Source: a virus | Virus record (IMG/VR): IMGVR_UViG_3300009181_000043 | Span: 1 to 64,000 of that record | DNA: 64,000 bases | Reading direction: 5' to 3' (one strand) | Shown: positions 1-64,000 of the stretch, one piece after another | Layout: each line of letters starts with the position of its first letter | Numbering within the stretch: position 1 is the first letter of the stretch | Notes under the pieces: model-generated | What the model was told of the DNA's origin: nothing | Database searches by the model: none | What the model saw: only the letters and a program-made list of their open reading frames with translations | Program-made: the position numbers and the translations under genes

Positions 1-26
1 ACCGTTTTTTGATTTAACAATGTGCG

Positions 27-104
27 TGTTGGGTGGAAACGTCCAACAGCGTGAGGGACACGATACACCCCTGTATGTCTGACCCGGACGAATCTGATCC
101 AGAT
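27..104 (+). ncRNA. Candidate structured RNA (tandem hairpins)
   Basis: Four hairpins follow each other with almost no spacer. They are TGTTGGG/TCCAACA (27-33/42-48), CGTG/CACG (50-53/59-62, loop AGGGA), ATACA/TGTAT (63-67/72-76, loop CCCC) and ATCTG/CAGAT (92-96/100-104). The AGGGA and CCCC loops are complementary (GGG with CCC), so a kissing interaction or pseudoknot is possible. The strand is assumed from the neighbouring tRNA and tmRNA. I do not recognise a known RNA family, and short helices of this size also arise by chance. Confidence 0.3.
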
Positions 105-359
105 AGGATAGGGTTGAATTTTTAGATTTGATTGTTAGTGTATAGAATTATAGCACAATACCCGTGTGAGGGTATAGGAGACTGACGTTGGTGGGTTAGA
201 CAGTAATGGAACGTTTTTCGTGAGATCCCCATATATTCGCAAGTCACAGTCATCCAATTTAACACAAACACCCGATAGGAGGATTCCGTAAGGGTTTGGG
301 CGCATGTGCCGCATTGCTTTTTAGCGTATAATAGCACGGTTTGTGTTTTTAGATTTACA

Positions 360-387
360 TTGACAAACAATAAAATTGTGGTAGACT
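360..387 (+). promoter_or_regulatory. Sigma70-like promoter
   Basis: A perfect -35 TTGACA (360-365), a 16-nt spacer and -10 TAGACT (382-387) end 6 nt before the ATG at 394. Transcription would start at or next to the start codon. The same arrangement is seen upstream of 2420 and of the minus-strand gene at 63277. Confidence 0.6.
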
Positions 388-393
388 GTGTAT

Positions 394-621
394 ATGAAAA
401 ATGTTTTATGCACCATGATTTTGATTGGTGGATTTGTATTTGCTGGTGAGATTGTGAAACAAGACACTACACTACCGATTACTGTGTATATGATACGAAA
501 TGGAGACACAGATCGTACTATTCATCGTGTGTTTTTAACAGAAAAAGCTGCTAAACGTTATGTTAATGATTATAAAGAGAGTCACGCATACGAATATGAA
601 GCAGTCTTACTCAAGGAATAA
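394..621 (+). CDS. Small secreted or membrane-associated protein
   Basis: A 75-residue protein with a hydrophobic N-terminus (Lys-Asn followed by a Val/Leu/Ile/Phe-rich stretch ending near Phe-Ala-Gly) that looks like a signal peptide or membrane anchor. The rest is hydrophilic, with tyrosines and charged residues. ATG at 394 is preferred over an in-frame GTG at 388, which would overlap the promoter region. No family is recognised. It stands alone between a promoter and the tRNA/tmRNA cluster, so it may be an early accessory or host-interaction gene. That role is a guess from size and position. Confidence 0.55.
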   Translation: MKNVLCTMILIGGFVFAGEIVKQDTTLPITVYMIRNGDTDRTIHRVFLTEKAAKRYVNDYKESHAYEYEAVLLKE

Positions 622-661
622 CTATTTATTGAGAGTGGTGGGTTTAATTTTTAAGGTATAA

Positions 662-734
662 TTGCTGGGGCTTCGGCAAGCGGTTGATCCTCATAAGATC
701 GGTCAAGCGGGGTCGGCACCCGTACCAGCAACCA
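662..734 (+). tRNA. Atypical tRNA-Met-like (anticodon CAU)
   Basis: The anticodon arm is clear: stem TGATC/GATCG around loop CTCATAA, giving anticodon CAT at 692-694. The T arm is GCGGG/CCCGT with loop GTCGGCA, where T54 is replaced by G. The acceptor strands TTGCTGG/CCAGCAA pair and CCA is encoded at 732-734. The D region is abnormal: only about 15 nt separate the acceptor and anticodon stems, enough for a mini-hairpin GCTT-CGGC-AAGC instead of a normal D arm. If A731 is the discriminator, the last acceptor pair is a G-A mismatch. It could be tRNA-Met, tRNA-Ile2 (CAU read after lysidine modification) or a decayed tRNA. Confidence 0.6.
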
Positions 735-756
735 TTTTTGTTCTTTGTAAATTTAC

Positions 757-1144
757 GGGCGTGTACTGGTTTCGATTTGAGTATACGTTCATTGTATGCA
801 CGCAGAAGATGATGGTTGGCTTCTCTAAAGACCCATTAAAACATTAACCGCTGAGGAAAATGTAGTGAGCTACGACTTCTCTTACGAGAACGTCGGCGCA
901 GTTGCAGCCTAATATTGGTTGCCCGTTTGTTCGGTGAGAGTTCGGTAATCGAAACAAATGTCATTTACGGACTAGAACTGAAAACAGTGATTTGTGGTTT
1001 CAGTTGACATCTTACAAATCTTAAGAACAACATTTTTTGACAATATTAGATTGTTGTTCCTAACAAATTCAAAATTGTAAAAGCGTGTAGAGTGCGATGA
1101 TACAATAGTCAAAGACGAGGGTTCAACTCCCTCCACGTCCACCA
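757..1144 (+). ncRNA. ssrA: tmRNA (trans-translation RNA)
   Basis: A complete one-piece tmRNA of about 388 nt. The 5' strand GGGCGTG (757-763) pairs with CACGTCC (1134-1140), and position 3 forms the G-U pair used for alanylation. It is followed by the conserved CTGGTTTCGA segment. The T arm GAGGG-TTCAACT-CCCTC lies at 1117-1133 and ACCA at 1141-1144 is encoded. The tag reading frame starts at GCT 850 after TTAACC and ends at TAA 910-912, giving AEENVVSYDFSYENVGAVAA. The Val-Ala-Ala end is typical of degradation tags. It would rescue stalled ribosomes with SmpB, which must come from the host because no smpB is visible here. Confidence 0.93.
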
Positions 1145-1150
1145 ATTATG

Positions 1151-1190
1151 AGCCACGACATTACTTAAAAATGATGTCGTGGCTTTTTAT
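1151..1190 (+). terminator. Rho-independent terminator after tmRNA
   Basis: An 11-bp perfect stem AGCCACGACAT/ATGTCGTGGCT (1151-1161/1174-1184) is followed by TTTTATTTT. It lies 7 nt after the tmRNA CCA end. Confidence 0.9.
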
Positions 1191-1199
1191 TTTCTATAT

Positions 1200-1209
1200 C
1201 TATTTATAG
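1200..1209 (+). promoter_or_regulatory. Putative late promoter octamer (CTATTTATAG)
   Basis: TATTTATA at 1201-1208 ends 3 nt before the ATG at 1212. It is the reverse complement of the T4 late promoter TATAAATA and recurs just upstream of many genes in this window. Confidence 0.5.
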
Positions 1210-1211
1210 TT

Positions 1212-1670
1212 ATGAGCGATTTAACCACCGAAAAAAATGATAGATGTGTGCGGATTGCCAAGCGCAAATACAAAAAATGGCCTAGCGCATATGCAAGTGG
1301 TGCTGTAGTCAAATGTCGTCAAGGCAAGATTTGGAAAGGCGTCAGCGAAGAAGTTGTGGATGAAGGTGGATTCAACAAAGAAAAGTCGCAAGGACTGCAT
1401 GGTTGGTTTGCTCGACGTGGTGGTAAAGGTGGCAAAGGTTGGGTAGATTGTAATACATGTAGAAAAGATCCCAAGACTGGCCAAAAGAAATGCAAAGCGT
1501 GTGGTCGCCAAGCAGGTGAGAAGCGAGCCAAATATCCAGCGTGTCGTCCAACACCAAGTCAATGTACCAAAACCGGAGTCAAGAATAAAAAGGGTCCAAG
1601 CACAGCTTCTTGGAAACAAAAAAACGAAACCCTTGATTACGCAACAATAGCCAAAGAGTTGTATTTGTAA
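1212..1670 (+). CDS. DUF5872-like cysteine-rich basic protein
   Basis: A 152-residue, lysine- and cysteine-rich protein. The N-terminal third contains the segment WPSAYASGAVVKCRQGKIWK, which I recognise from phage proteins of the DUF5872 type. It is followed by a glycine-rich basic linker and a cluster of cysteines (CNTC, CKAC, PAC, SQC) that may bind zinc. Function is unknown, and a nucleic-acid or virion-DNA-associated role would fit the charge. An upstream start at 1179 lies inside the tmRNA terminator hairpin and is rejected. ATG 1212 sits 3 nt after the octamer TATTTATA. Confidence 0.75.
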   Translation: MSDLTTEKNDRCVRIAKRKYKKWPSAYASGAVVKCRQGKIWKGVSEEVVDEGGFNKEKSQGLHGWFARRGGKGGKGWVDCNTCRKDPKTGQKKCKACGRQAGEKRAKYPACRPTPSQCTKTGVKNKKGPSTASWKQKNETLDYATIAKELYL

Positions 1671-1675
1671 TTTGT

Positions 1676-2089
1676 ATGAGAATCTACAGTTTGCTTTATG
1701 AGACCAGCATATATGACTATTTGATTTGGGAACCCCAAGGCAAACTTAAGCATATTGCGGACACACTTGACACATTCAATAAATTTACATCCAATGATTT
1801 GTTCAGAGGCATGTCCAAAAAAGAATTGGGTGTATTGCAACGCCATGGTAAAGTGACTTCCAAGGGCAAGGGCAACACCCGCAACATCTATGGGAGTTAT
1901 CTTGCGAGTGATTTCAAATTGAGTGCGAGATTTGCTTTGGTAAACTACAGAGACAAAGGTGAAGGTGTTGTGATCGTAGTGGATAAAAATAAGTTACCAG
2001 ACTTAAAAACTGTTGATGATGGTAACTTTGTTACTACTTATATTCCGATAGAAGCAGTCAAACAAATTATAGATTTATCAAAGTTATGA
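1676..2089 (+). CDS. ADP-ribosyltransferase-like small protein
   Basis: A 137-residue protein. Its centre has LFRGMSKKEL, then KVTSKGKG...GSYLASDFKLSARFA, then a hydrophobic strand GEGVVIVVDKNKL. This order (an RG strand, an S-containing turn, a helix with alternating Ala, then a beta strand) resembles small ADP-ribosyltransferase-like domains found in phages, which use Arg, Ser and Glu motifs. A catalytic EXE or QXE motif is not obvious, so activity is uncertain. Its last codon overlaps the next ATG (ATGA), indicating translational coupling. The fold call is inference from pattern only. Confidence 0.6.
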   Translation: MRIYSLLYETSIYDYLIWEPQGKLKHIADTLDTFNKFTSNDLFRGMSKKELGVLQRHGKVTSKGKGNTRNIYGSYLASDFKLSARFALVNYRDKGEGVVIVVDKNKLPDLKTVDDGNFVTTYIPIEAVKQIIDLSKL

Positions 2090-2280
2090 GCAATACAATT
2101 AAAATTTCAAAAGCAGATGCACAAAAGAAGGTGTATGAATTGACCGAAACGTTGCTGTTCACCAAAAAGGATTTTAAGGATGTGGCAACTGGATACAAGG
2201 AACGTATCAAAGAAATTGAAAATGAAATCAAGGCTGTGGTAGAAGAGTCTGGTACTGTTACACCAACATCTACACCATAA
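2086..2280 (+). CDS. Small coiled-coil hypothetical protein
   Basis: A 64-residue protein, mostly alpha-helical by composition (many Lys, Glu and Ala with hydrophobics in heptad-like spacing), ending in a short Thr/Pro tail. It starts inside the stop of the previous gene (ATGA), so the two are probably made together, and a terminator follows directly. Family not recognised. Confidence 0.65.
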   Translation: MSNTIKISKADAQKKVYELTETLLFTKKDFKDVATGYKERIKEIENEIKAVVEESGTVTPTSTP

Positions 2281-2286
2281 AAATCA

Positions 2287-2317
2287 AGACACGCTTTTTT
2301 TACGGCGTGTCTTTTTC
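2287..2317 (+). terminator. Rho-independent terminator
   Basis: Stem AGACACGC/GCGTGTCT (2287-2294/2305-2312) with a T-rich loop, followed by TTTTCTTTTT. It closes the 1212-2280 operon. Confidence 0.85.
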
Positions 2318-2383
2318 TTTTTAGACAGCTTTGATTCAACAGGTTTTTTATCAACTAGAATGCTCTGTATAAATTTTTTAACG

Positions 2384-2411
2384 TTGACTTTCAGACTATT
2401 TGCCATATAAT
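2384..2411 (+). promoter_or_regulatory. Sigma70-like promoter
   Basis: TTGACT (2384-2389), a 16-nt spacer and a perfect TATAAT (2406-2411) end 8 nt before the ATG at 2420. The predicted start of transcription falls on or beside the start codon. Confidence 0.65.
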
Positions 2412-2419
2412 TAAATAGT

Positions 2420-2815
2420 ATGGTGAAAGTTAAAACCACGACACAAAAGTCTAGAAAAAAACAACAAGAAATTGTTGTTGATAATCAAATATCTAAACTG
2501 TCCAAAAGTTTGGAGATAGTGTGGATCAGCTACACACCAAATAGTTCAAAATATTTGGTGTACAAAAATATTCCGCTTGAGTTGCTTGTGGATGAAACCA
2601 CAGAAAAGGGTCGTAAAGTAATGGTATCTATATATCCAGACGGTCACGATGTATATTTGGTTGAATACCAAAGACCCGGCACAAAATCTTTTCCATTCGG
2701 CGGAACCAAAATTTACAATAAGACACTGGGAGAAAGTAGATATGTTTATCCTGCGGCTGTAGTCAAACACAAGGATATTCAATATTTTAATCGTATAATT
2801 GACGATTCTGATTGA
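2420..2815 (+). CDS. Hypothetical protein
   Basis: A 131-residue protein with a basic N-terminal tail (about 20 residues rich in Lys, Thr and Gln) and a compact, beta-rich-looking body containing many Tyr, Val and Ile. No signal peptide or membrane segment. No family is recognised. It has its own sigma70-like promoter with essentially no 5' leader, which suggests early or middle expression, unlike the structural genes further right. Confidence 0.65.
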   Translation: MVKVKTTTQKSRKKQQEIVVDNQISKLSKSLEIVWISYTPNSSKYLVYKNIPLELLVDETTEKGRKVMVSIYPDGHDVYLVEYQRPGTKSFPFGGTKIYNKTLGESRYVYPAAVVKHKDIQYFNRIIDDSD

Positions 2816-2840
2816 CATCTGTGAACCTGTGTATTATTGT
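2812..2840 (+). promoter_or_regulatory. Possible sigma70-like promoter
   Basis: TTGACA (2812-2817), a 17-nt spacer and TATTGT (2835-2840) overlap the end of the previous gene. The region shares the 12-mer ATTGTGGTAGAC with the promoter at 360-387. It would serve the pair at 2893-3336 with a leader of about 45 nt. Confidence 0.35.
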
Positions 2841-2892
2841 GGTAGACAACAACATGTATTAGTACTAACAACAAACCCAATAGGTAGTAATT

Positions 2893-3111
2893 ATGCAAAT
2901 AAAACATAAGAAAATGGATAATAACATTGAGTCGAGTGAGGCACCAAGAGATCGGTATGCTGTGTTTCGCAACGGAGCCAGAGTATCAGATGAAGAATAT
3001 TCCAGTCGAGCAGATGCTCAAGGTGAGTATGATCATTGGAATCGTGTGATCACACGCTGGCCAGATAATAGCAAGTTGGAAATTGTCAACCTAGCAAGAA
3101 AGGGTAAATAA
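2893..3111 (+). CDS. Small hypothetical protein
   Basis: A 72-residue hydrophilic protein with a RYAVFRNGARVSDEEYSSRADA segment typical of small phage proteins of unknown role. A second in-frame ATG at 2914 would remove seven basic residues and is equally possible. The next gene starts 4 nt after its stop, so the two form one transcript. Confidence 0.6.
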   Translation: MQIKHKKMDNNIESSEAPRDRYAVFRNGARVSDEEYSSRADAQGEYDHWNRVITRWPDNSKLEIVNLARKGK

Positions 3112-3114
3112 TAT

Positions 3115-3336
3115 ATGGGACTACGAGAACAAATCAAAAACGCAACATCGGATACTGAAGTCACACAACTACTCGCAACTGGTAAATCATACGAGTTTGC
3201 ATCTGATAGAACCCAAAGCTCATGGAGATCCACTGCCACGTTCCGCCTCGCTGAATTGAGCAATCCGACTCCCGCACAAACCCCAAATAAACCGACTGAA
3301 TCAAAGAAGGGCAAGAAACCCAAAAAGTCGGCCTGA
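3115..3336 (+). CDS. Small hypothetical protein, basic tail
   Basis: A 73-residue protein. The first 50 residues are mixed charge with a likely helix (REQIKNATSDTEVTQLLATGK). The last 20 are Pro/Lys-rich (PTESKKGKKPKKSA) and probably disordered, perhaps nucleic-acid binding. It is coupled to the gene upstream by a 3-nt gap and is followed by a terminator. Function unknown. Confidence 0.6.
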   Translation: MGLREQIKNATSDTEVTQLLATGKSYEFASDRTQSSWRSTATFRLAELSNPTPAQTPNKPTESKKGKKPKKSA

Positions 3337-3364
3337 ATAAATAGTTGATACAAGTTGTTTAATT

Positions 3365-3403
3365 GAAGAAGGGCATCAAATAATGGTGCCCTTCTTCTTT
3401 TAG
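3365..3403 (+). terminator. Rho-independent terminator
   Basis: Perfect 11-bp stem GAAGAAGGGCA/TGCCCTTCTTC (3365-3375/3387-3397) followed by TTTTAGTTTT. Confidence 0.85.
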
Positions 3404-3409
3404 TTTTGG

Positions 3410-3419
3410 CTATTTATTA
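3410..3419 (+). promoter_or_regulatory. Putative late promoter octamer (CTATTTATTA)
   Basis: TATTTATT at 3411-3418 ends 4 nt before the ATG at 3423 and directly follows a terminator, as expected for a new transcription unit. Confidence 0.5.
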
Positions 3420-3422
3420 GAT

Positions 3423-3815
3423 ATGGCCAAGCCAAAAACGTTTCACCAAACATTGGAGCTACCATCGGCGTTTAGCGTGATGGATGATTATATCGGCAAA
3501 CATAAGTCAAAACTGACAGAGCAAGTTGTTGCGTCGATTGAGTTTGCGATCAATAATGATTTACCAACTGTAGAAGTGTTTAATTTTCAAGGCTCGGAAT
3601 TTATGGTGGTATTAAGTTCATCCACGTTCAAAGAGAACTTGGACAACATCATGGCCTACTATATCAGTACGGAACAATATGAGTTCTGTGCCCGTGTTAC
3701 TAACGTTCAAAAACTACTCAACAATGAAAAAACAAATGAGCAAAAGAAAAGACACAAGCCCAAAAATTCACCAAAATCCAAAAATAAAGGATACGATTCA
3801 GATCAAGACTGTTGA
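3423..3815 (+). CDS. Hypothetical protein upstream of phoH
   Basis: A 130-residue protein with a folded first 100 residues (MDDYIGKHKSKL..., then a strand VEVFNFQGSEFMVVL) and a basic, Lys/Asn/Pro-rich tail. The tail is encoded in a stretch that also encodes the N-terminus of phoH in another frame. The overlap is about 90 nt (3724-3815), long for a phage operon, so either phoH starts later or the tail is dispensable. Function unknown. Confidence 0.6.
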   Translation: MAKPKTFHQTLELPSAFSVMDDYIGKHKSKLTEQVVASIEFAINNDLPTVEVFNFQGSEFMVVLSSSTFKENLDNIMAYYISTEQYEFCARVTNVQKLLNNEKTNEQKKRHKPKNSPKSKNKGYDSDQDC

Positions 3816-4446
3816 GTTGACTGAAAAGCAAAAACAACTTATAGAAATTTTAAGAGACAAAAATACAAAATTGGTATTCATATCTGGCCCAGCTGGTACT
3901 TCAAAAACGTATACGTCTATTTTGGCTGGTTTACATTTGATCAATGACAAACGTGTCAGTGAGATGGTATATATTCGATCTGCTGTAGAAAGCAGTGACA
4001 GTAAGCTAGGATTTCTACCGGGTGAAATGGATGACAAAATGTTGCCATACATACAACCTTTGATTGACAAGTTGGAAGAGTTGTTGCCAAGATGCGACAT
4101 TGAAAAGTTAAAAATGGAAGAGCGTATTCATGGTGCGCCTGTCAATTTTTTGCGTGGTCTGAATTGGAATGCTAAGTGCATCGTTGCGGATGAAGCACAA
4201 AATATGACCAGAAAAGAGTTGATCACACTCATTACTCGGGTTGGAGAATTCAGTAAATTATTCGTGTGTGGTGATCCAGATCAAAGCGATATCAACGGAA
4301 AAAGTGGGTTAACCGGCATTGTTAATCTGTTTGATGATGATGAAAGTCGAGCCAATGGAATTCATATCTTTAAGTTTGACGAAGAAGATGTAGTTCGTAG
4401 TGGTTTGGTAAAATTCATACTAAAAAAACTCAAAAAGCTAACTTGA
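3724..4446 (+). CDS. phoH: PhoH-like P-loop ATPase
   Basis: A 240-residue PhoH-family protein. Walker A GPAGTSKT lies near residues 55-62, Walker B is IVADEAQN, and further family motifs are YIRSAVE, LGFLPG and VCGDPDQSD. PhoH proteins are ATPases found in many marine and freshwater phages, with a proposed role in RNA metabolism or phosphate stress. The actual phage role is unsettled. ATG 3724 is chosen because it gives a short basic leader before the domain, while a longer frame open from 3679 adds unrelated residues. The alternative downstream start AAACAAATG at 3736 is also possible. Confidence 0.9.
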   Translation: MKKQMSKRKDTSPKIHQNPKIKDTIQIKTVELTEKQKQLIEILRDKNTKLVFISGPAGTSKTYTSILAGLHLINDKRVSEMVYIRSAVESSDSKLGFLPGEMDDKMLPYIQPLIDKLEELLPRCDIEKLKMEERIHGAPVNFLRGLNWNAKCIVADEAQNMTRKELITLITRVGEFSKLFVCGDPDQSDINGKSGLTGIVNLFDDDESRANGIHIFKFDEEDVVRSGLVKFILKKLKKLT

Positions 4447-4468
4447 TTCATAATTATATGTATAACGT

Positions 4469-6388
4469 ATGTCAATATTGTCAAATAAAGGAAGAGTAAT
4501 CCCAAGTCTCGACAATTATGCAAATCCAGCCAGTGGGGATTTGCTGATTGTGCAAGACATGGCACGTAATAAAACCAAGAACATTACATTCTCTCAGGTA
4601 TCAGAAACTTTAGTAGGGTTGTTGCAAGGTGTCCCCGTAAATTTCACAGACACCGATAATAAATTTACTGGCTCATTCAAAGGTGGATTTGCCAAGTTTG
4701 ATTCTTATTTGACTGCATTGGAAACCGAACCCGGGTTGTTATTTTCTGTAAAAGGTACTGCCTTTTCTGCAACGGGTTTTCAAACAATCACGTTGGGTGG
4801 TACATCAACCATTACTCTGAATTCACCAACCGTTGTGGTTGGGCAGATTTTGAATGTTGGTGGTTTATTAACTGCATCCGGCGGAGTCGCTGGTAATCTC
4901 ACTGGTAATGTATCGGGTAACTTAACTGGCAATGTCGTGGGCAATGTCGTGGGTAATGTCACCGGTGATGTAAAAGGTGACATTTATGATAATGGTGGCA
5001 CTCAAAAAATACTAGACAATCGCACCAACAGAACAGCACTATTCAGAGGTAGCAGTAGTTATGCGAGTCGATCACTATCTTCAAGTCATGCGCGTGTTGC
5101 TGACTTGACCTATACTTGTGTAAGTCATACAACCACTGCGGACTTTGCAACATTGGCACGTAGTGCTAGTTATGCCAGCCAATCAAGATCGTCTTCATAT
5201 TTGCGATACACAGGAATTCCGAATGGTAGTTCAAGCTATGCATTGAGATCCGGTCTTGCTGATGTTGCGACATTCGCGTTGAGTATTGGTAATGCCAAAA
5301 CAGCTTCTTTCTTGGCGTGGGTTCCAGGTCAAGTTAACGGTACAGCAAGTTATGCTAGATCCGCAAGTGTATCACGCAGTTCCAGTTATGCGCTGTCATC
5401 AAGCTATTCATACAGTGGAAGCTATGCCACCAGCGCAAGTTATTTACCGATCACAACCATAAGTAAATTGTTAAACCAAACCCAGGGAGCTATCAATGTA
5501 AGATATCCGTTGGGAAATATTACGTATGGTAACTATCATTATTTTGTAAACTATGGTCGGGATAATGTTGGTCACTTGTTGAGACACAATATATTGACGA
5601 ATCAAGTCGAGATGATTGCATCGGGAGCAAGTAGCGGTCTTATTATTGGTGGTCATATTTCTATACATAACTTCGATTATGGTGCTGGAGCACTGGATCA
5701 CTTGGTTATGACCCAAAATGGGTGGATCTATGTTTTGAAAGAACCGGGGTCTGCAACTCCAGTGATGTTGCCACCAATCAATGTCAGTGGCGACTTTCAC
5801 CAACATCGATGTTTATATGTGAATACTGTTCCAACAACATACGATACGTCGGCCAGTGTCCTACATCCGACTTTTTATGTGGGTGTCAGCAGCAATGCTT
5901 CTGATTGTACAAACATGTATCTCTACAAGATATATTGGACGGGTGCGGCATATACTTATGTGCTAGTCCCCAATAACTGGAGCATGTTTACTACTACAAT
6001 TGCAAATTCAACTACATTTAGAAATATTGTGGGAACAACTCCGTTTAATCTATTGACCCAGATTTACAACCCGATTAAGAAGCGATTGTATTATTCCGAA
6101 AATTCTGTAGGATTGCTTCATATTTTTAATATTTCGGGTTTTGTTGGTGGTGCAAATTTGGGAGAATGGTGGAATCAAGTCAATGCTACTAAACTGCCAC
6201 AATTGACATATGAAAAAACAATTGCAATTTCTATTCCTGGTAGTAATTTTTGGACAAATGCTGAATGGGAGAGTTTTTCTCTGGAATATAATACAACTAC
6301 AGGCGACGAAAAATTCTTATGTTGGAACCGAATTGGATACGACAACGGTACAGGCACAGTTGGTCGAGTTGCTTGGATAGAATCATAA
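4469..6388 (+). CDS. Tail fibre or adhesin with SYA and TGN repeats
   Basis: A 639-residue structural protein. The N-terminus (about 1-60) has a SGDLLIVQDMARNKTKNITF motif also present, diverged, in the next gene, and it may be the attachment domain. Residues about 140-175 are NLTGN/VVGN/VTGD repeats. Residues about 190-325 are Ser/Tyr/Ala-rich repeats (SSYA, SASY). The C-terminal 300 residues are rich in Tyr, Gly, Asn and Thr, with a possible beta-propeller or receptor-binding fold. This mosaic is typical of fibres with repetitive shafts. The family is not certain. It is first of three adjacent adhesin genes. Confidence 0.75.
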   Translation: MSILSNKGRVIPSLDNYANPASGDLLIVQDMARNKTKNITFSQVSETLVGLLQGVPVNFTDTDNKFTGSFKGGFAKFDSYLTALETEPGLLFSVKGTAFSATGFQTITLGGTSTITLNSPTVVVGQILNVGGLLTASGGVAGNLTGNVSGNLTGNVVGNVVGNVTGDVKGDIYDNGGTQKILDNRTNRTALFRGSSSYASRSLSSSHARVADLTYTCVSHTTTADFATLARSASYASQSRSSSYLRYTGIPNGSSSYALRSGLADVATFALSIGNAKTASFLAWVPGQVNGTASYARSASVSRSSSYALSSSYSYSGSYATSASYLPITTISKLLNQTQGAINVRYPLGNITYGNYHYFVNYGRDNVGHLLRHNILTNQVEMIASGASSGLIIGGHISIHNFDYGAGALDHLVMTQNGWIYVLKEPGSATPVMLPPINVSGDFHQHRCLYVNTVPTTYDTSASVLHPTFYVGVSSNASDCTNMYLYKIYWTGAAYTYVLVPNNWSMFTTTIANSTTFRNIVGTTPFNLLTQIYNPIKKRLYYSENSVGLLHIFNISGFVGGANLGEWWNQVNATKLPQLTYEKTIAISIPGSNFWTNAEWESFSLEYNTTTGDEKFLCWNRIGYDNGTGTVGRVAWIES

Positions 6389-6419
6389 ACACACAACCAA
6401 TTTCCACAAATTATAACAT

Positions 6420-7676
6420 ATGGCAAGCCCTTGTAATAGTCTCAATGTTCAAACCGTCAAAGTGAGTCAGCTTAGTAGTATCAGTCGTACTATTAAACCG
6501 AGTGACAGCTTTTTGGTGATTCAGAATGATGCTACCAAAACGTCCCGCAAAGCAACATTTGCAAATCTATTGACATTTTTGTCAACTGTGCCGACGGGAT
6601 CATATTCTGGTAGTTTCAGCGGCAGTGCCCGTGGTCATTTTACTGGTAGTTTTACTGGTAGTTTCAAAGGCTATATGAGTGCGTCGAATGCATTCCACAA
6701 CAAAGTTGCATTTCATGGATCAGCAAGTTGGGCAGCAAATGCAAATCACGCATTGACGGCCGACACTGTAATTGGTTCAACAACAGGAACGGGAACTGTA
6801 AATCAGTTTACATATTGGACGGGACTAAATACATTGGGTTCTACTCCGTATTTGACCATCGATTCCACAAAAAATAACATCAGTCAGACAAATCTGCCGG
6901 GTCGTATAATGGTTAATCGACCATTTGATTTTGGAAGTAGCGCAGCCAGTGAGATGCCGCAAATCATTCAATACTCACAATCATACGAATTGTATGAAGT
7001 TGGTCTACAGGCAGCCAACAACTACATTCGCACTGGTAAAAACTTTGCAATCTTTTACTCTGGTTCTTATAGCGTTGGTGCCACTGATGGTGGTAAAGAA
7101 GCAATTTGGAGTCCAGATAAATCCGTAAATGTTGGAAAAAGTGGTTGGACAGTTGTGGGTGTGAGACAACGTTTGTTTGGTATTGGTCATTTTCCAAAAT
7201 CGAGTCAAGTGAATGCGCAGTGTCATGTGCATTTGAGTAGTTCATTTGGTTGGCCAGGAGGTTATGATCCAAACGCCAATGTTTGGTTAGTTACATCTGG
7301 TAGTAGTTTCACTAAGTTGGCGAGACTGAGTGGAGCCGGGCAATTGGACGTTAAGGGTGATATCGTTGCATATTCAACGTTTGCATCATCCGACGCACGT
7401 CTTAAAAATGATATTCAACCAATCGAAGATGGTTATGATAAATTGAGTAATTTGAACCCAGTTTCGTTTACTTGGGAGTCAAATGAGCGTCCAGATTTTG
7501 GTTTGATCGCACAGGAAGTTGAAGAACTGTATCCAGAGTTTGTCAAAGAAGACATGAATGGATACAAAGCGGTCAAATACAATTCTTTCATACCATTGTT
7601 GATCAAAACTGTACAAGAACAACAAGAACAAATTTTTGATTTATTGAAACGTATTGAATCATTGGAATCTGAATAA
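6420..7676 (+). CDS. Tail fibre with S74 intramolecular chaperone
   Basis: A 418-residue protein. The N-terminus has the IKPSDSFLVIQNDATKTSRKATF motif shared with the preceding fibre. Residues about 60-85 are SGSFSGS-type repeats. The middle is a putative receptor-binding part. From residue about 322 comes a Peptidase_S74 chaperone: SSDARLKNDIQPI, the DFGLIAQEVEELYPE segment and a C-terminal coiled coil (QEQQEQIFDLLKRIESLE). In this family the chaperone trimerises the fibre and then cuts itself off just before the Ser-Asp of the first motif. The free-standing end suggests a short trimeric fibre or tailspike. Confidence 0.88.
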   Translation: MASPCNSLNVQTVKVSQLSSISRTIKPSDSFLVIQNDATKTSRKATFANLLTFLSTVPTGSYSGSFSGSARGHFTGSFTGSFKGYMSASNAFHNKVAFHGSASWAANANHALTADTVIGSTTGTGTVNQFTYWTGLNTLGSTPYLTIDSTKNNISQTNLPGRIMVNRPFDFGSSAASEMPQIIQYSQSYELYEVGLQAANNYIRTGKNFAIFYSGSYSVGATDGGKEAIWSPDKSVNVGKSGWTVVGVRQRLFGIGHFPKSSQVNAQCHVHLSSSFGWPGGYDPNANVWLVTSGSSFTKLARLSGAGQLDVKGDIVAYSTFASSDARLKNDIQPIEDGYDKLSNLNPVSFTWESNERPDFGLIAQEVEELYPEFVKEDMNGYKAVKYNSFIPLLIKTVQEQQEQIFDLLKRIESLESE

Positions 7677-7679
7677 GGT

Positions 7680-9572
7680 ATGTCCAACGTTAATCGACTC
7701 AATAGAAGTGGACCATTGTCATTTTCAGAATTGACATTGGGATCTCCATATAGTTCCATCAGTGATTTATTGAGCAATATAGAAAGTGTACCCACACAAA
7801 ACGTATCTGTCTCAGCGTCGTTGTCGTTGCTGCGATCATGGACCGGTGATCCAACGGATAACACCAAAACATTATATGGTGTTGGCACTGGTCTTGTTAG
7901 TTACGATAGTGTTGTGGATGCCAAGCTGAGTGAATTCTACGGTGCAAATTATTTGAGCGCATCTATCAAACCAAATGGTAGTGGGCGTTGGGACGTTAAA
8001 ATCTGGCCAGATAGTGTAGTATACAATTCCAATTATTTAACACAAGAAACGTCGAGTCGAGTGTATCGGTACAGTGTGTATTCAAAACCACTCACAGGAA
8101 CATCGTTTGTAAAACAGTCTGCGTATGTAAAATCAAATGTGGCGGAACAGTCTGTTGTGAATTTAACATCGGACCGAATCTATAAAGTTGTATTGAAGGA
8201 TGTTGTTTCAAACGCTTTCACCTCTAGTTTTTTCACGGGTTCGTGTGGAGTTCCAGCGGGTAGTGTTGGTAGTAATGTGTATTTAGATTCTGGAACTACA
8301 ACGACTATCGCTGCCGCCAGAGATGCGATTATTGCTGGAATTTCTAAATCTGGTTTGGATTCAAATCGCCAATCCGATGTTATTCAAATCGCAAAAATTT
8401 TGGCAAATTTTGTTGACCAACCGAATACATTATCACTCACTGGATATGTTCGCAATGCAACATCAACAACTAGTTGGCCGGCCGGTGGCACCCGCAGCTT
8501 TGATTTTGAGGGATTTATTAGTAGAATAGTGCAAGGTGGAAATTACTATGCTGGGCTAGTAACTTGTAGTGGTGGAAATTCTTTTGTTGGAAACCCTGCG
8601 ACAACTTATCAATACGGTATAGATCAAGTGTATACGACATCTGGTCAATCTAGTATGGTCATATTTGCGTTGGCACCAGTGTCTTCGATTTCTGGCTGTT
8701 CGGCTTTACCAACCGACGCAATTTCAAACATAGTTGTGACCCAAAATTGTTTTTCACCAGCACAAACAATTAATCCATTAGTTACTACAGCAGATGTCAA
8801 TTTTACTGGTAGTGCAATATTTGTGAATCCAAGCACCAATGCACATTCAGCAACATATACACTAAATGCTGATTGGATCAATACCGTAAATAATAAATCT
8901 TTGTACGATGGCAATCAACAGTTGTTACCAGCATTTTCACCAAGTACGTTTACTTTATCTGTGGGTCAAAGTAAAAAAGTGACCTATGCGTTTGGTAAAA
9001 ATTATTGGCACAATGCCATTCAAAGTTCAAGCTTTTCAACGAGAGGATCTTTCACCGCAGTATTTAGTGGTGGAGCCACACTGGTTGGGTATATAACATC
9101 CACAATGGATAAAAATGTTTGTATGGGTAGTGGTGGTCAAGGTGGTGGCGGAGGATGTCCTGCTGCGTGGCAATTGATGGAAACAAAAGAAAGAGGGTTT
9201 ATTCCAGCAAGAGAAATTGTTGTGGGTATGCACTTGCGTGATCCACAAATTGGTGTTTGGAATAGAGTAAATGTGGCATATGTTAGTCGTGCTCCAATTT
9301 ACAGAACCATTATTGATGGTGTTGCGTTTGATGTTGATAATAGCCATAAATGGCCTGTTGGTAACGACACTTGGAAGCAAGTGGTTGACATCAAACCGGG
9401 TGATACTCTTGAAGGTGTTAATAACAAGACGTTATTTGTCAACGATAATTATTTATTGCTTAAGGATGCTGAGTACATGCATTTGAATTGTGATAATCAC
9501 AGATTTGTTATGGGATCGGATGTTATTGGTCATAATGGAAGCGCATCTTGGTTGGTGACCAAAAAATTCTGA
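7680..9572 (+). CDS. Adhesin-like protein with C-terminal Hint domain
   Basis: A 630-residue protein. About 480 residues of Ser/Thr/Val-rich, beta-structured sequence are followed by a glycine linker (GGQGGGGG) and then a Hint (hedgehog/intein) domain at about 493-619. C493 is the first nucleophile. The NSHKWPV segment resembles intein block B, VVDIKPGDTL carries the usual Gly-Asp, and NHRFVMGSDVIGHN ends in the terminal His-Asn. Eleven residues follow. No homing nuclease insert is present. Like bacterial intein-like (BIL) domains, it could cleave itself at C493. Three nucleotides separate it from the preceding fibre, so they form one operon. Confidence 0.75.
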   Translation: MSNVNRLNRSGPLSFSELTLGSPYSSISDLLSNIESVPTQNVSVSASLSLLRSWTGDPTDNTKTLYGVGTGLVSYDSVVDAKLSEFYGANYLSASIKPNGSGRWDVKIWPDSVVYNSNYLTQETSSRVYRYSVYSKPLTGTSFVKQSAYVKSNVAEQSVVNLTSDRIYKVVLKDVVSNAFTSSFFTGSCGVPAGSVGSNVYLDSGTTTTIAAARDAIIAGISKSGLDSNRQSDVIQIAKILANFVDQPNTLSLTGYVRNATSTTSWPAGGTRSFDFEGFISRIVQGGNYYAGLVTCSGGNSFVGNPATTYQYGIDQVYTTSGQSSMVIFALAPVSSISGCSALPTDAISNIVVTQNCFSPAQTINPLVTTADVNFTGSAIFVNPSTNAHSATYTLNADWINTVNNKSLYDGNQQLLPAFSPSTFTLSVGQSKKVTYAFGKNYWHNAIQSSSFSTRGSFTAVFSGGATLVGYITSTMDKNVCMGSGGQGGGGGCPAAWQLMETKERGFIPAREIVVGMHLRDPQIGVWNRVNVAYVSRAPIYRTIIDGVAFDVDNSHKWPVGNDTWKQVVDIKPGDTLEGVNNKTLFVNDNYLLLKDAEYMHLNCDNHRFVMGSDVIGHNGSASWLVTKKF

Positions 9573-9604
9573 GTTATTTTGTCCAAGAAGAAGCGTTCTT
9601 GTTG

Positions 9605-9614
9605 ATATTTATAT
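9605..9614 (+). promoter_or_regulatory. Putative late promoter octamer (ATATTTATAT)
   Basis: TATTTATA at 9606-9613 ends 3 nt before the ATG at 9617. Confidence 0.4.
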
Positions 9615-9616
9615 TT

Positions 9617-10726
9617 ATGATTAAATTCAAACATCTAGTGATTTTCACATCCATGCTGATTGCGGGCTGTGCTGCATTTTTTAGTGTATACGGTATTGGT
9701 CTTTTGTTTTCTGGAGCTATTGTTGCCGCAATGATAATGGCCAGTGCATTGGAACTTGGCAAGCTAGTAACAACATCGTGGTTATTTCGCTATTGGAACA
9801 TTGCCAATAGATTGATGAAAGTTTACATGGTAACTGCGGTTATTGTGTTGATGTGCATTACATCTCTGGGTATTTTTGGATATTTAACCGCAGCATTTCA
9901 AAAGAGTTCGTTGGAAACTGAATTGAGCATGACCAAGATTGTTGCCTTGGAAACTCAAAAGACACAAGAGTTTAAGAAAGTTGACAATGTTAGAATTACT
10001 ATTGACAAACTATTGAGTTTGCGTAGTTCACAAGAATCTAGATTGAGTCAAACCCTTACCAACGCAATCATCGCTCGCAATCCGATTCAGATGCAAAATA
10101 TTCAGAATCAGATCAATGATCAAATTTCTGATCTAAATAAACAGATCGATGCGGAAAATACCAAGTTGAAGGATGCTGGTGATAAGTCTACCAAGATAGA
10201 CGATGAAATTTTCAAACTCAAAATTGACAACAGTCAAAAGAAAGATATTACCACATTCAAATTTGTTGCGGATGAGTTTAATACCGATATTCGCCACGTT
10301 GTTAAGTGGTTTATTGTTGTGTTGATCACGGTTTTTGATCCATTGGCTGTGGTGTTGTTGTTGGCATACAATATGAGTTCCAATACACGCCAAAATAGCG
10401 AGCAAGATTTTCAAATGTATGGTGAAGAAAAAGTAGCTGCACCAGCACCAGTTGAACCAGCACCAGTTGAACATGAAAATATCAGAGAGGTTGAGAAAAT
10501 CGTTGAAGTTGAAAAGCCAGTAGACAGAGTTGTTGATCGTGTTGTTGAAGTGGAAAAGCCTGTGGATCGTGTTGTTGATCGTGTTGTTGATCGTGTTGTT
10601 GAAGTGGAAAAGCCTGTGGATAGAATTGTTGATAGGATCGTTGAAGTGGACAGACCCATAGTAGAAACCATCGTAAAAAAAATTAAAAACAAAACTCAAG
10701 GCGGCCGGGGATTGTTTAGTTTCTAA
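9617..10726 (+). CDS. Membrane protein with coiled coil and VDRVV repeats
   Basis: A 369-residue protein. Three N-terminal hydrophobic segments (about residues 5-25, 28-50 and 75-100) precede a long coiled coil rich in Lys, Asp, Gln and Leu (about 105-210). A fourth transmembrane segment follows (WFIVVLITVFDPLAVVLLLAYNM, about 235-257). The cytoplasmic-like tail has APVEPAPVE and many copies of VEKPVDRVVDRVV. A longer frame reaches back to 9548 inside the previous gene, but ATG 9617 sits 3 nt after the TATTTATA octamer and opens with a basic membrane-anchor sequence. Function unknown. It may be an inner-membrane lysis, exclusion or signalling protein. Confidence 0.7.
   Translation: MIKFKHLVIFTSMLIAGCAAFFSVYGIGLLFSGAIVAAMIMASALELGKLVTTSWLFRYWNIANRLMKVYMVTAVIVLMCITSLGIFGYLTAAFQKSSLETELSMTKIVALETQKTQEFKKVDNVRITIDKLLSLRSSQESRLSQTLTNAIIARNPIQMQNIQNQINDQISDLNKQIDAENTKLKDAGDKSTKIDDEIFKLKIDNSQKKDITTFKFVADEFNTDIRHVVKWFIVVLITVFDPLAVVLLLAYNMSSNTRQNSEQDFQMYGEEKVAAPAPVEPAPVEHENIREVEKIVEVEKPVDRVVDRVVEVEKPVDRVVDRVVDRVVEVEKPVDRIVDRIVEVDRPIVETIVKKIKNKTQGGRGLFSF
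10510..10660 (+). repeat. Tandem repeats encoding VEKPVDRVVDRVV
   Basis: Units of GTTGTTGATCGT and GTTGAAGTGGAAAAGCCTGTGGAT recur in frame within the membrane-protein tail. Exact copies at the DNA level imply recent expansion or recombination. Confidence 0.75.
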
Positions 10727-10785
10727 AATAAAAATTCGTTTCTCACAGCGGGAACTATATATTACTATGTTAGAAAGTCCCACAC

Positions 10786-10920
10786 ATGAATAACGAAGAA
10801 CTTTTAGAATTGCGGCGAATTTTGCTAGAAGCAAACGAAAATAACGATTGGTTCGCTATACACGATGCTGTTGAATTCATAGACGAATTCATCGAGTGGG
10901 GTGACCAAGAAGAAGTATAA
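10786..10920 (+). CDS. Small acidic hypothetical protein
   Basis: A 44-residue acidic protein (MNNEELLELRRILLEANEN..., ending EEV). It is helical by composition, with many Glu and Asp and two Trp. It lies in a 200-nt gap between the membrane protein and the next coiled-coil gene and ends 11 nt before the latter. Composition and spacing favour a real gene, but no family is recognised. Confidence 0.5.
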   Translation: MNNEELLELRRILLEANENNDWFAIHDAVEFIDEFIEWGDQEEV

Positions 10921-10931
10921 TATCAAAATAT

Positions 10932-11426
10932 ATGATTACATCAATTCCTCAAAATGCGCTTATTGCGCTAGTTATAACAACCGTGCTGTTTCTAGGGAGC
11001 AGCATTTTTCTTTATATAACCCTAAGAAAATCTGAGTCACAGCTTGTTGAAAATCAGAAGAAGTTGGCTGATTACGAATTAGCATTCAAGGCTCAAAAAG
11101 ATCTTTCGCAAATTATGACAACTGGAGTTGCAACATTTTTGCAAATTTCCGTGAATGAATCTTTGAAGCGGGTGGAAGATTTGGAGATTCAACTCAAAGA
11201 ATTTGATACTACAAATTCCGAATTGACTCAGTGGGTTACCGATTTTCAAAAACTTACAGGAAATGTGTATAAACAGTTGAAATCTATCGATGAGCGTGGT
11301 ATGTTTGAAAAAGATGATGACGTTGGCTTCCTTTTCCAGGATATGTTGGGGATCATCACCGAATATAACAGAAGGGTTAATTTTAATGATAATAATACCG
11401 CCGATGAAAAACAAACGCAAAAGTAA
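10932..11426 (+). CDS. Membrane-anchored coiled-coil protein
   Basis: A 164-residue protein with one N-terminal transmembrane helix (residues about 8-30). A predominantly helical, charged region with coiled-coil character (SESQLVENQKKLADYELAF; SLKRVEDLEIQLKEFDTTN) and an acidic, Asn-rich tail follow. Its last 23 nt overlap the start of the late sigma factor gene in another frame. It has no recognised family. The pairing with another membrane coiled-coil gene upstream suggests related roles at the inner membrane. Confidence 0.65.
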   Translation: MITSIPQNALIALVITTVLFLGSSIFLYITLRKSESQLVENQKKLADYELAFKAQKDLSQIMTTGVATFLQISVNESLKRVEDLEIQLKEFDTTNSELTQWVTDFQKLTGNVYKQLKSIDERGMFEKDDDVGFLFQDMLGIITEYNRRVNFNDNNTADEKQTQK

Positions 11427-12429
11427 GGTATCTTCCGCTAAAGTGAAGACCGCAAAACTTTTGTCAAAAACCAAAAAAGACAAAAAGCAGAAGACTACTG
11501 TAGTTTACAAAGTAACTGATACTAAGAAAATCAAGAATGTAAAAAAGATTAAAAACGCTAAACCGGTAGATACCAACGTCGAAGTCGTCGCAACCGAGGT
11601 GATTGACTTACCTATTCAGACGATTGTTAAAAGCATAGAAGTTCGTAGAGATGTTGATGTTGAACCGCTGGTAAATACTGATAGTGGTGATGATGACACA
11701 GCCGATACTCTAAACGAGGATGGTACTAGGAAAGTGCGTCGTCGTGGTAGAAATAAGAAAAACAAGATCTACTTTAGCAAAGCTACTGAAGATGCCATTA
11801 TTGAATTCAACGCTGAAGAAGATATGGATAAGCGTAACCTTATCTATAATGAGCGAATTAAGTTTAGTTTTGAAAAGCTGGTCGAAAACATTTATAACAC
11901 ATTCAAATTCACGTATTTTGACACCGGCCCAATTGAAGTTCAACGTGAAACAGTTTCACATCTGGTAACAAACATACACAAGTTTCAAGCGGGTAAAGGC
12001 AAAGCATTTAGCTATTTTAGCATTGTTGCAAAGAACTATTTGATCTTCCACAACAACAATAACTACAAACGATTCAATCAACATGTGGACATCAGTGAAA
12101 CACCAAGTGAAGACTCAGTTTGTTTGCAAACTGAAGACAAGCATCATTATGATGTGCAGACCAAGGAATTCATGAAACTGCTGATTGACTATTGGGAAAA
12201 AAACGTTACCAAGATCTTTAGTAAAACGAAGGATTTGAATATTGCGTATGCTGTTATTGAGTTGTTCCGTAACTGCGAACGCATCGAGAACTTTAACAAA
12301 AAGACACTGTATCTGTTGATTCGGGAAATCAGCAATTGTAAGACGCAACAGATTACCAAGGTTTTGAATAGGATGAAGGGTTATCAATCCCAAATATCAC
12401 AGAACTATACTGATCAGGGTGTAATTTAA
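11404..12429 (+). CDS. 55: Late-transcription sigma factor (gp55-like)
   Basis: A 341-residue protein. The first ~130 residues are a Lys-rich then acidic extension not found in the 185-residue T4 gp55. The remaining ~210 residues resemble phage late sigma factors. RNLIYNERIKFSFEKLVENIYNTFKF is a region-2-like helix, and GKAFSYFSIVAKNYLI matches the conserved -10-reading segment of gp55-type proteins. The protein would direct host RNA polymerase to late promoters, with a sliding clamp and a gp33-like coactivator in T4. ATG 11404 is chosen within the end of the upstream gene. A terminator follows. Confidence 0.8.
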   Translation: MKNKRKSKVSSAKVKTAKLLSKTKKDKKQKTTVVYKVTDTKKIKNVKKIKNAKPVDTNVEVVATEVIDLPIQTIVKSIEVRRDVDVEPLVNTDSGDDDTADTLNEDGTRKVRRRGRNKKNKIYFSKATEDAIIEFNAEEDMDKRNLIYNERIKFSFEKLVENIYNTFKFTYFDTGPIEVQRETVSHLVTNIHKFQAGKGKAFSYFSIVAKNYLIFHNNNNYKRFNQHVDISETPSEDSVCLQTEDKHHYDVQTKEFMKLLIDYWEKNVTKIFSKTKDLNIAYAVIELFRNCERIENFNKKTLYLLIREISNCKTQQITKVLNRMKGYQSQISQNYTDQGVI

Positions 12430-12459
12430 CCATTGCCACAATTTTAAGTATAAAAACAA

Positions 12460-12487
12460 AACCAATCGACAAAACGATTGGTTTTTC
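12460..12487 (+). terminator. Rho-independent terminator
   Basis: Perfect 9-bp stem AACCAATCG/CGATTGGTT (12460-12468/12475-12483) followed by TTTC. It directly abuts the next octamer. Confidence 0.85.
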
Positions 12488-12496
12488 TATTTATTG
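12487..12496 (+). promoter_or_regulatory. Putative late promoter octamer (CTATTTATTG)
   Basis: TATTTATT at 12488-12495 ends 4 nt before the ATG at 12500 and immediately follows a terminator. It would open the baseplate operon. Confidence 0.5.
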
Positions 12497-12499
12497 AGT

Positions 12500-12850
12500 A
12501 TGGATACAAACTTTGAAATTTACAAAGGCAAGAACTTTTCGGGTCTTTGCAAAGATATTGTTAAAAACTCTGAGAGCAAGAAGGATCAAATTGATATTCT
12601 TATCTCTGAGTTACGTTCTTTGATCAAAACTGTGAATGATGCCATTATTATTGTGCCTCTCATTAAAGACTATTACGACGTGGGTGTGAAGAATGACGAG
12701 CAACTGGTGAAGCTGGCATCTATCGTTCAAAAATTAGTAGCAAAGGGTGAAGCTAGTGGTGAAGGTAATGGTATGATTTTAAGCGAAGACGAACGTAGAC
12801 AGTTGATGGAAGACGTTGTGTCTATCGCAGGTGTATCCAAAACTAAATAA
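12500..12850 (+). CDS. Small helical protein heading baseplate operon
   Basis: A 116-residue, mainly helical protein. A first helix lies around KKDQIDILISELRSLIKTVNDA, and the C-terminal region contains a Gly-rich turn and LSEDERRQLMEDVVSIAG. ATG 12500 is preferred over an in-frame TTG at 12494, which lies inside the octamer. The next gene follows after 2 nt. The position suggests a small baseplate or tail-completion protein, but the family is not recognised. Confidence 0.6.
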   Translation: MDTNFEIYKGKNFSGLCKDIVKNSESKKDQIDILISELRSLIKTVNDAIIIVPLIKDYYDVGVKNDEQLVKLASIVQKLVAKGEASGEGNGMILSEDERRQLMEDVVSIAGVSKTK

Positions 12851-12852
12851 TC

Positions 12853-14565
12853 ATGGCTGATTCATCTACCAACATTGAAAGATACGTTCAGACTCAAAAT
12901 CCGTCTGGTCGTGGCAGCGACCCACTCAATTTAGTTGGAGCCAATCCAAACTTCCAACTTGCGGTTGTTGTTGATATCATTCTAAATGATCAACACCCAT
13001 TCTTCAGTAAAGAAGCTGATAATCTGCGTTCAAAAGGACCTGTTACCGTGGGTCCACAACAGATTCCCGTAAACTACAACAACGATGTACCAAACAGCAG
13101 GGACATCGATTATAGTTATATTGGTAGAGCCAAGATTCGTATTTTGGAATTGGAAAAAAAGACGCCTGTGGAAAAGTTGCCATGGGCAATTCCTCTGGAT
13201 AATACCATTACTCAATATCCATTGTTGAATGAACAAGTTTTGGTTTTGAAAGTAGGTGGAAATTTCTACTATACAAAACCGTTTAACAAATCCAACTTCG
13301 TTGGAGCCAATGTTGATTATGTTACCGAAGAGTCGTTGAGCCAAGATCACACATCGGCATCACCGGTAAATCCCGATGCACTCCGCAAGAGTTATTTATC
13401 ACATCCATATTTCAAAGCTATAACCAAAACTGGTTATTTGGGCAACTACTTTATACTCAATCCTTTTATTCGTAGTGTTCGTAAATTTGAAGGTGACACT
13501 GTGGTCGAAAGTCGATTCGGTCAAAGCATCAGATTTACGGCGTATGACGTTGATAGAAACAATGATAAATCTACAAACCCATCATACGCACTCAACGCTA
13601 ATCTGTTTAGAGAGTCAGTGAACGGTGGATATGGTAACCCAAGAATTATTTTGCGCAACAGACAGCGCAATATTGCGTTGGATAAGCCACAAAAATTACA
13701 TCCAAAACTACCACCAATCCCGGTGATAACTCCCCGTGAAAAAAACTACGGTGGACAAATTGAAGAAGACATTAACAACGACGGTACCACGGTTGAGATT
13801 AACAGTGGGCCTGCTGTGAGTAGATGGGTTACCACCGTATACAAAAGCATGTTTGGTGTTGGTAAAGATCAAAAACCAATGGAGGAACAACCGATGTTTA
13901 ATCCACAAGGATCAACATCATACCAGATGCCTACATTGAACGGTGATCAATTCATTCTTAATACAGATCGTATAGTGTTGAGTAGTCGGTTTGCAGAAAC
14001 ATTACACTTCAGCAAACGTCGGTATGGTATTGTTACGGATTCCGAATATACAGTTGATGCTAATGATCAGATTGTACTTACTACCAACCGAGCAGCGTGT
14101 TTGAATGCTCCGCAAATATTTTTGGGACAATACGGTGAAACCAACGAACCAGCTTTGATGGGGCAGACCACTGTGGATTGGTTGTATGATCTTTGTAATT
14201 GGTTATTGGATCACGTTCATTGGCACCACCACGTACATCCACATCCCCATGGGCACGAAGATGCTGGTCAAATCGATAACACCAATACCAATGATGCAAA
14301 TCCAGATCAAACACAAATCCCCGTGCAACAGATCAAGCTAAAATTGTTGCGAGACAATCTTCACAAAACACTGAGTCGCCGTGTATTTCTTACAGGTGGT
14401 GGATATGCACCTGGAGCCAATGGTGTTAAACCTATTGGTAGTGCTGGCGAATGTGTAGCACCAGTGCAAATCAACACGGTTACTGGTGAGGGTGTACTGG
14501 GCGAGTTCAAGGGTAGAAATCGTCGTGAAGGTCCAGTACAGATTGAATTTGAATTTGAAAATTAA
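12853..14565 (+). CDS. Probable baseplate hub/spike-like structural protein
   Basis: A 570-residue protein. The N-terminal 200 residues include a small beta-barrel-like segment (AKIRILELEKK, LNEQVLVLKVGGNFYYTKPF) as in OB-fold spike proteins. Residues about 370-450 contain ILNTDRIVLSSR, IVLTTNRAACLNAPQIFLG and then ALMGQTTVDWLYDLCNWLLDH, a pattern common in phage spike and baseplate proteins. A histidine cluster (HWHHHVHPHPHGHE, about 454-470) could bind metal, as HxH motifs do in spike tips. A gp5/VgrG-like role is inferred from this and from its position before gp25 and gp6. No lysozyme domain is seen. Confidence 0.6.
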   Translation: MADSSTNIERYVQTQNPSGRGSDPLNLVGANPNFQLAVVVDIILNDQHPFFSKEADNLRSKGPVTVGPQQIPVNYNNDVPNSRDIDYSYIGRAKIRILELEKKTPVEKLPWAIPLDNTITQYPLLNEQVLVLKVGGNFYYTKPFNKSNFVGANVDYVTEESLSQDHTSASPVNPDALRKSYLSHPYFKAITKTGYLGNYFILNPFIRSVRKFEGDTVVESRFGQSIRFTAYDVDRNNDKSTNPSYALNANLFRESVNGGYGNPRIILRNRQRNIALDKPQKLHPKLPPIPVITPREKNYGGQIEEDINNDGTTVEINSGPAVSRWVTTVYKSMFGVGKDQKPMEEQPMFNPQGSTSYQMPTLNGDQFILNTDRIVLSSRFAETLHFSKRRYGIVTDSEYTVDANDQIVLTTNRAACLNAPQIFLGQYGETNEPALMGQTTVDWLYDLCNWLLDHVHWHHHVHPHPHGHEDAGQIDNTNTNDANPDQTQIPVQQIKLKLLRDNLHKTLSRRVFLTGGGYAPGANGVKPIGSAGECVAPVQINTVTGEGVLGEFKGRNRREGPVQIEFEFEN

Positions 14566-14571
14566 TATACT

Positions 14572-16512
14572 ATGGCAGACAAACTTGTAGATATTTTGGG
14601 ATTTTTGCAACCCGATTCTGGTAACAACTGGAGTGCTGGTATATTTTTGGATGGCAATGCCAAAATCATGTATGCGTTTGAAGATGCAACTGCCCCACTT
14701 CAAGATTTTAGCTTTTATGGTACCCTTTACAATGGTGCGGTGGCCATATCAGCATTAAATACTGGACCAAAGACGTATGCTGAACTATACAAGTATCTGA
14801 ATGATCAAAAATTGTTGCCCGATGTTCCGGACAAAAACAATCTACCACCGGTGATTGTTGGTTCCGCTGGACCAGACACCAACAAGCAGAACGTCATTGT
14901 CAACATCAATAAAAGACCAATCTTTCAGCGTGTATATTATGCTAAATGGGCGTGTCTAAAAGAGTTGGAATCAACTAGACTTTCGCAGTATTTGTTTGAT
15001 GTTGCTGAAAATGTTCGCAGCTATGAAACCAGTTTGTTACGAGGTAAAGTGGCCGAGGCAAACTCCAGGGAAAACCAGTTTGCTGGAGATCTATTGGCGG
15101 GGTTGGAGGAGGTTTCAGACAATATCAAAAGTGGCCTGTGGGACAAAAATAAAATACCGGCGTGTTTTCTACCTGATCCAGACCCAGCACTATCTGGACC
15201 ACCATCGCAAACAATATATGGTACTATTAATTCAGCACCAACCGTTGATAACCCCAACATCAAACTACCATCATCCGAACCAAAACAATTGGACCCATCA
15301 AAGGCTTTGAGCGAGGTAAATAAAAAAGAAGATGACTTGGACAAAGCGATGGCCAAAAGCAGTGCGGATTTTGATAAGAAGATGTCGGATTCTGCTAACG
15401 AAACACCAACATCTTCAATCTCGGATCCAAATGCCGTAACTACCAGCACTGTTACTTCTACTAACACAGTTACATCCAAGGAAACTGTGACAGGCGGTGG
15501 TGTGACTGTAAGAACAAGCTTTGCATCAGAAGATCCTAGATCAAGAATGACATCGGCCGAGTTGGATGCTCTTCCAAATGGAGCGGGTCAGACTGAATTC
15601 AAGATACCAGGCAAGGATTCTGTAACAACTACCACCGATTCGATTTCATCTACAGTTAGTCAAGTCAAGACTCCAACTGGAACTGATGTAGTATCTAAGT
15701 TGAAAGTTGACAGTAAGATAAAAGTAGAGACTCCAAAACTTCCAACTGTAGCAAAACCAAAGTTTGTCAAAGATGGTCTTGGAGACAACTGGAGTCCAGA
15801 TAAATTCAAACCAGAGACCATTGCTGGCAACACAAAATTTGTGGACCCCGCCACTGGAAATATTGGGTCAACAGAACAACTAGCTGCTGTAAATAATCTG
15901 AAGGGTTCTTTACCAGATTTTCCCAAGCCCAATATTCCGAGTTTGTCAGATTTTGCTCCCCCAACAAACATCACAAATGCGGATGCCGCATTGACCAAGT
16001 TAACGGGAGAAAACATAGGTTCACTAAATCCAAACTCAGCGATTCAGTCACCAAGCAGCTTGATTAAGGGAGCAACGGGAGGATTACTTGGTGGTGGATT
16101 GGGTGCTGGCATTGGTGCGCTCGCCGGAGGTGGTAAGGGTGCTTTAATAGGTGGAGTAAGTGGAACAGCATTAGGTGCCGGTTTATCTGTTGGTGGTATT
16201 GGGGGTGGATTATTAGCTGGTGCTGGCTTGGGTGGCGGTATTGGTGCGCTCGCCGGAGGTGGTAAAGGTGCAGCAATTGGTGCAATTACGGGTGGAGCGT
16301 TGGGTGGTGGTCTAGCAATGGGTGGTATTGGGGGTGGATCGTTGGGAGCCGCAGCAGCAAAATTGGCGTCTGTAAAGATTGGTATGCCAAAACCAAACAT
16401 ACCAAAACCACCAAACGCACCCAGAATAAAAGTGGTAAAAATTAAACATCCTAGTGATATTAAGGGTGCTCAACAACTATTAAATTTGCAGAAATCGAAA
16501 CTAGGTCAATAA
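14572..16512 (+). CDS. Structural protein with glycine-zipper region
   Basis: A 646-residue protein. The N-terminal ~200 residues look folded (KIMYAFEDATAPLQDFSFYG; RVYYAKWACLKELESTRLSQYLF). The middle is long and low in hydrophobics, rich in Ser, Thr, Pro, Asp and Lys, probably disordered. Residues about 500-600 are two copies of a glycine-zipper block (GGGLGAGIGALAGGGKGA...), flanked by a Pro/Lys-rich tail. Glycine zippers often insert in membranes, so delivery of DNA across the host envelope or a tape-measure-like role is possible. No family is recognised. It sits between the spike-like gene and gp25. Confidence 0.65.
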   Translation: MADKLVDILGFLQPDSGNNWSAGIFLDGNAKIMYAFEDATAPLQDFSFYGTLYNGAVAISALNTGPKTYAELYKYLNDQKLLPDVPDKNNLPPVIVGSAGPDTNKQNVIVNINKRPIFQRVYYAKWACLKELESTRLSQYLFDVAENVRSYETSLLRGKVAEANSRENQFAGDLLAGLEEVSDNIKSGLWDKNKIPACFLPDPDPALSGPPSQTIYGTINSAPTVDNPNIKLPSSEPKQLDPSKALSEVNKKEDDLDKAMAKSSADFDKKMSDSANETPTSSISDPNAVTTSTVTSTNTVTSKETVTGGGVTVRTSFASEDPRSRMTSAELDALPNGAGQTEFKIPGKDSVTTTTDSISSTVSQVKTPTGTDVVSKLKVDSKIKVETPKLPTVAKPKFVKDGLGDNWSPDKFKPETIAGNTKFVDPATGNIGSTEQLAAVNNLKGSLPDFPKPNIPSLSDFAPPTNITNADAALTKLTGENIGSLNPNSAIQSPSSLIKGATGGLLGGGLGAGIGALAGGGKGALIGGVSGTALGAGLSVGGIGGGLLAGAGLGGGIGALAGGGKGAAIGAITGGALGGGLAMGGIGGGSLGAAAAKLASVKIGMPKPNIPKPPNAPRIKVVKIKHPSDIKGAQQLLNLQKSKLGQ

Positions 16513-16522
16513 TTATAGATAT

Positions 16523-16963
16523 ATGAAAGCTGATCAACTCAAAGAATATATTGTTAAGATTGTAAGAAACGAGGTTAAAACTGTTATTCGTGAAGAAATT
16601 CGTGGATATTTGGCTGAAGCGTTTTCAAAACCATCAAATCAATTGGTGTCGGAATCAACAAAAACTTTTGTCGATGAATCCATGGATATATCGGAACTAG
16701 TGGAGTCGGTACCAACCACACCTAAAAAGTTTATACAATATACCAAAAATCCTGTGTTGAATCAAATTCTTAATGAAACATCTGGTGGTGTGCCGCAGGA
16801 AGGTAGTCTTGTTTCCATGTTGGGTGGAGCCGAACGCAGCATAACTGAGTCTACTATTCCAGCTACGGCACCAGAACCAGTCAAGAAGGTTGCGGCGGCA
16901 TTAACCCGAGACTACAGTTCTTTGTTAAAAGCAGTTGAACAAAAGCGTGCTGGTAAGAAATAA
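16523..16963 (+). CDS. Hypothetical baseplate-operon protein
   Basis: A 146-residue protein. It starts with a charged helix (KEYIVKIVRNEVKTVIREEIRGYLAEAF), followed by a Ser/Thr/Pro-rich linker and a short C-terminal helical part (AALTRDYSSLLKAVEQKRAG). The arrangement suggests two interaction helices joined by a flexible linker, perhaps an assembly or chaperone protein. It lies 10 nt after the previous gene and 5 nt before gp25. Confidence 0.6.
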   Translation: MKADQLKEYIVKIVRNEVKTVIREEIRGYLAEAFSKPSNQLVSESTKTFVDESMDISELVESVPTTPKKFIQYTKNPVLNQILNETSGGVPQEGSLVSMLGGAERSITESTIPATAPEPVKKVAAALTRDYSSLLKAVEQKRAGKK

Positions 16964-16968
16964 TACAT

Positions 16969-17370
16969 ATGGCTACTCAAGCACTTGGACTAAAATTGCC
17001 GATACAATTGGGTCAAAATGGTTATTTTGACACCAATACGGCCACTGTTGCCCAAGTTGCGGACAACATCAAGAATTTACTACAAACAATTCCGGGTGAA
17101 CGTCGATTCAATAATGAGTTTGGGTCGAGCCTTTATAGTTTATTGTTTCAGCAAAACGTGGTTGAAGTAAATAAAGATATTATTGTTGATGCTGTGCAAC
17201 GTGATATTGATCGTTGGTTGAATGGTGTATTGGTCAATGATGTAAAAGTGAAACTAGCGGTAGATCAACCACAGAATAATAATGAGAATTCTATATTTAT
17301 AAGTGTGGTGTTTACATATAACAGATCTGCGGCCACTGTTGATGTAACACTCAATACCAATCGAATCTAA
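16969..17370 (+). CDS. 25: Baseplate wedge protein gp25
   Basis: A 133-residue protein of the GPW/gp25 family (T4 gp25 is 132 residues). The hallmark is TIPGERRFNNEFGSSLYSLLF, the conserved segment around the family Pro-Gly-Glu-Arg motif. DIDRWLNGVLVNDVKV and a C-terminal beta strand follow. gp25 joins gp6 and gp53 in the inner wedge core and links to the sheath. It overlaps the gp6 start by one base (TAATG). Confidence 0.92.
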   Translation: MATQALGLKLPIQLGQNGYFDTNTATVAQVADNIKNLLQTIPGERRFNNEFGSSLYSLLFQQNVVEVNKDIIVDAVQRDIDRWLNGVLVNDVKVKLAVDQPQNNNENSIFISVVFTYNRSAATVDVTLNTNRI

Positions 17371-19361
17371 TGTCACAAATAATCAATAAGACGTTTAAGG
17401 CAAATACGAAGGACGTTAGTTACGTCAATCGTGATTTTGCGTCTTTGAAACAACAACTGATTGACTTCACCAAACAGTACTATCCTCAAAACTATAAGGA
17501 TTTTAGTGAAAGTTCGCCTGGACAAATTTTCATTGAGCAAGCGGCATACGTTGGTGACATACTTTCATATTACACCGATCAACAGTTCAAAGAGAGCTTT
17601 ATACAATTTGCGACTGATCGTCGCAACATCATCAATCAAGCAAGATATCTTGGATACAAACCAAGAACCGCTGCTGCTGCTGTAACTGAGCTTGAGCTTT
17701 ATCAGTTGTTGCCAGCAAAACGAGTTGGTACTTTGGATGCTACCTACGAACCAGATGAAAGCTATTGCTTGATTTTGAAACCATACACCGAATTCAGCAG
17801 TGTTTCGGGTGTCCCATTTTTAATAGACGATAGTGTTGATTTTAGCCAAGACACAGTATTCTCACCTCGACAAATTAGCATATACAGTCGTGATGAAACA
17901 GGTGCTCCTCAATTTTACTTAATCAAGAAGACCATAAAAGCATATTCTGGTCAATTAGTTACAAAACAAGTAAGTGTTGGTGCCGCAACTCCGTTTTTGC
18001 AAATAAAGTTGGATGCTGATAATGTGCTCAAGGTTGTAAGTGTTATTGATAGCAACAACAATAATTACTACGAAGTTGGTTATTTGGCTCAAGAGACTCT
18101 ACCATTGGCGGTGGATAATGTTCCATTGACAAACCAAACTCTGTCAAAATACCGTTCTGAGACTCCAAAGTTGTTGAAGTATTTGCGAACGGAAAAGCGT
18201 TTCGTCACAACAGTCGATGAAAACAACACCACCTATTTGCAATTTGGTGCAAACACCGAGAATTTTGATAACACGGTTGTGATTCCAAATCCAACTAACG
18301 TTGGTGTTAGTTTATCAAATCTAGGAAACCTCAACATCAGTTTGGATGGTACCAATGTATTAAAGAGCGATTCATATGGCGTATCCCCATCAAACACAAC
18401 GCTCACCATCTCATATGTTGTTGGTGGTGGTTTGAATTCAAATGTTAATTCCAATGAGATCAACACAATTGCAGCAACAGACTATCTAAATGATACAAGT
18501 GGTCTTACTGACAGTCAAATTTCTTTACTCAACAACATCAAGAATAGTCTACGAGTCAGCAATCCAAATGCCGCAACAGGTGGATCTGGTGCCGAGACAG
18601 ATGAAGAAATTCGTCAAAACGCAATAGCAAATTTTGCAACGCAAAATCGTATTGTAACTGAGGAAGATATGTTGTTGCGTATTTACTCAATGAGTCCACA
18701 ATTTGGAAGTGTGGCAAAAGCATTTGTACAATCCAATGCGACTCGGCAAGTATCATACAATAATTTGATCACTGGTGTAATAAGTGGATCTGCTTCACAA
18801 AATGAAACTCTAAACTTGAGTCCTCTGAATCCGTTGGATCGTAGAAAGTTTTTGGAGAGCAACAATCCATTTACCAACAATCTGTATATTCTGGCATACA
18901 ATTCCAACAAAAATCTTACGCAATGCAATGAGGCTACGTTGTTGAATCTTAAAAACTATTTGAGTCAATACAAGATTCTGACTGACAAATTCAATATGAT
19001 TGATGGTTACATTATCAACATTGGTATTGACTTTAAGATCAGTGTATTTGCGGGTTTCAACAAACGTGATGTGCTAAATGCATCTATTGCATCAGTACAA
19101 TCGTTTTTTAACATTGACAATTGGGGTTTTAATCAACCAATCAATTTAAGTCAATTGATGTTTGAAATAATGAAAAATGAAGGCGTACAATCGGTGATAG
19201 ACATTTCCATCAAAAATCTCACAATTGACGATGGAGATTATTCGCCGATTGCTTATAACATCGACATTGCCACACAAAACAACATTGTGTATCCATCAAA
19301 AGATCCATCAATCTTTGAGGTAAAATTTCCATCAACCGATATCAAAGGACTAGTGGTATAA
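17370..19361 (+). CDS. 6: Baseplate wedge protein gp6 (baseplate J-like)
   Basis: A 663-residue protein (T4 gp6 is 660). The N-terminus SYVNRDFASLKQQLIDFTKQ, the SSPGQIFIEQAAYVGDILSYYTD segment and RARYLGYKP-like region are typical of gp6-type proteins. The central TDEEIRQNAIANFATQNRIVTEEDM matches the Baseplate_J domain. The C-terminus carries a YIINIGIDFKISVFAGFNKRDV beta domain. gp6 dimers form the inner baseplate ring. The gene order with gp25 is as in T4. Confidence 0.92.
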   Translation: MSQIINKTFKANTKDVSYVNRDFASLKQQLIDFTKQYYPQNYKDFSESSPGQIFIEQAAYVGDILSYYTDQQFKESFIQFATDRRNIINQARYLGYKPRTAAAAVTELELYQLLPAKRVGTLDATYEPDESYCLILKPYTEFSSVSGVPFLIDDSVDFSQDTVFSPRQISIYSRDETGAPQFYLIKKTIKAYSGQLVTKQVSVGAATPFLQIKLDADNVLKVVSVIDSNNNNYYEVGYLAQETLPLAVDNVPLTNQTLSKYRSETPKLLKYLRTEKRFVTTVDENNTTYLQFGANTENFDNTVVIPNPTNVGVSLSNLGNLNISLDGTNVLKSDSYGVSPSNTTLTISYVVGGGLNSNVNSNEINTIAATDYLNDTSGLTDSQISLLNNIKNSLRVSNPNAATGGSGAETDEEIRQNAIANFATQNRIVTEEDMLLRIYSMSPQFGSVAKAFVQSNATRQVSYNNLITGVISGSASQNETLNLSPLNPLDRRKFLESNNPFTNNLYILAYNSNKNLTQCNEATLLNLKNYLSQYKILTDKFNMIDGYIINIGIDFKISVFAGFNKRDVLNASIASVQSFFNIDNWGFNQPINLSQLMFEIMKNEGVQSVIDISIKNLTIDDGDYSPIAYNIDIATQNNIVYPSKDPSIFEVKFPSTDIKGLVV

Positions 19362-19362
19362 T

Positions 19363-21228
19363 ATGCATACGTTTATTTATCCATCTCAAGACACTTACCT
19401 CAACAACGCTTCTGCGTATAAAAACAAGAATTTTGGCATTGACGAAATTCTTGAAATCTATGCTTTGAATTATGGCAACAAGTTGGTGTATACCACGCCA
19501 AACTGGCACACTCCGCCACAAAATAGCAGTTCATACGGCAATGAAGGTTGGTTGGCATACGACGGTAGTTGGTTGTACATATACTCTGGTAGCCAGTGGC
19601 GTAGTTTTCCAATTGATAATGGTGTTATTGGTGATGAATCCGCAATAGCCTACTTCACGGGAACAATATCAAACGTCACAACAAATCCTAAAAAGCCGTT
19701 GATGGTGTCTGGTTCTGCTGATCAGGCATATGGAAAGTTTAGCGGTAGCTATCAGTCTGTTGGAATAATTGATGTTAATGGAAAGTTAAGTACTGGCAGC
19801 TTCAATGGCACCATAAAAACTGGGGCTACATTCTCCACACTAAAAGTAAATGGTCATACGTATACGACTTCACCTCTGACCAGTTCATTGGTTGGTAGCG
19901 GTAGCTTTCGTCAAGTAATTGGTAGATTATCAGCATCATCATGCACCGGAACAGGCCCGGCATGTGTAACCAATGGTACGTTTAGTGGAAGTTTTACAGC
20001 AAGCAATTTCAATGCGTATATATCCACACAAACATCTAGTCAACATTACTATGCCCATGTGACAAACTTCCAAGGTTATGTAATTGGTGAGTACACCGGA
20101 TCATTTGCTCCGCCGGAAACTGCATATTTCTTGTTGAAACCTGAGTTTTCAAGAACAATGATTCAATTTGATACAACCAACATCAGTGAATCGATTGCCC
20201 GAAATCAATTATCAAGTTCCAATATCAAATTCACACTGAATTTGACTGCGTGTGGTCAACGTAATCTGCCTCTGAACTATACTCTGTACGCATATCCTGT
20301 CAGCCAAAGCTGGAACAATGGCGATGGCCGCTGGGCAGATGGTGGTTCCTCTATGGGTGCGAGTTGGGACTTTAGAAATTATTCTGGTAGCGGTCAGTGG
20401 GTCAAGCCTATGACTAGCAGCTATGAACAAGTGGACTATCTGCGTACTGCGTCGTATTCAAGTTCAGCATTCCAAAATGGTGGCGGAACTTGGTATTATT
20501 CTGTGCCTGGTGGTTATCAAAATAAAAAGCATTGGATTTGTAGCTCATCGTTCTTTAGACCGCTGCGGGGAACAAGTCTTATTTGTAGTCAGTCTTATAC
20601 GCTTGGACAGCAGGGCGACATAACCATGGATGTTAGTAGAATTGTGCGTTCATGGTTGTGTGGATGCATACCAAATAACGGCATTATTCTAGCAACATCG
20701 TTAGAAATCACAGTACCACCTGTTGATCAGACCAATGGGTTATTACAATATTTCAGTAAAGAGACCAACACAATTTACAGTCCATATATTGATGTTGCTT
20801 GGGATGACACCAAGTTTGATAAGGGTAGTTTGGCACCAGTTACTGGTTCTGTAGAAAACCTTGTAACTCTACAACAACTCAAGGATGTATATAAAGCAGG
20901 CAGTTTACCAAAAGTATTTGTATTTGCTAGAGACAAATATCAACTTAAACAGTTTGCCAAGGCGTATCAACAACCATCCATGATCACGCCAAAATACTTA
21001 CCAACATCTTCATATTTTATGATCAAAGATGCTGAGTCGGAGCAGGTTTTGATTGATTTCGATCGGTATTCAAAGTTGAGTTGTGATCCAAAGCAGGGAA
21101 ATTATTTTAAGTTTGATACCACTGGATTGCCCCAAGAACGATATTTCAAGATATTTATAAAGGCAGAGTACCCAGATGGCACCGTTGACATAATCGACAC
21201 AGCCAAGGTATTCAAAATTATAAGATAA
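19363..21228 (+). CDS. Baseplate/tail protein with DNRLRE-like domain
   Basis: A 621-residue protein. The N-terminus HTFIYPSQDTYLNNASAYKNKNFG, the strand RTMIQFDTTNISES and SNIKFTLNLTACGQ...SWNNGDGRW follow the pattern of DNRLRE-type beta-sandwich domains: a dangling D-Y, nFG, F-D, then alternating strands. Between them is an insert with GWLAYDGSWLYIYSGSQWR and SGS/GSFSGS repeats. The C-terminal ~150 residues (DVYKAGSLPKVFVFARDKY...) look like a separate immunoglobulin-like or attachment domain. It is 1 nt after gp6 and 1 nt before the next gene. Its exact baseplate role is unknown. Confidence 0.65.
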   Translation: MHTFIYPSQDTYLNNASAYKNKNFGIDEILEIYALNYGNKLVYTTPNWHTPPQNSSSYGNEGWLAYDGSWLYIYSGSQWRSFPIDNGVIGDESAIAYFTGTISNVTTNPKKPLMVSGSADQAYGKFSGSYQSVGIIDVNGKLSTGSFNGTIKTGATFSTLKVNGHTYTTSPLTSSLVGSGSFRQVIGRLSASSCTGTGPACVTNGTFSGSFTASNFNAYISTQTSSQHYYAHVTNFQGYVIGEYTGSFAPPETAYFLLKPEFSRTMIQFDTTNISESIARNQLSSSNIKFTLNLTACGQRNLPLNYTLYAYPVSQSWNNGDGRWADGGSSMGASWDFRNYSGSGQWVKPMTSSYEQVDYLRTASYSSSAFQNGGGTWYYSVPGGYQNKKHWICSSSFFRPLRGTSLICSQSYTLGQQGDITMDVSRIVRSWLCGCIPNNGIILATSLEITVPPVDQTNGLLQYFSKETNTIYSPYIDVAWDDTKFDKGSLAPVTGSVENLVTLQQLKDVYKAGSLPKVFVFARDKYQLKQFAKAYQQPSMITPKYLPTSSYFMIKDAESEQVLIDFDRYSKLSCDPKQGNYFKFDTTGLPQERYFKIFIKAEYPDGTVDIIDTAKVFKIIR

Positions 21229-21229
21229 T

Positions 21230-21703
21230 ATGTCTGATATCGTGGTAGAATACAACGTAGGTCTACAGTCTCTACAGACCTTCAAAGATACTGGGGTATT
21301 TCCGAACAATATTGATTCGTTCGGAAACTTCCAACTCGTTTTTAACAACAACAAAACCACCGATGGTACGTATTATTATTCTAATATTGATCTAAAGACG
21401 TTGGAGTATAATATTGATAAGATTGTTGATACCAATTCTACACAGTTTAACGAACTACAAACTCTAGAAACTGCGCCGACACAAGACATTGCCGTTGTAT
21501 TGCAAAAATACAATGAACAATTGGCTGAAAATCGCATTCTCAATGAGACGGTCAATAATTTGATTGAAAAGTATGAGAACAACGATGATAAACAAGTCAT
21601 TGCGGCAATGAAAACTGAGATTATTGATCTGCGTATCAGTCTTGGTCAAGGAAAAGTACCATCTGACTTTAGCGATAACTTTCCATTTTTACCATTGATC
21701 TAA
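21230..21703 (+). CDS. Small coiled-coil baseplate-operon protein
   Basis: A 157-residue protein. About 60 residues of beta-rich sequence are followed by a helical coiled-coil region (QKYNEQLAENRILNETVNNLIEKYENND) and an acidic/aromatic end. It is tightly packed between two large baseplate genes (1-nt gaps) and probably encodes a minor wedge or assembly component. No family is recognised. Confidence 0.6.
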   Translation: MSDIVVEYNVGLQSLQTFKDTGVFPNNIDSFGNFQLVFNNNKTTDGTYYYSNIDLKTLEYNIDKIVDTNSTQFNELQTLETAPTQDIAVVLQKYNEQLAENRILNETVNNLIEKYENNDDKQVIAAMKTEIIDLRISLGQGKVPSDFSDNFPFLPLI

Positions 21704-21704
21704 T

Positions 21705-24700
21705 ATGCCATATAGTTATCTAACATTTGACGACACCAGTTTGAACAGTGGTATTGCTAGCGGTTCATACTTTCCCCAAAACTTGCAGGAGCTTTACGAG
21801 CAAAAGTTCGTGAATAAGGAAAGATATTTCGGCACCGCTGATAGTGATTTAATTGAATTTAGTTTATATAATAGTGCCCAAGAAGTTGTTGCATTCAATC
21901 GTGTAGTACCAACCGTATCATATTCGGTAATTAGTGGTACATATTACGATATCAATAACAAGCTTTCCTATTATAACTTTGCCAAGCCATTTACCAACTT
22001 TGTAAAGTACAACAACGAGTTGTTGCTCAATACACAGAACAACTTGAAGAAGGTTCAGATTTCGCCAGGGTTGTATTATGTACTCTACAATTTTGTTAGA
22101 AATGTTGCTGGTAACAACAAAAACAAATTAGTCATCAAGGAAATCAGTCCGAGCAGAACTGAACTAAGATTGTCGTTTGCGTTTAATCCAACACTATCAG
22201 CAAATGGTGCTTTGGATGCTACCAAGACATCAGCCTTTGCAGACAAGAAGTATCTGTTTCTTCAAATCTCCACGTTGGTAAATCAAGTTATCGATAACAA
22301 TCCGATTTCTCAAAATTTTGTCAACAACACGGGCAATTTTAATTATGTAAAAATTGCACAAAATCTTGGACTGAAAAGTACTGCCGAGTTGCAAACGTTT
22401 ATCAACGACACTTACATTGGCTTTGATAAAATACAAAATTTATCGACGGTCGTTGATCAAACAATTCTGCAAACGTCCAAATTTATTGGTATTGATGACC
22501 AACTCAAGAATTTCACATACACATACAACTCAACTGAATTCAGCGAGGCAGATATTTTATTGGCATTCAAGACGATTGTGACTAAAGTGTCTCAAGATCG
22601 CATTTTGCAAAAAACCAGCATCAATTCTGTTCAACTGCAAAATATTTTGGATCTGTTTGTCAAGGTGATTTACACCGATTGGTTGTTGCCACAGATGACG
22701 ATGTTGTTGGATGACTACGCCAATAGATTCTTTGGTTTGTACAAAAATGCTTTGAATTTTGATAGCGGTGAGTTGATCAAGATTTTGACGCACACCAGTT
22801 ATCTGAATCCTGCTGACGGTCGCACAAATGTTCAGATCAAGCTGGATGCACCACTGCCTTTGAACTTTGATGTTCAGACCACATGTTGGATATCCAACAT
22901 CTCAATTGCACCAGTATATTTCAAGACCAACTTGTTTGTTGATCCAATCAGCCGCAAAGTGTATTTGAATGGTGTTAATTTTGATGTTGTGGTTGATACC
23001 GCAAATCCAACCAACGACAAATTTGCAAATCATACTGTTGATACATTAACAAGTGCCAAGGCAAATCTTCAACAAAAAATCAATGATCTTTTGATTGACT
23101 ACGATGCATTTAACAATTTTATCGTATACAGTTCTGCCGAGTTACGAACCAAGATTGCCAAAAACAAAATTCTTGAGTATAACAAGAAGGAAAATCAGAA
23201 GAATGCTATAGCAGCTAGGGCTGACTCTGCAAACTCTACCATCAGTGCATCATATTCATTGGAAAAACAATCCTTGGTGCAGGATCAAATAAACCTTCTG
23301 ACATCGTTTGATGAGTATGAGTCGTACTTGTTTTTTAATACATCAAGTATCGATGATAAAATTGCGGATGGTGTTGCGTATGATAAAGATAATCTGGACA
23401 GCTTGATTAATCAACTTCCTGCGTATATCCAAGAGGACGGTAACTCAGCCGATTATCTGAAATTTACGTCGATGGTTGGACATTTCTTTGATAACATCTT
23501 GGTGTATATAAAGAAGTTTCCGAAGACATATCCATTGGGGGTTTCGGAACTGAGTGATTATCCAAAAAATTTCTTGGACGAGTTGCTCAATTCGTTTAGT
23601 TGGAACACCAACAATTTCAAGCTACAAAACAGTGATCTTACCCAGTATTTGTTTAATCAGTCACAAGCAAGCGGATCTTTGTCGAGTTCATATTTTGACT
23701 ACGGTAAAACATTACTGAATCGATTCGCCAACAACCTACCATACATCTACAAGACCAAGGGTACGGCAACATCATTGGAGTTGTTGACATCATTGTTTGG
23801 TATTCCATCAGAGTTGATCCAGATTCGTGAATATGGTAGCACCGATGTTAATGTAAACCGTGTCAATTATTTTGACTACGATGATGTTTTGTATCTAACC
23901 AAGCTAGATTCAAACAAGTATCTAACGTTTAACTACACTGGTAGTGAGTACAAGTATGTGGTGAATAGCCCATATACTATTACAAATCCAAGTTTGACCA
24001 CACCGGATACAATTATTTCACTCACATCATCCCGTGGTGAAGTGGAAGAATTCTCTGGCTTCAATACATTTGAAGGAACGTTTAGATTCAAGAGCAACAA
24101 CTACTACGCCGATCAAAAGATTCCCGTTGTGAAGAAAGTTCGCAATGGTAAAATTGATTGGTTTGTTTATATCAAAAAAACAAAACAAACTGACTCTGGA
24201 ATATTGGTATTTGACTTTCACCCAGACACAGGATTGGCTTCCACAAATTTCACATCAAGTCTCAAAACAGACGAGTTGCCATTTTTGAATGGAAATATGT
24301 TTACGTTCATGGTGACCCGTGACTTTTTGCCTGGTGCTACTTATGACACTTTGCCAAATGTTGTGAATGCAACAGCACCAATTACTTATACCATTGGTGC
24401 TACAACTTACACAGCTATAACTTCATCGTACACATCTTCAAATTCGGCAAAGTTTGCTCCGCTAAACTACACGTTGAGTGTAAATCAGTATGAAGGTTCA
24501 CTATTAAACTTTCACAGTGAGCGCACTCGCACACTGACGTTTGCACAAAATCAGTATTTCTCATCTGGCAGCTATTATATTGGTAACTACAATAGCAATG
24601 TTGAGTTTCGTGGTAACATCGACAAAATCAAAGTTTTTACTGATACTCTATCGACCGATGATTTCGGTGAACATAGCTATAACGTCGATAGTATTTCTAC

Positions 24701-26216
24701 GCCTGATAAGAACACTGTATACAGAAATCTGTTGTACTTCTGGAGCTTTGATACTCCTATAGATTTGTGGTCGCACACATCATCCATCGACTATAAGTGG
24801 GTACCTAACCAAAATGTTTATTACCAATTGTCTGGTAGTCCGCACACAAACGCATTCAAGGCATATAATTTTACTGGAGAATTGGTGACACAGCCATACC
24901 CATCATGTATACCAGCAATACAATCAAAGTTTCCATATCAATTTGATAGAATTGTTATTAAACAGGCCATCAACGCAAACAATTTTGGGCCCAACTATAA
25001 GAACAACGTCAAGATCAACAAGATCAAAGAGTTTGCAACATCCAACTTGGTGCCTTATGATTATAGCACCAAGACGAATGACATTGTTGGTAGTGATAGT
25101 AACGTAGTAGGGTTCTATATTAGCCCATACACATATCTTGAAAATAAGATTGAGAAATTCCTTGGTAAAGATGGTATCACTGATGTTATTGGTGATCCAA
25201 AATATCTGACCAGTCAAAACTATCCAGAGCTAAAGCAATTGCAATTGGATTTTTCATTGACCAATCAAAAGTATATCTACCCACAAGAATTTTACAGCAC
25301 CTACAAGTTCTACATTGACTTCTCAATCTTTGATTATTTACAAAATGTTGTTCCAAACCGTGCGTCTTTGAAACGTGGGTTGTTGATTGAACCGTCGTTG
25401 TTGGAACGTAAGAAGTTCAACTATAAAGATCTAACTTATACAGTTCCAACATTCACAACCTCAAGTTTTTCTCTGAGTAATATCGCATCATTTAGTGCAA
25501 GCTATACCACGGGCGGCTTGATGAGCATTGCCGTTGGATCGGAACCTGTGTATAGTGGGGATCATAATACATACAATTTCTCAAGGTTTGAGATTCCGGA
25601 CATCATTGATAACCGAGACTTCATGTTTGCTAAGTATGGTAAGTATATATTTACCGATGTGAATGGTTTCAACATTCGAGACACACACAACATACCCGAT
25701 CATGAATACTATCAAGCTGTCAACAACAATGGTAAAGTAGTTGGATTCACATCAAGTTTTGATAGAGTGGAAGTTATTGGATCAGGATCAATTACTGGGT
25801 CTGGTGCTTTTACCAACAGATATTACGGTTTACAAAATAGCGGTTATTCACAACGCCACTTAAGCAAAATTAATATGCCTGGGTCTCGCTATCGCTATCA
25901 AGCAGTTAGTGGTAGCAATTACATTATACTCAATGGTGTAAAAACTTTGGCACCAGCAAAAACTAGATTCTATACTTATATTAAGGGTAAGAATGATTAT
26001 ACTACGACTGTAAATCGTAACGGTTTACCAAACGGTTCACAACCAGTGATCACCATTCCCGGATTCTTGAGTTTCAATATCAGCAGCAGCACATTCCCAA
26101 CAAACGGCACAACAACTGGGTCAATTGATAGCCCAAATAGTCTGTTTGTTCAAGTACCACTGACAGCATCAGTACAAAATAGTGCCAGCCTGAATATGTA
26201 TATCATGAATTTATAG
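21705..26216 (+). CDS. Giant baseplate/tail-tip protein (LamG-like)
   Basis: A 1503-residue protein, the largest in the window. The N-terminal part is folded with many Tyr and Asn. Around residues 500-540 is a helical stretch. NRFANNLPYIYKTKGTATSLELLTSLFGIP, near residues 670-700, resembles the P2 gpI-like tail domain. A LamG-like beta sandwich with a second adhesive domain probably follows (VEEFSGFNTFEGTFRFKSNN; LSVNQYEGSLLNFHSERTR; FRGNIDKIKVFTDTL). The C-terminus is Ser/Gly/Thr-rich. By position it matches the gp7/gp10 part of a T4 baseplate, but direct homology is not clear. Confidence 0.7.
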   Translation: MPYSYLTFDDTSLNSGIASGSYFPQNLQELYEQKFVNKERYFGTADSDLIEFSLYNSAQEVVAFNRVVPTVSYSVISGTYYDINNKLSYYNFAKPFTNFVKYNNELLLNTQNNLKKVQISPGLYYVLYNFVRNVAGNNKNKLVIKEISPSRTELRLSFAFNPTLSANGALDATKTSAFADKKYLFLQISTLVNQVIDNNPISQNFVNNTGNFNYVKIAQNLGLKSTAELQTFINDTYIGFDKIQNLSTVVDQTILQTSKFIGIDDQLKNFTYTYNSTEFSEADILLAFKTIVTKVSQDRILQKTSINSVQLQNILDLFVKVIYTDWLLPQMTMLLDDYANRFFGLYKNALNFDSGELIKILTHTSYLNPADGRTNVQIKLDAPLPLNFDVQTTCWISNISIAPVYFKTNLFVDPISRKVYLNGVNFDVVVDTANPTNDKFANHTVDTLTSAKANLQQKINDLLIDYDAFNNFIVYSSAELRTKIAKNKILEYNKKENQKNAIAARADSANSTISASYSLEKQSLVQDQINLLTSFDEYESYLFFNTSSIDDKIADGVAYDKDNLDSLINQLPAYIQEDGNSADYLKFTSMVGHFFDNILVYIKKFPKTYPLGVSELSDYPKNFLDELLNSFSWNTNNFKLQNSDLTQYLFNQSQASGSLSSSYFDYGKTLLNRFANNLPYIYKTKGTATSLELLTSLFGIPSELIQIREYGSTDVNVNRVNYFDYDDVLYLTKLDSNKYLTFNYTGSEYKYVVNSPYTITNPSLTTPDTIISLTSSRGEVEEFSGFNTFEGTFRFKSNNYYADQKIPVVKKVRNGKIDWFVYIKKTKQTDSGILVFDFHPDTGLASTNFTSSLKTDELPFLNGNMFTFMVTRDFLPGATYDTLPNVVNATAPITYTIGATTYTAITSSYTSSNSAKFAPLNYTLSVNQYEGSLLNFHSERTRTLTFAQNQYFSSGSYYIGNYNSNVEFRGNIDKIKVFTDTLSTDDFGEHSYNVDSISTPDKNTVYRNLLYFWSFDTPIDLWSHTSSIDYKWVPNQNVYYQLSGSPHTNAFKAYNFTGELVTQPYPSCIPAIQSKFPYQFDRIVIKQAINANNFGPNYKNNVKINKIKEFATSNLVPYDYSTKTNDIVGSDSNVVGFYISPYTYLENKIEKFLGKDGITDVIGDPKYLTSQNYPELKQLQLDFSLTNQKYIYPQEFYSTYKFYIDFSIFDYLQNVVPNRASLKRGLLIEPSLLERKKFNYKDLTYTVPTFTTSSFSLSNIASFSASYTTGGLMSIAVGSEPVYSGDHNTYNFSRFEIPDIIDNRDFMFAKYGKYIFTDVNGFNIRDTHNIPDHEYYQAVNNNGKVVGFTSSFDRVEVIGSGSITGSGAFTNRYYGLQNSGYSQRHLSKINMPGSRYRYQAVSGSNYIILNGVKTLAPAKTRFYTYIKGKNDYTTTVNRNGLPNGSQPVITIPGFLSFNISSSTFPTNGTTTGSIDSPNSLFVQVPLTASVQNSASLNMYIMNL

Positions 26217-26262
26217 TATCTATTTTGGAAAAAAACCGAATTCATTTGATAATTATTTGTAT

Positions 26263-26904
26263 ATGGCATACTTAGACAACAACGTAATTACGATTAACGC
26301 CGTTTTGACAAAAAAGGGTCGTGAAATCCTAGCAAAAGCTGGAGGTTTGAATATCACAGCATTCGCACTGGCGGACGATGAGATCGACTACACACAATTT
26401 AACCCAACACATCCATTGGGTAGTGCGTATTATGATATTGCCATCCGTAACACTCCGGTTATGGAACCAATCACCGACGAGACCCAATTGATGAAATATA
26501 AGTTGGTGACTCTCAATGAGGGCGTGACCGCAGTTCCAACGATCAGCGTTGCACAAACCGTCATTACGGTCTCTCGTGATTATACAGGAGAAATCTCAAT
26601 CAGTCCAAGTACCAACCCAACATACAATGTTACGTTGGGATATACAGCAATTCTATCCAACAAGAATGTGGGTACGTTGATTGTCACCGAAACCAACAGT
26701 TTGAATTCTACAACGGCAACGGTTCCCTCATTTGCTGGCGATTTAACATCACAAACTTCTCAGGCTGTTGTTGGTAATAAGTTTAGATTTGTTCCAAATG
26801 CATCTTTGGCAAAAACAACAACAACCAACATCACTGTCATTGGTAATGAAAGTGGTGGCAACACAGCAATTACAGTGACGGTTACCGTTCCATCATCAAA
26901 CTAA
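26263..26904 (+). CDS. Structural protein with Ig-like C-terminus
   Basis: A 213-residue protein. The N-terminal 90 residues (VLTKKGREILAKAGGLNITAFALADDEIDY) form a compact domain that I associate with conserved phage tail or baseplate proteins of unknown name. The C-terminal 110 residues are alternating Thr/Val strands (ISVAQTVITVSRDYTGEISI; TTNITVIGNESGGNTAITVTV) typical of immunoglobulin-like folds. A start at 26257 adds only two residues. ATG 26263 is preferred. Confidence 0.65.
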   Translation: MAYLDNNVITINAVLTKKGREILAKAGGLNITAFALADDEIDYTQFNPTHPLGSAYYDIAIRNTPVMEPITDETQLMKYKLVTLNEGVTAVPTISVAQTVITVSRDYTGEISISPSTNPTYNVTLGYTAILSNKNVGTLIVTETNSLNSTTATVPSFAGDLTSQTSQAVVGNKFRFVPNASLAKTTTTNITVIGNESGGNTAITVTVTVPSSN

Positions 26905-26912
26905 ACTAGACT

Positions 26913-28019
26913 ATGATTTTTAGCCAATTTACAGCAGACGACATTGTAGTGGGAAGAATAAACCAAGTATCATCGGGTCTATTCGGATCTGGAAGTTTGT
27001 ATTTGAGCCAATCTGCGTTCACCACATCTTCAGCCCAAGCCAATACGATGATTGGTGCAAACCAATTTGACGTGCGCAATGGTCAATATTATACCAACGT
27101 ATATGCCGGTGGAGATCTCTACTTTTCTATTGCTTATGGTGATTATGCAAATACTGGTAGCTCAAAGTATGACAGTACTGCGGTCACTGCGGCAAGTAGG
27201 GTTTTGACCAACGAAACCAAGGTAATTTATTCTCAATACAGAAATACTCTGTTGCAACCCGGCGACAACTTTTTCTCGTTTGCATCTGGTAGCGTGTCTA
27301 CACCACAAGACAGCCAAGCAATTTTTGTGATGAATTTTGCATCTGACAAGATCAAGGACCAAATTGATCCAGGTCAAATACAAATCAATTTCTTGGGAAC
27401 TAAAGGTCAATATTCTTTTATTGACGATTCATCGGTTGTAAATAAGCAACAAAGTGTGTATAATCTGATCTCTGGATCTGTTGTCAGTGGTGTACCAACA
27501 CCATACACTAATAATGGTGCATTCGCCGCAAAATATGAGGGTATTGGTTTATTTTATCCAACAAACGGTGTAGTTGTTTTCAATGCTTTGAATTTACAAG
27601 CCCGTGTTGGTATTAACGCTGCTATTGCAGATCGTGCGGGTAATTCAAATAATGGATCAATTACATTCCAAAGTTTCTGGCGTGTTTGGACCCACGATTT
27701 ATTTTTAAGACTTAAACAAAGCACAAAGCCAATGGCTGTGCGTAAGAGTGAATTTGTTCCCAGCACCAATTATTTCGTGCGTGTCAAGAACAAACAGTTC
27801 AATTATAGTAATAATCCAACATTTGTGTCGGATGGTACCGATGGTAAGACTAAAGGTACCATTGTTTATCAAGATTTGATCAATAACCCACGAACATACA
27901 TCACTGGGGTTGGTTTGTATGATACAAACAATGAATTGATTGCTATTGGTAAAGTCAGTAGACCAGTTCAAAAGAGCTTTGATTCTGAACTTTTGTTGAA
28001 AGTCAGAATTGATTTCTAA
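26913..28019 (+). CDS. Virion structural protein / adhesin
   Basis: A 368-residue, Ser/Asn/Tyr-rich protein with beta-strand character and no membrane segments. Its last 45 residues (RTYITGVGLYDTNNELIAIGKV...) resemble the C-terminus of the 36595-39015 protein (APYITDVGLYAGADLVAIGKI...), so the two share a terminal domain, perhaps for docking on the same tail part. It forms an operon with the preceding gene (8-nt gap). No family is recognised. Confidence 0.65.
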   Translation: MIFSQFTADDIVVGRINQVSSGLFGSGSLYLSQSAFTTSSAQANTMIGANQFDVRNGQYYTNVYAGGDLYFSIAYGDYANTGSSKYDSTAVTAASRVLTNETKVIYSQYRNTLLQPGDNFFSFASGSVSTPQDSQAIFVMNFASDKIKDQIDPGQIQINFLGTKGQYSFIDDSSVVNKQQSVYNLISGSVVSGVPTPYTNNGAFAAKYEGIGLFYPTNGVVVFNALNLQARVGINAAIADRAGNSNNGSITFQSFWRVWTHDLFLRLKQSTKPMAVRKSEFVPSTNYFVRVKNKQFNYSNNPTFVSDGTDGKTKGTIVYQDLINNPRTYITGVGLYDTNNELIAIGKVSRPVQKSFDSELLLKVRIDF

Positions 28020-28028
28020 GATGACATC

Positions 28029-28038
28029 CTATTTATAT
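28029..28038 (+). promoter_or_regulatory. Putative late promoter octamer (CTATTTATAT)
   Basis: TATTTATA at 28030-28037 ends 5 nt before the ATG at 28043. It is flanked by the inverted pair CATCC (28025) and GGATG (28041), so the start codon could be held in a small hairpin. Confidence 0.45.
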
Positions 28039-28042
28039 TGGG

Positions 28043-29653
28043 ATGATCAAATTTTTTAGAAATCAGGACATTATTGTCACTGCGTTTACGATTGCCAAGC
28101 AACAAACACTCAATAGTGTTGTAAATGACTTGATTCTCGCAAACGATGGCGACGATCTATTTCCATTGGTTGCCCCAATTCTTGGTTGCAACGATAATGT
28201 TTCTGGTAGCTGTGAATCCAACGGTGTAGATGGGTATTTGGCACTAACTCAATACGGCGACCCAATTGATTTTCAAATCGGAAAATACGTACCATCTAGT
28301 TCAGTTTTTTATCCAAGTGGTAGTACCAATTTTAATGTTCAAAACAATCCGTTGAACTTGGATGGTACTTATCAACGCCAAGTTTATAATACAGCCAAAA
28401 AGATGTATTATAACAACTACAACAATGCCTACAATATTTTTGGATTTGATGGATATGATACCAGCAAAGCATCATTGGATCTGACCAATGAATTTTCCGC
28501 AGTTAATTTACGCATCAATCAAACGGGCGATACCATCCGCCCAAATACATTGGTGATCAACAACCAGACAGGCGATATTGTTGCAGATATAATTGATGAC
28601 GGTAATTATAACTTAAAACTATCCGGATCATTTTTTATCGATAAATACGAGCTTGATCCAAGCTCATTGGATTTGACCCGACCAACTGGACTATGTGGTT
28701 TGGGTGGATATTTGGTGAATAGTGCATCGTGTGGCCCATGTGTGAGTCCAACGCCAACACCAACACCAAGTTTAACACCCACACCAAGTTTAACACCCAC
28801 ACCAAGTTTAACAGCAACGCCAAGCTTAACACCTACGCCCACTCCAACTCCAAGCTTGACCGCAACTCCAAGCTTGACCGCAACTCCAAGCTTGACCGCA
28901 ACTCCAAGCTTGACTGCAACACCTAGTGTGACTGCAACTAGAACAGCAACTCCAAGCTTGACTGCAACACCTAGTGTGACTGCAACTAGAACAGCAACTC
29001 CAAGCTTAACAGCAACTCCAAGCTTAACAGCAACACCTAGTGTGACTGCAAGTCCAGCAGCAAGTCCAGCAGCAAGTCCAGCAGCAAGTCCAGCAGCAAG
29101 TCCAGCAGCAAGTCCAGCAGCAAGTCCAGCAGCAAGCTTGACACCTACTCCAAGCTTGACACCTACTCCAACACCCACAGCAAGTCCAGCAGCTGCGGCG
29201 TTCTTCTACATCGAATTGGAAGCAGCTGGTAGTTGTTCATATGAACCCGGCAGTGATCCACAAACTTTTTGTGACGCATCTGTGGCTGTTGATACCACGG
29301 TTAATAACTATTCGGTGGGTGCGGCCGTAATGCAAGTGGTAAGCAGTGGCATAGCAATACCATGCACGGTCTCCGGCGCCGGCAACTCGGTAATTACTGC
29401 TACACTTAAATATACGACTGGATTTGTATCAGTGTCCGATTCCGGAACCGCGTACACATATACAATACATAATTCTGTTACTGGTGGTGATCCATCGGTT
29501 TGTGGTATTCAAGATTTTGGTCCGAACAACATATCATATGATACTTTGATTAATAAAATAACCTATGCCGAAACCTACCCTGGCTTAATGCCAGATGGAA
29601 TAACGGCTCGGGATGGTAGTAGCGCGCGACCATACTTAACTTCGCTGATATAA
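28043..29653 (+). CDS. Fibre-like protein with Thr/Pro/Ser repeat stalk
   Basis: A 536-residue protein. An N-terminal domain of about 230 residues ([19 protein letters not shown]...) ends in a Cys-containing segment. Then come about 145 residues of TPTPS, SLTAT, VTAT and SPAA repeats, followed by a compact C-terminal domain of about 155 residues with several Cys. Proline-rich stalks of this kind hold a terminal domain away from the particle. Thr and Ser are also common sites for O-glycosylation, notable because a glycosylation cassette follows. The repeats are likely to vary in number. Family not recognised. Confidence 0.7.
28746..29190 (+). repeat. In-frame tandem repeats (TPS/SPAA stalk)
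   Basis: Short units recur many times: ACTCCAAGCTTGACCGCA-type 18-mers, ACACCCACACCAAGTTTA and, from about 29050, the 12-mer AGTCCAGCAGCA. Near-identical DNA copies imply recent expansion, and slippage is likely. Confidence 0.9.
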
Positions 29654-29721
29654 ATTGAGTAATATAAAAATAATGATGGGGGTGGTGGTGTATATGTAAA
29701 TTAGAACACATTAACACTGTT

Positions 29722-32334
29722 ATGCCCAAAATATTTATTCAAATTGCTAGTTATAGAGATCGTGAATTAATTCCAACGATCAAAAATTGCATAGAAAATG
29801 CAAAATACCCAGAAAATTTAGTGTTTGCATTGGGTTGGCAGCATGACGAAACAGAGACTCTGGGTGAATATGCTACAGATCCACGATTCAAAATTATAGA
29901 TATTCCCTACCAAGAGAGTCAGGGTGTTTGTTGGGTCCGACACCAATTGAATTTGTTGTATTCCGATGAAGAATATTGTTTGCAGTTGGATAGTCACCAT
30001 CGGTTTGCCAAAAATTGGGATGAGCAGGCCATTGGAATGTTACAAGATCTACAAGCCGCTGGATATGCTAAACCTCTTTTGACTGCATATATTCCATCAT
30101 ATGAACCAGCCAATGATCCTGTTGGTAGAGGTACTGAGCCTTGGATGATAGGTTTTGATCGGTATTTACCCGAGGGACCAATATTTCCATCACCATCGGT
30201 TATACCCAACCATAAAAATCTGACTTTGCCAATCCCGGCAAGATTTTTCTCGGGTCATTTTGCATTTGCACATGGATCTTTTGTGAAGGAAGTTGTATAT
30301 GACCCAAATCTTTATTTTCACGGCGAAGAAATCAACATGTCGGTTCGTGCGTATACCCACGGATACGATTTGTTTCATCCACACAAGGTCATAGCATGGC
30401 ATTATTATCACCGAAATGGTGCTGTAAAGCAGTGGGACGATGACAAGATTTGGGGCGAAAGAAACACATCATCACATTTGCGCACCAGAAAACTGTTTGG
30501 TATGGATGGTGAAACCCAAAATATTGATTTTGGTATTTATGGTTTTGGTACAACCAGAACTCTTACCGATTACGAAAACTATGCGGGTGTTAGATTTAGA
30601 GATCGTGCCGTGCAACAATACACATTGGATAGAAATATTGCGCCGAATCCTATTATTACAGATGCGGCTGAGTATGCAGCGTCGTGGTTGCACATTTTCA
30701 AGTTCTGTATTGATATGCACGTTGATAGTGTTCCAGACAACGATTATGATGCGTGGATCATTGCTTTCAAAAATGTGGATGGTGTAGAAATTGTTCGCTG
30801 CGATGCCGATGAAAATGAAGTTAATTCTTTTAAGGCATCAAATCCATCGGATAAGTGGTATAGAATTTGGCGAACATTTCACACAAAGGAGGTACCACAC
30901 ACTTATGTGTTCTGGCCTCACAGCAAATCAAAGGGATGGATGGAAAAAATTGAACGGATTATTCCCGGACCAACAAAATTGATTCCTCGTTCACCAGATC
31001 CTGTGAGTTTGTGGAAAGGTAAAGGTTCCGAAAAAAAGGATCAACCTAAAAAGGTGGTGTTCAATAAAAATCCAAACAAACGCAAAATATTTGTACACAT
31101 ACCAGCATACAGAGATCCCGAATTGTTGCCCACAATTGAAAGTGCATTAAAAAATGCAGCTCATCCAGACCGATTGGTTTTTGGTATATGTCATCAATCC
31201 AACAAGAGTGATAAGTTTGTCACCGACATTGATAAGTTCAGATCTGATCCTAGATTTAGAATTATTGATATGGACTATACAGATGCAAAGGGTCTTCCGT
31301 TTGCTAGATATCAAGTCAATACAATGTTGCTTAATGAGGAGTATATTTTGCAATTGGATAGCCATCACAGATTCAATGTTGGTTGGGATTCTACACTGAT
31401 TGAAATGCACGATGGTCTCAAAGCTGCTGGTGTCAAAAAACCACTTTTAGGTGGATATCTACCGTTCTACGATCCCGCAAATGATCCTGCGTTGCGAACC
31501 AATGAACCATGGCAATCAGTGGCATCGTGTTTTTATCCACACGGAACCTTGTTCATAAGACCAGCGGGCTTTAGAAACTTGGTTGATCTTAAAGAACCAG
31601 TACCGGCAAGATTTTTATCGGGGCATTTTTGTTTCGGCGACAATCATTGGGCTACCACAATTAAGCACGACTCAGATATATTCTTTAGTGGCGAAGAAAT
31701 CAATCTTACGGTCAGATCATATACACATGGTTATGACATCTACCATCCACACAAAGTTGTTATTTGGCATTCAATGGCTAGAAAAGAACGTGATGGTATA
31801 CTTGTGTGGGATGATCAAGCCAAACGTGGTGAAAATTGGTCGGACTCTCAAAACAAATCCCGAGCAAAAATCAGACAGTTGCTTCAGACCGAATACAATG
31901 GTTATGATTTGACTGGATACAATCTTGGTAAAGACCGAACGCTGCATGATTATGAGTTGTATGCTGGTATTTGCTTCAAGGAAAAGTCAATGCAGCAATA
32001 TACGATGGATAATCATCTACCACCAAATCCACCGATGTCTGAACAAAAATGGAAAGATTCACTGAAGAAGTCTTTTTATTATCTAGTTACCATTACGAGA
32101 CAACAACTGCCCGGTGACGATTATAGTAGTATTTTGGTGGCATTTGATGATGATCAGGGCAAGGCCGTGGCCAGTAAATACATTACCGGCAAACAATTGA
32201 GCGACTTCGTGCAAAATAAGACTAATATTCACTATGAAGAATATTTTTCGGCTGATAGATGGCCAAGTAAAGTTGTGTATTGGGGTCTAAGCACATCAAG
32301 GGGTTGGGCAGAACGAGTAGAAATAAAACTATGA
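29722..32334 (+). CDS. Tandem-duplicated GlcNAc-type glycosyltransferase
   Basis: An 870-residue protein made of two homologous halves (about 1-430 and 454-870), each beginning with IFIQIASYRDRELIPTIKN or IFVHIPAYRDPELLPTIES. Each half carries LQLDSHHRF, ARFFSGHFAFAHGSF or ARFLSGHFCFGDNHW, and GEEIN...YTHGYD. These features match the GlcNAc-transferase family PF11397 (GT-A fold), in which a short acidic segment binds metal and UDP-sugar. Each half ends in a second conserved domain. Target unknown, presumably a virion protein or cell glycan. The stop overlaps the next ATG (ATGA). Confidence 0.85.
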   Translation: MPKIFIQIASYRDRELIPTIKNCIENAKYPENLVFALGWQHDETETLGEYATDPRFKIIDIPYQESQGVCWVRHQLNLLYSDEEYCLQLDSHHRFAKNWDEQAIGMLQDLQAAGYAKPLLTAYIPSYEPANDPVGRGTEPWMIGFDRYLPEGPIFPSPSVIPNHKNLTLPIPARFFSGHFAFAHGSFVKEVVYDPNLYFHGEEINMSVRAYTHGYDLFHPHKVIAWHYYHRNGAVKQWDDDKIWGERNTSSHLRTRKLFGMDGETQNIDFGIYGFGTTRTLTDYENYAGVRFRDRAVQQYTLDRNIAPNPIITDAAEYAASWLHIFKFCIDMHVDSVPDNDYDAWIIAFKNVDGVEIVRCDADENEVNSFKASNPSDKWYRIWRTFHTKEVPHTYVFWPHSKSKGWMEKIERIIPGPTKLIPRSPDPVSLWKGKGSEKKDQPKKVVFNKNPNKRKIFVHIPAYRDPELLPTIESALKNAAHPDRLVFGICHQSNKSDKFVTDIDKFRSDPRFRIIDMDYTDAKGLPFARYQVNTMLLNEEYILQLDSHHRFNVGWDSTLIEMHDGLKAAGVKKPLLGGYLPFYDPANDPALRTNEPWQSVASCFYPHGTLFIRPAGFRNLVDLKEPVPARFLSGHFCFGDNHWATTIKHDSDIFFSGEEINLTVRSYTHGYDIYHPHKVVIWHSMARKERDGILVWDDQAKRGENWSDSQNKSRAKIRQLLQTEYNGYDLTGYNLGKDRTLHDYELYAGICFKEKSMQQYTMDNHLPPNPPMSEQKWKDSLKKSFYYLVTITRQQLPGDDYSSILVAFDDDQGKAVASKYITGKQLSDFVQNKTNIHYEEYFSADRWPSKVVYWGLSTSRGWAERVEIKL

Positions 32335-33158
32335 ATGTTGATATTAGCAACATACGTTTTGTTTACTTTACAAACGAGACCAATATTCCATTGTTAAAAT
32401 TGACATTGCCGAATTTTTTCAAATATAATGATTTGGAGAATATAAAAGTCAGTGTTATATCCAATAATTATGCGGATGACATTTTACCTTATAGTAATGC
32501 GGTTCAATATTTGAATGGTAGTACACCATTTCATACAAACGGAAAGCATTTTAGTAATTCTTTGAAAAATACTCTATCTAAAATACAAGAAGAGTATATT
32601 TTTTTATTGCTTGACGATTTCTTTTTCATAAATGACACCAAATTTAACGATTTGCAAAAATTAATGGAATTTATAGTTGCTGAGAATGTTGATTATTTTG
32701 GATTTGATGATGTGGCGGGAACTGAAATATACGATTGGTCTCCGTATGAAAAGGAAAATTACCCATTTGGAAAAGGGTCTCTTTATTATAGAGACAACAA
32801 TTATAGATATTTACACAGTTTGCAACCAACAATTTGGAAGCGAAAATCACTAATGGCATTGTGTGACAGATGGGAGTTTAGTGTAAATGAGTTGGATGAA
32901 ACTCTACCACAAATTAAGCAAGAAAATAAGTTGAAGTGTTTTGGTAACAATCAACTATCACATTTTACATACACATCGCCGGGCGATTACTTTGTTATAG
33001 CTTACGTGGAAATAATACGCCATGGTGTATTACAACACTACAAAAATGGATTCGCAGGCACAGATTATCCTGTATTTAGTTTTATTGACCAATTGATTAA
33101 TGAGCATGATTTGTTGAATAAATCCGAGTATCAAAAAATATTACACAACATCACATGA
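32331..33158 (+). CDS. Probable glycosyltransferase
   Basis: A 275-residue protein. It opens with IRFVYFTNETNIPLLKLTLPNFFKY, resembling GT-A Rossmann-like starts, and has EEYIFLLLDDFFFIND, where the Asp-Asp could serve as the metal-binding motif. The region SLQPTIWKRKSLMAL also recalls glycosyltransferases. By eye it is more AT-rich than the structural genes. It overlaps both neighbours by 4 nt (ATGA), so the cassette is translated as a block. ATG 32331 is chosen over an in-frame upstream start at 32280, which is inside the preceding gene. Confidence 0.65.
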   Translation: MNVDISNIRFVYFTNETNIPLLKLTLPNFFKYNDLENIKVSVISNNYADDILPYSNAVQYLNGSTPFHTNGKHFSNSLKNTLSKIQEEYIFLLLDDFFFINDTKFNDLQKLMEFIVAENVDYFGFDDVAGTEIYDWSPYEKENYPFGKGSLYYRDNNYRYLHSLQPTIWKRKSLMALCDRWEFSVNELDETLPQIKQENKLKCFGNNQLSHFTYTSPGDYFVIAYVEIIRHGVLQHYKNGFAGTDYPVFSFIDQLINEHDLLNKSEYQKILHNIT

Positions 33159-34117
33159 ATTTAGACATCGTATATGAATTTGGAGGAACGGAGTGGGTGT
33201 ACAAATCTGTATTTGAAAAATACTCAAAATATTGTGTTGAAAATCTTAAAGATATTGATGTTCAAATCAAAAATAGCAGACGTTACGATCCAACGTGTGG
33301 TACCAACAATAAGTATGGGCCATTTTACATGATGGTTGTTAACCGAGATACTAAAAAGTATATTTTAATCTCGTATTGGGATAAACTGGTAGATGTTGTT
33401 AGACATAATAACGTTACAAATTTTGATTTGGAAAATTGTGTGGAAATAATAACGAGTGCTGGAACGCACGAAAATGATTTTTGTTACACACCAATAAATT
33501 TTGACTACACACCGTTTAGTTATATTGGCAATATAATTACAAATGAAACTGAAATTGATCGATTGTATAACTCATGTGTAGAAAAAACTCATGAAGACCG
33601 CCTAAAATTCAGAGGATACTTATATGGGTTCCGAGATTTTTTAAGTAACGATACTAGATTTGATATAATTGACTGTCGAGGTCCAAACCAATACAGACAC
33701 AATAACGATTATGTCAGAGAACTATCCAAATCAACAATCAATTTAAGTCTAAATGGTGCCGCCGAAATTTGTTATCGAGATATGGAAATATTAGGTTTGG
33801 GAAATGCGTTGTTTAGATTTGAGTTATCAACCAAGTTTCACAATCCACTTATTCCCAATCACCATTATATATCCGTACCACACAGCGACATAAAATATAA
33901 TCCCGGCGACGTATTTGAATATTACAAAAAATTGAGTGATAGATTGTTTGATAGATTTGAACAAGTAAAAAATCAACACGACTTTATAAAGTTTGTGTCA
34001 GATAATGGTAGGCGTTGGTATATAGAAAATGGCACTGTGGACGCAAACGTGAAGCTGCTGACGCAATTAGTAGATTTTACCAAATTAAAAGAAATCTATC
34101 AACTCAATCCGCCATAA
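33155..34117 (+). CDS. Probable glycosyltransferase (GT-B-like)
   Basis: A 320-residue protein. The C-terminal half has ELSKSTINLSLNGAAEICYRDMEILGLGNALFR, which resembles the sugar-nucleotide-binding region of GT-B enzymes (an SLNG turn followed by an E-containing helix). The N-terminal half includes YKYILISYWDKL-like strands. Enzyme activity is inferred from this pattern and from the cassette context. It is AT-rich by eye and starts within the stop of the previous gene. Confidence 0.55.
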   Translation: MNLDIVYEFGGTEWVYKSVFEKYSKYCVENLKDIDVQIKNSRRYDPTCGTNNKYGPFYMMVVNRDTKKYILISYWDKLVDVVRHNNVTNFDLENCVEIITSAGTHENDFCYTPINFDYTPFSYIGNIITNETEIDRLYNSCVEKTHEDRLKFRGYLYGFRDFLSNDTRFDIIDCRGPNQYRHNNDYVRELSKSTINLSLNGAAEICYRDMEILGLGNALFRFELSTKFHNPLIPNHHYISVPHSDIKYNPGDVFEYYKKLSDRLFDRFEQVKNQHDFIKFVSDNGRRWYIENGTVDANVKLLTQLVDFTKLKEIYQLNPP

Positions 34118-34147
34118 CTATAATAGTTGTTCACAAATTAAAAATGT

Positions 34148-36553
34148 ATGAGTTATAATAATCCTATTACGAATGTTGCTTCCGATACTTTACACTATAT
34201 AGGCAAAAACTACAGTGATACGTTTGTCGTCCAAATTGGGGCGATGGATGGTATTAACTTCGACGATACCCGTGGTTTTTTAGATATGTACAAGTGGGAC
34301 GCATTGTTGGTCGAACCGATTCCAGCAATCATGGACGAATTGCGAAAAAATTTCGCACTCATAACAAATTACAGATACGAACAATCAGCAATAACTGAAT
34401 CGGATGGTGAAACTGTGATGTTGACTATTCCTACCGATGTTATTGAACGGGAAGGTTTACATCCCGGATATAAAGGTATGAGTGCGCTGTACCCTTTGAA
34501 AAATGGATTTGGTAGCGACTATCAGCGGGATATCGATGTTAAATCTAACTTTGGTGTGGATGTAAAAGTCAATACGTTGACATTGAAATCTTTATTCAAT
34601 AAGCACCAAGTACAAAAGGTAGATGTATTTATTTGTGATGCTGAGGGGTATGATTGGAAGATATTCCAACAGTTCGATTTCAGCGTATTTCGTCCAAAAT
34701 TTATTAGATTGGAGTATATCAACCTTTCAGACGATGAGAAGAAATTGGCGGCTGAGAAGTTTGAACAAAATGGGTATCTGGTTGAAATTGGTCAAAATAT
34801 TGATTGTGTTGACAAGGAAATTTGGAGTAAAATTAAAAATGTGGATTCTTCTACTACGACTTCCATATCCGATTTGACTGTGGTCACGGGGTTGTGGAAT
34901 ATCAACCGAGTTGGTAGACCATTTGATCACTATATCGAAAATCTAAACAAATTGTTAGATATTGATGCGAATTTGTTTTTGTATCTACCAAAAGAATTGG
35001 AACCTTTGGTGTGGAAAAAGAGAACCAAACAGAATACTGTTGTCAAAATCTATGAATTGAACGATATTCAAAACATGTACAAACCATTCTGGGATAAAAC
35101 TCAAAAATTGAGAACCGATCCAGCATGGATTAATAAGGCCGGATGGCTTGCAGCTTCACCTCAGGCTTCACAAGAATGGTACAATCCAATTGTGCAATCC
35201 AAGATGTTTTTGTTGAATGACGTTACCATTTGGAATCCTTTTAATACCAAACACTTTATGTGGTTGGATGCTGGTATCACCAACAGTGTATACGAAAAAT
35301 ACTTCACAGACAACCGAGCACTGGATAAGATTGCGCCATATCTAGAACAATTCTTGTTCTTAAGCTATCCATATGAAGCCAACTCGGAGATCCACGGATT
35401 TGATTTTGATGCTATCAATAGATACAGTGGTAAGAAGGTAACTTACGTTTGTAGAGGTGGATTGTTTGGTGGTACCAGAGATTCTATCAATCAAGCAAAT
35501 GCAACCTACTATTCTCTTTTAGATAGAACGTTGAGCGACGGATACATGGGTACAGAAGAAAGTGTATTTACCATCATGTCATATTTGGAACCCGAGAAGT
35601 ATAGACGCTACTCTCTGGATTCAAATGGTTTGATTGTGAAGTTTGCACAAGCACTACTGGACAATAAAGTTGAGCTTGAGCCTGTTCCCAAAGACACAAA
35701 CACATACACTCCCAGAAAGTTTGTTAATCCCGACAAGTTGAAGTTGTCGGTGTATATGTTGACATTTAATTTTCCACATCAACTTGAACACACCATACAA
35801 ACATGGTTACAACATCCTAAGTGGATCACCAATACTAAAAACATTCTTATTGATAATTCCACAAATGAGGATGCTAGAATTGCCAATGCTAAACTCTGCA
35901 AAAAGTACAACTTTGAGCACATCATTAATAACAAAAATGATGGTATCAATGGTGGTAGATTAAAAGCAGCACAACACTTTCAAGAATCCGACAGTGATTA
36001 TTATGTGTTTTTGGAAGATGACATGGGTTTACATCCGCCGGGTCACAATTTTTGTCGCAACGGATTCAGAACTTATGTTCCCGATTTATACGATAAAGTG
36101 TTAAAAATAATCGGCGGTGATGTGGATGTAGACTTTTTGAAATTCTCGTATACCGAGGTGTATATGGACAACAATATTCAAGTTTCTTGGTATAACGTAC
36201 CCAAGGTGGTGCGAGCGGAGGTTTGGCCAAATTATACCAAATTGCCTGTGTCTGGTCTTGATCCTAACTGCCCACGCACCAAGTTTGATACCATAGAGGT
36301 TGTGGATGGATTGAGTTATATCAAAGGTGACGTGTATTATGCAAACTGGCCAATGATTGTGGGTAAAAGTGGCAATAAAAAGATGTTTTTGGACACTACA
36401 TGGGCATATCCATATGAACAAACTTGGATGAGTCACATGTTCCAAGAAACAAAAAAAGGTAACTTGAAACCGGCTGTTCTACTAGCAAGTCCTATCCACC
36501 ATAACAGAATTGCTTATTATAAGCCAGAAGAAAGAAAAGAAAATGCGGGGTAA
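34148..36553 (+). CDS. FkbM methyltransferase-YibB-GT2 fusion
   Basis: An 801-residue, three-part protein. Residues about 15-225 are FkbM-like: VVQIGAMDGINFDD is the SAM-binding loop, and DVFICDAEGYDW follows. Residues about 240-510 match the HtrL/YibB family (LTVVTGLWNINRVGRPFDHY; MWLDAGITNS; GYMGTEESVF). Residues about 533-800 are a GT2-like domain (LSVYMLTFNFPHQLEHTIQTW; ILIDNSTNEDA; YVFLEDDMGLH with an Asp-Asp motif). It could transfer and then methylate sugars in one complex. Substrate is unknown. It ends 42 nt before the next adhesin gene. Confidence 0.85.
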   Translation: MSYNNPITNVASDTLHYIGKNYSDTFVVQIGAMDGINFDDTRGFLDMYKWDALLVEPIPAIMDELRKNFALITNYRYEQSAITESDGETVMLTIPTDVIEREGLHPGYKGMSALYPLKNGFGSDYQRDIDVKSNFGVDVKVNTLTLKSLFNKHQVQKVDVFICDAEGYDWKIFQQFDFSVFRPKFIRLEYINLSDDEKKLAAEKFEQNGYLVEIGQNIDCVDKEIWSKIKNVDSSTTTSISDLTVVTGLWNINRVGRPFDHYIENLNKLLDIDANLFLYLPKELEPLVWKKRTKQNTVVKIYELNDIQNMYKPFWDKTQKLRTDPAWINKAGWLAASPQASQEWYNPIVQSKMFLLNDVTIWNPFNTKHFMWLDAGITNSVYEKYFTDNRALDKIAPYLEQFLFLSYPYEANSEIHGFDFDAINRYSGKKVTYVCRGGLFGGTRDSINQANATYYSLLDRTLSDGYMGTEESVFTIMSYLEPEKYRRYSLDSNGLIVKFAQALLDNKVELEPVPKDTNTYTPRKFVNPDKLKLSVYMLTFNFPHQLEHTIQTWLQHPKWITNTKNILIDNSTNEDARIANAKLCKKYNFEHIINNKNDGINGGRLKAAQHFQESDSDYYVFLEDDMGLHPPGHNFCRNGFRTYVPDLYDKVLKIIGGDVDVDFLKFSYTEVYMDNNIQVSWYNVPKVVRAEVWPNYTKLPVSGLDPNCPRTKFDTIEVVDGLSYIKGDVYYANWPMIVGKSGNKKMFLDTTWAYPYEQTWMSHMFQETKKGNLKPAVLLASPIHHNRIAYYKPEERKENAG

Positions 36554-36580
36554 TTCTATCATACAAAACCAATTGATCGT

Positions 36581-36590
36581 ATATTTATAG
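36581..36590 (+). promoter_or_regulatory. Putative late promoter octamer (ATATTTATAG)
   Basis: TATTTATA at 36582-36589 ends 5 nt before the ATG at 36595. Confidence 0.45.
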
Positions 36591-36594
36591 TAGA

Positions 36595-39015
36595 ATGTCA
36601 AATGCGCTGAACATCTATAACGAGAATTTTGGATATCAAGTTGTCACCAATGGAACATATGTGGCGATTGGTAATCCAAACTCAAAACCATACAGCTGTC
36701 AAGAGGGGTTTATCCGCATTGGTGAAGTGTTGGTATATCAAAAAAACCGATTTCAGTCCAACTACTCATTTGCAAAAACATATCGTAGACAGGCGTCGGC
36801 ACCAACTGTTATAACCCAAACTAGTTATGGTAAAGCACTGGCTATGTGTGATGATTGGTTGGCTGTGGCAGATACCGCATATAGTCAAAGTACCAGTGGA
36901 ACACCAACATCGGGTTGTGGAGTAGACATTTATAGACTGTACAATACATCCCCAACCGCAAGTTGTGACACAGATCCGGCGTCATGGACGTTAGATTCAA
37001 CTCCAGCATATTCAATAACATATACAGGCAATGTGTCTGATAAATTTGGTCAAGCTGTTGCGATCTCTGACAATTTTATGGTTGTTGGTGTCCCAGGTCA
37101 CAACAGTGATCTGGGTAAAATAATGATTTATCGTTACGATGGTGCATCTGGATTTGTTTATTATAAAACTGTGGTGTGTCCCGATGTTGGTCAAAAATTG
37201 TTTGGTGCTGCTGTTTCTATAGATAAACTTTCTGAAAATAGAATTGCTGTGGGAACTCTCACAACCACACAAAGTCGAGTTTATGTATATGATTTAACCA
37301 ACGATGCAAATGTGAGTGTTACTTTGCGTCAACGGTTGGAACAAAACACAGCATCAAAATGGTTGCAGACAGGTGGTGATAATACGATTTCATTTTATCC
37401 ATCTGGAAGCAACGCTCAAACACATACTAGATATGGTTCTTCAGTGGCAATTTCCAATGATATTTTGATTGTTGGTGCTCCCAATGATTTGATTTACTAT
37501 GAATACAGTGGTTCCGCACTGGTACGTCAACGGGGTGCTGCGTATGTGTACTATACACCATCTGGTTCTGGACAATATATACTTGAACAGAAATTGTATG
37601 GTGATGGCAACACGTTCAAAGACAATCTGTTTGGATATAGCATTGATGTGGATGATAAGTACATATTGATTGGATCACCAAAACCTTATTTTCCATTTTC
37701 AAGTGTGTATTTGTCGGCGTCTGTTGATCGATATAATTTGAATTTCGACGATGATGATTTTGGAGCAAGCACTTACAACGGTCAAACACTTTTGTATCGT
37801 TGGACAACCAACCAATGCTCTGGATCAACTATATTGAATTTGGCTACCACCGCTCCAATTTCATATCGAAAACGCATAGGTGAGTGCTTTACTGCATTTG
37901 GAGAGTCGGTTGCACTATCCAACGACAACATTGTGATTGGAGCACCAGCACCGTTGGATGATGATTTGTATTTACAAACGCCGTTGCTGACTGAGCAAAG
38001 TGATACTCCAACAACAGATTGCTCGACTGAGATTGCCGACATCTGGGAACTTGCAATGGAGGATTCAATTTGTGATTGTTCCGGTAATGAAATAAACGGT
38101 GGTGGAGGTGGAATCGTTTATGTTGTCGAGCAGCCCATTGTGGATGTATTTGGTAAAGCGTTTATTTACAACTTTTCTGATCTACAAAAGGACGCCAAGG
38201 TCGGAAATGTGTTCTATAACAACGATAAGTTCATTGTCAACAATACTGGTAGCGTACTACGTGATTTATTGCGTGACCCAACCAATACTTTGAATGATTA
38301 TATCTACGGATCATATCAAAGCCAAATAACGTTGAACGAAAAGCAGTTTATTTGCACAATTGAACCAGGCGAGTTTAATGTCAGCACAAATCCAACCGCA
38401 ATCACTGGATCTGCGTTTGATTATGCTATTTCAAACGACGAACAGTTCAACTTTACGGATCTAGATCTGATTCTTAGATATATTAATTCTAAATTGACCA
38501 CCAATCGTAGTGAATATTGGTGGGATGTTTTGGTAGAGGGCGATATACAACAAAGTCAATTCACATTCTTTACGTCGTCGATGTACAACTACACACAAAG
38601 TAAATTGACACCCGAGTTAAAGTGTGTACTCAACAGTAAGAATTTTGATATTAATAACGATGGTATTGTTGATTATTCCGATGCATACATGCTCTGGAAT
38701 TACTATATTGAGAATCTAGAGATTGTTAATTATAAACAGTACATTTCTCCAACGTCAAGACGCAACAACTACGATGATATTATCAAGTTTTTGGATACTA
38801 AAACCGGCAAAGGTTTTGGCAATAAAATTAAAAATGAGTTCTTTGCTTATCACATCAGCGCATCTTTGGACCCAACTGGTTCCTATCTTGCTCCGTATAT
38901 TACCGATGTAGGTTTGTATGCGGGCGCAGATTTGGTGGCTATTGGTAAAATTGCAAGTCCGATTAAAAATAACGGACAAATTCCAATCAATATTGTGGTG
39001 AAATGGGATACCTAA
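36595..39015 (+). CDS. FG-GAP/integrin-like adhesin with dockerin-like site
   Basis: An 806-residue protein. Residues about 1-470 contain repeats such as FGQAVAISDNFMVVGVPGHN, YGSSVAISNDILIVGAPNDL, FGYSIDVDDKYILIGSPKPY and FGESVALSNDNIVIGAPAPL, typical of FG-GAP beta-propeller blades in integrin-like adhesins. Around residues 680-700, NFDINNDGIVDYSDAYMLWNYY has the EF-hand-like DxNxDGxxD calcium loop of dockerins, preceded by a second helix-like segment. The C-terminus (APYITDVGLYAGADLVAIGKI) matches that of the 26913 protein. It is probably a host-receptor-binding tail protein. Confidence 0.8.
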   Translation: MSNALNIYNENFGYQVVTNGTYVAIGNPNSKPYSCQEGFIRIGEVLVYQKNRFQSNYSFAKTYRRQASAPTVITQTSYGKALAMCDDWLAVADTAYSQSTSGTPTSGCGVDIYRLYNTSPTASCDTDPASWTLDSTPAYSITYTGNVSDKFGQAVAISDNFMVVGVPGHNSDLGKIMIYRYDGASGFVYYKTVVCPDVGQKLFGAAVSIDKLSENRIAVGTLTTTQSRVYVYDLTNDANVSVTLRQRLEQNTASKWLQTGGDNTISFYPSGSNAQTHTRYGSSVAISNDILIVGAPNDLIYYEYSGSALVRQRGAAYVYYTPSGSGQYILEQKLYGDGNTFKDNLFGYSIDVDDKYILIGSPKPYFPFSSVYLSASVDRYNLNFDDDDFGASTYNGQTLLYRWTTNQCSGSTILNLATTAPISYRKRIGECFTAFGESVALSNDNIVIGAPAPLDDDLYLQTPLLTEQSDTPTTDCSTEIADIWELAMEDSICDCSGNEINGGGGGIVYVVEQPIVDVFGKAFIYNFSDLQKDAKVGNVFYNNDKFIVNNTGSVLRDLLRDPTNTLNDYIYGSYQSQITLNEKQFICTIEPGEFNVSTNPTAITGSAFDYAISNDEQFNFTDLDLILRYINSKLTTNRSEYWWDVLVEGDIQQSQFTFFTSSMYNYTQSKLTPELKCVLNSKNFDINNDGIVDYSDAYMLWNYYIENLEIVNYKQYISPTSRRNNYDDIIKFLDTKTGKGFGNKIKNEFFAYHISASLDPTGSYLAPYITDVGLYAGADLVAIGKIASPIKNNGQIPINIVVKWDT

Positions 39016-39017
39016 CC

Positions 39018-39027
39018 CTATTTATTA
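39018..39027 (+). promoter_or_regulatory. Putative late promoter octamer (CTATTTATTA)
   Basis: TATTTATT at 39019-39026 lies 20 nt before the ATG at 39047, a wider gap than for most other copies. Confidence 0.4.
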
Positions 39028-39046
39028 TAAAGAATACTAGAAACAT

Positions 39047-39532
39047 ATGGCAACCCAATCTGATAGCAAAGTGATTGATCGTGAGTCAACAAACAGAAGT
39101 TTGGCTGACAGATATTTATCGGGTCAAGCAGCGGGTGGTGCATACCAACCAGTTCAAAAGAACGTAAAATCCCAAGGAACCAATGAATTGGCAGTGCAGA
39201 ACAGCATTGTTGATGCCAAGTATACTTCCACCAAGGGTTTCAAGTTGGGTACCAACACTGGTACTGAAAACTTTAACACTACTGCTTTGAATTATAGCGA
39301 TAACATCAATGGTGGTGTGCGTACCGATGGTGTTGATAAAATCGCAACCAATTGGAATGGTGCAGGAAGCAAAGCTGCTTTGTATACAACCACAGCCGGA
39401 GGATTCCAAACCAAAGCAGCAGTGGGACAATCACAATTTAATGATGCTCAAGGACTACAGTCCAAGCAACAATCCCTTTATATGAAGGGGTTCAATAACC
39501 AAAAATACAGTAACGGTAAGTTTACTCGCTAA
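39047..39532 (+). CDS. Small structural-like protein
   Basis: A 161-residue protein without Cys, rich in Gly, Asn, Thr and Gln, with no hydrophobic segment. It looks partly disordered (KSQGTNELAVQNS; GGFQTKAAVGQSQFN). The composition is common among minor virion or head-completion proteins. Family not recognised. It has an octamer upstream and is 19 nt before the RuvC-like gene. Confidence 0.55.
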   Translation: MATQSDSKVIDRESTNRSLADRYLSGQAAGGAYQPVQKNVKSQGTNELAVQNSIVDAKYTSTKGFKLGTNTGTENFNTTALNYSDNINGGVRTDGVDKIATNWNGAGSKAALYTTTAGGFQTKAAVGQSQFNDAQGLQSKQQSLYMKGFNNQKYSNGKFTR

Positions 39533-39551
39533 ACTCACTATGTATTAGGTA

Positions 39552-40064
39552 ATGGTTATACTAGGGTTAGATTCGTCCACATCAGTAACAGGTTGGGCAT
39601 TTAGAGAGGATAAAAAGATCCTCTCTGCTGGTTTTGTTGACACCAAAAAATTCGATACAACCAAGGAAAAGACGCAACACGTTATTTCCGTTTTACAAAA
39701 AGATCCAAACATGAAGAATGTGGATCATGTTAACTTGGAGGCAGCACTCAGTGGGTTTGCCGGTGGATTTACGTCACAACAGGTCATTATAACACTAGCA
39801 CGACACAATGCGGTGTTTGCCTACATAATGGAAGAACACTTAAAGAAGAAGGTAAATCTTTTGAGTGTGACCACAATGCGTAAGCATCTGTTTGGTAAGT
39901 GTCGTATCAAGGGCATCAAACCCAAGGAATTTGTAAAACAACAGTTGGAGTCGTTGATGCCAGATGTAATACAGTTCGCCGTATTGAATAAAAAAAACAA
40001 GTGGGACGAGCGGAATAGTGATATGTACGATGCTGTGGTATGCGCCATGTACGACGCAAATTAA
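39552..40064 (+). CDS. RuvC-like Holliday junction nuclease
   Basis: A 170-residue protein with an RNase H-like fold. D7 sits in GLDSSTSVTGWA, E63 in NLEAALSGF, and C-terminal acidic residues lie in NSDMYDAVVCAMYDAN. These match the RuvC catalytic set. It probably resolves branched DNA before packaging, a job done by the unrelated endonuclease VII (gp49) in T4. It heads a recombination/replication island with primase and the Mre11/Rad50 fusion. Confidence 0.85.
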   Translation: MVILGLDSSTSVTGWAFREDKKILSAGFVDTKKFDTTKEKTQHVISVLQKDPNMKNVDHVNLEAALSGFAGGFTSQQVIITLARHNAVFAYIMEEHLKKKVNLLSVTTMRKHLFGKCRIKGIKPKEFVKQQLESLMPDVIQFAVLNKKNKWDERNSDMYDAVVCAMYDAN

Positions 40065-40068
40065 AAAA

Positions 40069-40096
40069 TTGCAACTCGTAAGATGTGGTGTATGCT
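40069..40096 (+). promoter_or_regulatory. Possible sigma70-like promoter for primase
   Basis: TTGCAA (40069-40074), a 16-nt spacer and TATGCT (40091-40096) end 11 nt before the ATG at 40108. It is weaker than the copies at 360 and 2384 but has the same spacing. Confidence 0.35.
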
Positions 40097-40107
40097 ACTG
40101 TAGACGT

Positions 40108-41028
40108 ATGGTTGAAACATCGGTACTAGATATACTTACAAAGTTGTTTAAGCATCGCCCACATATTCAGAAGGGCGGTGAAGAACTCATGTTTTTCTGT
40201 CCAAGTTGCAACCACTACAAGCGTAAACTAAATATTAATACCAATAGTGGTTATTATCACTGTTGGGTGTGTAATTTTAGTGGCAAAAGTTACAAGAGCT
40301 TGTTGAGCAAGATCAAGGCACCATCAGAATTCTACGAAGTTCTGTGCAAAATCAAGGTGTCCAAGACTCAAAACCATAACGAAGTCAAAAAGTTGTTTTT
40401 GCCTTATGAATTCAAGCCGTTGTATAAACCATCACCCGAAGTAGCGTATAAACACGCTGTGTCGTATTGTGTGAGTCGTGGACTCACGGTGTATGACATG
40501 ATTAGATACAACATCGGGTATTGTACTGAGGGGCAGTTCCAGAACCGCATTGTGGTACCATCGTATAATGCCACAGGCGAATTGAATTTTTATTGTGGTC
40601 GTGACTATTACAATAGTAAAATAAAGTATCGGCTGTGTGAGTCAACAAAAGACATTGTTGGGTTTGAGATGCTGACAGATTTTACCAAACCTATCACGTT
40701 GGTAGAGGGTGTATTTGATGCATTTTCAGTAAAGTATAATGCTGTACCATTGTTTGGGAAAACACTCAGCAGCAAACTTAAAATAAAGTTGATGACCCAA
40801 AAACCTCCCCGAGTTAATGTGTTGTTGGATAATGATGCCATCAAAAGTAGTCTTGAGATATGCACCTTTCTGATTCAGAATCAGATTGATGCGTACTTAG
40901 TTTTATTGGACGGTAAAGATCCCAATGAAATTGGACATACAAAGACATGGCAAAACATTGATGCTAGTGTTAAGATGGATGAAACAACGTTGTTTAAGAT
41001 GAAAATGAAACTGAAGCACAATCTATGA
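40108..41028 (+). CDS. DNA primase (zinc finger plus TOPRIM)
   Basis: A 306-residue protein. The N-terminus has a CHC2/DnaG-like zinc ribbon (CPSCNHYKRKLNIN...CWVC), followed by a linker and a TOPRIM-like core. In this core ITLVEGVFDAFSV carries the conserved Glu, VLLDNDA carries the Asp motif, and LLDGKDPNEIG is the last acidic segment. It would synthesise primers, as gp61 does in T4 with gp41. ATG 40108 is chosen because the upstream frame overlaps the RuvC gene and has no domain content. The stop overlaps the next ATG (ATGA). Confidence 0.87.
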   Translation: MVETSVLDILTKLFKHRPHIQKGGEELMFFCPSCNHYKRKLNINTNSGYYHCWVCNFSGKSYKSLLSKIKAPSEFYEVLCKIKVSKTQNHNEVKKLFLPYEFKPLYKPSPEVAYKHAVSYCVSRGLTVYDMIRYNIGYCTEGQFQNRIVVPSYNATGELNFYCGRDYYNSKIKYRLCESTKDIVGFEMLTDFTKPITLVEGVFDAFSVKYNAVPLFGKTLSSKLKIKLMTQKPPRVNVLLDNDAIKSSLEICTFLIQNQIDAYLVLLDGKDPNEIGHTKTWQNIDASVKMDETTLFKMKMKLKHNL

Positions 41029-44000
41029 TAGTTCTAAAAAATACAGATACGAAATTTGACTTTGCGGTTCAAGTCTCGGATATTCATATCAGACTCACCA
41101 AACGCCATGACGAATATACAAGTGTATTTGATAGATTCTATGGTTTCTTGGACAAGCTTGGTAAAAATGCCAGTGCTATTTGTGTTGTGACCGGAGATGT
41201 GTTTCACAATAAAAGCGATCTAAGTCCAGAGTGTGTTCATATTGGTATTGATTTTCTCAAAAATTGTGCCAACAGAATGCCCACGATTTTGATCGCAGGT
41301 AATCATGATGCTACGTTGGCAAACAAAAGTAGATTGGATTGTTTGACGCCAATCGTTCAAGGACTGAATCATCCAAATCTATATTATCTCAAGTCCAGCG
41401 ACGTTTTCCGCTACGAAAATATTCTTTTCAACCATTTTAGTGTATTTGATGAACCAGATAAATACATCAAGTATGACAGCATTCCGCCCAAATATCGACA
41501 CGAAACTGAACACCACGTTGCGTTGTTTCATGGTCCAGTTAACAACGCAGTAACCGACGTAGGATATACTGTTAGTAATCGTGCCATCACCAACGAATTG
41601 TTTGATGGTCATCAGATTGTGATGTTGGGCGATATTCACAAGCATCAAATTTTGCAAGAATATGATGATGCAAACGGCAAACCCGTAGTTGTATATGCCG
41701 GTAGCATGATTCAACAGAATCATGGCGAAGACCTCAAGGGGCATGGGTTTTTGTTGTGGGATTTGAAGCGTAAGATGTTCAAGCATTATGAACTAGCCAA
41801 CGATTATGGCTTCTACACGGTAGAAATCAATAAGGGAAAGTTACTTACTGACATCAAGGATCTGCCTAAAAAGGCACGTATTCGCACCAAGTGTTTTGAA
41901 TCTATTCCGTCGCAGGTCAAAGATGTGATGGCTGAACTCAAGCAAAAGTGTGAAATACTTGAATCCACATTTATTCGCGTGGATGAATTCGATACCAACA
42001 ACAGCAAAGTTACACATCTCCTTGATATCCATAATATTTTCAACGTAGATTATCAGAATAAGTTGATTGAGGATAGTCTGACTGGCAAGAAAGTTGATGC
42101 CGCCTTGATTGAAAAAGTCAAGATACTCAACAAAACCATCAATACCCAAATCCCAAAGGATAAAACCCCCAAGAACATTCGTTGGAAACCCAAGACTTTT
42201 GAGTTTGACAACATGTTTAGTTACGGTGAAGGCAATTTTATTGATTTTACTCAACTACGGGGAACTATTGGTTTGTTTGCTCCAAATGCCAGCGGTAAGA
42301 GTAGCATCATGGATGCATTGGCATTTTGTGTCTTTGATAAATTCAGCAAAGGCTACAAAGCGGGACATGTGTTAAATACACAAAAAATGACTTTCAAGTG
42401 TAAATTTAACTTTGAGGTTAGTGGTGTTGATTACTTTATTGAACGTGAGGGTAAAGCTGATAAAAAGGGTAACGTAAAGGTTGAAGTTAAATTCTATAAG
42501 CTTGAAAATGGAAATGAAGTTCCATTGAACGGAGAAGCTCGTAGAAGTACCAATGATATCATTCGTGATTATGTGGGTACATACGACGATTTTATTCTTA
42601 CCGTATTGAGTATTCAAAACAGCAAGACAGGTTCATTTGTGGATCTTGGACAAACCGAGCGTAAGGATTTGTTGTGCCAATTTATGGGTCTCAATGTATT
42701 TGATCAATTGTATAATATTGCCAATGAGAACTTCAAGGAAACCAATACTCTGTTGAAGAGTGTCAGCAAGGATCAGCTAGACGCAGATCTTGTTAATATA
42801 TCTGGTAGTATTGATATTAACCAATCAAACATCACATCTTTTAATTCTGAGTTGACAGTACTGGAACAAACGAAGGATGAGCACAACAACAATCTTTTGC
42901 AACTGAGCAAGAATATTGTTAAGCTAGATTCGGTTAAGTATGTTGATATCGTCGGATTGGAAAAAAACAAGATTGACTATGAAGAAAAAGTTGGTAAGTT
43001 TCAATCGGACATCGTTGACAACAAGACCAAAATGGAGTCAATTGAATTGCAACTTTCACAGTTGAGTTCTTCTTTGAAATTGTGTGAGAACATTGAGACC
43101 ACCTATCAAGAATATAAGGATGTCAAGAAACTTGAGGAAAGCAAACAGCATCAGATTGACAGACTAAAGGTTGTCATAAAGAGCAAGGTTGATAAGCTCA
43201 AGAAACTTGAGGAACACAAGTATGACCCTAACTGCGAATACTGTATCAATAACGTGTTCGTAAAAGATGCTATTGCTACAAAACAAGATCTCGAAAATGA
43301 AAAGATCAATGCCGCCATTATCATAGGCGAATACAACACATTAAAAGCCAAGGTCGAGGCGTTTGGCGATATAGAAACCACATATCAGACCTGTCAGAGT
43401 GGGAATAATGAGAAAATTAAATTGGAAAAACGTCGGGAGATTATAAACACATCAATACTCCGAGATGAAAATTATTTGATAACATTACAAAACACGTTGA
43501 AAGCCACAGTTGATGCAATTGATAATTTCTATAAAAATAAGGATACTATTGAGAACAACCAAATGTTGTTGAATCAGATTGACGAACACAAGGCTATTAT
43601 CAAGGATATTGAATCTGAAATTAAGTCTGTGAATTCAAAATTGTTCACGGCGTCAACCGAAAAGGGTAAGTTGGAACTTCAATACAAGAATACTACCGAG
43701 CAATTGAATAAGGTCAAAGAGTTGGAGGTATCATACGAAGCATACAAACTATATACTGCTGTTATTAGCCGTGACGGTATTCCATATGAAGTTATCACCA
43801 AAACTTTGCCGGAAATTGAAAAAGAGGTCAACAATATTTTGAGCCAAATCGTTGAATTCACAGTAACTCTTACAACCGATGGCAAAAACATCATGAGCAA
43901 CATTGTTTATGATGATAAGCGTTGGCCGTTGGAGATGGCTAGTGGAATGGAAAAGTTTGTGAGCGGGTTGGCTATTCGTGTAGCATTGATCAACATTAGT

Positions 44001-44213
44001 AATCTACCAAGACCCAATATTATTTGCATTGACGAGGGATGGGGGACGTTAGATCAATCAAACATAGCATCTGTTGGTAACTTATTTACATATCTAAAAC
44101 ATCAATTTGATTTCATTTGGATCATTTCACATTTAGATTCTATAAAAGACTCAGTTGACGTTTTGCTAGAGATTACGAAGGAGAATGGTTTCTCTAAAAT
44201 TGTTTATAAATGA
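41025..44213 (+). CDS. 46/47: Fused SbcD-SbcC / gp47-gp46 nuclease-ATPase
   Basis: A 1062-residue single polypeptide. Residues 1-~370 are Mre11/SbcD-like: QVSDIHI (D19, H21), VTGDVFH, AGNHDA, LFHGPV and MLGDIHKHQ. Residues ~390-1062 are Rad50/SbcC-like: Walker A APNASGKSS near 420, a zinc hook CEYC (C737, C740) inside a long coiled coil, the signature ASGMEKFVSGLAIRVA, and IICIDEGWGTLD near 1000. In T4 these are two proteins (gp47 and gp46). The complex degrades and processes DNA ends for recombination and replication. No stop or frameshift separates the halves. Confidence 0.93.
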   Translation: MIVLKNTDTKFDFAVQVSDIHIRLTKRHDEYTSVFDRFYGFLDKLGKNASAICVVTGDVFHNKSDLSPECVHIGIDFLKNCANRMPTILIAGNHDATLANKSRLDCLTPIVQGLNHPNLYYLKSSDVFRYENILFNHFSVFDEPDKYIKYDSIPPKYRHETEHHVALFHGPVNNAVTDVGYTVSNRAITNELFDGHQIVMLGDIHKHQILQEYDDANGKPVVVYAGSMIQQNHGEDLKGHGFLLWDLKRKMFKHYELANDYGFYTVEINKGKLLTDIKDLPKKARIRTKCFESIPSQVKDVMAELKQKCEILESTFIRVDEFDTNNSKVTHLLDIHNIFNVDYQNKLIEDSLTGKKVDAALIEKVKILNKTINTQIPKDKTPKNIRWKPKTFEFDNMFSYGEGNFIDFTQLRGTIGLFAPNASGKSSIMDALAFCVFDKFSKGYKAGHVLNTQKMTFKCKFNFEVSGVDYFIEREGKADKKGNVKVEVKFYKLENGNEVPLNGEARRSTNDIIRDYVGTYDDFILTVLSIQNSKTGSFVDLGQTERKDLLCQFMGLNVFDQLYNIANENFKETNTLLKSVSKDQLDADLVNISGSIDINQSNITSFNSELTVLEQTKDEHNNNLLQLSKNIVKLDSVKYVDIVGLEKNKIDYEEKVGKFQSDIVDNKTKMESIELQLSQLSSSLKLCENIETTYQEYKDVKKLEESKQHQIDRLKVVIKSKVDKLKKLEEHKYDPNCEYCINNVFVKDAIATKQDLENEKINAAIIIGEYNTLKAKVEAFGDIETTYQTCQSGNNEKIKLEKRREIINTSILRDENYLITLQNTLKATVDAIDNFYKNKDTIENNQMLLNQIDEHKAIIKDIESEIKSVNSKLFTASTEKGKLELQYKNTTEQLNKVKELEVSYEAYKLYTAVISRDGIPYEVITKTLPEIEKEVNNILSQIVEFTVTLTTDGKNIMSNIVYDDKRWPLEMASGMEKFVSGLAIRVALINISNLPRPNIICIDEGWGTLDQSNIASVGNLFTYLKHQFDFIWIISHLDSIKDSVDVLLEITKENGFSKIVYK

Positions 44214-44287
44214 TTAGAGTTCTTGAAGACAAAAAAAGAAAATGGGTATAGTAAGATAGATTTTCGGTAAGAAAAAATACAAGTTGA

Positions 44288-44330
44288 TATAAATAGTTCA
44301 CGGTTCCACTTTTTTGGCAATATTTATAAA
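44288..44330 (+). promoter_or_regulatory. Late promoter region of sheath gene
   Basis: A forward TATAAATA (44288-44295) and an inverted TATTTATA (44321-44328) precede the sheath ATG (44382). The leader contains the ribosome-binding site AAAGGA near 44366-44371. It is one of the few leaders in the window with a real Shine-Dalgarno site, as expected for a very highly expressed protein. Confidence 0.55.
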
Positions 44331-44381
44331 GTAAACATAACTATCCAAAGTTAGGGTTAACACTGAAAGGAATATAAACAT

Positions 44382-47300
44382 ATGCCAATACAAGAAGGTG
44401 GACGTTGGAGTCCAGAACAATCAATAGTATCTCCCGGCGTTTTTACCCGAGAGATTGATCAATCGGGCCTCGCCCAAGGCGTGGCCAACATCGGTGGTGC
44501 TATCGTGGCACCATTTGCAGACGGTCCTGCATTTTTTCCAAGAATCGTCACCGACGTTGCAACATTAGAACAGGTGTTCGGTGTTGCTGACGGCGTTTAT
44601 TACGGACCATACACCACCAAGGAATACTTGATTCAACAAGGCGTCGTAACAGTCGTTCGTGTTGGTGGTTTGACTGGTTATTGGCAAAAGAATCCGCTGG
44701 TGGTTTATGCACAACCCGGCGCTTGGGCACGCAGCAGCGATATTGGTGCATTGACAACAGCATCGTTCATGTATTTGAACAGTGACAACTATACTGCAAA
44801 TATTCAATACGTTCACTCAAGTTCAGCATGGGTAATCCCTGCCGCTGGTACATCCGGTATTCCTACAGGCCCTGAGTCTGGTATCAGCGCAAGTATTAGT
44901 TTGACTACCAAGGCACAAGTAGTAAGTTTCCTTGGATCTTACTCATATTTGGCAAATATCAATAATTTGTCAGCATCGTTGTCAACAGCATTGACTGCAA
45001 GAAAATTGGTAAGTATTACTACCCTTAATGCATATGCCGCATTTAGCGCATCGGTTGTGGCAGGTAGCGGCAAGGTCGCCAAAAATGGTGGATCTTCTGA
45101 TTATGCTCTGGCTGCGTTCGACGTGGAAAAATTCATTCCAAAAGGTGGTTTCTATGTGTCGGGGTCTGGTTTAGCTCAAGAAACTCGATCATTGAATTCA
45201 ACACTCAATGGTGTGTGTACTGGTAACAATGCCGTTCGTAGTTGGCCCGCTAACTCTGGTTCGTATTTGACAGCATCAATCACAGTTTCGGATGGTCAAG
45301 TAACTTGGCCATTTGTGTTTATTCTGTCAGCATATCCATCGGTCGCAAACACCACGGGATATACTTTCAATAAACTAGCAGGATCTATTAAGAATCTATT
45401 TGCGCCGGTAGTTGCGTATGATAATTCGTTTGTAAAGTTTAGTGGTAGCATCAGTGCTCGCTTTGGTGCTGCTGCACTGACCAGCAATTATCCAGCAAAT
45501 TATGCTGGTACTGGGTATTTGAGTGGTAGCCAACTATACGGTGGCAAGCAATTGAGTCTGGGAACTGTTGGTACTACCAATCGATTGGTTAGAAAATTCA
45601 CAGCCCAAGGGCCTGGAAACACCAACTACAGTGGGTTTTTCTATATGTCATCAAGTGCTCAAGGTCAAAACACCGATGAAGCAACTCAAATTGCAACAGC
45701 AATCAACGAAAGCTCTGAAACTGTGTTTCGGTTGAGTTCTTCTAAGTTGAATATGGGTAGCACCACATCAGACATTACTTTGGCATATGACAAAGACACA
45801 TTTGATGCAACCAGCACACTGATTGTTCACAGCGCAAGTTTCGCAAGTGTACGTAGTGCCGCTACTTGCGGCGCAGCACTTCGCTTCTTGGGTATTGTAT
45901 CAGGTGCATACGGTCCATACGATGGTACATTCGTAGCCGATGCTAATGGAAGCGCAGATCCATGTAATCCTGCTGGTGACGGTCGTAAGAACATGGTGTT
46001 GGGTGTGTTGGCTAATACCCAAAATGCTTCAACTCAATTCGACAACAACTATGCGGTATATGGATTTGTGGACTCAACCGTGGCTCAATTGACAAGCTCT
46101 GTATATCCTTACAAGGGCAACATCAATCCTACCGAAAACCAATATCAATTGGCTTTGCGTTACAACTTCACCGATCCGGATGGTAACACCACAGATGGTA
46201 CATATGGTTACTATGGTTTCAGCTTGAATGAGTCTGACAACAACTACATCAAGGATGTGTTTGGTGCCGATCCTACGGTTGGTAATCCATCAAAGCAAAT
46301 CGCTGGACAGAAGGTAGAAGCAGCATACACCTACGTTTTGTTTGAAGACAGCATTCAACGTTTCTTGGCAGAAAAGACTCGTTCAACAGCTGAGGGTGGT
46401 GGTTGGAAATTGCAAGTGGCAACCGCGCCTTCGTCTGGATTCAGCGTTGGTGAATCTATGAAATTCGTAGATCAATATTCATACGATCCAAACAGTGGTG
46501 ATTCACAATTCGCAATCAGCAATGCATCAACACCTTGGATCTACAGTCAACAAATTGCTCCATTCAAGGGTAGTTCAGATGCATCTGCACACCCAGTCAA
46601 GTTCAAGTTGTTTAAGGTTCATACCTTGAGCGATGGTACATTGAGTAACCAAAAGTACAAGATCGAAATCAGCAACGTCAAGTTGGCTGGTACAGTTCCA
46701 GGTAGCAACTATGGTACGTTTACACTCGCAGTTCGCTCATATAGCGATACTGATAAGCGTCCTAAGTATTTGGAAATCTACCAAAACTTGAACCTTGACC
46801 CAGACAGCGCAAACTTCGTGGCTCGCCGCATCGGTGACCGTTACGCATATATTACCTTCTCAGGTAAGATTGTGGAATACGGAACTTATGTAAACTTGAG
46901 CCGTAACATTCGTATTGAAATGACAGACACTGCTTACCCAGAGAGTATCGTTCCTTACGGATTTGAATCATATAGTAGCCCAGTCGATAGTACGTTGAGT
47001 ACCTTCTTGCCAGCAGTTCGCTACAGCAAGGCTTCTATCTACGGTCTTGGACCCGGTAAGTATCCATCGGGTACTGTGTTTGGTGAAGTTCCAGAGGCAA
47101 GTGAAGAAATTGCATATCTGTATCCTACCGCATCGTTTGGTGTTGGTGTAGATATTGATACCAAGCAATGGTTCAAGCCGCTGCCATACTACGGTGGTAA
47201 TGATCAAAACGGTGACAACATCGACTTTGATCTTGAAGCCAAGGTTTGGGGAACTGAAAACGCTCACTATTATGCTCAAGGTGTGGCCGCAAGCACGGGT

Positions 47301-48374
47301 TCACTCCTAGATCCCGCATTGAGTGGTAGTATTCCAAGCACCTACGATCCAGTAAACGAATCAACCTACGTCAGACTGCGTAAGTTCGTAGTTGGTTTCC
47401 AAGGTGGTTTCGATGGTCAATGGCCTGCAATTCCAATCAATGTTGGAAGCGACATCACCGCCGGTAACACTCAAGGTCTTGATTGTACCTCAATCAAGAG
47501 CCCTGGTAGTATCGGATACAAGCAATGTATTGCTGCTCTGAGTAACTCTGACGAGTGGGATATTAACTTGATTGCTCTACCAGGCATCTTCTGTGAACAA
47601 CACAGCTATGTTACTAACTTGACAATTGACATGTGTACACAACGTGGTGATTGTTTCTACATCATGGATAACGTGGTGTTCCCAGCAAGTAACCAAAGCG
47701 TTGGATTGATTGATGCTGCTATCAACAGCGTCGCAACAATCGACAGCAACTATGTTGCTACTTACTATCCTTGGATCAAGATTCTTGATACCAACTTGAA
47801 CAAGGTAATCAGTGTACCTCCATCAGTGGTGTTACCTTCAATCTATGCAGCAAACGACAATTCTGCTGCTGAATGGTATGCTCCAGCAGGTTTGAACCGT
47901 GGTGGTATTCCACAAGCAGTTCAAGTACTTGATCGTTTGACTCATCAAGAGCGTGATCAATTGTATGAAGGTCGTGTTAACCCAATCGCAGCATTCCCAG
48001 GACAAGGCATTGTAGTTTGGGGTCAAAAGACTCTACAAATTGCTCCAAGTGCATTGGATCGTGTGAATGTTCGCCGCTTGTTGATCAACTTGAAGAAGTT
48101 TATCGCAAGCTCAAGCAACTACTTGGTGTTTGAACAAAACGTTGCAGCAACACGCAATCGCTTCTTGGCAATTGTTAACCCATACTTGGAGAGTGTACAA
48201 CAACGTAACGGTATCTATGCTTATCAAGTTAAGATGGATGCAGCTAACAACACTCCAGACTTGATCGATAGAAATATTCTATACGGTCAGATCTATATTC
48301 AACCAACTCGTACAGCAGAATTCATTATGTTGGACTTCAACATCATGCCGACTGGTGCGACTTTCTCAGCTTAA
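44382..48374 (+). CDS. 18: Tail sheath protein (gp18-like, very large)
   Basis: A 1330-residue protein, about twice the 659 residues of T4 gp18. The N-terminus SPGVFTREIDQSG and APFADGPAFFPRIV, and the C-terminus DRLTHQERDQLYEGRVNPIAAFPGQGIVVWGQKTLQ...RVNVRRLLINLKKFI, are hallmarks of contractile sheaths. The middle (roughly residues 130-900) is Ser/Thr/Gly-rich and contains extra domains absent from gp18, probably exposed on the tail surface. It is preceded by a promoter and a Shine-Dalgarno site and followed by a strong terminator. A separate tube gene (gp19) is not seen after it. Confidence 0.92.
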   Translation: MPIQEGGRWSPEQSIVSPGVFTREIDQSGLAQGVANIGGAIVAPFADGPAFFPRIVTDVATLEQVFGVADGVYYGPYTTKEYLIQQGVVTVVRVGGLTGYWQKNPLVVYAQPGAWARSSDIGALTTASFMYLNSDNYTANIQYVHSSSAWVIPAAGTSGIPTGPESGISASISLTTKAQVVSFLGSYSYLANINNLSASLSTALTARKLVSITTLNAYAAFSASVVAGSGKVAKNGGSSDYALAAFDVEKFIPKGGFYVSGSGLAQETRSLNSTLNGVCTGNNAVRSWPANSGSYLTASITVSDGQVTWPFVFILSAYPSVANTTGYTFNKLAGSIKNLFAPVVAYDNSFVKFSGSISARFGAAALTSNYPANYAGTGYLSGSQLYGGKQLSLGTVGTTNRLVRKFTAQGPGNTNYSGFFYMSSSAQGQNTDEATQIATAINESSETVFRLSSSKLNMGSTTSDITLAYDKDTFDATSTLIVHSASFASVRSAATCGAALRFLGIVSGAYGPYDGTFVADANGSADPCNPAGDGRKNMVLGVLANTQNASTQFDNNYAVYGFVDSTVAQLTSSVYPYKGNINPTENQYQLALRYNFTDPDGNTTDGTYGYYGFSLNESDNNYIKDVFGADPTVGNPSKQIAGQKVEAAYTYVLFEDSIQRFLAEKTRSTAEGGGWKLQVATAPSSGFSVGESMKFVDQYSYDPNSGDSQFAISNASTPWIYSQQIAPFKGSSDASAHPVKFKLFKVHTLSDGTLSNQKYKIEISNVKLAGTVPGSNYGTFTLAVRSYSDTDKRPKYLEIYQNLNLDPDSANFVARRIGDRYAYITFSGKIVEYGTYVNLSRNIRIEMTDTAYPESIVPYGFESYSSPVDSTLSTFLPAVRYSKASIYGLGPGKYPSGTVFGEVPEASEEIAYLYPTASFGVGVDIDTKQWFKPLPYYGGNDQNGDNIDFDLEAKVWGTENAHYYAQGVAASTGSLLDPALSGSIPSTYDPVNESTYVRLRKFVVGFQGGFDGQWPAIPINVGSDITAGNTQGLDCTSIKSPGSIGYKQCIAALSNSDEWDINLIALPGIFCEQHSYVTNLTIDMCTQRGDCFYIMDNVVFPASNQSVGLIDAAINSVATIDSNYVATYYPWIKILDTNLNKVISVPPSVVLPSIYAANDNSAAEWYAPAGLNRGGIPQAVQVLDRLTHQERDQLYEGRVNPIAAFPGQGIVVWGQKTLQIAPSALDRVNVRRLLINLKKFIASSSNYLVFEQNVAATRNRFLAIVNPYLESVQQRNGIYAYQVKMDAANNTPDLIDRNILYGQIYIQPTRTAEFIMLDFNIMPTGATFSA

Positions 48375-48392
48375 TACTGAGTTAGCTTAAAC

Positions 48393-48426
48393 AAAACCCC
48401 GCCCCTAAAAAGGCGGGGTTTTTTCT
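48393..48426 (+). terminator. Rho-independent terminator after sheath
   Basis: Perfect 11-bp stem AAAACCCCGCC/GGCGGGGTTTT (48393-48403/48412-48422), loop CCTAAAAA, followed by TTCTTTT. It closely resembles the terminator at 50031-50058. Confidence 0.93.
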
Positions 48427-48481
48427 TTTATATTTTTGAAGTGTATGTTAATATGTATCTATTAGATAAGGAGTATTGTAT

Positions 48482-49987
48482 ATGACTGAACGAGGTAAAA
48501 AAATAAGAGACGCATTTTTCAAAAAGTATGGTGTTTATCATCCATCTCAACTGCCTGAAGTTAAAGCTAAAATAAAGCAAAAACGAGAAAGTGGTGCGTA
48601 TGACAACATGGTGAAAAAGATGAAGGACACTCTCAAAGAAAAATATGGAGATGAAAACTATAACAATGTAGAGAAGGGAAAACGCACCAAATTGGCGAAG
48701 TATGGGGATGAAAACTATAATAACCGAGATAAAATGACGCGGACCAACAATCAGAAATATGGAATGAATGTTTCGCCCAACACTCTTAAAAGAACTCAAG
48801 AACGTGCATCCAATGGAGATATTGGCTTCAAATCTGATCAATTTAAGCAGTATCTCAAAGATAATAATATAGAGAATGTGTCTCAATTGACGGACGTTAA
48901 AGAAAAAAAGAGACAAGAGATGATCAATCGTATGGTTACAAACATTTTTGAGGGTGGTCGCCTTAATAAGATTGTATTACCGATTTTTCAACGAGACGAA
49001 TATACAGGATGTGATTATGATAAGATGTATAAGTTTAAGTGTTGTAAATGCAACAATGAATTTCAAGATAATTTATACTCGGGAAATATTCCACGGTGTT
49101 TGAATTGTTATCCTCACAATAGGTTTAAGTCATCAATAGAAACTGAGATCTTGGATTTCTTACAGTCACATAACATAGAAACAAAACACCATAATAGATC
49201 TATATTAAATGGAGACGAAATTGATATATACGTACCATCCCTTAATTTTGCAATTGAATGTGATGGTGTTTATTGGCACAGTGAAATTGCTGGCGGCAAG
49301 AACAAACAGTATCATCTTAGCAAAACATTGAGGTGTAATCAACAAAATATTCAATTGATGCATATATGGGATTGGGAATGGCGTTGTAAAAATTCTATAA
49401 TTAAAAGTATTTTGCTTAATAAGATGGGTAAGTCTACAAAAATTTATGCACGAAAATGTGTTGTTAAAGAAGTATCAAATGAAGATAAATCAAATTTTTT
49501 GGAAGACAATCATATACAGGGAGACGATACGTCATCAATACGATTGGGGTTATATCATAACAACGCATTGGTTTCTATAATGACATTTGTCAAATCCAGA
49601 TACGATAAAAAATATCAATACGAACTGTCTAGATATTGCAATTTATTGAACACAAATATCGTGGGAGGATCGTCTAAACTATTTACACATTTTATTAAAA
49701 ATTATGATGCAAATTCAGTTGTGACTTACAGCGATAAACGTTTATTTACAGGAAAAGTTTATGCGGGGTTGGGTATGCGGGTGTTGAAAGATACTCCGTG
49801 TGGTTATCATTATTTTCATAAAAATAACGGCGTTCCAATAAACAGAACTCATTTTCAAAAACACAAGCTTGATAAAACCTTGGAAAAATTTGATTGTGAT
49901 TTGAGCGAGTGGCAGAATATGCAAATAAATGGTTATGATCGTATCTGGGACTGTGGTCACTTCAAGTACGAATGGCTGAGAATGTAA
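48482..49987 (+). CDS. Free-standing Vsr-fold homing endonuclease
   Basis: A 501-residue protein. The N-terminal 120 residues carry repeated KYG-containing units (KYGVYHPSQLPEVKAK; KYGDENYNN twice), a common DNA-reading module in phage homing nucleases. A cysteine pair region (CCKC...CLNC) follows. Residues 244-266 (EIDIYVPSLNFAIECDGVYWH) show the Vsr/EDxHD nuclease motif of the I-Bth0305I type. The C-terminus is a basic recognition-like region. It has a clear Shine-Dalgarno AAGGAG at 48468-48473. AT-rich by eye and flanked by twin terminators, it was probably inserted between two structural genes. Confidence 0.85.
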   Translation: MTERGKKIRDAFFKKYGVYHPSQLPEVKAKIKQKRESGAYDNMVKKMKDTLKEKYGDENYNNVEKGKRTKLAKYGDENYNNRDKMTRTNNQKYGMNVSPNTLKRTQERASNGDIGFKSDQFKQYLKDNNIENVSQLTDVKEKKRQEMINRMVTNIFEGGRLNKIVLPIFQRDEYTGCDYDKMYKFKCCKCNNEFQDNLYSGNIPRCLNCYPHNRFKSSIETEILDFLQSHNIETKHHNRSILNGDEIDIYVPSLNFAIECDGVYWHSEIAGGKNKQYHLSKTLRCNQQNIQLMHIWDWEWRCKNSIIKSILLNKMGKSTKIYARKCVVKEVSNEDKSNFLEDNHIQGDDTSSIRLGLYHNNALVSIMTFVKSRYDKKYQYELSRYCNLLNTNIVGGSSKLFTHFIKNYDANSVVTYSDKRLFTGKVYAGLGMRVLKDTPCGYHYFHKNNGVPINRTHFQKHKLDKTLEKFDCDLSEWQNMQINGYDRIWDCGHFKYEWLRM

Positions 49988-50030
49988 TCTTTGGAGTTTA
50001 ATCGTATTAATATATTAATCTTGACCACAC

Positions 50031-50058
50031 CCCGCACCTAAAAAGGTGCGGGTTTTTT
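50031..50058 (+). terminator. Rho-independent terminator after homing endonuclease
   Basis: 8-bp stem CCCGCACC/GGTGCGGG (50031-50038/50045-50052), loop TAAAAA, followed by TTTTTTG. Its loop and stem design mirror the terminator at 48393-48426. Confidence 0.9.
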
Positions 50059-50068
50059 GTTTTTCCAT

Positions 50069-50078
50069 ATATTTATAG
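50069..50078 (+). promoter_or_regulatory. Putative late promoter octamer (ATATTTATAG)
   Basis: TATTTATA at 50070-50077 ends 4 nt before the ATG at 50082 and follows a terminator. Confidence 0.5.
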
Positions 50079-50081
50079 ATA

Positions 50082-51116
50082 ATGATCAAATTAAATATTC
50101 TCCTAAATGAAGTATTGAGTGAAGGTGGAGCGGGTGGTCACATGGACCATCCTTTTGACTTTGCTAGCAATGGCAAACAACTTGTCAATGTATTTGTAAA
50201 AACAATTGATACATTGAAAAAGGGTACCGGAAGTGTAAAAATTGATGGTGTCAATGCCAGCATTCGTTTAGCCAATGGACAATTTGTAATGGATCGTGGT
50301 AGTGCTAAACCGTTTGATGTGCAGGGTATGCGACCATCCGATTTGGCAAAACGGTTTGAACCTGGACATGGATTCATAAAGATTGGTAGTAAGGTTATCA
50401 ACATTTTTGACGATGCAATTCCAAGTACACAATCAGAACTGCAACAACTTGGTCTATTGAATAATCCAAATATTCTATTGAATGTGGAATATGTTGAGGG
50501 GCAGACAAATGTTGTGGGATATGGAGACATTGGAAACTTTTTAGCAATTCACGGACTCAAAGAAATCAAACCAAAAACCTTTGGTAAAACTGGACAAGTA
50601 AAAAGTCGTGTGGCAGTGGAAATTTCTTATGATAAAGATGTGATGCAAAGTTACATCAATAAGTTGAATATTGTTGCCAAGAAATATGGTTTCAAAGTAT
50701 TGGGTAGTGTTGGCACAACATTCAAATCGGAGCCTAGTTTGTCAAAACCACTGAATGAAAAGATTACACTGTATCCAGACGGTCAACCAGTAACAAAGAG
50801 TCTCAACGATTGGTTGAAAGCTGTTAAGATCGAAACTCCACTAATTACCCGTGAGCAGTTTATTGCGGCCAGAAAGAGCAAAAATATTGGTAAAGATTTT
50901 GTTGGTCAAGATATTAAAAAGATTATCAACGATACTGTTGTGTATATTGCCACAATCAAATTGGGTGATGAAATTTTGAAAAATGCCACCAGTGAGATTG
51001 GTGATTTAGAAAAACACGAAGGTATTGTGATTCGTGATCCGAGCATTTATAGTAAACCATATAAAATAACTGGTAGCTTCATTATTAATGGACTTCAGAG
51101 TGGTTTTAGCAAATAA
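50082..51116 (+). CDS. Nucleotidyltransferase/ligase-fold protein (DUF6267-like)
   Basis: A 344-residue protein. It begins with EGGAGGHMDHPFDF, a motif I associate with the DUF6267-type phage family. Motifs of the covalent nucleotidyltransferase (DNA/RNA ligase) superfamily follow: K53-I-D-G in VKIDGVNASIRL (motif I), LLNVEYVEGQT (motif III-like) and EGIVIRDP (motif IV), then KPYKITGSF (motif V-like). It may seal nicks or modify ends. A role near packaging is inferred only from the neighbouring terminase and portal genes. Activity is unproven. Confidence 0.7.
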   Translation: MIKLNILLNEVLSEGGAGGHMDHPFDFASNGKQLVNVFVKTIDTLKKGTGSVKIDGVNASIRLANGQFVMDRGSAKPFDVQGMRPSDLAKRFEPGHGFIKIGSKVINIFDDAIPSTQSELQQLGLLNNPNILLNVEYVEGQTNVVGYGDIGNFLAIHGLKEIKPKTFGKTGQVKSRVAVEISYDKDVMQSYINKLNIVAKKYGFKVLGSVGTTFKSEPSLSKPLNEKITLYPDGQPVTKSLNDWLKAVKIETPLITREQFIAARKSKNIGKDFVGQDIKKIINDTVVYIATIKLGDEILKNATSEIGDLEKHEGIVIRDPSIYSKPYKITGSFIINGLQSGFSK

Positions 51117-51137
51117 AACTGTTTTAGCAAATAAAAC
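51104..51137 (+). repeat. Tandem duplication at gene end (18-bp period)
   Basis: TTTTAGCAAATAAAAC occurs at 51104-51119 and again at 51122-51137. The first copy includes the last codons and stop of the ligase-fold gene, and the second is non-coding. Confidence 0.85.
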
Positions 51138-51154
51138 AAATACGTATTGGTGTT

Positions 51155-51799
51155 ATGAAAAGAGCGCAAAATAAAAGTAATCTCGAAATCATTAAAGACT
51201 ATGTTGAGGGAAATAGACCATTTGTTCAAGTTGGTTATGATGTAAACCTGACAGACTCACAGCGTAGAGAAGGTGATCAGTGGGAAGATGGTCAAGGTAA
51301 GAAGTGGGTAATGAAAGATGGACGCAGGCGACGAGTTCCAAAGGTTGCCAGATTTATCAATGAACAACGTTGTAAAGATTGTAATATGGATGTTCGTTGG
51401 GGCAATTATTTGGACGATCAAGTTTGGCCAAAAACACATTTTTGCTATGATTGTTTTATAAACAATGAAACTCGCATGAAACTTGATGGTACTTGGGAAT
51501 ATTTTGACAGGGCCCGAGATTTGCGCAATGAACGTAGTATTACAAGTGACTACAAAAAGAAATTTGATGAAACACTAAAGTGGTGTAATGACCACGAAAA
51601 TAAGCCTCTGGAGTTTATCAACGAAGATGGTAGCATTGAAAAATGGGAGGGTGTTGGTAGTGATATTGAAAAAATCCGTGCGGATGTATCCAAAGATCTA
51701 GAGTTTATAAATGCGAGATTGGCGGAAATAGACGGTATTATAGCGGATTGTGAGGCAAAATATGAGTCAGCAAAACTACAGAGATCTAATAAAGGCTGA
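51155..51799 (+). CDS. Zinc-ribbon protein before terminase
   Basis: A 214-residue protein. It contains a zinc ribbon CKDCNMD...CYDC (two CxxC pairs about 24 residues apart), a hydrophilic N-terminal part and a C-terminal coiled coil (EKIRADVSKDLEFINARLAEIDGI). Its 3' end overlaps the large terminase start by 38 nt, so expression is coupled. The position matches that of a small terminase (gp16), but the sequence does not show the usual gp16 features. The role is therefore open. Confidence 0.6.
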   Translation: MKRAQNKSNLEIIKDYVEGNRPFVQVGYDVNLTDSQRREGDQWEDGQGKKWVMKDGRRRRVPKVARFINEQRCKDCNMDVRWGNYLDDQVWPKTHFCYDCFINNETRMKLDGTWEYFDRARDLRNERSITSDYKKKFDETLKWCNDHENKPLEFINEDGSIEKWEGVGSDIEKIRADVSKDLEFINARLAEIDGIIADCEAKYESAKLQRSNKG

Positions 51800-53366
51800 G
51801 TACAAGCGTTGCTTGGAAGATCCTGTATACTTCATGAAGAAGTATGTAAAAATTCAACATCCAATGCGTGGTACTGTTGGTTTTGATTTATATCCTTTCC
51901 AAGAAAAAGCACTGGCTGATCTGGTGAAATTCGACCTCAACATTGTGTTGAAAAGTCGTCAAATGGGTATTTCTACTCTAACAGCAGCATACAGTGTGTG
52001 GCTGATGACATTTTTTAGCGATAAGAATATTCTGATCATCAGTATCACTCAAGAGACTGCCAAAGAAATTGTTACCAAGGTTCGTTTTGCAAATGATAAT
52101 CTTCCGGCTTGGCTAAAAGTTGCATGTGTGGAAGACAACCGTTTGAGTTTGCGTCTCAAGAATGGATCAGCAATCAAAGCAGTTTCAAGTGCTGGTACTG
52201 CTGGTCGTTCAGCAGCACTGTCGCTGTTGATCATAGACGAAGCAGCATTCATTGATAACATCGAAGAGATTTGGTTGTCCGCACAATATACGCTATCAAC
52301 CGGTGGTCGTGCAATTGTTTTGTCAACCCCAAATGGTGTTGGTAACTTTTTTCATAAAACTTGGGTTGCGTCCGAGGCAGGTGAAAATGAATTCAATACC
52401 ATTAATCTGCCGTGGCATTTACATCCAGAGCGTGATCAAGCATGGCGAGATAAACAAACAGAATTGTCTGGTATAAAAGGTGCCGCACAAGAATGTGATT
52501 GTTCATTTGCTACATCTGGTAATCAGGTTATTCATATGGACATTATTGAGTTTTATAACAAAACTCATGTGCGAGATCCTATTGAAAAGCGTGGCAGTGG
52601 TTTGGATATGTGGATCTGGGAACGTCCAGATTATTCCAAAAACTATATGGTTGTGGCAGACTGTGCTCGTGGTGATGGTGCTGACTATAGTACATTCCAT
52701 GTATTGGATGTGGAATCATTGGAACAAGTAGCTGAGTACAAGGGGCAACTCAGTACCAAGGATTTTGGAAATTTGTTGGTGACTGTTGCGACCGAGTATA
52801 ATAATGCTTTGTTGGTAATTGAAAACAACAACGTTGGTTGGGCATCACTGCAACAGGTTATTGATAGAAATTACGATAATCTTTTTTATAGTAGTTCCGA
52901 TCTGAAGGTGGTTGATATTGAAAGAACATACTCAAATAAAATCAATGGTGCTGAGAAAAAAGCGGTGCCTGGATTTACCACCACCAATATAAATCGTCAG
53001 TTGATCATCAATAAGATGGAAAGTTTTTTCCGTGAACGTCATATTGTGATTCATAGCTCACGTTTATATGAGGAACTAAGAGTATTCATTTGGAATGGTG
53101 CTAAAGCAGAGGCAATGAAGGGATACAATGACGATTTGGTATTGGCGTTGGGCATTGGCTTGTGGGTTCGAGACACGGCATTAAAGATACAAGCTGAACA
53201 AATTGCTCATACCAGAACTATGTTATCGGGTATCAGTAAAGTCAGCGGTACATCTATCGGTCCGACCAATTCAACCAAGGTCATACAGTCTCCACAAGAA
53301 ACGTGGAAATTTGATACTGGTGTCGCACACACAGGTAAAAAAGAATCATTAACTTGGTTGTTGTAA
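51762..53366 (+). CDS. 17: Large terminase subunit (gp17)
   Basis: A 534-residue protein. The ATPase domain has the adenine-binding/Walker A region KSRQMGIST, LLIIDEAAFID (Walker B) and LSTPNGVGN (coupling motif). The RNase H-like nuclease domain shows VVADCARGDGADYS, LVIENNNVGW and YNDDLVLALGIGLW acidic motifs. It powers headful DNA packaging through the portal and cuts the concatemer. ATG 51762 is chosen, and an upstream start at 51750 would add four residues. Confidence 0.95.
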   Translation: MSQQNYRDLIKAEYKRCLEDPVYFMKKYVKIQHPMRGTVGFDLYPFQEKALADLVKFDLNIVLKSRQMGISTLTAAYSVWLMTFFSDKNILIISITQETAKEIVTKVRFANDNLPAWLKVACVEDNRLSLRLKNGSAIKAVSSAGTAGRSAALSLLIIDEAAFIDNIEEIWLSAQYTLSTGGRAIVLSTPNGVGNFFHKTWVASEAGENEFNTINLPWHLHPERDQAWRDKQTELSGIKGAAQECDCSFATSGNQVIHMDIIEFYNKTHVRDPIEKRGSGLDMWIWERPDYSKNYMVVADCARGDGADYSTFHVLDVESLEQVAEYKGQLSTKDFGNLLVTVATEYNNALLVIENNNVGWASLQQVIDRNYDNLFYSSSDLKVVDIERTYSNKINGAEKKAVPGFTTTNINRQLIINKMESFFRERHIVIHSSRLYEELRVFIWNGAKAEAMKGYNDDLVLALGIGLWVRDTALKIQAEQIAHTRTMLSGISKVSGTSIGPTNSTKVIQSPQETWKFDTGVAHTGKKESLTWLL

Positions 53367-53385
53367 TACTTATACATAAGAATCT

Positions 53386-55275
53386 ATGGATGAAAAATCA
53401 TTTCAGGAGCTAAAGAACCGATCGCTATACGCCAGACTCAAACGTTTATTTAGTAACGATGTTATAGTTAGAAATGTTGGCGGCAAAAAGCTAAAGGTCA
53501 TTGACACCGATGAAATTTTTTACGCATCGGATCGCAACTCGTTGCGTGACCGTTTCAATCGACTTCGTTCAACATCGTATAATCAATATACAAGAGATTT
53601 TAATCTCAGTTATCAAAGCAGTCGTGTAGAACTATTTCGTGATTATGACACAATGGATATGGATCCAATTCTAGCCAGTGCATTGGACATTTATGCTGAT
53701 GAATGTACCACTAGAAATGAGATGGGAGATATAATCACAGTTCGTAGCAGCAACGACGATATCAAGAGCATATTAAACAATTTGTTCTATGACATCCTCA
53801 ACATTGAATTCAACCTTTGGAGTTGGACTCGTAGTATGGTCAAGTATGGTGATTTTTATTTGAGAATGCACATCAGTCCAGAGTACGGTGTATACATGGT
53901 TGAACCACTCAGCAGTTATTATGTAACTCGTATTGAGAATGCGCATTTGACCAACAGAAATTTCGTTAAGTTCCAAGTCAATCTACCATACGGAAATAAG
54001 ATCGAAGATCTTGAGAACTATCAAATGGCACACTTTCGTTTGTTGAACGATAGTAATTTTTTACCGTATGGGAAATCAATGTTGGAAGGTGCTCGGCGTG
54101 TTTGGAAACAGTTGAGTTTGATGGAAGACGCAATGTTGATCCATCGTATTATGAGAGCACCTGAAAAGCGTATTTTCAAGGTTGACATCGGTAACATTCC
54201 TCCAAATGAAGTTGATAACCACATGGAGCGGATTGTTACACAAATGAAGAAGACACCGTATTTGGATCAAGCAACGGGTGATTACAATTTGCGTTTCAAT
54301 CTTCAAAACATGGCGGAGGACTTTTTCTTGCCAGTTCGTGGCAGTGATAGTGGTACTGATATTAGTAATTTACCAGGTCTTGAGTGGACAGGTACAGACG
54401 ACATCGAGTATTTGCGCAACAAGATGATGGCTGCTCTCAAGATTCCCAAGGCATTCTTGGGATATGACGAAACTTTGAGCGGTAAAGCAACTTTGGCTGC
54501 GGAAGATATTCGATTTGCACGTACCATTGAGCGTGTGCAACGTATTATTGTTAGTGAATTGAATAAAATTGCGGTGGTACATTTGTATTCACAAGGATAT
54601 AAAGACGAATCTCTTGTAGATTTTAGTTTGGAACTGACCAACCCATCCACAATCTTTGAAAAGGAAAAGATTGATGTTTGGAAGAGCAAGGTTGAGGTCA
54701 GTAAGGACATGCAAGAAAACAAACTATTCAGCAAAAAGTGGATTTATGAAAATGTGTTTGGTATGAGTGAACAGGATATGATTGTTCTTCAAAAACAACT
54801 TGTTGATGATGCTAAGGGTAATTATCGCTTCAAGCAAATTGAAGAAGAGGGCAATGACCCTGCATTGCAATTCCTTAAGACCAAAGGTGATGAAAATGAA
54901 GGTGGTGCTGGAGAAGCTGGTGGAGAAGCTGGTGGAGAAGCTGGTGGAGAAGCTGGTGGTGAAGCTGGTGGTGAAGCTGGTGGTACGCCAGCAGGCGGTG
55001 CTGAACCTGCTCCTAAATTGACTGAAAAGAAGCGTGATCAGACTGGTAGAAAGAATGCTAGAAAGTATCCATTCGGTGAAGATCCTTTGGGTACTTTGGA
55101 ATTAAATTCTAGCAACGATCTGAGTCCTACTCACAAGTATAAGAATAACTCACCCATATCTTTGGAATCTTTGGTATCGTTAGATACATTACTCATGGGT
55201 TCTGAGAAGACTAAACAAGTACTAAGAGAAGGTAAAAGTGTATCGTTTATGGATGAAACAAATATTAAAGAGTAA
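53386..55275 (+). CDS. 20: Portal vertex protein (gp20)
   Basis: A 629-residue protein. Typical portal features are FYASDRNSLRDRFNRLRSTSYNQYTRDFNLSYQSSRVELFRDYDTMDMDPILASALDIYADECTTRNEMG-like N-terminal helices, the ALKIPKAFLGYDETLSGKATLAAEDIRFARTIERVQ segment and a wing region. The C-terminus has a GGEA repeat tail. T4 gp20 is 524 residues, so about 100 extra residues lie in the tail. The dodecamer forms the packaging vertex and head-tail joint. Confidence 0.92.
   Translation: MDEKSFQELKNRSLYARLKRLFSNDVIVRNVGGKKLKVIDTDEIFYASDRNSLRDRFNRLRSTSYNQYTRDFNLSYQSSRVELFRDYDTMDMDPILASALDIYADECTTRNEMGDIITVRSSNDDIKSILNNLFYDILNIEFNLWSWTRSMVKYGDFYLRMHISPEYGVYMVEPLSSYYVTRIENAHLTNRNFVKFQVNLPYGNKIEDLENYQMAHFRLLNDSNFLPYGKSMLEGARRVWKQLSLMEDAMLIHRIMRAPEKRIFKVDIGNIPPNEVDNHMERIVTQMKKTPYLDQATGDYNLRFNLQNMAEDFFLPVRGSDSGTDISNLPGLEWTGTDDIEYLRNKMMAALKIPKAFLGYDETLSGKATLAAEDIRFARTIERVQRIIVSELNKIAVVHLYSQGYKDESLVDFSLELTNPSTIFEKEKIDVWKSKVEVSKDMQENKLFSKKWIYENVFGMSEQDMIVLQKQLVDDAKGNYRFKQIEEEGNDPALQFLKTKGDENEGGAGEAGGEAGGEAGGEAGGEAGGEAGGTPAGGAEPAPKLTEKKRDQTGRKNARKYPFGEDPLGTLELNSSNDLSPTHKYKNNSPISLESLVSLDTLLMGSEKTKQVLREGKSVSFMDETNIKE
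54907..54984 (+). repeat. 12-bp tandem repeat in portal tail (GGEA)
   Basis: About six copies of GGTGGAGAAGCT or GGTGGTGAAGCT, encoding Gly-Gly-Glu-Ala units near the C-terminus of the portal protein. Confidence 0.88.
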
Positions 55276-55306
55276 CACAATTCGTGAACATTTTGCAAAG
55301 TGAAAC

Positions 55307-55316
55307 ATATTTATAT
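55307..55316 (+). promoter_or_regulatory. Putative late promoter octamer (ATATTTATAT)
   Basis: TATTTATA at 55308-55315 lies 14 nt before the ATG at 55330. Confidence 0.4.
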
Positions 55317-55329
55317 TTAATGGAACTAT

Positions 55330-56196
55330 ATGCGTAAGAAAGCTAAACATTCTAAGTTTAAGAACAGTGGCGTATTATTTGAGCTACTCACACGCCAAAT
55401 TACCGCCGATATCTTGGCTGGGCGAGACGAATCCTTTACGAAGAATTTGATGTTCAAGTACTTCAACGAAGGTACTGCTTTGGGCAAAGAATTTCAACTA
55501 TACAACTTTTTGGTCAACCAGTCTTCTAAAAATACTGAGTCGGCTGATCGTATAATTGGTGTGGTTCTTCAAACACGCTCTAAGTTGAACGAGCGTGATC
55601 TAAATAGCCAAAAGTATAATTTGATCAAAGAGATTAAGGATAAATTTGATATCGATGAATTTTTGAAAAATAAAATTCCAAACTACAAATTGTATGCGAG
55701 TGTATACAAACTGTTTGAGAGCCAAAGTTCCGACGAGGCAAATATTGGAGTTGAAGACGTTGTTGAGGCTAGAGAATTTGTAATTGAGAATTTAACAAAA
55801 GAGAAGAAAACCGACTCTCAGGCATTGGATGTATATAGTTCACAACCGGCCGACGTTAAGTTGCTCGCATATAAGTTTTTGATTGAGAATTTTAACAAAA
55901 AATACTCAGCACTGTTGCCTGCTCAAAAAACTTTGCTCAAGGAGTATATCACAAATGTGTCCAACACCAACAAGTTTACTGAATTTGTCAATGATGAATA
56001 CAAGCGAGTTTCTGATGCTTTGAAGGAACGTTCCATTCTTGTCAAAAGCAACATCATCAAGATCAAGCTCAATGAAACTGTTACTCAACTTTCAAATAAG
56101 ACAATAACCGGTGTTGTTAAAGAAAATCAATTGGGTAGCTTATTAAGCGCATACGAATTGATTGATGAGTTGAACAAATTAGCCAATGAAAACTAA
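55330..56196 (+). CDS. Conserved hypothetical, prohead region
   Basis: A 288-residue protein, largely helical with a basic N-terminus (RKKAKHSKFKNSGVLFELLTRQITADIL). It occupies the place of the T4 prohead-core genes 67/68, between portal and protease, but is far longer than those. No motif of an enzyme is visible. Its last 11 nt overlap the next gene. A structural or scaffolding function is inferred from position only. Confidence 0.65.
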   Translation: MRKKAKHSKFKNSGVLFELLTRQITADILAGRDESFTKNLMFKYFNEGTALGKEFQLYNFLVNQSSKNTESADRIIGVVLQTRSKLNERDLNSQKYNLIKEIKDKFDIDEFLKNKIPNYKLYASVYKLFESQSSDEANIGVEDVVEAREFVIENLTKEKKTDSQALDVYSSQPADVKLLAYKFLIENFNKKYSALLPAQKTLLKEYITNVSNTNKFTEFVNDEYKRVSDALKERSILVKSNIIKIKLNETVTQLSNKTITGVVKENQLGSLLSAYELIDELNKLANEN

Positions 56197-57331
56197 ACTA
56201 AACGAATCTGGTGATCCATTTAGAGATATTGTCAAGCAGTACGCTAAAATGTACCGTGACAGTGAACTTGCTCGTATTGACAAAGAACAATACTCAAAAT
56301 GGCTACAAGTTCATGCCGATAAAATGAGCCCTGCGACCAGAGCATCTATTGAAAAAAAAGTACAATCGGCAATCAACGGTAAAAACGAAGCTTCGACAAG
56401 TAGTGGTGCTGGTCCAGTATCCACACCATTTGCATTTAGTCGCCGGGGACCTGGTAATGTAAAAGCAGCAACTCAGTTGGGTTTCAAGTTGGCAAAACCA
56501 GTTGCTCATTCCAAGGATTTATCGTTGGAGAATCAGATGTATAGCGAACCAGCATATATTACTCCAGCACAAAATATTGAACCAGTTGATACGTGGGCAG
56601 ATGCTAATGGGTTGGTTCAACACGGAGATCCAGAGTTAGATCCCGGTCTTGCCGGCCATCGCCAAGGTGCGTTGCCAATGTCAGAAGCTGGGAAAAAGAT
56701 TGATCAAGTAGCTAAAATGCTTGAGGGGTTGAGTGGTATTCGTTATCGCAGACGTTTTAATGAAGCAGATGCCGCCGCTCAAGCAACGGTGTCAGCACCA
56801 GCACCAGCACCGACGGCACAACCAAAAACATCGGCGGCACCCAATGTACAAGTTCAAAGTTATAGTTTACAACCCGATTTTAGCGAGTTTGATACAAAGT
56901 TAAAGGATAGCACCGAGGCACTCAAAACCGGTCTTCAAAAGAAGATTCAAGATCAAATTTTGAACAAAAAAATTGTGGTTAGGGCAAGCAAGGGATATAA
57001 ACAACCAGAGTCCGATTACACTCTCAATGTTACTGGTGTAAATATTGATTATTACTACGACCGTTATGTAATTATTATTGTTGGTCGTGAAGAGAGTAAG
57101 CAAAAAACAGCTAAATTCTTTATCAAGCCTGGATTCAAGCTTAAAATCTTGGGTTCTGCCGATGTAAAACCCAAAGACAGATATCAAATTGCCAAGTCTC
57201 AAGCATTGGTTGATCCCAACAAACAAGCTTCTGCAACACCTAGCAATACGGTGACCAGCAAGGAACCACCCGAGGTTTCTGCCGAGACAAAACCAGAAGA
57301 TAAAGGTGGCACACAACCGCCACCAGTATAA
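56186..57331 (+). CDS. Hypothetical head-operon protein
   Basis: A 381-residue protein. The N-terminal helical region (RDIVKQYAKMYRDSELARIDKEQYSKWLQV) is followed by a long Pro/Ala/Gln-rich part, probably flexible. A compact C-terminal domain (NKKIVVRASKGYKQPESDYTLNVTGVNIDYYYDRYVIIIVGREE) and a Pro/Lys tail complete it. It looks like a minor head or scaffold component. Family not recognised. The protease gene follows 3 nt later. Confidence 0.6.
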   Translation: MKTKLNESGDPFRDIVKQYAKMYRDSELARIDKEQYSKWLQVHADKMSPATRASIEKKVQSAINGKNEASTSSGAGPVSTPFAFSRRGPGNVKAATQLGFKLAKPVAHSKDLSLENQMYSEPAYITPAQNIEPVDTWADANGLVQHGDPELDPGLAGHRQGALPMSEAGKKIDQVAKMLEGLSGIRYRRRFNEADAAAQATVSAPAPAPTAQPKTSAAPNVQVQSYSLQPDFSEFDTKLKDSTEALKTGLQKKIQDQILNKKIVVRASKGYKQPESDYTLNVTGVNIDYYYDRYVIIIVGREESKQKTAKFFIKPGFKLKILGSADVKPKDRYQIAKSQALVDPNKQASATPSNTVTSKEPPEVSAETKPEDKGGTQPPPV

Positions 57332-57334
57332 ATT

Positions 57335-57946
57335 ATGAACACATTATTGATTGATGTATTACCGTTTGAGTTTAAGATTAAGAAGGCTTCGCTCACCGAA
57401 AGTTTGAGCGATGGAAAGCTTCTTGTCACGGGCACATTACAACGTGCCGAAGCAAAGAATCAAAACGGTAGAATTTACCCAAAAGGAATTTTGGAACGTG
57501 AAGCAACAAAGTACATGGACAACTTTGTTAAACAACGACGTGCAATGGGTGAATTGGATCATCCAGAGAGCAGCGTCGTTAACCTCAAAAACGTTAGTCA
57601 CAACATTGTTGATATGGGTTGGGACGGTGACGATCTTGTTGGTACTGTGGAAATTCTTCCTACTCCAAGTGGCAACATTCTCAAGGATCTGCTCAAGGCA
57701 GGTATTTTGTTGGGAATCAGTAGTCGTGGATTGGGTAGTGTCAAAAAAGACATGCGAGAAGGAGCCGATGTTGTACAAGACGACTTTGACTTGATTGCAT
57801 TTGATTTTGTTAGTAATCCAAGTACTCAAGGAGCATTTATGTATCCTGCTGGTAAAATCACTGAAAGTGTAAATCAGTCCAGCACCATCATCAATCCTTA
57901 CCAAAATATTGATAGAATTATTCGTGATATCATCTCCGAATTATAA
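57335..57946 (+). CDS. 21: Prohead core protease (gp21)
   Basis: A 203-residue protein (T4 gp21 is 212). GRIYPKGILEREATKYM, GELDHPE with the catalytic His, VGTVEILPTPSGNIL, and GISSRGLGSV with the catalytic Ser are the family motifs of the herpes/T4-type capsid maturation protease. FDLIAFDFVSNPSTQGAFM follows. It cleaves the scaffold, portal and capsid during maturation. Confidence 0.94.
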   Translation: MNTLLIDVLPFEFKIKKASLTESLSDGKLLVTGTLQRAEAKNQNGRIYPKGILEREATKYMDNFVKQRRAMGELDHPESSVVNLKNVSHNIVDMGWDGDDLVGTVEILPTPSGNILKDLLKAGILLGISSRGLGSVKKDMREGADVVQDDFDLIAFDFVSNPSTQGAFMYPAGKITESVNQSSTIINPYQNIDRIIRDIISEL

Positions 57947-57954
57947 TTTGAAAC

Positions 57955-57964
57955 CTATTTATAG
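57955..57964 (+). promoter_or_regulatory. Putative late promoter octamer (CTATTTATAG)
   Basis: TATTTATA at 57956-57963 ends 4 nt before the ATG at 57968. Confidence 0.5.
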
Positions 57965-57967
57965 CAT

Positions 57968-58423
57968 ATGATCAAGCTAAAACACCTAGTAGAAAATTCA
58001 ACCGAGACGGCATATGCTCCCTTGAGCAAGGAGGAAAAGATTAAGTTGCGTGAAACTATCAAGTCTTACAACGAATATCGTAAGAGCTTGAAGGCATCGG
58101 TTGTGTACGAGACCGCTAACAAGATTATGGAAGCTGTGAATCTTGCCGAGCGTTATGCCATCAAGGAATGTAATGAATGGATGGAAGCCAAGATGGTTGA
58201 GCGTGATATGAAGGATGTCAAGAAGATGGCTCAAAAGTTGTATGAAGAAGCACACAAAATCAAGAGTGTGGAGCAACAACTTGAAATGTTGTATGAAGAA
58301 ATTGGTTTGAAATTGGAGCGTTATTTTGAAATTGCAGACCCTATTGAGGTTCAACAAGGTACTGCAACTCCTACTTCACAACCTGCTGCGCCAGCACCAA
58401 TGAAGAGTGTGGAAAGTAAGTAA
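57968..58423 (+). CDS. Helical head-region protein
   Basis: A 151-residue, almost entirely helical and charged protein (KEEKIKLRETIKSYNEYRKSL; YEEAHKIKSVEQQLEMLYEEIGLKLERYF) with a Pro/Ala/Thr-rich tail of about 25 residues. It may be a core or scaffold-associated protein, since it lies between gp21 and gp22 apart from two minus-strand genes. No family is recognised. Confidence 0.65.
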   Translation: MIKLKHLVENSTETAYAPLSKEEKIKLRETIKSYNEYRKSLKASVVYETANKIMEAVNLAERYAIKECNEWMEAKMVERDMKDVKKMAQKLYEEAHKIKSVEQQLEMLYEEIGLKLERYFEIADPIEVQQGTATPTSQPAAPAPMKSVESK

Positions 58424-58801
58424 TTACTTCAACCCTTTTAACTTGGGATCTGATGGTACCGATTCAATAAAGGACAGCAGCTTTTCAAAACTCTCGAAGA
58501 CGTAACGACGGTGTGTCTCAAGGACATAACCGTCTTCGTCTTTGTATATCTTAACTGGTACCAATTGGTCCAACATTTCGAGCGTAGGAACTTCGATCTC
58601 ACTCACCATATCAGTGTCGTTGTCGATCTTGAATCCCATGTCACCCAACGTGTCAATTTCATGAAAGTTCCAACCACTTGGATGATCAATATCAATCAGC
58701 TTGAATTTATCTGATTCTACTGGCGCATCACCGTAAGCACGGTTGAGGAAATTTCCCAATTTGATTTGGGAGTAATGATTGTGATAATTTTTAGAGTCCA
58801 T
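58424..58801 (-). CDS. Hypothetical protein, minus strand
   Basis: A 125-residue protein on the opposite strand inside the head cluster. Asp/Glu-rich with several His and Tyr (YHNHYSQIKLGNFLNRAYGDAP; a C-terminal VLETHRRYVFESFEKLLSFIES). ATG at 58801 is chosen, because an upstream in-frame TTG at 58819 lies inside the neighbouring gene. It starts 11 nt inside the end of the other minus-strand gene. Function unknown. Confidence 0.6.
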   Translation of the reverse strand: MDSKNYHNHYSQIKLGNFLNRAYGDAPVESDKFKLIDIDHPSGWNFHEIDTLGDMGFKIDNDTDMVSEIEVPTLEMLDQLVPVKIYKDEDGYVLETHRRYVFESFEKLLSFIESVPSDPKLKGLK

Positions 58802-59384
58802 ATGAATTGATTCGGTCAATAAAGTCGGCTAGTATCTTGCCCTTTTGCGCATCTGGTTGGTTAAAGATGGTACTTAAAGTGTAAACGATCTTGGGTTTGT
58901 CACTGTTCTGACTTGCCCCACGAATTTCTACAAAGCAAGCATAATTGTACATCCCGCTGTTTTGATTATTTTTCAACTTCTTGAAGACATAACTTTTGGT
59001 GGTTTCATTACTGAATACTTCTGCACTCAACTCGTTGCTGCTTTTCTTGTGAACAAAGTTGACTTTACCAAATCCACCAAATCCATTTTGTTTGTTTTGA
59101 AAAGTAAGCAATTCTTGTTTATCAAATGGCACGCCTATATTTTCGTTCAGTAATTGATCAAAACTTTTACCTTCTACTTCTCGCATTTTGCTAACACTGT
59201 ACTCTGCTTCTTTGAGTCTATTCACAATTTCTTTTACTTTTGTGAAGTCTCTCGCAGCTTTGGTACTAATGTCGTGTGCCGTTTTTCTCAGATTGGCTGA
59301 GACTTTTTTGGGCGACACATCACCTTTTTGGACTGCTCTTACGAGTCTAAAGTATCGTGCTTGTTTTTCCGATTTTGCTGGCAT
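58791..59384 (-). CDS. Minus-strand protein with DUF3008-like N-terminus
   Basis: A 197-residue protein. The N-terminus PAKSEKQARYFRLVRAVQKG is a pattern seen in small phage proteins of the DUF3008-like type (PAxSxxQxRxFxLvxA). The middle is helical and charged. The C-terminal half (SAEVFSNETTKSYVFKKLKNN; SYVFKKL) is beta-rich. It has its own octamer on the minus strand, 6 nt before the start codon, and heads a two-gene unit within the head cluster. Confidence 0.65.
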   Translation of the reverse strand: MPAKSEKQARYFRLVRAVQKGDVSPKKVSANLRKTAHDISTKAARDFTKVKEIVNRLKEAEYSVSKMREVEGKSFDQLLNENIGVPFDKQELLTFQNKQNGFGGFGKVNFVHKKSSNELSAEVFSNETTKSYVFKKLKNNQNSGMYNYACFVEIRGASQNSDKPKIVYTLSTIFNQPDAQKGKILADFIDRINSYGL

Positions 59385-59389
59385 ACATC

Positions 59390-59399
59390 TATAAATAGC
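59390..59399 (-). promoter_or_regulatory. Putative late promoter octamer, minus strand
   Basis: Plus-strand CTATAAATAG reads CTATTTATAG on the minus strand. It ends 6 nt before the minus-strand ATG at 59384. The motif thus follows gene orientation. Confidence 0.5.
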
Positions 59400-59430
59400 A
59401 AAAAATTTATGATTTTCTCTTTTTTAGTTA

Positions 59431-59477
59431 TATTTATTATGAAATGCGTCAATGTCTTTGATGCCACACTAACATAA
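59431..59477 (+). promoter_or_regulatory. Scaffold-gene leader with mini-ORF
   Basis: TATTTATT at 59431-59438 immediately precedes a 12-codon reading frame (ATG 59439 to TAA 59477). A small hairpin TTGGA/TCCAA lies further down, followed by TTAGGAAAGG before the scaffold ATG. The mini-ORF may be chance. Confidence 0.35.
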
Positions 59478-59532
59478 TCTTCTTTGGAGTTCTCCAATAA
59501 CTTCACCATTAAATTAGGAAAGGTATAAATAT

Positions 59533-60645
59533 ATGAGCGATCTATTGAAAGAAAGCATCGCAGACGCAAAGGCTGTTCGTGAAACAGCAATAGCCAATGC
59601 AAAAACCTTCCTTGAGGAAAACTTCGCAAAAAGCATGAAAGAGATGTTTGCGGAAAAGCTCAAGGAAGAATCAGAAGAAACCGCAGCAGCAGAAACTGAG
59701 GAAGGCAAGATCGAAGAGAAGCTTGCAACCTCAAAGATTGGTGGCGAAAAGGGTAATGAAGCTTCAAAGCAACATCCTGTCAAGCCATCCACTTCTGCAA
59801 ACAAAAACACCGAACCATCTGGTAAGCAAGAATTTGATGCCACCATGGAAGAGGGAACCGAGATCACCAGTGAAGAATTGGATGAGATCCTCGCAGAGCT
59901 TGAAACCGAAGGCGCAGCCCAAGGTCAACAAGTTGTTGCTGAGGAAGAAGGTTGTGAAACCGACTCAACAGCACATCATGGTGGTTCTGACGATTCGGAT
60001 GATTTGAATCTCGACGAATTGCTCGCAGAGTTGGACGAGGAAGGTCAAGCAGCACCAGTTGCTCCTGCCGCACTTGATCCAGCAATCGCAGCACAACCTC
60101 CAGTTGCTCCAGTTGCTCCAGTAGCACCTGTTGCTCCAGTAGCAGGTCAGATTCCATCACCATCAGAGGGTGAAGATTGTGATGACTGCGACACCGACAT
60201 CAGTTCCGAAGAGATGGCGGAAGCACTTGTTGCCTTGAGTGAAGAAAATGAAGCATTGAAGGTACAAGTTGAAGAAGCAATGAACACCGTTAAGTACATG
60301 AAAGATGTGCTTGCGGAAACCAATTTGTTGAATGCTAAGTTGCTTTACACCAACAAGCTATTCAAGGGTAAGAATTTGACCGAAGCGCAAAAGCACAAGG
60401 TCATTAGCACATTTGACCTCACCAGAACACTGCGTGAGATCAAGTTGGCTTATACAGTTTTGGCCGAATCATTTAATGCCGGTGGATCAGTTGCCAAGAA
60501 AAAGACCAATGCAACTGTCTCAACTATCACCGAAGGTTTGGCAAGCAAACCAGTATCATCAACAAAGCCTGCATCTACCATTGTAGAACCGCTGGCTGAT
60601 CAGATGGCTTCAAGATTCCAACTGCTCGCAGGAATCACGAAGTAA
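59533..60645 (+). CDS. 22: Prohead scaffold protein (gp22-like)
   Basis: A 370-residue acidic protein with long helical stretches (LLKESIADAKAVRETAIANAKTFLEENFAKSMKEMFAEKL), Glu/Asp-rich blocks (EEGCETDSTAHH; EEMAEALVALSEENEALK) and Pro/Val/Ala repeats (PVAPVAPVAP) in the middle. It sits directly before the capsid gene as in T4. The leader has AGGAAAGG, a Shine-Dalgarno site. It would form the inner core that is cleaved by gp21. T4 gp22 is 269 residues, so this version is larger. Confidence 0.85.
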   Translation: MSDLLKESIADAKAVRETAIANAKTFLEENFAKSMKEMFAEKLKEESEETAAAETEEGKIEEKLATSKIGGEKGNEASKQHPVKPSTSANKNTEPSGKQEFDATMEEGTEITSEELDEILAELETEGAAQGQQVVAEEEGCETDSTAHHGGSDDSDDLNLDELLAELDEEGQAAPVAPAALDPAIAAQPPVAPVAPVAPVAPVAGQIPSPSEGEDCDDCDTDISSEEMAEALVALSEENEALKVQVEEAMNTVKYMKDVLAETNLLNAKLLYTNKLFKGKNLTEAQKHKVISTFDLTRTLREIKLAYTVLAESFNAGGSVAKKKTNATVSTITEGLASKPVSSTKPASTIVEPLADQMASRFQLLAGITK

Positions 60646-60693
60646 AATTAGTTTGCGAGTAAGTAAACAAACCAAAAGATAGGAAACAATTAT

Positions 60694-62439
60694 ATGGATA
60701 TTAAAGGTCTATTGACTAACAATATGAATCCACAGGCTAAGCTGATGGCTGAAACCCGTGGTCTACAAGGCAAGTGGGAAAAGACAGGTCTGCTCGAAGG
60801 CACCAAGGGTGTTGAGAAGGCACACATGTCCATCCTCTTGGAAAATCAAGCAAAGCAATTGCTCGACGAAGCAACCACGACTGGTACTAGTACCAGTTCT
60901 GAACAATGGGCTGGCGTAGCTCTTCCATTGGTTCGCCGTGTGTTTGCGGAGATCGCTGCTAAGGAGTTCGTCAGTGTTCAACCAATGAACCTCCCAAGCG
61001 GTCTGATCTTCTATCTCGACTTCAAGTATGGTTCTGGTAACCACTTGGGTCACACCGCTGGCGAAAGCCTTTTTGGTGGTAACAATAAGAAGCTAGGTTC
61101 AACCGACGCAGCAGTGAATGGTTTGTACGGTCAAGGTCGCTATGCGTACTCTGAGCGTACCGTAACTAGCTCTGCATTCAGTGCTGGTTATGCAACCGTT
61201 ACAACCGCAAGTTGGAACGATTTGCAATTCGATTCAGCGTTTAGCTCATCAGTCAATAGTACCGGAAAAGTTGTTGGTACCTACAAGATCACATTCAACA
61301 TCGACGACAACACTCAATCAAACACCGCCGCCGCCACTGGTTACGCATGGAATGTTGATTTGAATGCTGTTCGTTCATTCCAGGCTTCATTGGCCAATAC
61401 CGGATTGACCATGTTGAATACATATGCAACCGCAACCAACACTGGTAGCATTGCAAATCCATACTACCAAATCAACTTGTTCACCACGCAGGCCGCTGGA
61501 GTCTTAGTGGCGTCACCAAGTACATTGCGCTTGAATTACACGCTTCAACCTACGGATAATCTTCGTGGTGACTTTGAAGCTGGTAAGACAGCCGGTGAAG
61601 GTTCTGGCAACAGTTCCGCAACCGCAACACAATCAATTGATACCGACATTGGTATTCCTGAAGTCAACCTTGAGTTGAAGAGCGAACCAATCGTTGCTAA
61701 GACTCGTAAGTTGAAGGCAGTCTGGACACCAGAATTGGCACAAGACTTGAATGCATACCACTCAATCGATGCAGAAGCAGAATTGACTGCGTTGTTGAGC
61801 GAGTATGTGTCAATGGAAATCGACTTGGAAATCCTCGACATGTTAAACGAGTCTGTGACCGGTACAACAACCGAGGCATGGAGTGCTCAAATCGGTACCG
61901 AGTTCACCAAGAGTCTGAACAATCAAACTGATGTTGCTACGTTCACCCGTGTGACGAACGCATCAGCAAACCGTACCGCATACGTCAAGTCAACCTGGTT
62001 CCAAACCCTTGGTAACAAGATCCAAAAGGTCAGTAACAAGATTCACCAGTTGACATTGCGTGGTGGTGCTAACTTCTTGGTGTGCTCACCAGATGTTGCA
62101 ACTATTCTGGAGTCAATCCCAGGGTACGTTGTCAGCACTGATGGTGACCAAGCTAAGTTCGCAATGGGTGTGAGTCGTGTTGGTAGCTTCGCAAGTCGCT
62201 TCCAAGTCTACAAGAACCCATACATGACCGATAACGTCATTCTGCTTGGTTTCCGTGGAAGCAACTTCCTCGAAACCGGTGCTGTGTACGCTCCATACAT
62301 CCCACTCATCCAGACCCCATTGGTCTATGATCCAGTGAACTTCACCCCACGTCGTGGTGTGATGACCCGCTACGCTAAGAAGGTAGTCCGTCCGGAGTTC
62401 TACGGTAAAGTCTTGATCGCCGATCTCGACACCGTATAA
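60694..62439 (+). CDS. 23: Major capsid protein (gp23)
   Basis: A 581-residue protein (T4 gp23 is 521). GLLEGTKGVEKAHMSILLENQAKQLLDEA, QWAGVALPLVRRVFAEIAAKEFVSVQPMNLPSGLIFYLDF, the VWTPELAQDLNAYHSIDAEAELTALLSEY segment and NFLVCSPDVATILE are typical of gp23-like HK97-fold capsids. A Shine-Dalgarno AGGAA lies in the leader and a strong terminator follows. The N-terminal part would be cut off by gp21 during maturation. Confidence 0.95.
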   Translation: MDIKGLLTNNMNPQAKLMAETRGLQGKWEKTGLLEGTKGVEKAHMSILLENQAKQLLDEATTTGTSTSSEQWAGVALPLVRRVFAEIAAKEFVSVQPMNLPSGLIFYLDFKYGSGNHLGHTAGESLFGGNNKKLGSTDAAVNGLYGQGRYAYSERTVTSSAFSAGYATVTTASWNDLQFDSAFSSSVNSTGKVVGTYKITFNIDDNTQSNTAAATGYAWNVDLNAVRSFQASLANTGLTMLNTYATATNTGSIANPYYQINLFTTQAAGVLVASPSTLRLNYTLQPTDNLRGDFEAGKTAGEGSGNSSATATQSIDTDIGIPEVNLELKSEPIVAKTRKLKAVWTPELAQDLNAYHSIDAEAELTALLSEYVSMEIDLEILDMLNESVTGTTTEAWSAQIGTEFTKSLNNQTDVATFTRVTNASANRTAYVKSTWFQTLGNKIQKVSNKIHQLTLRGGANFLVCSPDVATILESIPGYVVSTDGDQAKFAMGVSRVGSFASRFQVYKNPYMTDNVILLGFRGSNFLETGAVYAPYIPLIQTPLVYDPVNFTPRRGVMTRYAKKVVRPEFYGKVLIADLDTV

Positions 62440-62464
62440 TTTGGATTAGTCTAAATTAGACAAC

Positions 62465-62500
62465 AAACCCACCAGTCGAAAGGCTGGTGGGTTTTTTATT
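62465..62500 (+). terminator. Rho-independent terminator after capsid
   Basis: Perfect 11-bp stem AAACCCACCAG/CTGGTGGGTTT (62465-62475/62484-62494), loop TCGAAAGG, followed by TTTATTTT. It separates the head operon from the convergent minus-strand gene. Confidence 0.93.
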
Positions 62501-63277
62501 TTAGAAGAACGACGTTGAAGTTTCAACATTGTGTTCTGTAACAACTTCCTTGAATATGGTTCCTTTGATGTATGGCAACACTTTGTGTTTCAATGATTTC
62601 ACAAGCTTTTTATTTTCAATCTTGCCACAAATGAACTTAACGTAACGATGTTTACCACTTTCACGTTTGCGCCAAAAGGTTTTGCCTATACGTTCTTTTA
62701 GTTTATCGACGTTGTGTGTTTTCCATCGGCTATACACACTGCGACTGTGAATCCAGTTATAGTTTGGTGGGCCTTCGAGACTAACGCTGTAATTGGGCAT
62801 CAATGCTATATCAACGTAATTGTCACCTTGATACATAAACCCAGTGGCTTGGTAAATTGTACCACGATGTCCTTCTTCGCTATCGGCATACGTCAGAATA
62901 CATTTGACTTTTGGATAATCCTTGTTGAGCAGCCGAAAGCTTTCGGCCAATGCATAACTTTCTATGTTTTTACCATACCCGTCAGCAATCCAAAGTCTGG
63001 TCAATTCAAACACATGGTCATTGGTCAATAATTCACTGATGCTTTTACTTGCACAGCGACCCACTGCGTTACCATATACCAATACACCTATGAGTTTGTT
63101 GTTGAATCCACCAAAGAATGTGCTTTCTATATAGTCTTTATAATATACACCATACGCCACTGTGCAACTTGTCCACTTGTGGCTATAATGATTTTTTTCA
63201 ATCATTGTACGTGCGACCGATTTGTTTATCGGTTGTAGATGTATCAACGAAGTATCACAATATTGTGCATCACTCAT
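62501..63277 (-). CDS. Mom-like DNA modification protein
   Basis: A 258-residue protein of the Mom/GNAT-like family. IEKNHYSHKWTSCTVAYGVY, LIGVLVYGNAVGRCASK, FELTRLWIADGYGKNIESYALAESFRLL, KCILTYADSEEGHRGTIYQATGFMYQG and a basic C-terminal region match phage Mu Mom and relatives in order. In Mu this enzyme modifies adenine, protecting DNA from many restriction enzymes. It is transcribed convergent to the capsid gene from its own sigma70-like promoter (63284-63311), ending 6 nt before the start codon. Confidence 0.82.
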   Translation of the reverse strand: MSDAQYCDTSLIHLQPINKSVARTMIEKNHYSHKWTSCTVAYGVYYKDYIESTFFGGFNNKLIGVLVYGNAVGRCASKSISELLTNDHVFELTRLWIADGYGKNIESYALAESFRLLNKDYPKVKCILTYADSEEGHRGTIYQATGFMYQGDNYVDIALMPNYSVSLEGPPNYNWIHSRSVYSRWKTHNVDKLKERIGKTFWRKRESGKHRYVKFICGKIENKKLVKSLKHKVLPYIKGTIFKEVVTEHNVETSTSFF

Positions 63278-63283
63278 ACCATT

Positions 63284-63311
63284 ATTGTATGGTGGTATTT
63301 AACAAAGTCAA
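63284..63311 (-). promoter_or_regulatory. Sigma70-like promoter, minus strand
   Basis: Minus-strand TTGACT (63311-63306), a 16-nt spacer and TACAAT (63289-63284) end 6 nt before the ATG at 63277. Same TTGACT-N16-TAnnnT layout as at 2384-2411 on the plus strand. Confidence 0.6.
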
Positions 63312-63315
63312 TTAT

Positions 63316-64000
63316 TTATTTCTTCCAACGCAACATCTTTTTGAGTTCTTTAATCAAATCCTTATCAGATTGATCTAGTTCTTTATCAAAATGTTGCAAC
63401 AAATCATCGATGGTAATTGATTTATCATCCTTGGCCATAGTCTGAATTTCTTCGATGTTGTCGATGAGTTTTGACAGTGTGGTTTTGTATTTTTCCAATT
63501 CTACAGACGGTGAAAACCCACTAAAGTTAAGTGATTTTGGAGCAACGCCTTTAATTATATTTACGACGATGGCACCAACAATATTGAATACCGAGAACAC
63601 CGCAGCGGCGATTGGGTTGGTAGCAGCAAGCAAGCGTAGTACCAAAAAGATTACTCCAAATATTAAAATACCAACAATACAGCTTGTTACAAATCGTTTG
63701 ATACCATAAAATACAGCACCCAACCCAAAATATTTGTTAACGTTATCGATGATCACTTTATTATCATCTGCGGATTCTGCTTGCTTTTTTGCGGTAGTGG
63801 CGAGTTCACCAATCTTCTTGTTTAGATTGACATCCAAATCATCACTCTTTTTTTGCACAGATAAAATTTCAGCATCTTTTTGTTGCAGCAGTTTAGTACC
63901 ACGTTCACGTTCTTTTGCTATTTCACTGTTCAACAGATCCACCATTGATTTAATTTTTGCCAATTCATCTACCTTTGGCGAGCCAGCAATACTGATTACT
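63316..64000 (-). CDS. Membrane coiled-coil protein, 5' end outside window
   Basis: The reading frame stays open to the window edge, so the start lies beyond 64000. A start at TTG 63963 would be arbitrary. The visible 228 residues are a charged helical N-terminal region (VDLLNSEIAKERERGTKLLQQKDAEILSVQ), two hydrophobic segments (SCIVGILIFGVIFLVLRLLAA; AVFSVFNIVGAIVVNII) and a helical, charged end. It may be a membrane-anchored helical protein similar in plan to those at 9617 and 10932. Function unknown. Confidence 0.7.
   Translation of the reverse strand, partial: VISIAGSPKVDELAKIKSMVDLLNSEIAKERERGTKLLQQKDAEILSVQKKSDDLDVNLNKKIGELATTAKKQAESADDNKVIIDNVNKYFGLGAVFYGIKRFVTSCIVGILIFGVIFLVLRLLAATNPIAAAVFSVFNIVGAIVVNIIKGVAPKSLNFSGFSPSVELEKYKTTLSKLIDNIEEIQTMAKDDKSITIDDLLQHFDKELDQSDKDLIKELKKMLRWKK

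Follow-up and report, generated by a model that had tools for sequence, protein, structure and literature searches.

The DNA at positions 757-1144 of the window (the whole stretch of 64,000 nucleotides that was analysed) is a complete one-piece tmRNA with an intact alanine-type acceptor stem, tmRNA being the RNA that rescues stuck ribosomes and marks incomplete proteins for destruction. Phage tmRNAs are a known kind, of which it represents a new family. We consider it highly likely (a probability of about 0.84) that this is a functional phage ssrA gene, which would carry out trans-translation in the infected cell with the SmpB, AlaRS and EF-Tu of the host. This reading is drawn from the full-length match to the tmRNA model RF00023, the compensatory changes in the helices, the invariance of the frame-setting bases, the selection on the tag frame, the terminator and the inheritance of the gene within a phage clade.

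Anatomy of the tmRNA gene and its transcript

The only RNA gene called by ARAGORN in the whole window was the tmRNA at 757-1144 (+ strand), with the tag AEENVVSYDFSYENVGAVAA ended by a stop codon. The Rfam model RF00023 matched it over model positions 1-374 of 374, with 122.8 bits and an E value of 1.7e-47, the gathering score of the model being 47 bits. The original prediction had read a complete phage tmRNA with a 20-residue tag from the letters alone and had pointed to a covariance model and ARAGORN as the way to check it; both detect the gene, and ARAGORN gives the same coordinates and the identical tag frame, from GCT 850 to TAA 912 (gene positions 94-156). The features of the locus, in order of position, are the following:

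360-387, + strand: sigma70-like promoter, TTGACA-16-TAGACT with TG before the second hexamer, the likely transcript start (consensus scan)
394-621, + strand: small gene between the promoter and the odd tRNA (list of open reading frames); similar upstream sequence in the relatives L003, L082, L084 and L004
661-734, + strand: 'odd tRNA' cloverleaf with a CAU anticodon, a 4-nt D loop, a T loop without TTC and a CCA end, 22 bases before the tmRNA and conserved in relatives
757-1144, + strand: complete one-piece tmRNA gene (ssrA) with encoded CCA (ARAGORN; RF00023; compensatory changes preserve the helices in 39 relatives)
757-763, + strand: 5' half of the acceptor stem, with the G3.U70 alanine identity pair; its partner is 1134-1140 (read from the sequence)
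845-849, + strand: frame-setting bases ahead of the resume codon, T845 and A846 being the counterparts of E. coli U85 and A86 (read from the sequence)
850-912, + strand: tag reading frame of 20 codons plus TAA, AEENVVSYDFSYENVGAVAA (ARAGORN; purifying selection)
1117-1144, + strand: T arm (1117-1133), 3' half of the acceptor stem (1134-1140), A73 and CCA (read from the sequence)
1150-1185, + strand: intrinsic terminator of the tmRNA transcript, a 14-pair stem followed by TTTATTTT
3679-4446, + strand: PhoH-like protein, the syntenic neighbour used to find relatives (PF02562, E 3e-51)

The predicted acceptor stem with G3-U70, T arm and encoded CCA can be read directly in the sequence: 757-763 and 1134-1140 form seven standard pairs including G3.U70, and the T arm is a regular GAGGG-TTCAACT-CCCTC. 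The tag frame has its resume codon (GCT 850), its stop codon and an Ala-Ala end. In E. coli tmRNA, U85 and A86 set the tag frame (PMC2481249); their equivalents T845 and A846 are invariant in 39 relatives. We aligned these 39 distinct tmRNAs on the Rfam helices and found two-sided changes at 48 pairs, compared to 35.7 in shuffles, with a covariation score of 0.362 versus 0.179 in shuffles, a signal that collapses once the partners are slid. Pairing is complete (100%) in the acceptor and T stems, which also carry compensatory changes; all five T-stem pairs have changed on both sides, and G3.U70 is invariant. The Rfam-model helices in the pseudoknot regions (one helix tested per knot) mostly covary, PK2 weakly; helix 6, in pseudoknot 2, is 68% paired and pairs poorly in many of the 39 sequences. 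A permuted tmRNA was considered and rejected: the matches to RF04321 reach 21-32 bits, below the 47-bit cut-off, and they originate from the odd cloverleaf lying just ahead of a normal tmRNA.

The gene had also been predicted to possess its own terminator, and it has a strong one, the hairpin at 1150-1185 (-21.5 kcal/mol, z -9.08, with none of 200 shuffles equally stable) with its T-rich tail. The number of promoter-like sites in the consensus scan is not above chance; L003, L004, L011, L082 and L084 have the site of 360-387, or a near-identical one, at the corresponding position.

The tmRNA and its tag in a phage clade

The IMG/VR virus record containing the window has 99,122 bases and is classed as linear. 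By its gene content it is an uncultured T4-like phage, since it encodes the Gp23 major capsid protein, a prohead protease (Peptidase_S77), PhoH, a Mom-family protein, a portal and a baseplate wedge. Its closest Gp23 relatives among isolated phages, those of Microcystis phage Mel-JY01 and of the Flavobacterium phages 'immuto', are about 50% identical. The phage structural genes in the record and the presence of the tmRNA at the same place in many phage contigs indicate that the gene is phage-encoded and not host contamination. The Mom-family DNA modification protein (62501-63277, - strand; PF25680, E 3.6e-43) adjoins the major capsid gene. We found no SmpB in the 99 kb record or in 20 further records, mostly relatives, and no tyrosine integrase in the record or in 16 relatives; the absence of both from the record is provisional because the record may be a fragment.

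Relatives were gathered from IMG/VR via PhoH, a downstream DUF5872-like protein and the tag pattern. They yielded 49 distinct tmRNAs called by ARAGORN, whose tags are related in nearly all cases. Of 80 related loci, at least 57 have the tmRNA upstream of PhoH, at a distance of 1.4-6.1 kb, most of the others ending at contig edges; it is also present in 14 of the 16 related records of at least 77 kb, and many relatives have a tRNA array ahead of it. Phage tmRNAs had been described as uncommon in the original prediction, which holds for phages at large, with 402 of 18,146 phage genomes (about 2%) carrying one (PMC9004378), but not inside this clade, where the tmRNA is the rule. Distances between tmRNAs track those of PhoH (Mantel r 0.732, none of 5000 permutations as high), and the gene thus seems to have descended with the phages and not to have been captured repeatedly from hosts. 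Among isolated phages (50,697 records, searched by BLAST), only short matches to the tmRNA were found, mostly to its tRNA ends, and none to the tag.

The tags of the clade follow the consensus AE(E/D)NV(V/I)SY(D/N)F(S/T)(Y/S)xxVxA(L/V/I)AA; they are 20 residues long here and up to 30 elsewhere, and a close relative, L003, ends in AVVA in place of A[LVI]AA. In the tag frame, 24 distinct tags of 20 codons give a pS of 0.419, a pN of 0.144 and a dN/dS of 0.26, compared to dN/dS values of 1.05 and 1.04 in the other two frames of the region, and column shuffles of the tags gave a mean of 0.78, with 1 of 200 as low. Because the low dN/dS is confined to the tag frame, the tag peptide itself, beyond the RNA, is under purifying selection. 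Lysine- and serine-rich expansions of the tag (ATKKSKVISYNFTSKKSSKTSKKSGLALAA, ANKKSKVVSYDFTSREAVALAA) occur in the relatives L076 (1956-2364) and L081 (3692-4075).

It had been proposed that the tag could be used to infer the host lineage from which it came. In viral contigs, 87 stretches fit the degenerate tag pattern TAAYNGCNRANRANAAYRTNRTNWSNTWYRAYTTY, and a scan of 84,980 species genomes of bacteria and archaea gave no match; the scan looked for this exact pattern, which a differently spelled host tag would escape. Judged by this distribution, the tag identifies no host lineage, since its pattern occurs in viral contigs and in no prokaryote genome searched, and this part of the original prediction is not supported; the tag has diversified within the phage clade, in step with the phages. 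Our claim is limited to the statement that no searched prokaryote genome has the tag in this form, and we do not claim that it is foreign to the host.

The CAU cloverleaf ahead of the tmRNA

The odd tRNA noticed beside the tmRNA proved to be a conserved CAU cloverleaf, missed by ARAGORN at its default settings. The tRNA model RF00005 gave no match for 661-734 at E 10 in the window, nor for its homologues in L271, L276, L082 and L012 at E 1. The cloverleaf is conserved in L004, L012, L082, L084 and L268-L278, and a single pattern retrieved 19 homologous IMG/VR stretches, some adjoining a tmRNA and others in the tRNA arrays of other phages. The only bacterial match to this pattern (L279) lies inside a gene and was dismissed as chance.

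Across 12 distinct sequences, the cloverleaf has four arms, a 7-nt anticodon loop and a CCA end. Pairing holds in 95.7% of cells; two-sided changes occur at 13 pairs, compared to 6.1 in shuffles, and the covariation score is 0.468 versus 0.191. Only the first base of the anticodon loop, (C/T)TCATAA, varies; the D loop reads C(A/G)GC, and the weak opening pair of the acceptor stem (1:72) is U-A, G.U or a mismatch. A covariance model built for the cloverleaf gives 89.7 bits for 661-734, a score high by construction as this sequence is included in the model. A phage tRNA-Met(CAU) in L280, with a similar D arm and a normal T loop, scores 50 bits with the model, which suggests that the odd cloverleaf is a strongly diverged Met-type tRNA. 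The unusual T loop, GGCGGCA, recurs in a tRNA-Glu-like gene with the anticodon TTC (L274, 12739-12814, - strand), and the T-loop change is therefore not limited to one tRNA. Within a phage tRNA array of L276, the stretch 1594-1795 (- strand) also matches archaeal RNase P RNA weakly, with 23.9 bits (E 0.0032), far short of the gathering score of 84. Our literature search found no paper on the odd CAU cloverleaf, which shows that conserved phage tRNA-like genes can escape tRNA finders.

Proposed role of the phage tmRNA and relation to known systems

The charging, delivery, tagging and degradation steps are most likely those of tmRNAs in general, from which we take them. The mature tmRNA would be made by host RNase P together with the CCA end and would be charged by host AlaRS. 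Host SmpB and EF-Tu.GTP would bring it to ribosomes stalled on broken mRNAs, which are expected to abound in lytic infection; translation would then move to the tag frame at GCT 850, freeing the ribosome, and the tagged product, with its V/L/I-Ala-Ala end, would go to ClpXP-type proteases of the host. The lack of SmpB in the record and in the 20 others points to reliance on host SmpB, and compatibility of the tmRNA with host SmpB and AlaRS is assumed. The benefit to the phage would probably be a steady supply of free ribosomes, independent of host ssrA expression. The earlier suggestion that a phage tmRNA may redirect tagging in the infected cell is plausible.

Two other explanations are compatible with a functional ssrA gene of this kind and differ from it in purpose. 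One, which differs in why the phage would need its own copy, is that it replaces a host tmRNA destroyed or avoided in infection, through RNA-cleaving host defences or phage-induced RNA decay. We hold this to be a tentative possibility: the tmRNA accompanies a tRNA array in relatives, and phage tRNAs have been proposed to evade tRNA-targeting defences of the host (PMC10264068). The other, which differs in the purpose of the tag, is that the gene serves mainly to re-address rescued proteins, the phage-specific tag (core NVVSYDFSY) altering the protease or adaptor used or slowing decay. Selection on the tag core, the length of the tags and the absence of the tag pattern from every prokaryote genome searched would fit, but the genome scan used exact patterns that a host tag spelled differently would escape, and nearly all tags end in hydrophobic-Ala-Ala, an end typical of ClpXP signals, which points to ordinary degradation; re-addressing as the main purpose is therefore rather unlikely. 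Neither replacement of host tmRNA nor protein re-addressing excludes a role in ribosome supply. A broader proposal, which we would regard as improbable, sees a phage cassette for translation takeover in the transcript running from about 388 to 1185: a tmRNA re-addressing rescued proteins by its phage-evolved tag would be joined to a non-canonical CAU cloverleaf, which would act as a special Met/initiator-type tRNA or serve as a lure for anticodon nucleases of the host.

Two further explanations fare much worse. An RNA consisting of the tRNA-like domain only can strongly inhibit tmRNA (PMC4131195), and such TLD-only RNAs, among them that of mycobacteriophage DS6A, have been proposed to be decoys, titrating SmpB away and thereby inhibiting trans-translation of the host. 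For the present gene this role is very unlikely, since a decoy could do without the complete mRNA-like domain, the frame-setting bases and the selected tag frame that the gene has kept. The gene could also be a relic or passenger picked up from a host, for instance by imprecise excision of a prophage at ssrA, which is a known prophage attachment site and of which fragments occur in prophages (PMC9004378). Such an origin is contradicted by the completeness of the gene, the selection on its tag, the compensated helices, its inheritance with the clade and the lack of an integrase in 17 records, and we found no bacterial copy bearing the tag; we give it almost no credence.

As far as the surveyed literature shows, phage tmRNAs have been catalogued but rarely analysed as evolving families. 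The dozens of related copies described here show a tag peptide under selection in phages, with no prokaryote counterpart detected, and whether and why phages use a degradation tag of their own is directly testable by mass spectrometry, with one short core to look for. The gene shares with bacterial one-piece ssrA (RF00023) the full architecture, G3.U70, the T arm, CCA, the U85/A86 equivalents, helices of the model in the pseudoknot regions and the Ala-Ala tag end, and differs from it in being phage-encoded and in its 20-residue tag, whose core NV(V/I)SY(D/N)F is in no prokaryote genome searched. Phage tmRNAs are known from mycobacteriophages and phage G (PMC4131195) and from huge phages (PMC7162821). 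Those of the mycobacteriophages (Bxz1, Wildcat and others) and of Bacillus phage G are likewise complete ssrA genes on phages, but belong to other hosts and other kinds of phage, and the 50,697 phage records gave only short matches to the present RNA, mostly at tRNA ends, and none to its tag. Huge phages also supply ribosome-rescue parts, in their case both tmRNA and SmpB, whereas no SmpB was found in the present clade. One of them, LR756508, has a Gp23 51% identical to that of the present phage and a tmRNA match without such a tag by inspection. This tmRNA (L248; LR756508.1, about 92434-92880) scores 72 bits, and the tag that ARAGORN assigns to it, GRRKPLSW, appears to be wrong; RF00023 matches the same record again at 414804-414915. 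Methylophilales phage Melnitz and the pelagimyophages (PMC9004378), which are likewise aquatic T4-like phages without integrase, carry a two-piece tmRNA. The Melnitz tmRNA is permuted, of alphaproteobacterial kinship and linked to a glutamine riboswitch, whereas the present tmRNA, with no riboswitch found beside it, is one-piece.

Follow-up and report, generated by a model that had tools for sequence, protein, structure and literature searches.

Late promoters of phage T4 carry the octamer TATAAATA and are read by gp55 with gp33 and gp45, and the late promoters of phages phiKZ and AR9 are read by phage multisubunit RNA polymerases. The T4 late box lies at -13 to -6 (PMC2988020), so its usual start is the sixth base after the box; in a T4 control, TATAAATA was located 14-28 nt before the start codon, mostly 23-28 nt. 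The 5' leaders of AR9 are 26-491 nt long (PMC5312081). Bacterial leaderless genes, as in Actinobacteria and Deinococcus-Thermus, have TANNNT some 12 bp ahead of the start codon (PMC3160421).

In the window, a stretch of 64,000 nt from the 99,122-base virus record IMGVR_UViG_3300009181_000043, the octamer TATTTATW precedes many genes. Like the T4 late promoter, it is a single 8-bp AT box before late and structural genes with no -35 box seen, a sigma-domain-2 protein (a remote match) is its putative partner, and TATTTATA matches TATAAATA at 6/8 positions in the sense direction. Unlike in T4, the central AA is replaced by TT, A or C is required before the box, and the box in the clade of this virus is only 3-7 nt from ATG, with no Shine-Dalgarno (SD) sequence. 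Because the box reads [AC]TATTTAT[AT] and not TATAAATA, the octamer would work like a T4-type late promoter as a variant of it. PhiKZ and AR9 also have a short AT-rich late motif close to the start site; their promoters differ in using multisubunit polymerases and, in AR9, in long leaders. With bacterial leaderless genes the octamer shares the ATG start, the lack of SD, a -10 box adjoining the ORF and the same box-to-start distance (with a gap of 4, the first T of the box lies 12 bp ahead of the start codon), while the genes here belong to phages with two promoter classes, a late one of presumed phage-sigma type and a host-type sigma70 one.

Octamers before start codons

TATTTATW occurred 23 times in the window against 10.1 expected, a number equalled in 0/100 shuffles. 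In the whole record, 16/80 called genes had it 3-7 nt before ATG, with a gap of exactly 4 nt in 10 of them and the first T 11-15 bp before ATG (mode 12), and shuffled 20-nt upstream sequences gave a mean of 0.58 such genes (maximum 4). Both counts are far above chance. The features are listed below with window coordinates, the nt value being the distance from box to ATG.

1200..1214, +, candidate late box C-TATTTATA, 3 nt, ATG; gene 1212-1670, after terminator 1150-1185
3410..3425, +, candidate late box C-TATTTATT, 4 nt, ATG; gene 3423-3815, after terminator 3365-3397
9605..9619, +, candidate late box A-TATTTATA, 3 nt, ATG; gene 9617-10726, gap 2-7 in 15/23 clade orthologs
12458..12502, +, terminator hairpin 12458-12485, candidate late box C-TATTTATT 12488-12495, 4 nt, ATG; gene 12500-12850, 22/24 clade orthologs
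28029..28045, +, candidate late box C-TATTTATA, 5 nt, ATG; gene 28043-29653
36581..36597, +, candidate late box A-TATTTATA, 5 nt, ATG; gene 36595-39015
50069..50084, +, candidate late box A-TATTTATA, 4 nt, ATG; gene 50082-51116, terminator directly upstream
57955..57970, +, candidate late box C-TATTTATA, 4 nt, ATG; gene 57968-58423, 14/23 clade orthologs
59382..59398, -, candidate late box C-TATTTATA, 5 nt, ATG; gene 59384-58791, 8/10 clade orthologs
39018..39049, +, candidate leadered late box C-TATTTATT, 20 nt, ATG; gene 39047
44320..44384, +, candidate leadered late box A-TATTTATA, 53 nt, ATG; gene 44382
55307..55332, +, candidate leadered late box A-TATTTATA, 14 nt, ATG; gene 55330
59430..59535, +, candidate leadered late box A-TATTTATT, 94 nt, ATG; gene 59533, preceding the major capsid gene
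622..630, +, candidate late box C-TATTTATT, upstream of a non-coding unit (tRNA-like 664-733, tmRNA 757-1144)
360..396, +, putative sigma70-type leaderless promoter TTGACA-N16-TAGACT-N6-ATG; gene 394
2384..2422, +, putative sigma70-type promoter TTGACT-N16-TATAAT-N8-ATG; gene 2420
63275..63311, -, putative sigma70-type leaderless promoter TTGACT-N16-TACAAT-N6-ATG; gene 63277
11404..12429, +, gp55-like sigma factor, predicted reader of the octamer; best structural match T4 gp55

All nine near-start copies named in an earlier note on this DNA were found in place, with gaps of 3 (1212, 9617), 4 (3423, 12500, 50082, 57968) and 5 nt (28043, 36595, 59384 on the minus strand), and only 2 nt separate the hairpin from the octamer at gene 12500. 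The more distant copies which that note gave for 39047, 55330 and 44382 were also real, while the one for 59533 was misplaced: the copy adjoining this ATG (59524-59531) reads TATAAATA on the coding strand, and the octamer in the right orientation is 59431-59438, 94 nt upstream. The leader of 88-102 nt before gene 59533 is conserved in relatives, and the octamer of gene 55330 was kept in 17/17 clade orthologs (gap at least 9) and 17/17 distant ones (gap at least 16). Some late units, including the capsid operon, keep leaders. A small leaderless ORF lying between gene 59533 and its octamer at 59431 was dropped as not conserved, and an ATG at gap 4 before 55330, not conserved in relatives, was taken as chance. 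Conserved octamers were also present ahead of 17370 (68 nt) and 21230 (70 nt), yet they are inside upstream coding sequences and were left uncounted.

The conserved unit is the nonamer [A/C]TATTTAT[A/T], in which the base before the octamer was A in 58%, C in 38% and G/T in 3% of 84 distinct sites. No -35 element was seen in the site composition, the upstream region being only T/A-rich, largely from terminator tails. Among the upstream octamers of 24 relatives, 76/81 were at a gap of 2-7 nt, where reversed and scrambled octamers gave no peak. In a count independent of gene calls, [AC]TATTTATW was followed by its first ATG at gap 3-7 for 202/429 clade copies versus 15/158 in distant relatives, and for 39/649 copies of the reversed control. 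Many orthologous sites are non-independent, so Fisher p-values overstate the evidence.

The octamer at starts of transcription units

The octamer marks starts of transcription units, not of translation. It was present in 1/232 genes with upstream spacing <10 nt versus 40/66 at 40-80 nt, and a terminator was directly upstream of 47/70 octamer sites versus 3/157, as the earlier note had noticed for several copies. All motif genes start with ATG (91/91), and the SD core was found in 0/93 of them versus 14.6% of other clade genes. The fixed distance to the start codon and the scarcity of SD motifs in these phages would suit another option of that note, a translation-initiation signal in the mRNA (AT-rich, unstructured or S1-type) replacing Shine-Dalgarno in a non-SD host. 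This is contradicted on several sides and very unlikely, since operon-internal genes also need translation yet are almost without octamer, terminators directly upstream would exclude it from upstream transcripts, and orthologs in distant relatives have it at 13-40 nt. One copy (622..630) precedes the non-coding tmRNA unit, with no ATG at 3-7 nt downstream, and A-rich upstream regions belong to non-motif genes and are absent from motif genes.

It had also been pointed out that the octamer is the reverse complement of the T4 late promoter. This is exactly true of TATTTATA and could make the box a TATAAATA promoter facing away from the gene, producing antisense or divergent transcripts; the remark is misleading, since the sense-direction match already described makes an inverted promoter needless. 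Such a promoter is extremely unlikely, as the strand bias of the octamer goes with gene direction (+ 33, - 6 in the whole record), TATTTATT is used as well as TATTTATA, conservation of the flanking bases is found on the gene side, and at most sites the upstream gene runs in the same direction, with no divergent partner.

Predicted sigma factor and start of late transcripts

Because of its position at the starts of transcription units, the terminators upstream and the leadered octamers before distant late orthologs, the octamer most likely serves as the -10 box of late promoters in the 'far-T4' group, read by a gp55-like sigma factor. The 11404 protein was predicted, at modest model confidence, to have a sigma-domain-2 fold and an extra C-terminal helical domain. 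The best VIA-align match of this model was T4 gp55 (7d7c_F, Z 11.3), and nearly all other structural matches listed were sigma factors. Searched by sequence, 11404 had no sigma match in Pfam, PDB or PHROGs and no Pfam or PHROG family, and its sigma link emerged only from profile and structure comparison, the profile match to gp55 being remote (hhalign E 1.1e-4, probability only 57%). Immuto and Mel-JY01, both cultured relatives, have a homologous sigma-like gene, as does LR756508. The annotated sigma factor of RM378, tried as a relative of 11404, gave no match. RM378 had almost no octamer. The remoteness of the gp55 match, together with octamer binding being predicted, leaves some place for a late promoter read by a host sigma or an unrecognised phage protein, with 11404 doing something else. 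This is unlikely, given the structural matches to sigma factors with T4 gp55 on top, and the 11404-like gene in relatives, of which immuto and Mel-JY01 share the octamer.

With 11404 as the reader, host RNA polymerase carrying this factor would melt the DNA at the box at the late switch, and RNA would start about 4-6 nt downstream of it, resulting in an ordinary leader in distant relatives. In the window's clade the box now adjoins the start codon (3-7 nt, mode 4), so late mRNAs should be leaderless: the first transcribed base would be the A of AUG or lie only a few bases from it, and translation would have to begin on an mRNA with at most a 7-nt leader. That [A/C]TATTTAT[A/T] is a sense-orientation -10-type box of far-T4 late promoters, with late mRNAs in this clade leaderless in this sense (<=7 nt), is judged probable, and the earlier note's option of a diverged late promoter with leaderless transcripts and 11404 as partner is thus the favoured one.

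Gaps of 3-4 would put a T4-type start inside AUG, which means that initiation would have to lie 1-2 nt nearer the box than it does in T4. An interval of 4-5 nt after the -7 element is normal in F. johnsoniae (PMC6847099), but the host here is probably not a member of the Bacteroidota. Their -7 box TAHHTTTG was not enriched in the clade (17 versus 18.8 shuffled), so a Bacteroidota host is unsupported; it was not enriched in immuto either, so this test is weak evidence on the host. A host search via ribonucleotide reductase in genome contigs gave one match, archaeal and irrelevant. The 3-7 nt range of gaps, and the sigma70-type -10 boxes 6-9 nt before the start, would also fit RNA starting a few bases before AUG, with ultra-short leaders of 1-7 nt that are not strictly leaderless. 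This variant is rather unlikely, and the functional reading would be unchanged, since such a leader cannot hold a ribosome-binding site.

Distribution among relatives and biological meaning

The start-adjacent fixed distance is a property of one clade, and in a capsid-protein tree all 31 leaderless records fell in one supported clade (99/97). The first 20 kb had no megablast match among phage records. In distant relatives, including the cultured Flavobacterium phage immuto, the same octamer lies 13-40 nt before orthologous late genes; in immuto it was 16-25 nt before the genes for terminase, portal, sheath, tube and tape measure. Both immuto and Microcystis phage Mel-JY01 resemble the window in having both the octamer before late genes, as inferred late promoters, and the 11404 homolog, and differ from its clade in that an ordinary leader follows the octamer, whose distance from the gene is mostly 10-50 nt. 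Orthologs of gene 69064 had it at 2-7 nt in 13/21 clade members, and at larger distances (mostly 15-31 nt) in 20/26 distant relatives.

The presumed early genes of the clade have TTGACW-N16-18-TANNNT-N6-9-ATG, a start-adjacent geometry like that of the late boxes, with the gap from -10 to start peaking at 6-9 nt. Hits versus control in four clade records were 33 versus 3, 17 versus 0, 85 versus 2 and 34 versus 1; such promoters were at control level in distant records, and no TTGACA-type enrichment was found in immuto and Mel-JY01. In relatives the early-type boxes occupy other genome blocks than the late boxes. This class, and the restriction of the fixed distance to one clade, had been overlooked in the earlier note.

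No earlier description of a start-adjacent T4-type late octamer was found in the literature, and the box appears to be a new variant of the T4-type late promoter, in which both sequence and position may be seen changing. It seems fairly likely that in this T4-superfamily clade (genomes up to at least 369 kb) both promoter classes, the host-type one of presumed early genes and the sigma-dependent late one, were moved onto the start codon, leaving the first gene of most units leaderless, probably in adaptation to hosts of a lineage good at leaderless initiation. This suggests a single change in how a phage lineage initiates translation, perhaps accompanying a change of host. A large uncultured family of distant T4 relatives would have its late switch (TATTTATA/T) so near the start codon that the mRNA should lack a ribosome-binding leader. 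For this unannotated and abundant phage group, it would offer a readable regulatory code by which late and presumed early genes could be separated, and start codons fixed, directly from the genome.

Phage identity and spacing of the octamer

The window covers bases 1-64000 of an IMG/VR virus record with a length of 99,122 bases. The nearest annotated cultured relatives of its major capsid protein (Gp23, gene 60694) were Microcystis phage Mel-JY01 and Flavobacterium phage immuto, with Rhodothermus phage RM378 farther off, and on these relationships the phage is assigned to the 'far-T4' phages. A glycosyltransferase-family protein (29722-32334) was found to have phage relatives only in Xanthomonas phage XacN1 and Stenotrophomonas phages CM1 and RAS14 (37-40% identity). 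For comparison, 24 non-redundant relatives were collected via the 11404 protein, and another scan, based on aligned capsid proteins, added 80 loci.

Every copy of the octamer TATTTATW listed by the earlier note was present in the window; the one adjoining gene 59533 was also found, but its orientation is opposite to that of the others, and the listing is corrected in this respect. In the whole record the octamer ended 3-7 nt before ATG (the gap) in 16 of 80 called genes, against 0.58 genes in shuffled 20-nt upstream regions, which bears out the claim that it is commoner before genes than expected by chance. In the 24 relatives, the 60 nt in front of 432 genes held 81 octamers, 76 of them at gaps of 2-7. 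The conserved element is a nonamer, [AC]TATTTATW, since A or C precedes the octamer in 96% of sites. When all copies of the nonamer on both strands were counted, the first ATG followed at gap 3-7 in 202/429 copies in the clade of close relatives and in 15/158 in distant relatives (reversed octamer as control, 39/649), so the spacing does not depend on the gene caller.

Two octamers (17294-17301 and 21152-21159) sit within upstream coding sequences, at 68 and 70 nt from the gene that follows, and are kept in 18/23 and 15/19 relatives; they may reflect coding constraint or internal late promoters.

Position in transcription units

The octamer preceded 1 of 232 genes whose co-directional upstream neighbour was under 10 nt away and 40 of 66 with a spacing of 40-80 nt. 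As had been noticed earlier, several copies directly follow terminators: a terminator-like hairpin with U-tract stood immediately upstream in 47/70 motif genes versus 3/157 others (intergenic gaps of 35-150 nt; orthologs not independent). In front of gene 12500 only 2 nt separate the terminator stem from the octamer, and 4 nt separate the octamer from the ATG, so transcription has to start in that stretch, barring terminator readthrough. In addition, the octamer at 623 stands upstream of a tRNA-like sequence and the tmRNA, which form a non-coding unit. Together these features point to a promoter rather than a translation signal.

The tRNA-Met(CAT)-like sequence (664-733) lies between this octamer and the tmRNA at 757, and a similar sequence is found upstream of tmRNA in one relative (G001). 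ARAGORN made no tRNA call for 664-733, and its fold energy was ordinary (z -1.1).

Start-adjacent placement in one clade

In the T4 stretch examined, genes have SD sequences and carry the late box TATAAATA at 14-28 nt, most often 23-28, whereas the clade octamer lies mainly at 2-7 nt and its motif genes lack SD cores (0/93); all start with ATG. The octamer was at 16-25 nt in immuto (terminase 17, portal 16, sheath 25, tube 21, tape-measure 18) and at 1-52 nt, mostly 12-52, in Mel-JY01. At capsid identity of at least 62%, 82 copies were at 2-7 nt versus 44 elsewhere within 60 nt; at 53-60% identity, 18 were at 2-7 nt and 83 farther. Among orthologs of gene 69064, the octamer was at 2-7 nt in 13/21 clade members and farther off (mostly 15-31 nt) in 20/26 distant ones, and the protein N-termini are homologous between both, so the start codon is right. 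In the capsid-protein tree all 31 'leaderless' rows fell inside one 37-row clade (support 99/97), whose three exceptions are weakly sampled.

At gap 4 the start codon follows the first T of the box by 12 bp, which matches the placement of TANNNT boxes described in leaderless bacterial genes (PMC3160421). T4 late boxes span -13 to -6 (PMC2988020), and in this register gaps of 3-4 would place the start 1-2 nt inside the AUG; the Bacteroidota box-to-start interval of 4-5 nt (PMC6847099) would fit better. With the start predicted past the box, the leader would be at most 7 nt in any register.

A homing-endonuclease-like gene (48476-49987, phrog_3339) is set apart from its neighbours by a clear SD (AAGGAG) in front of it and looks like a recent arrival.

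Leaderless starts appear to be the common but not the sole arrangement in the clade, because gene 55330 has a leader of at least 9 nt in all 17 clade orthologs, the late units at 39047 and 44382 retain leaders, and the major capsid gene operon, unlike other late units, has a long conserved one (88-102 nt):
59439-59532: capsid-operon leader, conserved stretch around TTGGAGTTCTYCAATARCTTCA; also in relatives' loci L102, L109, L110, L113, L118 and L132

Putative sigma factor and a second class of predicted promoters

The gene for the 11404 protein, a gp55-like putative sigma factor (11404-12429, + strand), had no family match. Its AlphaFold2 model (with 20 relatives) contained two ordered helical regions, and VIA-align placed T4 gp55 (7d7c_F) first at Z 11.3, a value not decisive alone for helical proteins; the other rows were nearly all sigma factors. 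By hhalign the family matched six gp55 proteins over the sigma-2 region (E 1.1e-4, probability 57%). Homologs exist in immuto, Mel-JY01 and LR756508, and the first two share the octamer. We infer that this protein reads the octamer.

TTGACA was enriched on the sense strand of clade intergenic regions (41 vs 8.7 shuffled, more than 12 copies coming from one orthologous locus) and not in those of distant relatives (3 vs 3.2). TTGACW-N16-18-TANNNT-N5-8-ATG gave 33, 17, 85 and 34 matches in four whole relative records versus 3, 0, 2 and 1 in the reversed control; in immuto, Mel-JY01 and five distant records it stayed at control level. Counted from this -10 box, the start codon lay most often 6-9 nt away, which equals the 4-7 nt octamer gap with the octamer's two extra bases added. 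Examples in the window are:
before gene 394: sigma70-type start-adjacent promoter
before gene 2420: sigma70-type start-adjacent promoter
before gene 63277, minus strand: sigma70-type start-adjacent promoter

TTGACA stands 105-130 nt ahead of a gene resembling, by eye, a small heat-shock protein (L010:7546-7653; also L004, L007, L018, L065). The leader of this gene, some 100 nt long, is conserved and without Rfam match, and is possibly an RNA thermometer or other leader element.

The two classes tend toward separate genome blocks, as expected if sigma70-type genes are early and octamer genes late. A full-text search of papers outside subscription journals found no earlier description of TATTTATA as a phage or late promoter. 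Start-adjacent spacing, upstream terminators and leadered orthologs in distant relatives favour the earlier suggestion of a diverged late promoter giving leaderless transcripts, and the octamer, read in the sense direction, is with good probability predicted to be a late promoter of T4 type that has diverged and become start-codon-adjacent in one clade.

Follow-up and report, generated by a model that had tools for sequence, protein, structure and literature searches.

The Mre11/SbcD phosphoesterase is recognised by five motifs, among them DxH, GDxxD, GNHD, H and GHxH. In phage T4, gp46 and gp47 generate 3' ends in recombination-dependent replication (PMC3175470). Fusions of Mre11 and Rad50 have been known since 2011, when Yoshida, Claverie and Ogata described them in Mimivirus R555, Bacillus phage 0305phi8-36, bacterial plasmids and eukaryotes, and reported that R555-like genes are abundant in aquatic viral metagenomes, some of them adjoining phage primases (PMC3175470). 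R555 departs from the nuclease motifs at two positions, with His for the third Asp of DxH...GDxxD and Asp for the first His of GHxH (PMC3175470). That work had few full-length phage forms. A sequence-only reading of the locus studied here had presented such a fusion as a novelty, whereas the architecture was already described in 2011 and occurs widely among environmental phages; what is newer, and belongs to the gene-in-pieces theme, is that relatives of the fused gene have been recurrently re-split.

A single-frame Mre11-Rad50 fusion of the R555 kind

The window analysed here, a stretch of 64,000 nucleotides, lies in a 99,122-base linear virus record and carries on its + strand a single ATG-started ORF of 1062 aa with 0 internal stops in the window ORF list (41025-44213). 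As proposed from the sequence, Mre11/SbcD and Rad50/SbcC are fused in this one frame of 1062 codons, with Mre11 N-terminal and Rad50 C-terminal. Pfam matched Metallophos at residues 15-206 (E 6e-8) and SMC_N/AAA_23 from residue 395, PHROGs matched SbcD-like phrog_100 at 14-321 (2e-19) and SbcC-like phrog_77 at 247-1061 (3e-46), and the Pfam, PHROGs, NCBIfam and PDB sequence searches were concordant in placing an SbcD/Mre11 phosphoesterase before an SbcC/Rad50 ATPase. Apart from the fusion, the 99-kb record gave no Metallophos or AAA_23 match.

An AF2 model of one chain, built from a 15-sequence alignment (pLDDT 82, pTM 0.45), gave the domain order phosphoesterase, capping strands, two HLH-like helices (341-373), Rad50 N-lobe, coiled-coil arms and C-lobe. 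On the + strand, the phosphoesterase domain (residues 1-265, from the Metallophos match and AF2 secondary structure) occupies 41025..41819 and is followed by the capping domain with the HLH-like helices and the linker into Rad50 (41820..42179, from AF2 secondary structure and a start scan), the Rad50 N-lobe (42180..42692, from Pfam, alignment and AF2), coiled-coil arm 1 (residues 557-729, 42693..43211), the zinc hook CEYC (43233..43244), coiled-coil arm 2 (residues 744-914, 43254..43766) and the Rad50 C-lobe (43767..44210, from alignment). The two arms, delimited by AF2 helices, meet at C737/C740, and the overall order is as expected. Consistent with this, a Foldseek search of the model against the PDB retrieved Mre11-Rad50 and SbcCD structures, and the fold also resembles the Mimiviridae fusions: the top matches listed in the viral library were Mimiviridae-type DNA-repair proteins (Tupanvirus, 26% identity, E 3e-75; Harvfovirus; Catovirus), with R555 itself absent among the best 50 viral-library matches listed.

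Motif conservation was read from an alignment of 17 diverse fusions. The ligand positions of the phosphoesterase motifs are all present in the window protein and are invariant or nearly so: motif I, DIH (D19, H21; 41079..41087), is invariant; motif II reads GDVFH (41193..41207), the GDxxH variant shared with R555, with G57 and D58 invariant and H61 nearly so; motif III is GNHD at residues 92-95 (41298..41309), the intein insertion point in one relative (L042); His169 (41529..41531) is invariant; and motif V is GDIH at residues 202-205 (41628..41639), with Asp for the first His of GHxH. The Rad50/SbcC ATPase motif set, split by the zinc-hook coiled coil, comprises Walker A (419-APNASGKSS-427, 42279-42305), the Q-loop Q531 (42615-42617), the hook C737xxC740, the signature S973-G-M-E976 (43941-43952), Walker B with D1003-E1004 (44019-44036), the D-loop D1010 and the H-loop H1036; the Walker A lysine, Q-loop, hook cysteines (C737 invariant, C740 nearly so), signature, Walker B and H-loop show no or almost no variation. 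The ABC signature is SGME, not SGGE. Thus, the nuclease and ATPase motifs do all lie in one frame, as the sequence-only reading held, but its GDIHKH is not a canonical GHxH, since Asp203 replaces the metal-ligand His.

Because architecture (both domains in one frame, Mre11 first) and motifs (GDxxH and GDIH) agree, the window gene is, judged by these features, an R555-type fusion. Both are viral; R555 differs in being 1351 aa long, with a longer coiled coil, and in coming from a eukaryotic virus. T4 gp47/gp46 and SbcD/SbcC share with the window protein the same two domains and the ligand positions save motif V, but they are two chains (the separate coding in T4-type phages, as stated in the sequence-only reading, was borne out), read GHxH and fall on the opposite side of the tree. 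In that tree, a quick one with SH-aLRT support only and with five separate-gene phages as comparators, fused and split rows clustered together against the T4-type forms, the long branches of L084 and the T5-like PG07 alone being unsure; long branches restrict how much it tells about the origin of the fusion.

The variant at motif V runs through nearly the whole family, with GDxH in 222/229 fused rows and 28/28 split rows, whereas the separate Mre11 proteins of T4, S-SRM01, EcMJ and Goe3 have GHxH. EcMJ and Goe3 also carry GDxxH, which is therefore not diagnostic by itself. Because GDIH replaces GHxH, metal use or activity could differ, and one could read the near-universal Asp, found in R555 as well, as the sign of a structural DNA tether in which Asp203 abolishes or alters catalysis. 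Asp can ligate metal, however; the remaining ligands are all conserved, and the T5-like PG07 D12 also reads GDLH. We therefore regard a tether in place of a nuclease as very improbable.

Occurrence, genomic setting and proposed function

The window is part of a metagenomic contig and the two genes, often adjacent, are separate in most named phages, so that a lost stop or a frameshift could in principle have joined two neighbours such as T4 47/46. The search for other fused forms speaks decisively against such a sequencing or assembly error. Among 80 relatives in a first viral scan, 77 had one uninterrupted frame, and all scans together yielded 270 fetched loci, comprising 228 fused in one frame, 28 split, and 14 that were either truncated at a contig end or unclassifiable. 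The 228 are contigs with redundancy (136 representatives at 80% identity, a figure that includes the five separate-gene phages), are 23-83% identical to the window protein and come from many metagenomes; among the relatives are Microcystis phage Mel-JY01, a fusion carrier whose record names its host, and a 735-kb record of an uncultured phage. Because both the first-scan relatives and the larger set carry the same single frame, a joining error, which the sequence-only reading had named as the finding that would undo the fusion, is excluded for practical purposes, and the fusion is common in environmental phages.

A single frame could still yield two proteins, if the chain were cut after synthesis into Mre11 and Rad50 or if a separate Rad50 arose from an internal start. 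Proteolysis is compatible with the sequence, and the split relatives described below show that two chains are tolerable, though with a different boundary. However, the start scan found no well-placed Shine-Dalgarno motif and start codon for a separate Rad50 around the window linker, and the linker region is conserved: against four close relatives, pN/pS was ~0.07-0.38 across Mre11, linker and Rad50, which indicates purifying selection, and synonymous changes dominated overwhelmingly on either side of the Mre11/Rad50 junction and through it. We consider two separate products very unlikely, a little more so than the tether, and favour one continuous chain.

The fusion gene follows a RuvC-like Holliday junction resolvase (39552..40064, phrog_827 and phrog_159) and a DNA primase (40105..41028, phrog_47, E 2e-38), both on the + strand, and the primase stop overlaps the fusion start (ATGA). 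The order RuvC-primase-fusion is kept in L068 (~72% identity) and L104 (27% identity), and some R555-like metagenomic homologues likewise have phage-primase neighbours. Further, the same record (G000) encodes RecA at 92106-92918 (E 1.5e-54) and T4-like portal, major head and baseplate wedge proteins. By analogy with T4, whose gp47/gp46 are also part of a replication and recombination gene set, this neighbourhood is the setting of recombination-dependent replication.

With a probability of roughly 0.88, the window gene encodes a phage Mre11-Rad50 (SbcD-SbcC) fusion of the R555 kind and belongs to a T4-like myovirus; its product likely acts as a dimer that resects DNA ends for RecA. One chain would combine a Mn-dependent phosphoesterase, capping and HLH-like segments, a short linker, the Rad50 ABC head and the zinc-hook coiled coil. 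The most likely dimer joins two such chains by their ATPase heads, and probably by their Mre11 domains too, to give the usual M2R2 equivalent in which the linker would add a covalent tie to the contact between the Mre11 HLH and the Rad50 coil. ATP-gated resection of DNA ends would then produce 3' tails for the phage's own RecA, and these tails would feed recombination-dependent replication and repair, as with T4 gp46/gp47. The single frame, the motifs, the predicted fold, the conservation, the neighbours and the RecA gene of the record are direct results, and we infer the dimer form, the metal use, the resection and the role in replication; the AF2 model (pTM 0.45) covers one chain, so that any dimer geometry is a proposal. 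The searched literature contained no biochemistry on the fusion family.

The canonical Mre11-Rad50 complex is 1:1 (M2R2). The proposal that fusion fixes the stoichiometry thus stands in the sense that the usual ratio is enforced, but not as a change of ratio, because the canonical complex already has it. The further proposal of altered DNA-end access drew no support from any finding; because the Mre11 C terminus of T. maritima lies ~28 A from the Rad50 N terminus (PMC3175470), a fusion can keep the normal geometry. The fusion is a minimal Mre11-Rad50 machine available as a single-gene object for structure and mechanism, and its presence in deeply diverged phages shows that the enzyme can function with its halves covalently joined.

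Relatives re-split beside the active site

The gene lies in two frames in 28 complete loci (L068, L083, L104 and 25 from a scan with L104), and the break always falls just after GDIHKxQ, at a surface loop that is intact in the window (41649..41681, + strand, located by comparison with the split loci). The fraction 28/270 is not a population frequency, because one of the scans started from a split query; with the N-fragment of the split L083 as query, a search gave no matches. On the tree, the split state requires 8 changes nested in the fused clade, a pattern to be expected from repeated hits on the site or from an element that moves by homing. Because relatives have recurrently been re-split at a boundary other than Mre11|Rad50, chain continuity appears to be tolerated, not required. 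In both split chains, pN/pS is 0.06-0.44, indicating purifying selection and therefore functional split genes.

Three split loci have an endonuclease ORF between the halves: in L204 and L213 it is a 300-aa Vsr-like homing endonuclease (phrog_3339, E 4e-17), and in L083 a different, TnsA/PD-(D/E)XK-like ORF fills the gap. L206 has an internally deleted remnant of the L204 ORF with both ends kept, and L203 and L207 have shorter remnants. In many other splits the frames abut or share 4 to 14 bases, and stop and start codons overlap as ATGA, GTGA or TTGA, a pattern typical of translational coupling. In L204, the downstream chain begins before the endonuclease ORF has ended: the start codon and opening residues of that chain share sequence with the final endonuclease codons.

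A conserved tail with the consensus RxVExxIDExDLxKYPGAEVxE terminates the upstream chain, and the downstream chain opens with a new basic segment, e.g. MGKKIKIKVKKP. The tails are negative in 28/28 (mean -6) and the extensions positive in 28/28 (mean +5, with the extension poorly delimited by the script in L210 and L216), although shared ancestry and co-conversion mean that the 28 cases are not fully independent; among 109 other ORFs of the same loci such acidic ends occur in 1% and such basic starts in 7%. Because the upstream tail is acidic and the downstream start basic, the two chains probably zip together. Further, the alternation of E and K suggests paired beta strands that close the loop opened by the break; AF2 of the split N-chain alone, with its partner absent, gave only a short helix in the tail.

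The pieces might instead be rejoined by a group I/II intron or a split intein, or the break might be a sequencing error, so that the product would be one chain after all. Split inteins and related endonucleases have been described in phage genes (Dassa 2009, as cited in PMC10448857). However, Rfam gave 0 matches in L068, L083, L042 and L039, of which L068 and L083 bear inserts at the break, and in many splits the frames overlap and so leave no space for an intron, which makes an intron unlikely. L204 resembles the described split-intein genes in having an endonuclease between the halves, Vsr-like in L204, and the endonuclease family in those genes is reportedly Vsr-like; unlike them, the split relatives showed no intein sequence at the break, with no IntN/IntC match in the L199 halves, and the tail and extension, with ~40 residues in all and no intein domain, offer too little length for an intein. 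A sequencing error fits poorly with 28 complete loci that share the break, most of them with the conserved tail in common. Splicing at the break is thus unlikely, and we give a single rejoined product little credence, about as little as the tether.

Homing endonucleases have split, or lie near the splits of, Aeh1 nrdA (mobE), T4 gene 60 (mobA) and Aeromonas phage gene 43; NrdA and gp43 are active in their split forms (PMC2988022). As in these genes, the endonuclease of the split relatives sits in a core gene at a functionally critical site, and by analogy two chains are expected to reassemble. The split relatives differ in that the host gene is a fused Mre11-Rad50, that many lineages are broken at one site, and that the charged tail/extension pair is kept after loss of the endonuclease. 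Mre11/Rad50 as a target of splitting by homing endonucleases was not mentioned in the searchable literature, an absence that is weak evidence because subscription papers lie outside it.

On balance we lean towards the view that the fusion is a homing hot spot which endonucleases repeatedly split after motif V, the break being kept by coupling and charged pairing. Endonucleases would repeatedly invade the codons just after motif V, and the cut would separate a chain with the catalytic core from one with the cap and Rad50, at a boundary different from the ancestral Mre11|Rad50 one. The break would persist after decay of the endonuclease through translational coupling and through pairing of the acidic tail with the basic N-terminal strand, and the nuclease domain of the split form would thus be assembled from two chains. 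The relatives offer a natural experiment in which one and the same enzyme is present in fused, invaded, decaying and stably split form, and therefore the permanent re-division of an enzyme beside its active site by a selfish element is directly testable.

A few relatives stand apart from these classes. Bacterial carriers amounted to 8 MAG contigs, mostly with short or partial matches. L190 and L191 encode a phosphoesterase of ~280-300 aa, and inspection by eye of the stretch retrieved showed no Rad50 ORF. In L039 a single in-frame TAG takes the place of an aligned Gln codon, which is too little to argue for recoding by read-through or an alternative code and is probably a point mutation or an error.

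Re-splitting of the fused gene in relatives

Among relatives of the window's Mre11/SbcD-Rad50/SbcC fusion, the re-split genes share one break site, after the nuclease motif GDIHKxQ (loci L204:2291-6448, L104:3313-6547, L068:6001-9353 and L083:2935-7160; further L213, L206, L203, L207, L193-L220, L228 and L229), and homing endonucleases are the probable agents of this re-splitting. The split relatives form a decay series running from a full endonuclease to overlapping frames, and the split is accompanied by an acidic tail on the upstream chain and a basic N-extension on the downstream chain.

The window encodes a putative homing endonuclease (Vsr/MTES_1575-like, 503 aa; 48476-49987, +), which weakly shares a DUF7487 segment with the L204 endonuclease and immediately follows a 1330-aa ORF (44382-48374), by eye a tail sheath protein candidate.

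Other variation in the fused gene

At L042:6001-10161, on a 303-kb phage contig, the fusion carries an in-frame 326-aa intein directly behind the nuclease motif GNHD (boundaries at slashes, GNHD/CYSEDHE...ISICGN/CMLSN; Pfam Intein_splicing, E 1.5e-7). In L039, a lone in-frame TAG (8821-8823) occupies an aligned Gln codon of the fusion.

Around Walker B/D-loop (44019-44150), the window reads DEGWGTLDQSNIASVGNLF versus DEGFGCADSDHLGQMGALF in near relatives; this C-terminal segment may have recombined.

Genomic setting

Whole or partial fused genes also occur on MAG-binned contigs (L185-L189; Nitrosopelagicus, Methylococcaceae, Deltaproteobacteria and other MAGs), which are probably phage contigs caught in those bins. 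The virus record that holds the window's fusion also encodes a RecA-family recombinase (G000, the full record, 92106-92918; E 1.5e-54), and ARAGORN detected a phage-encoded tmRNA at 757-1144 (+) of the window, with the tag AEENVVSYDFSYENVGAVAA.
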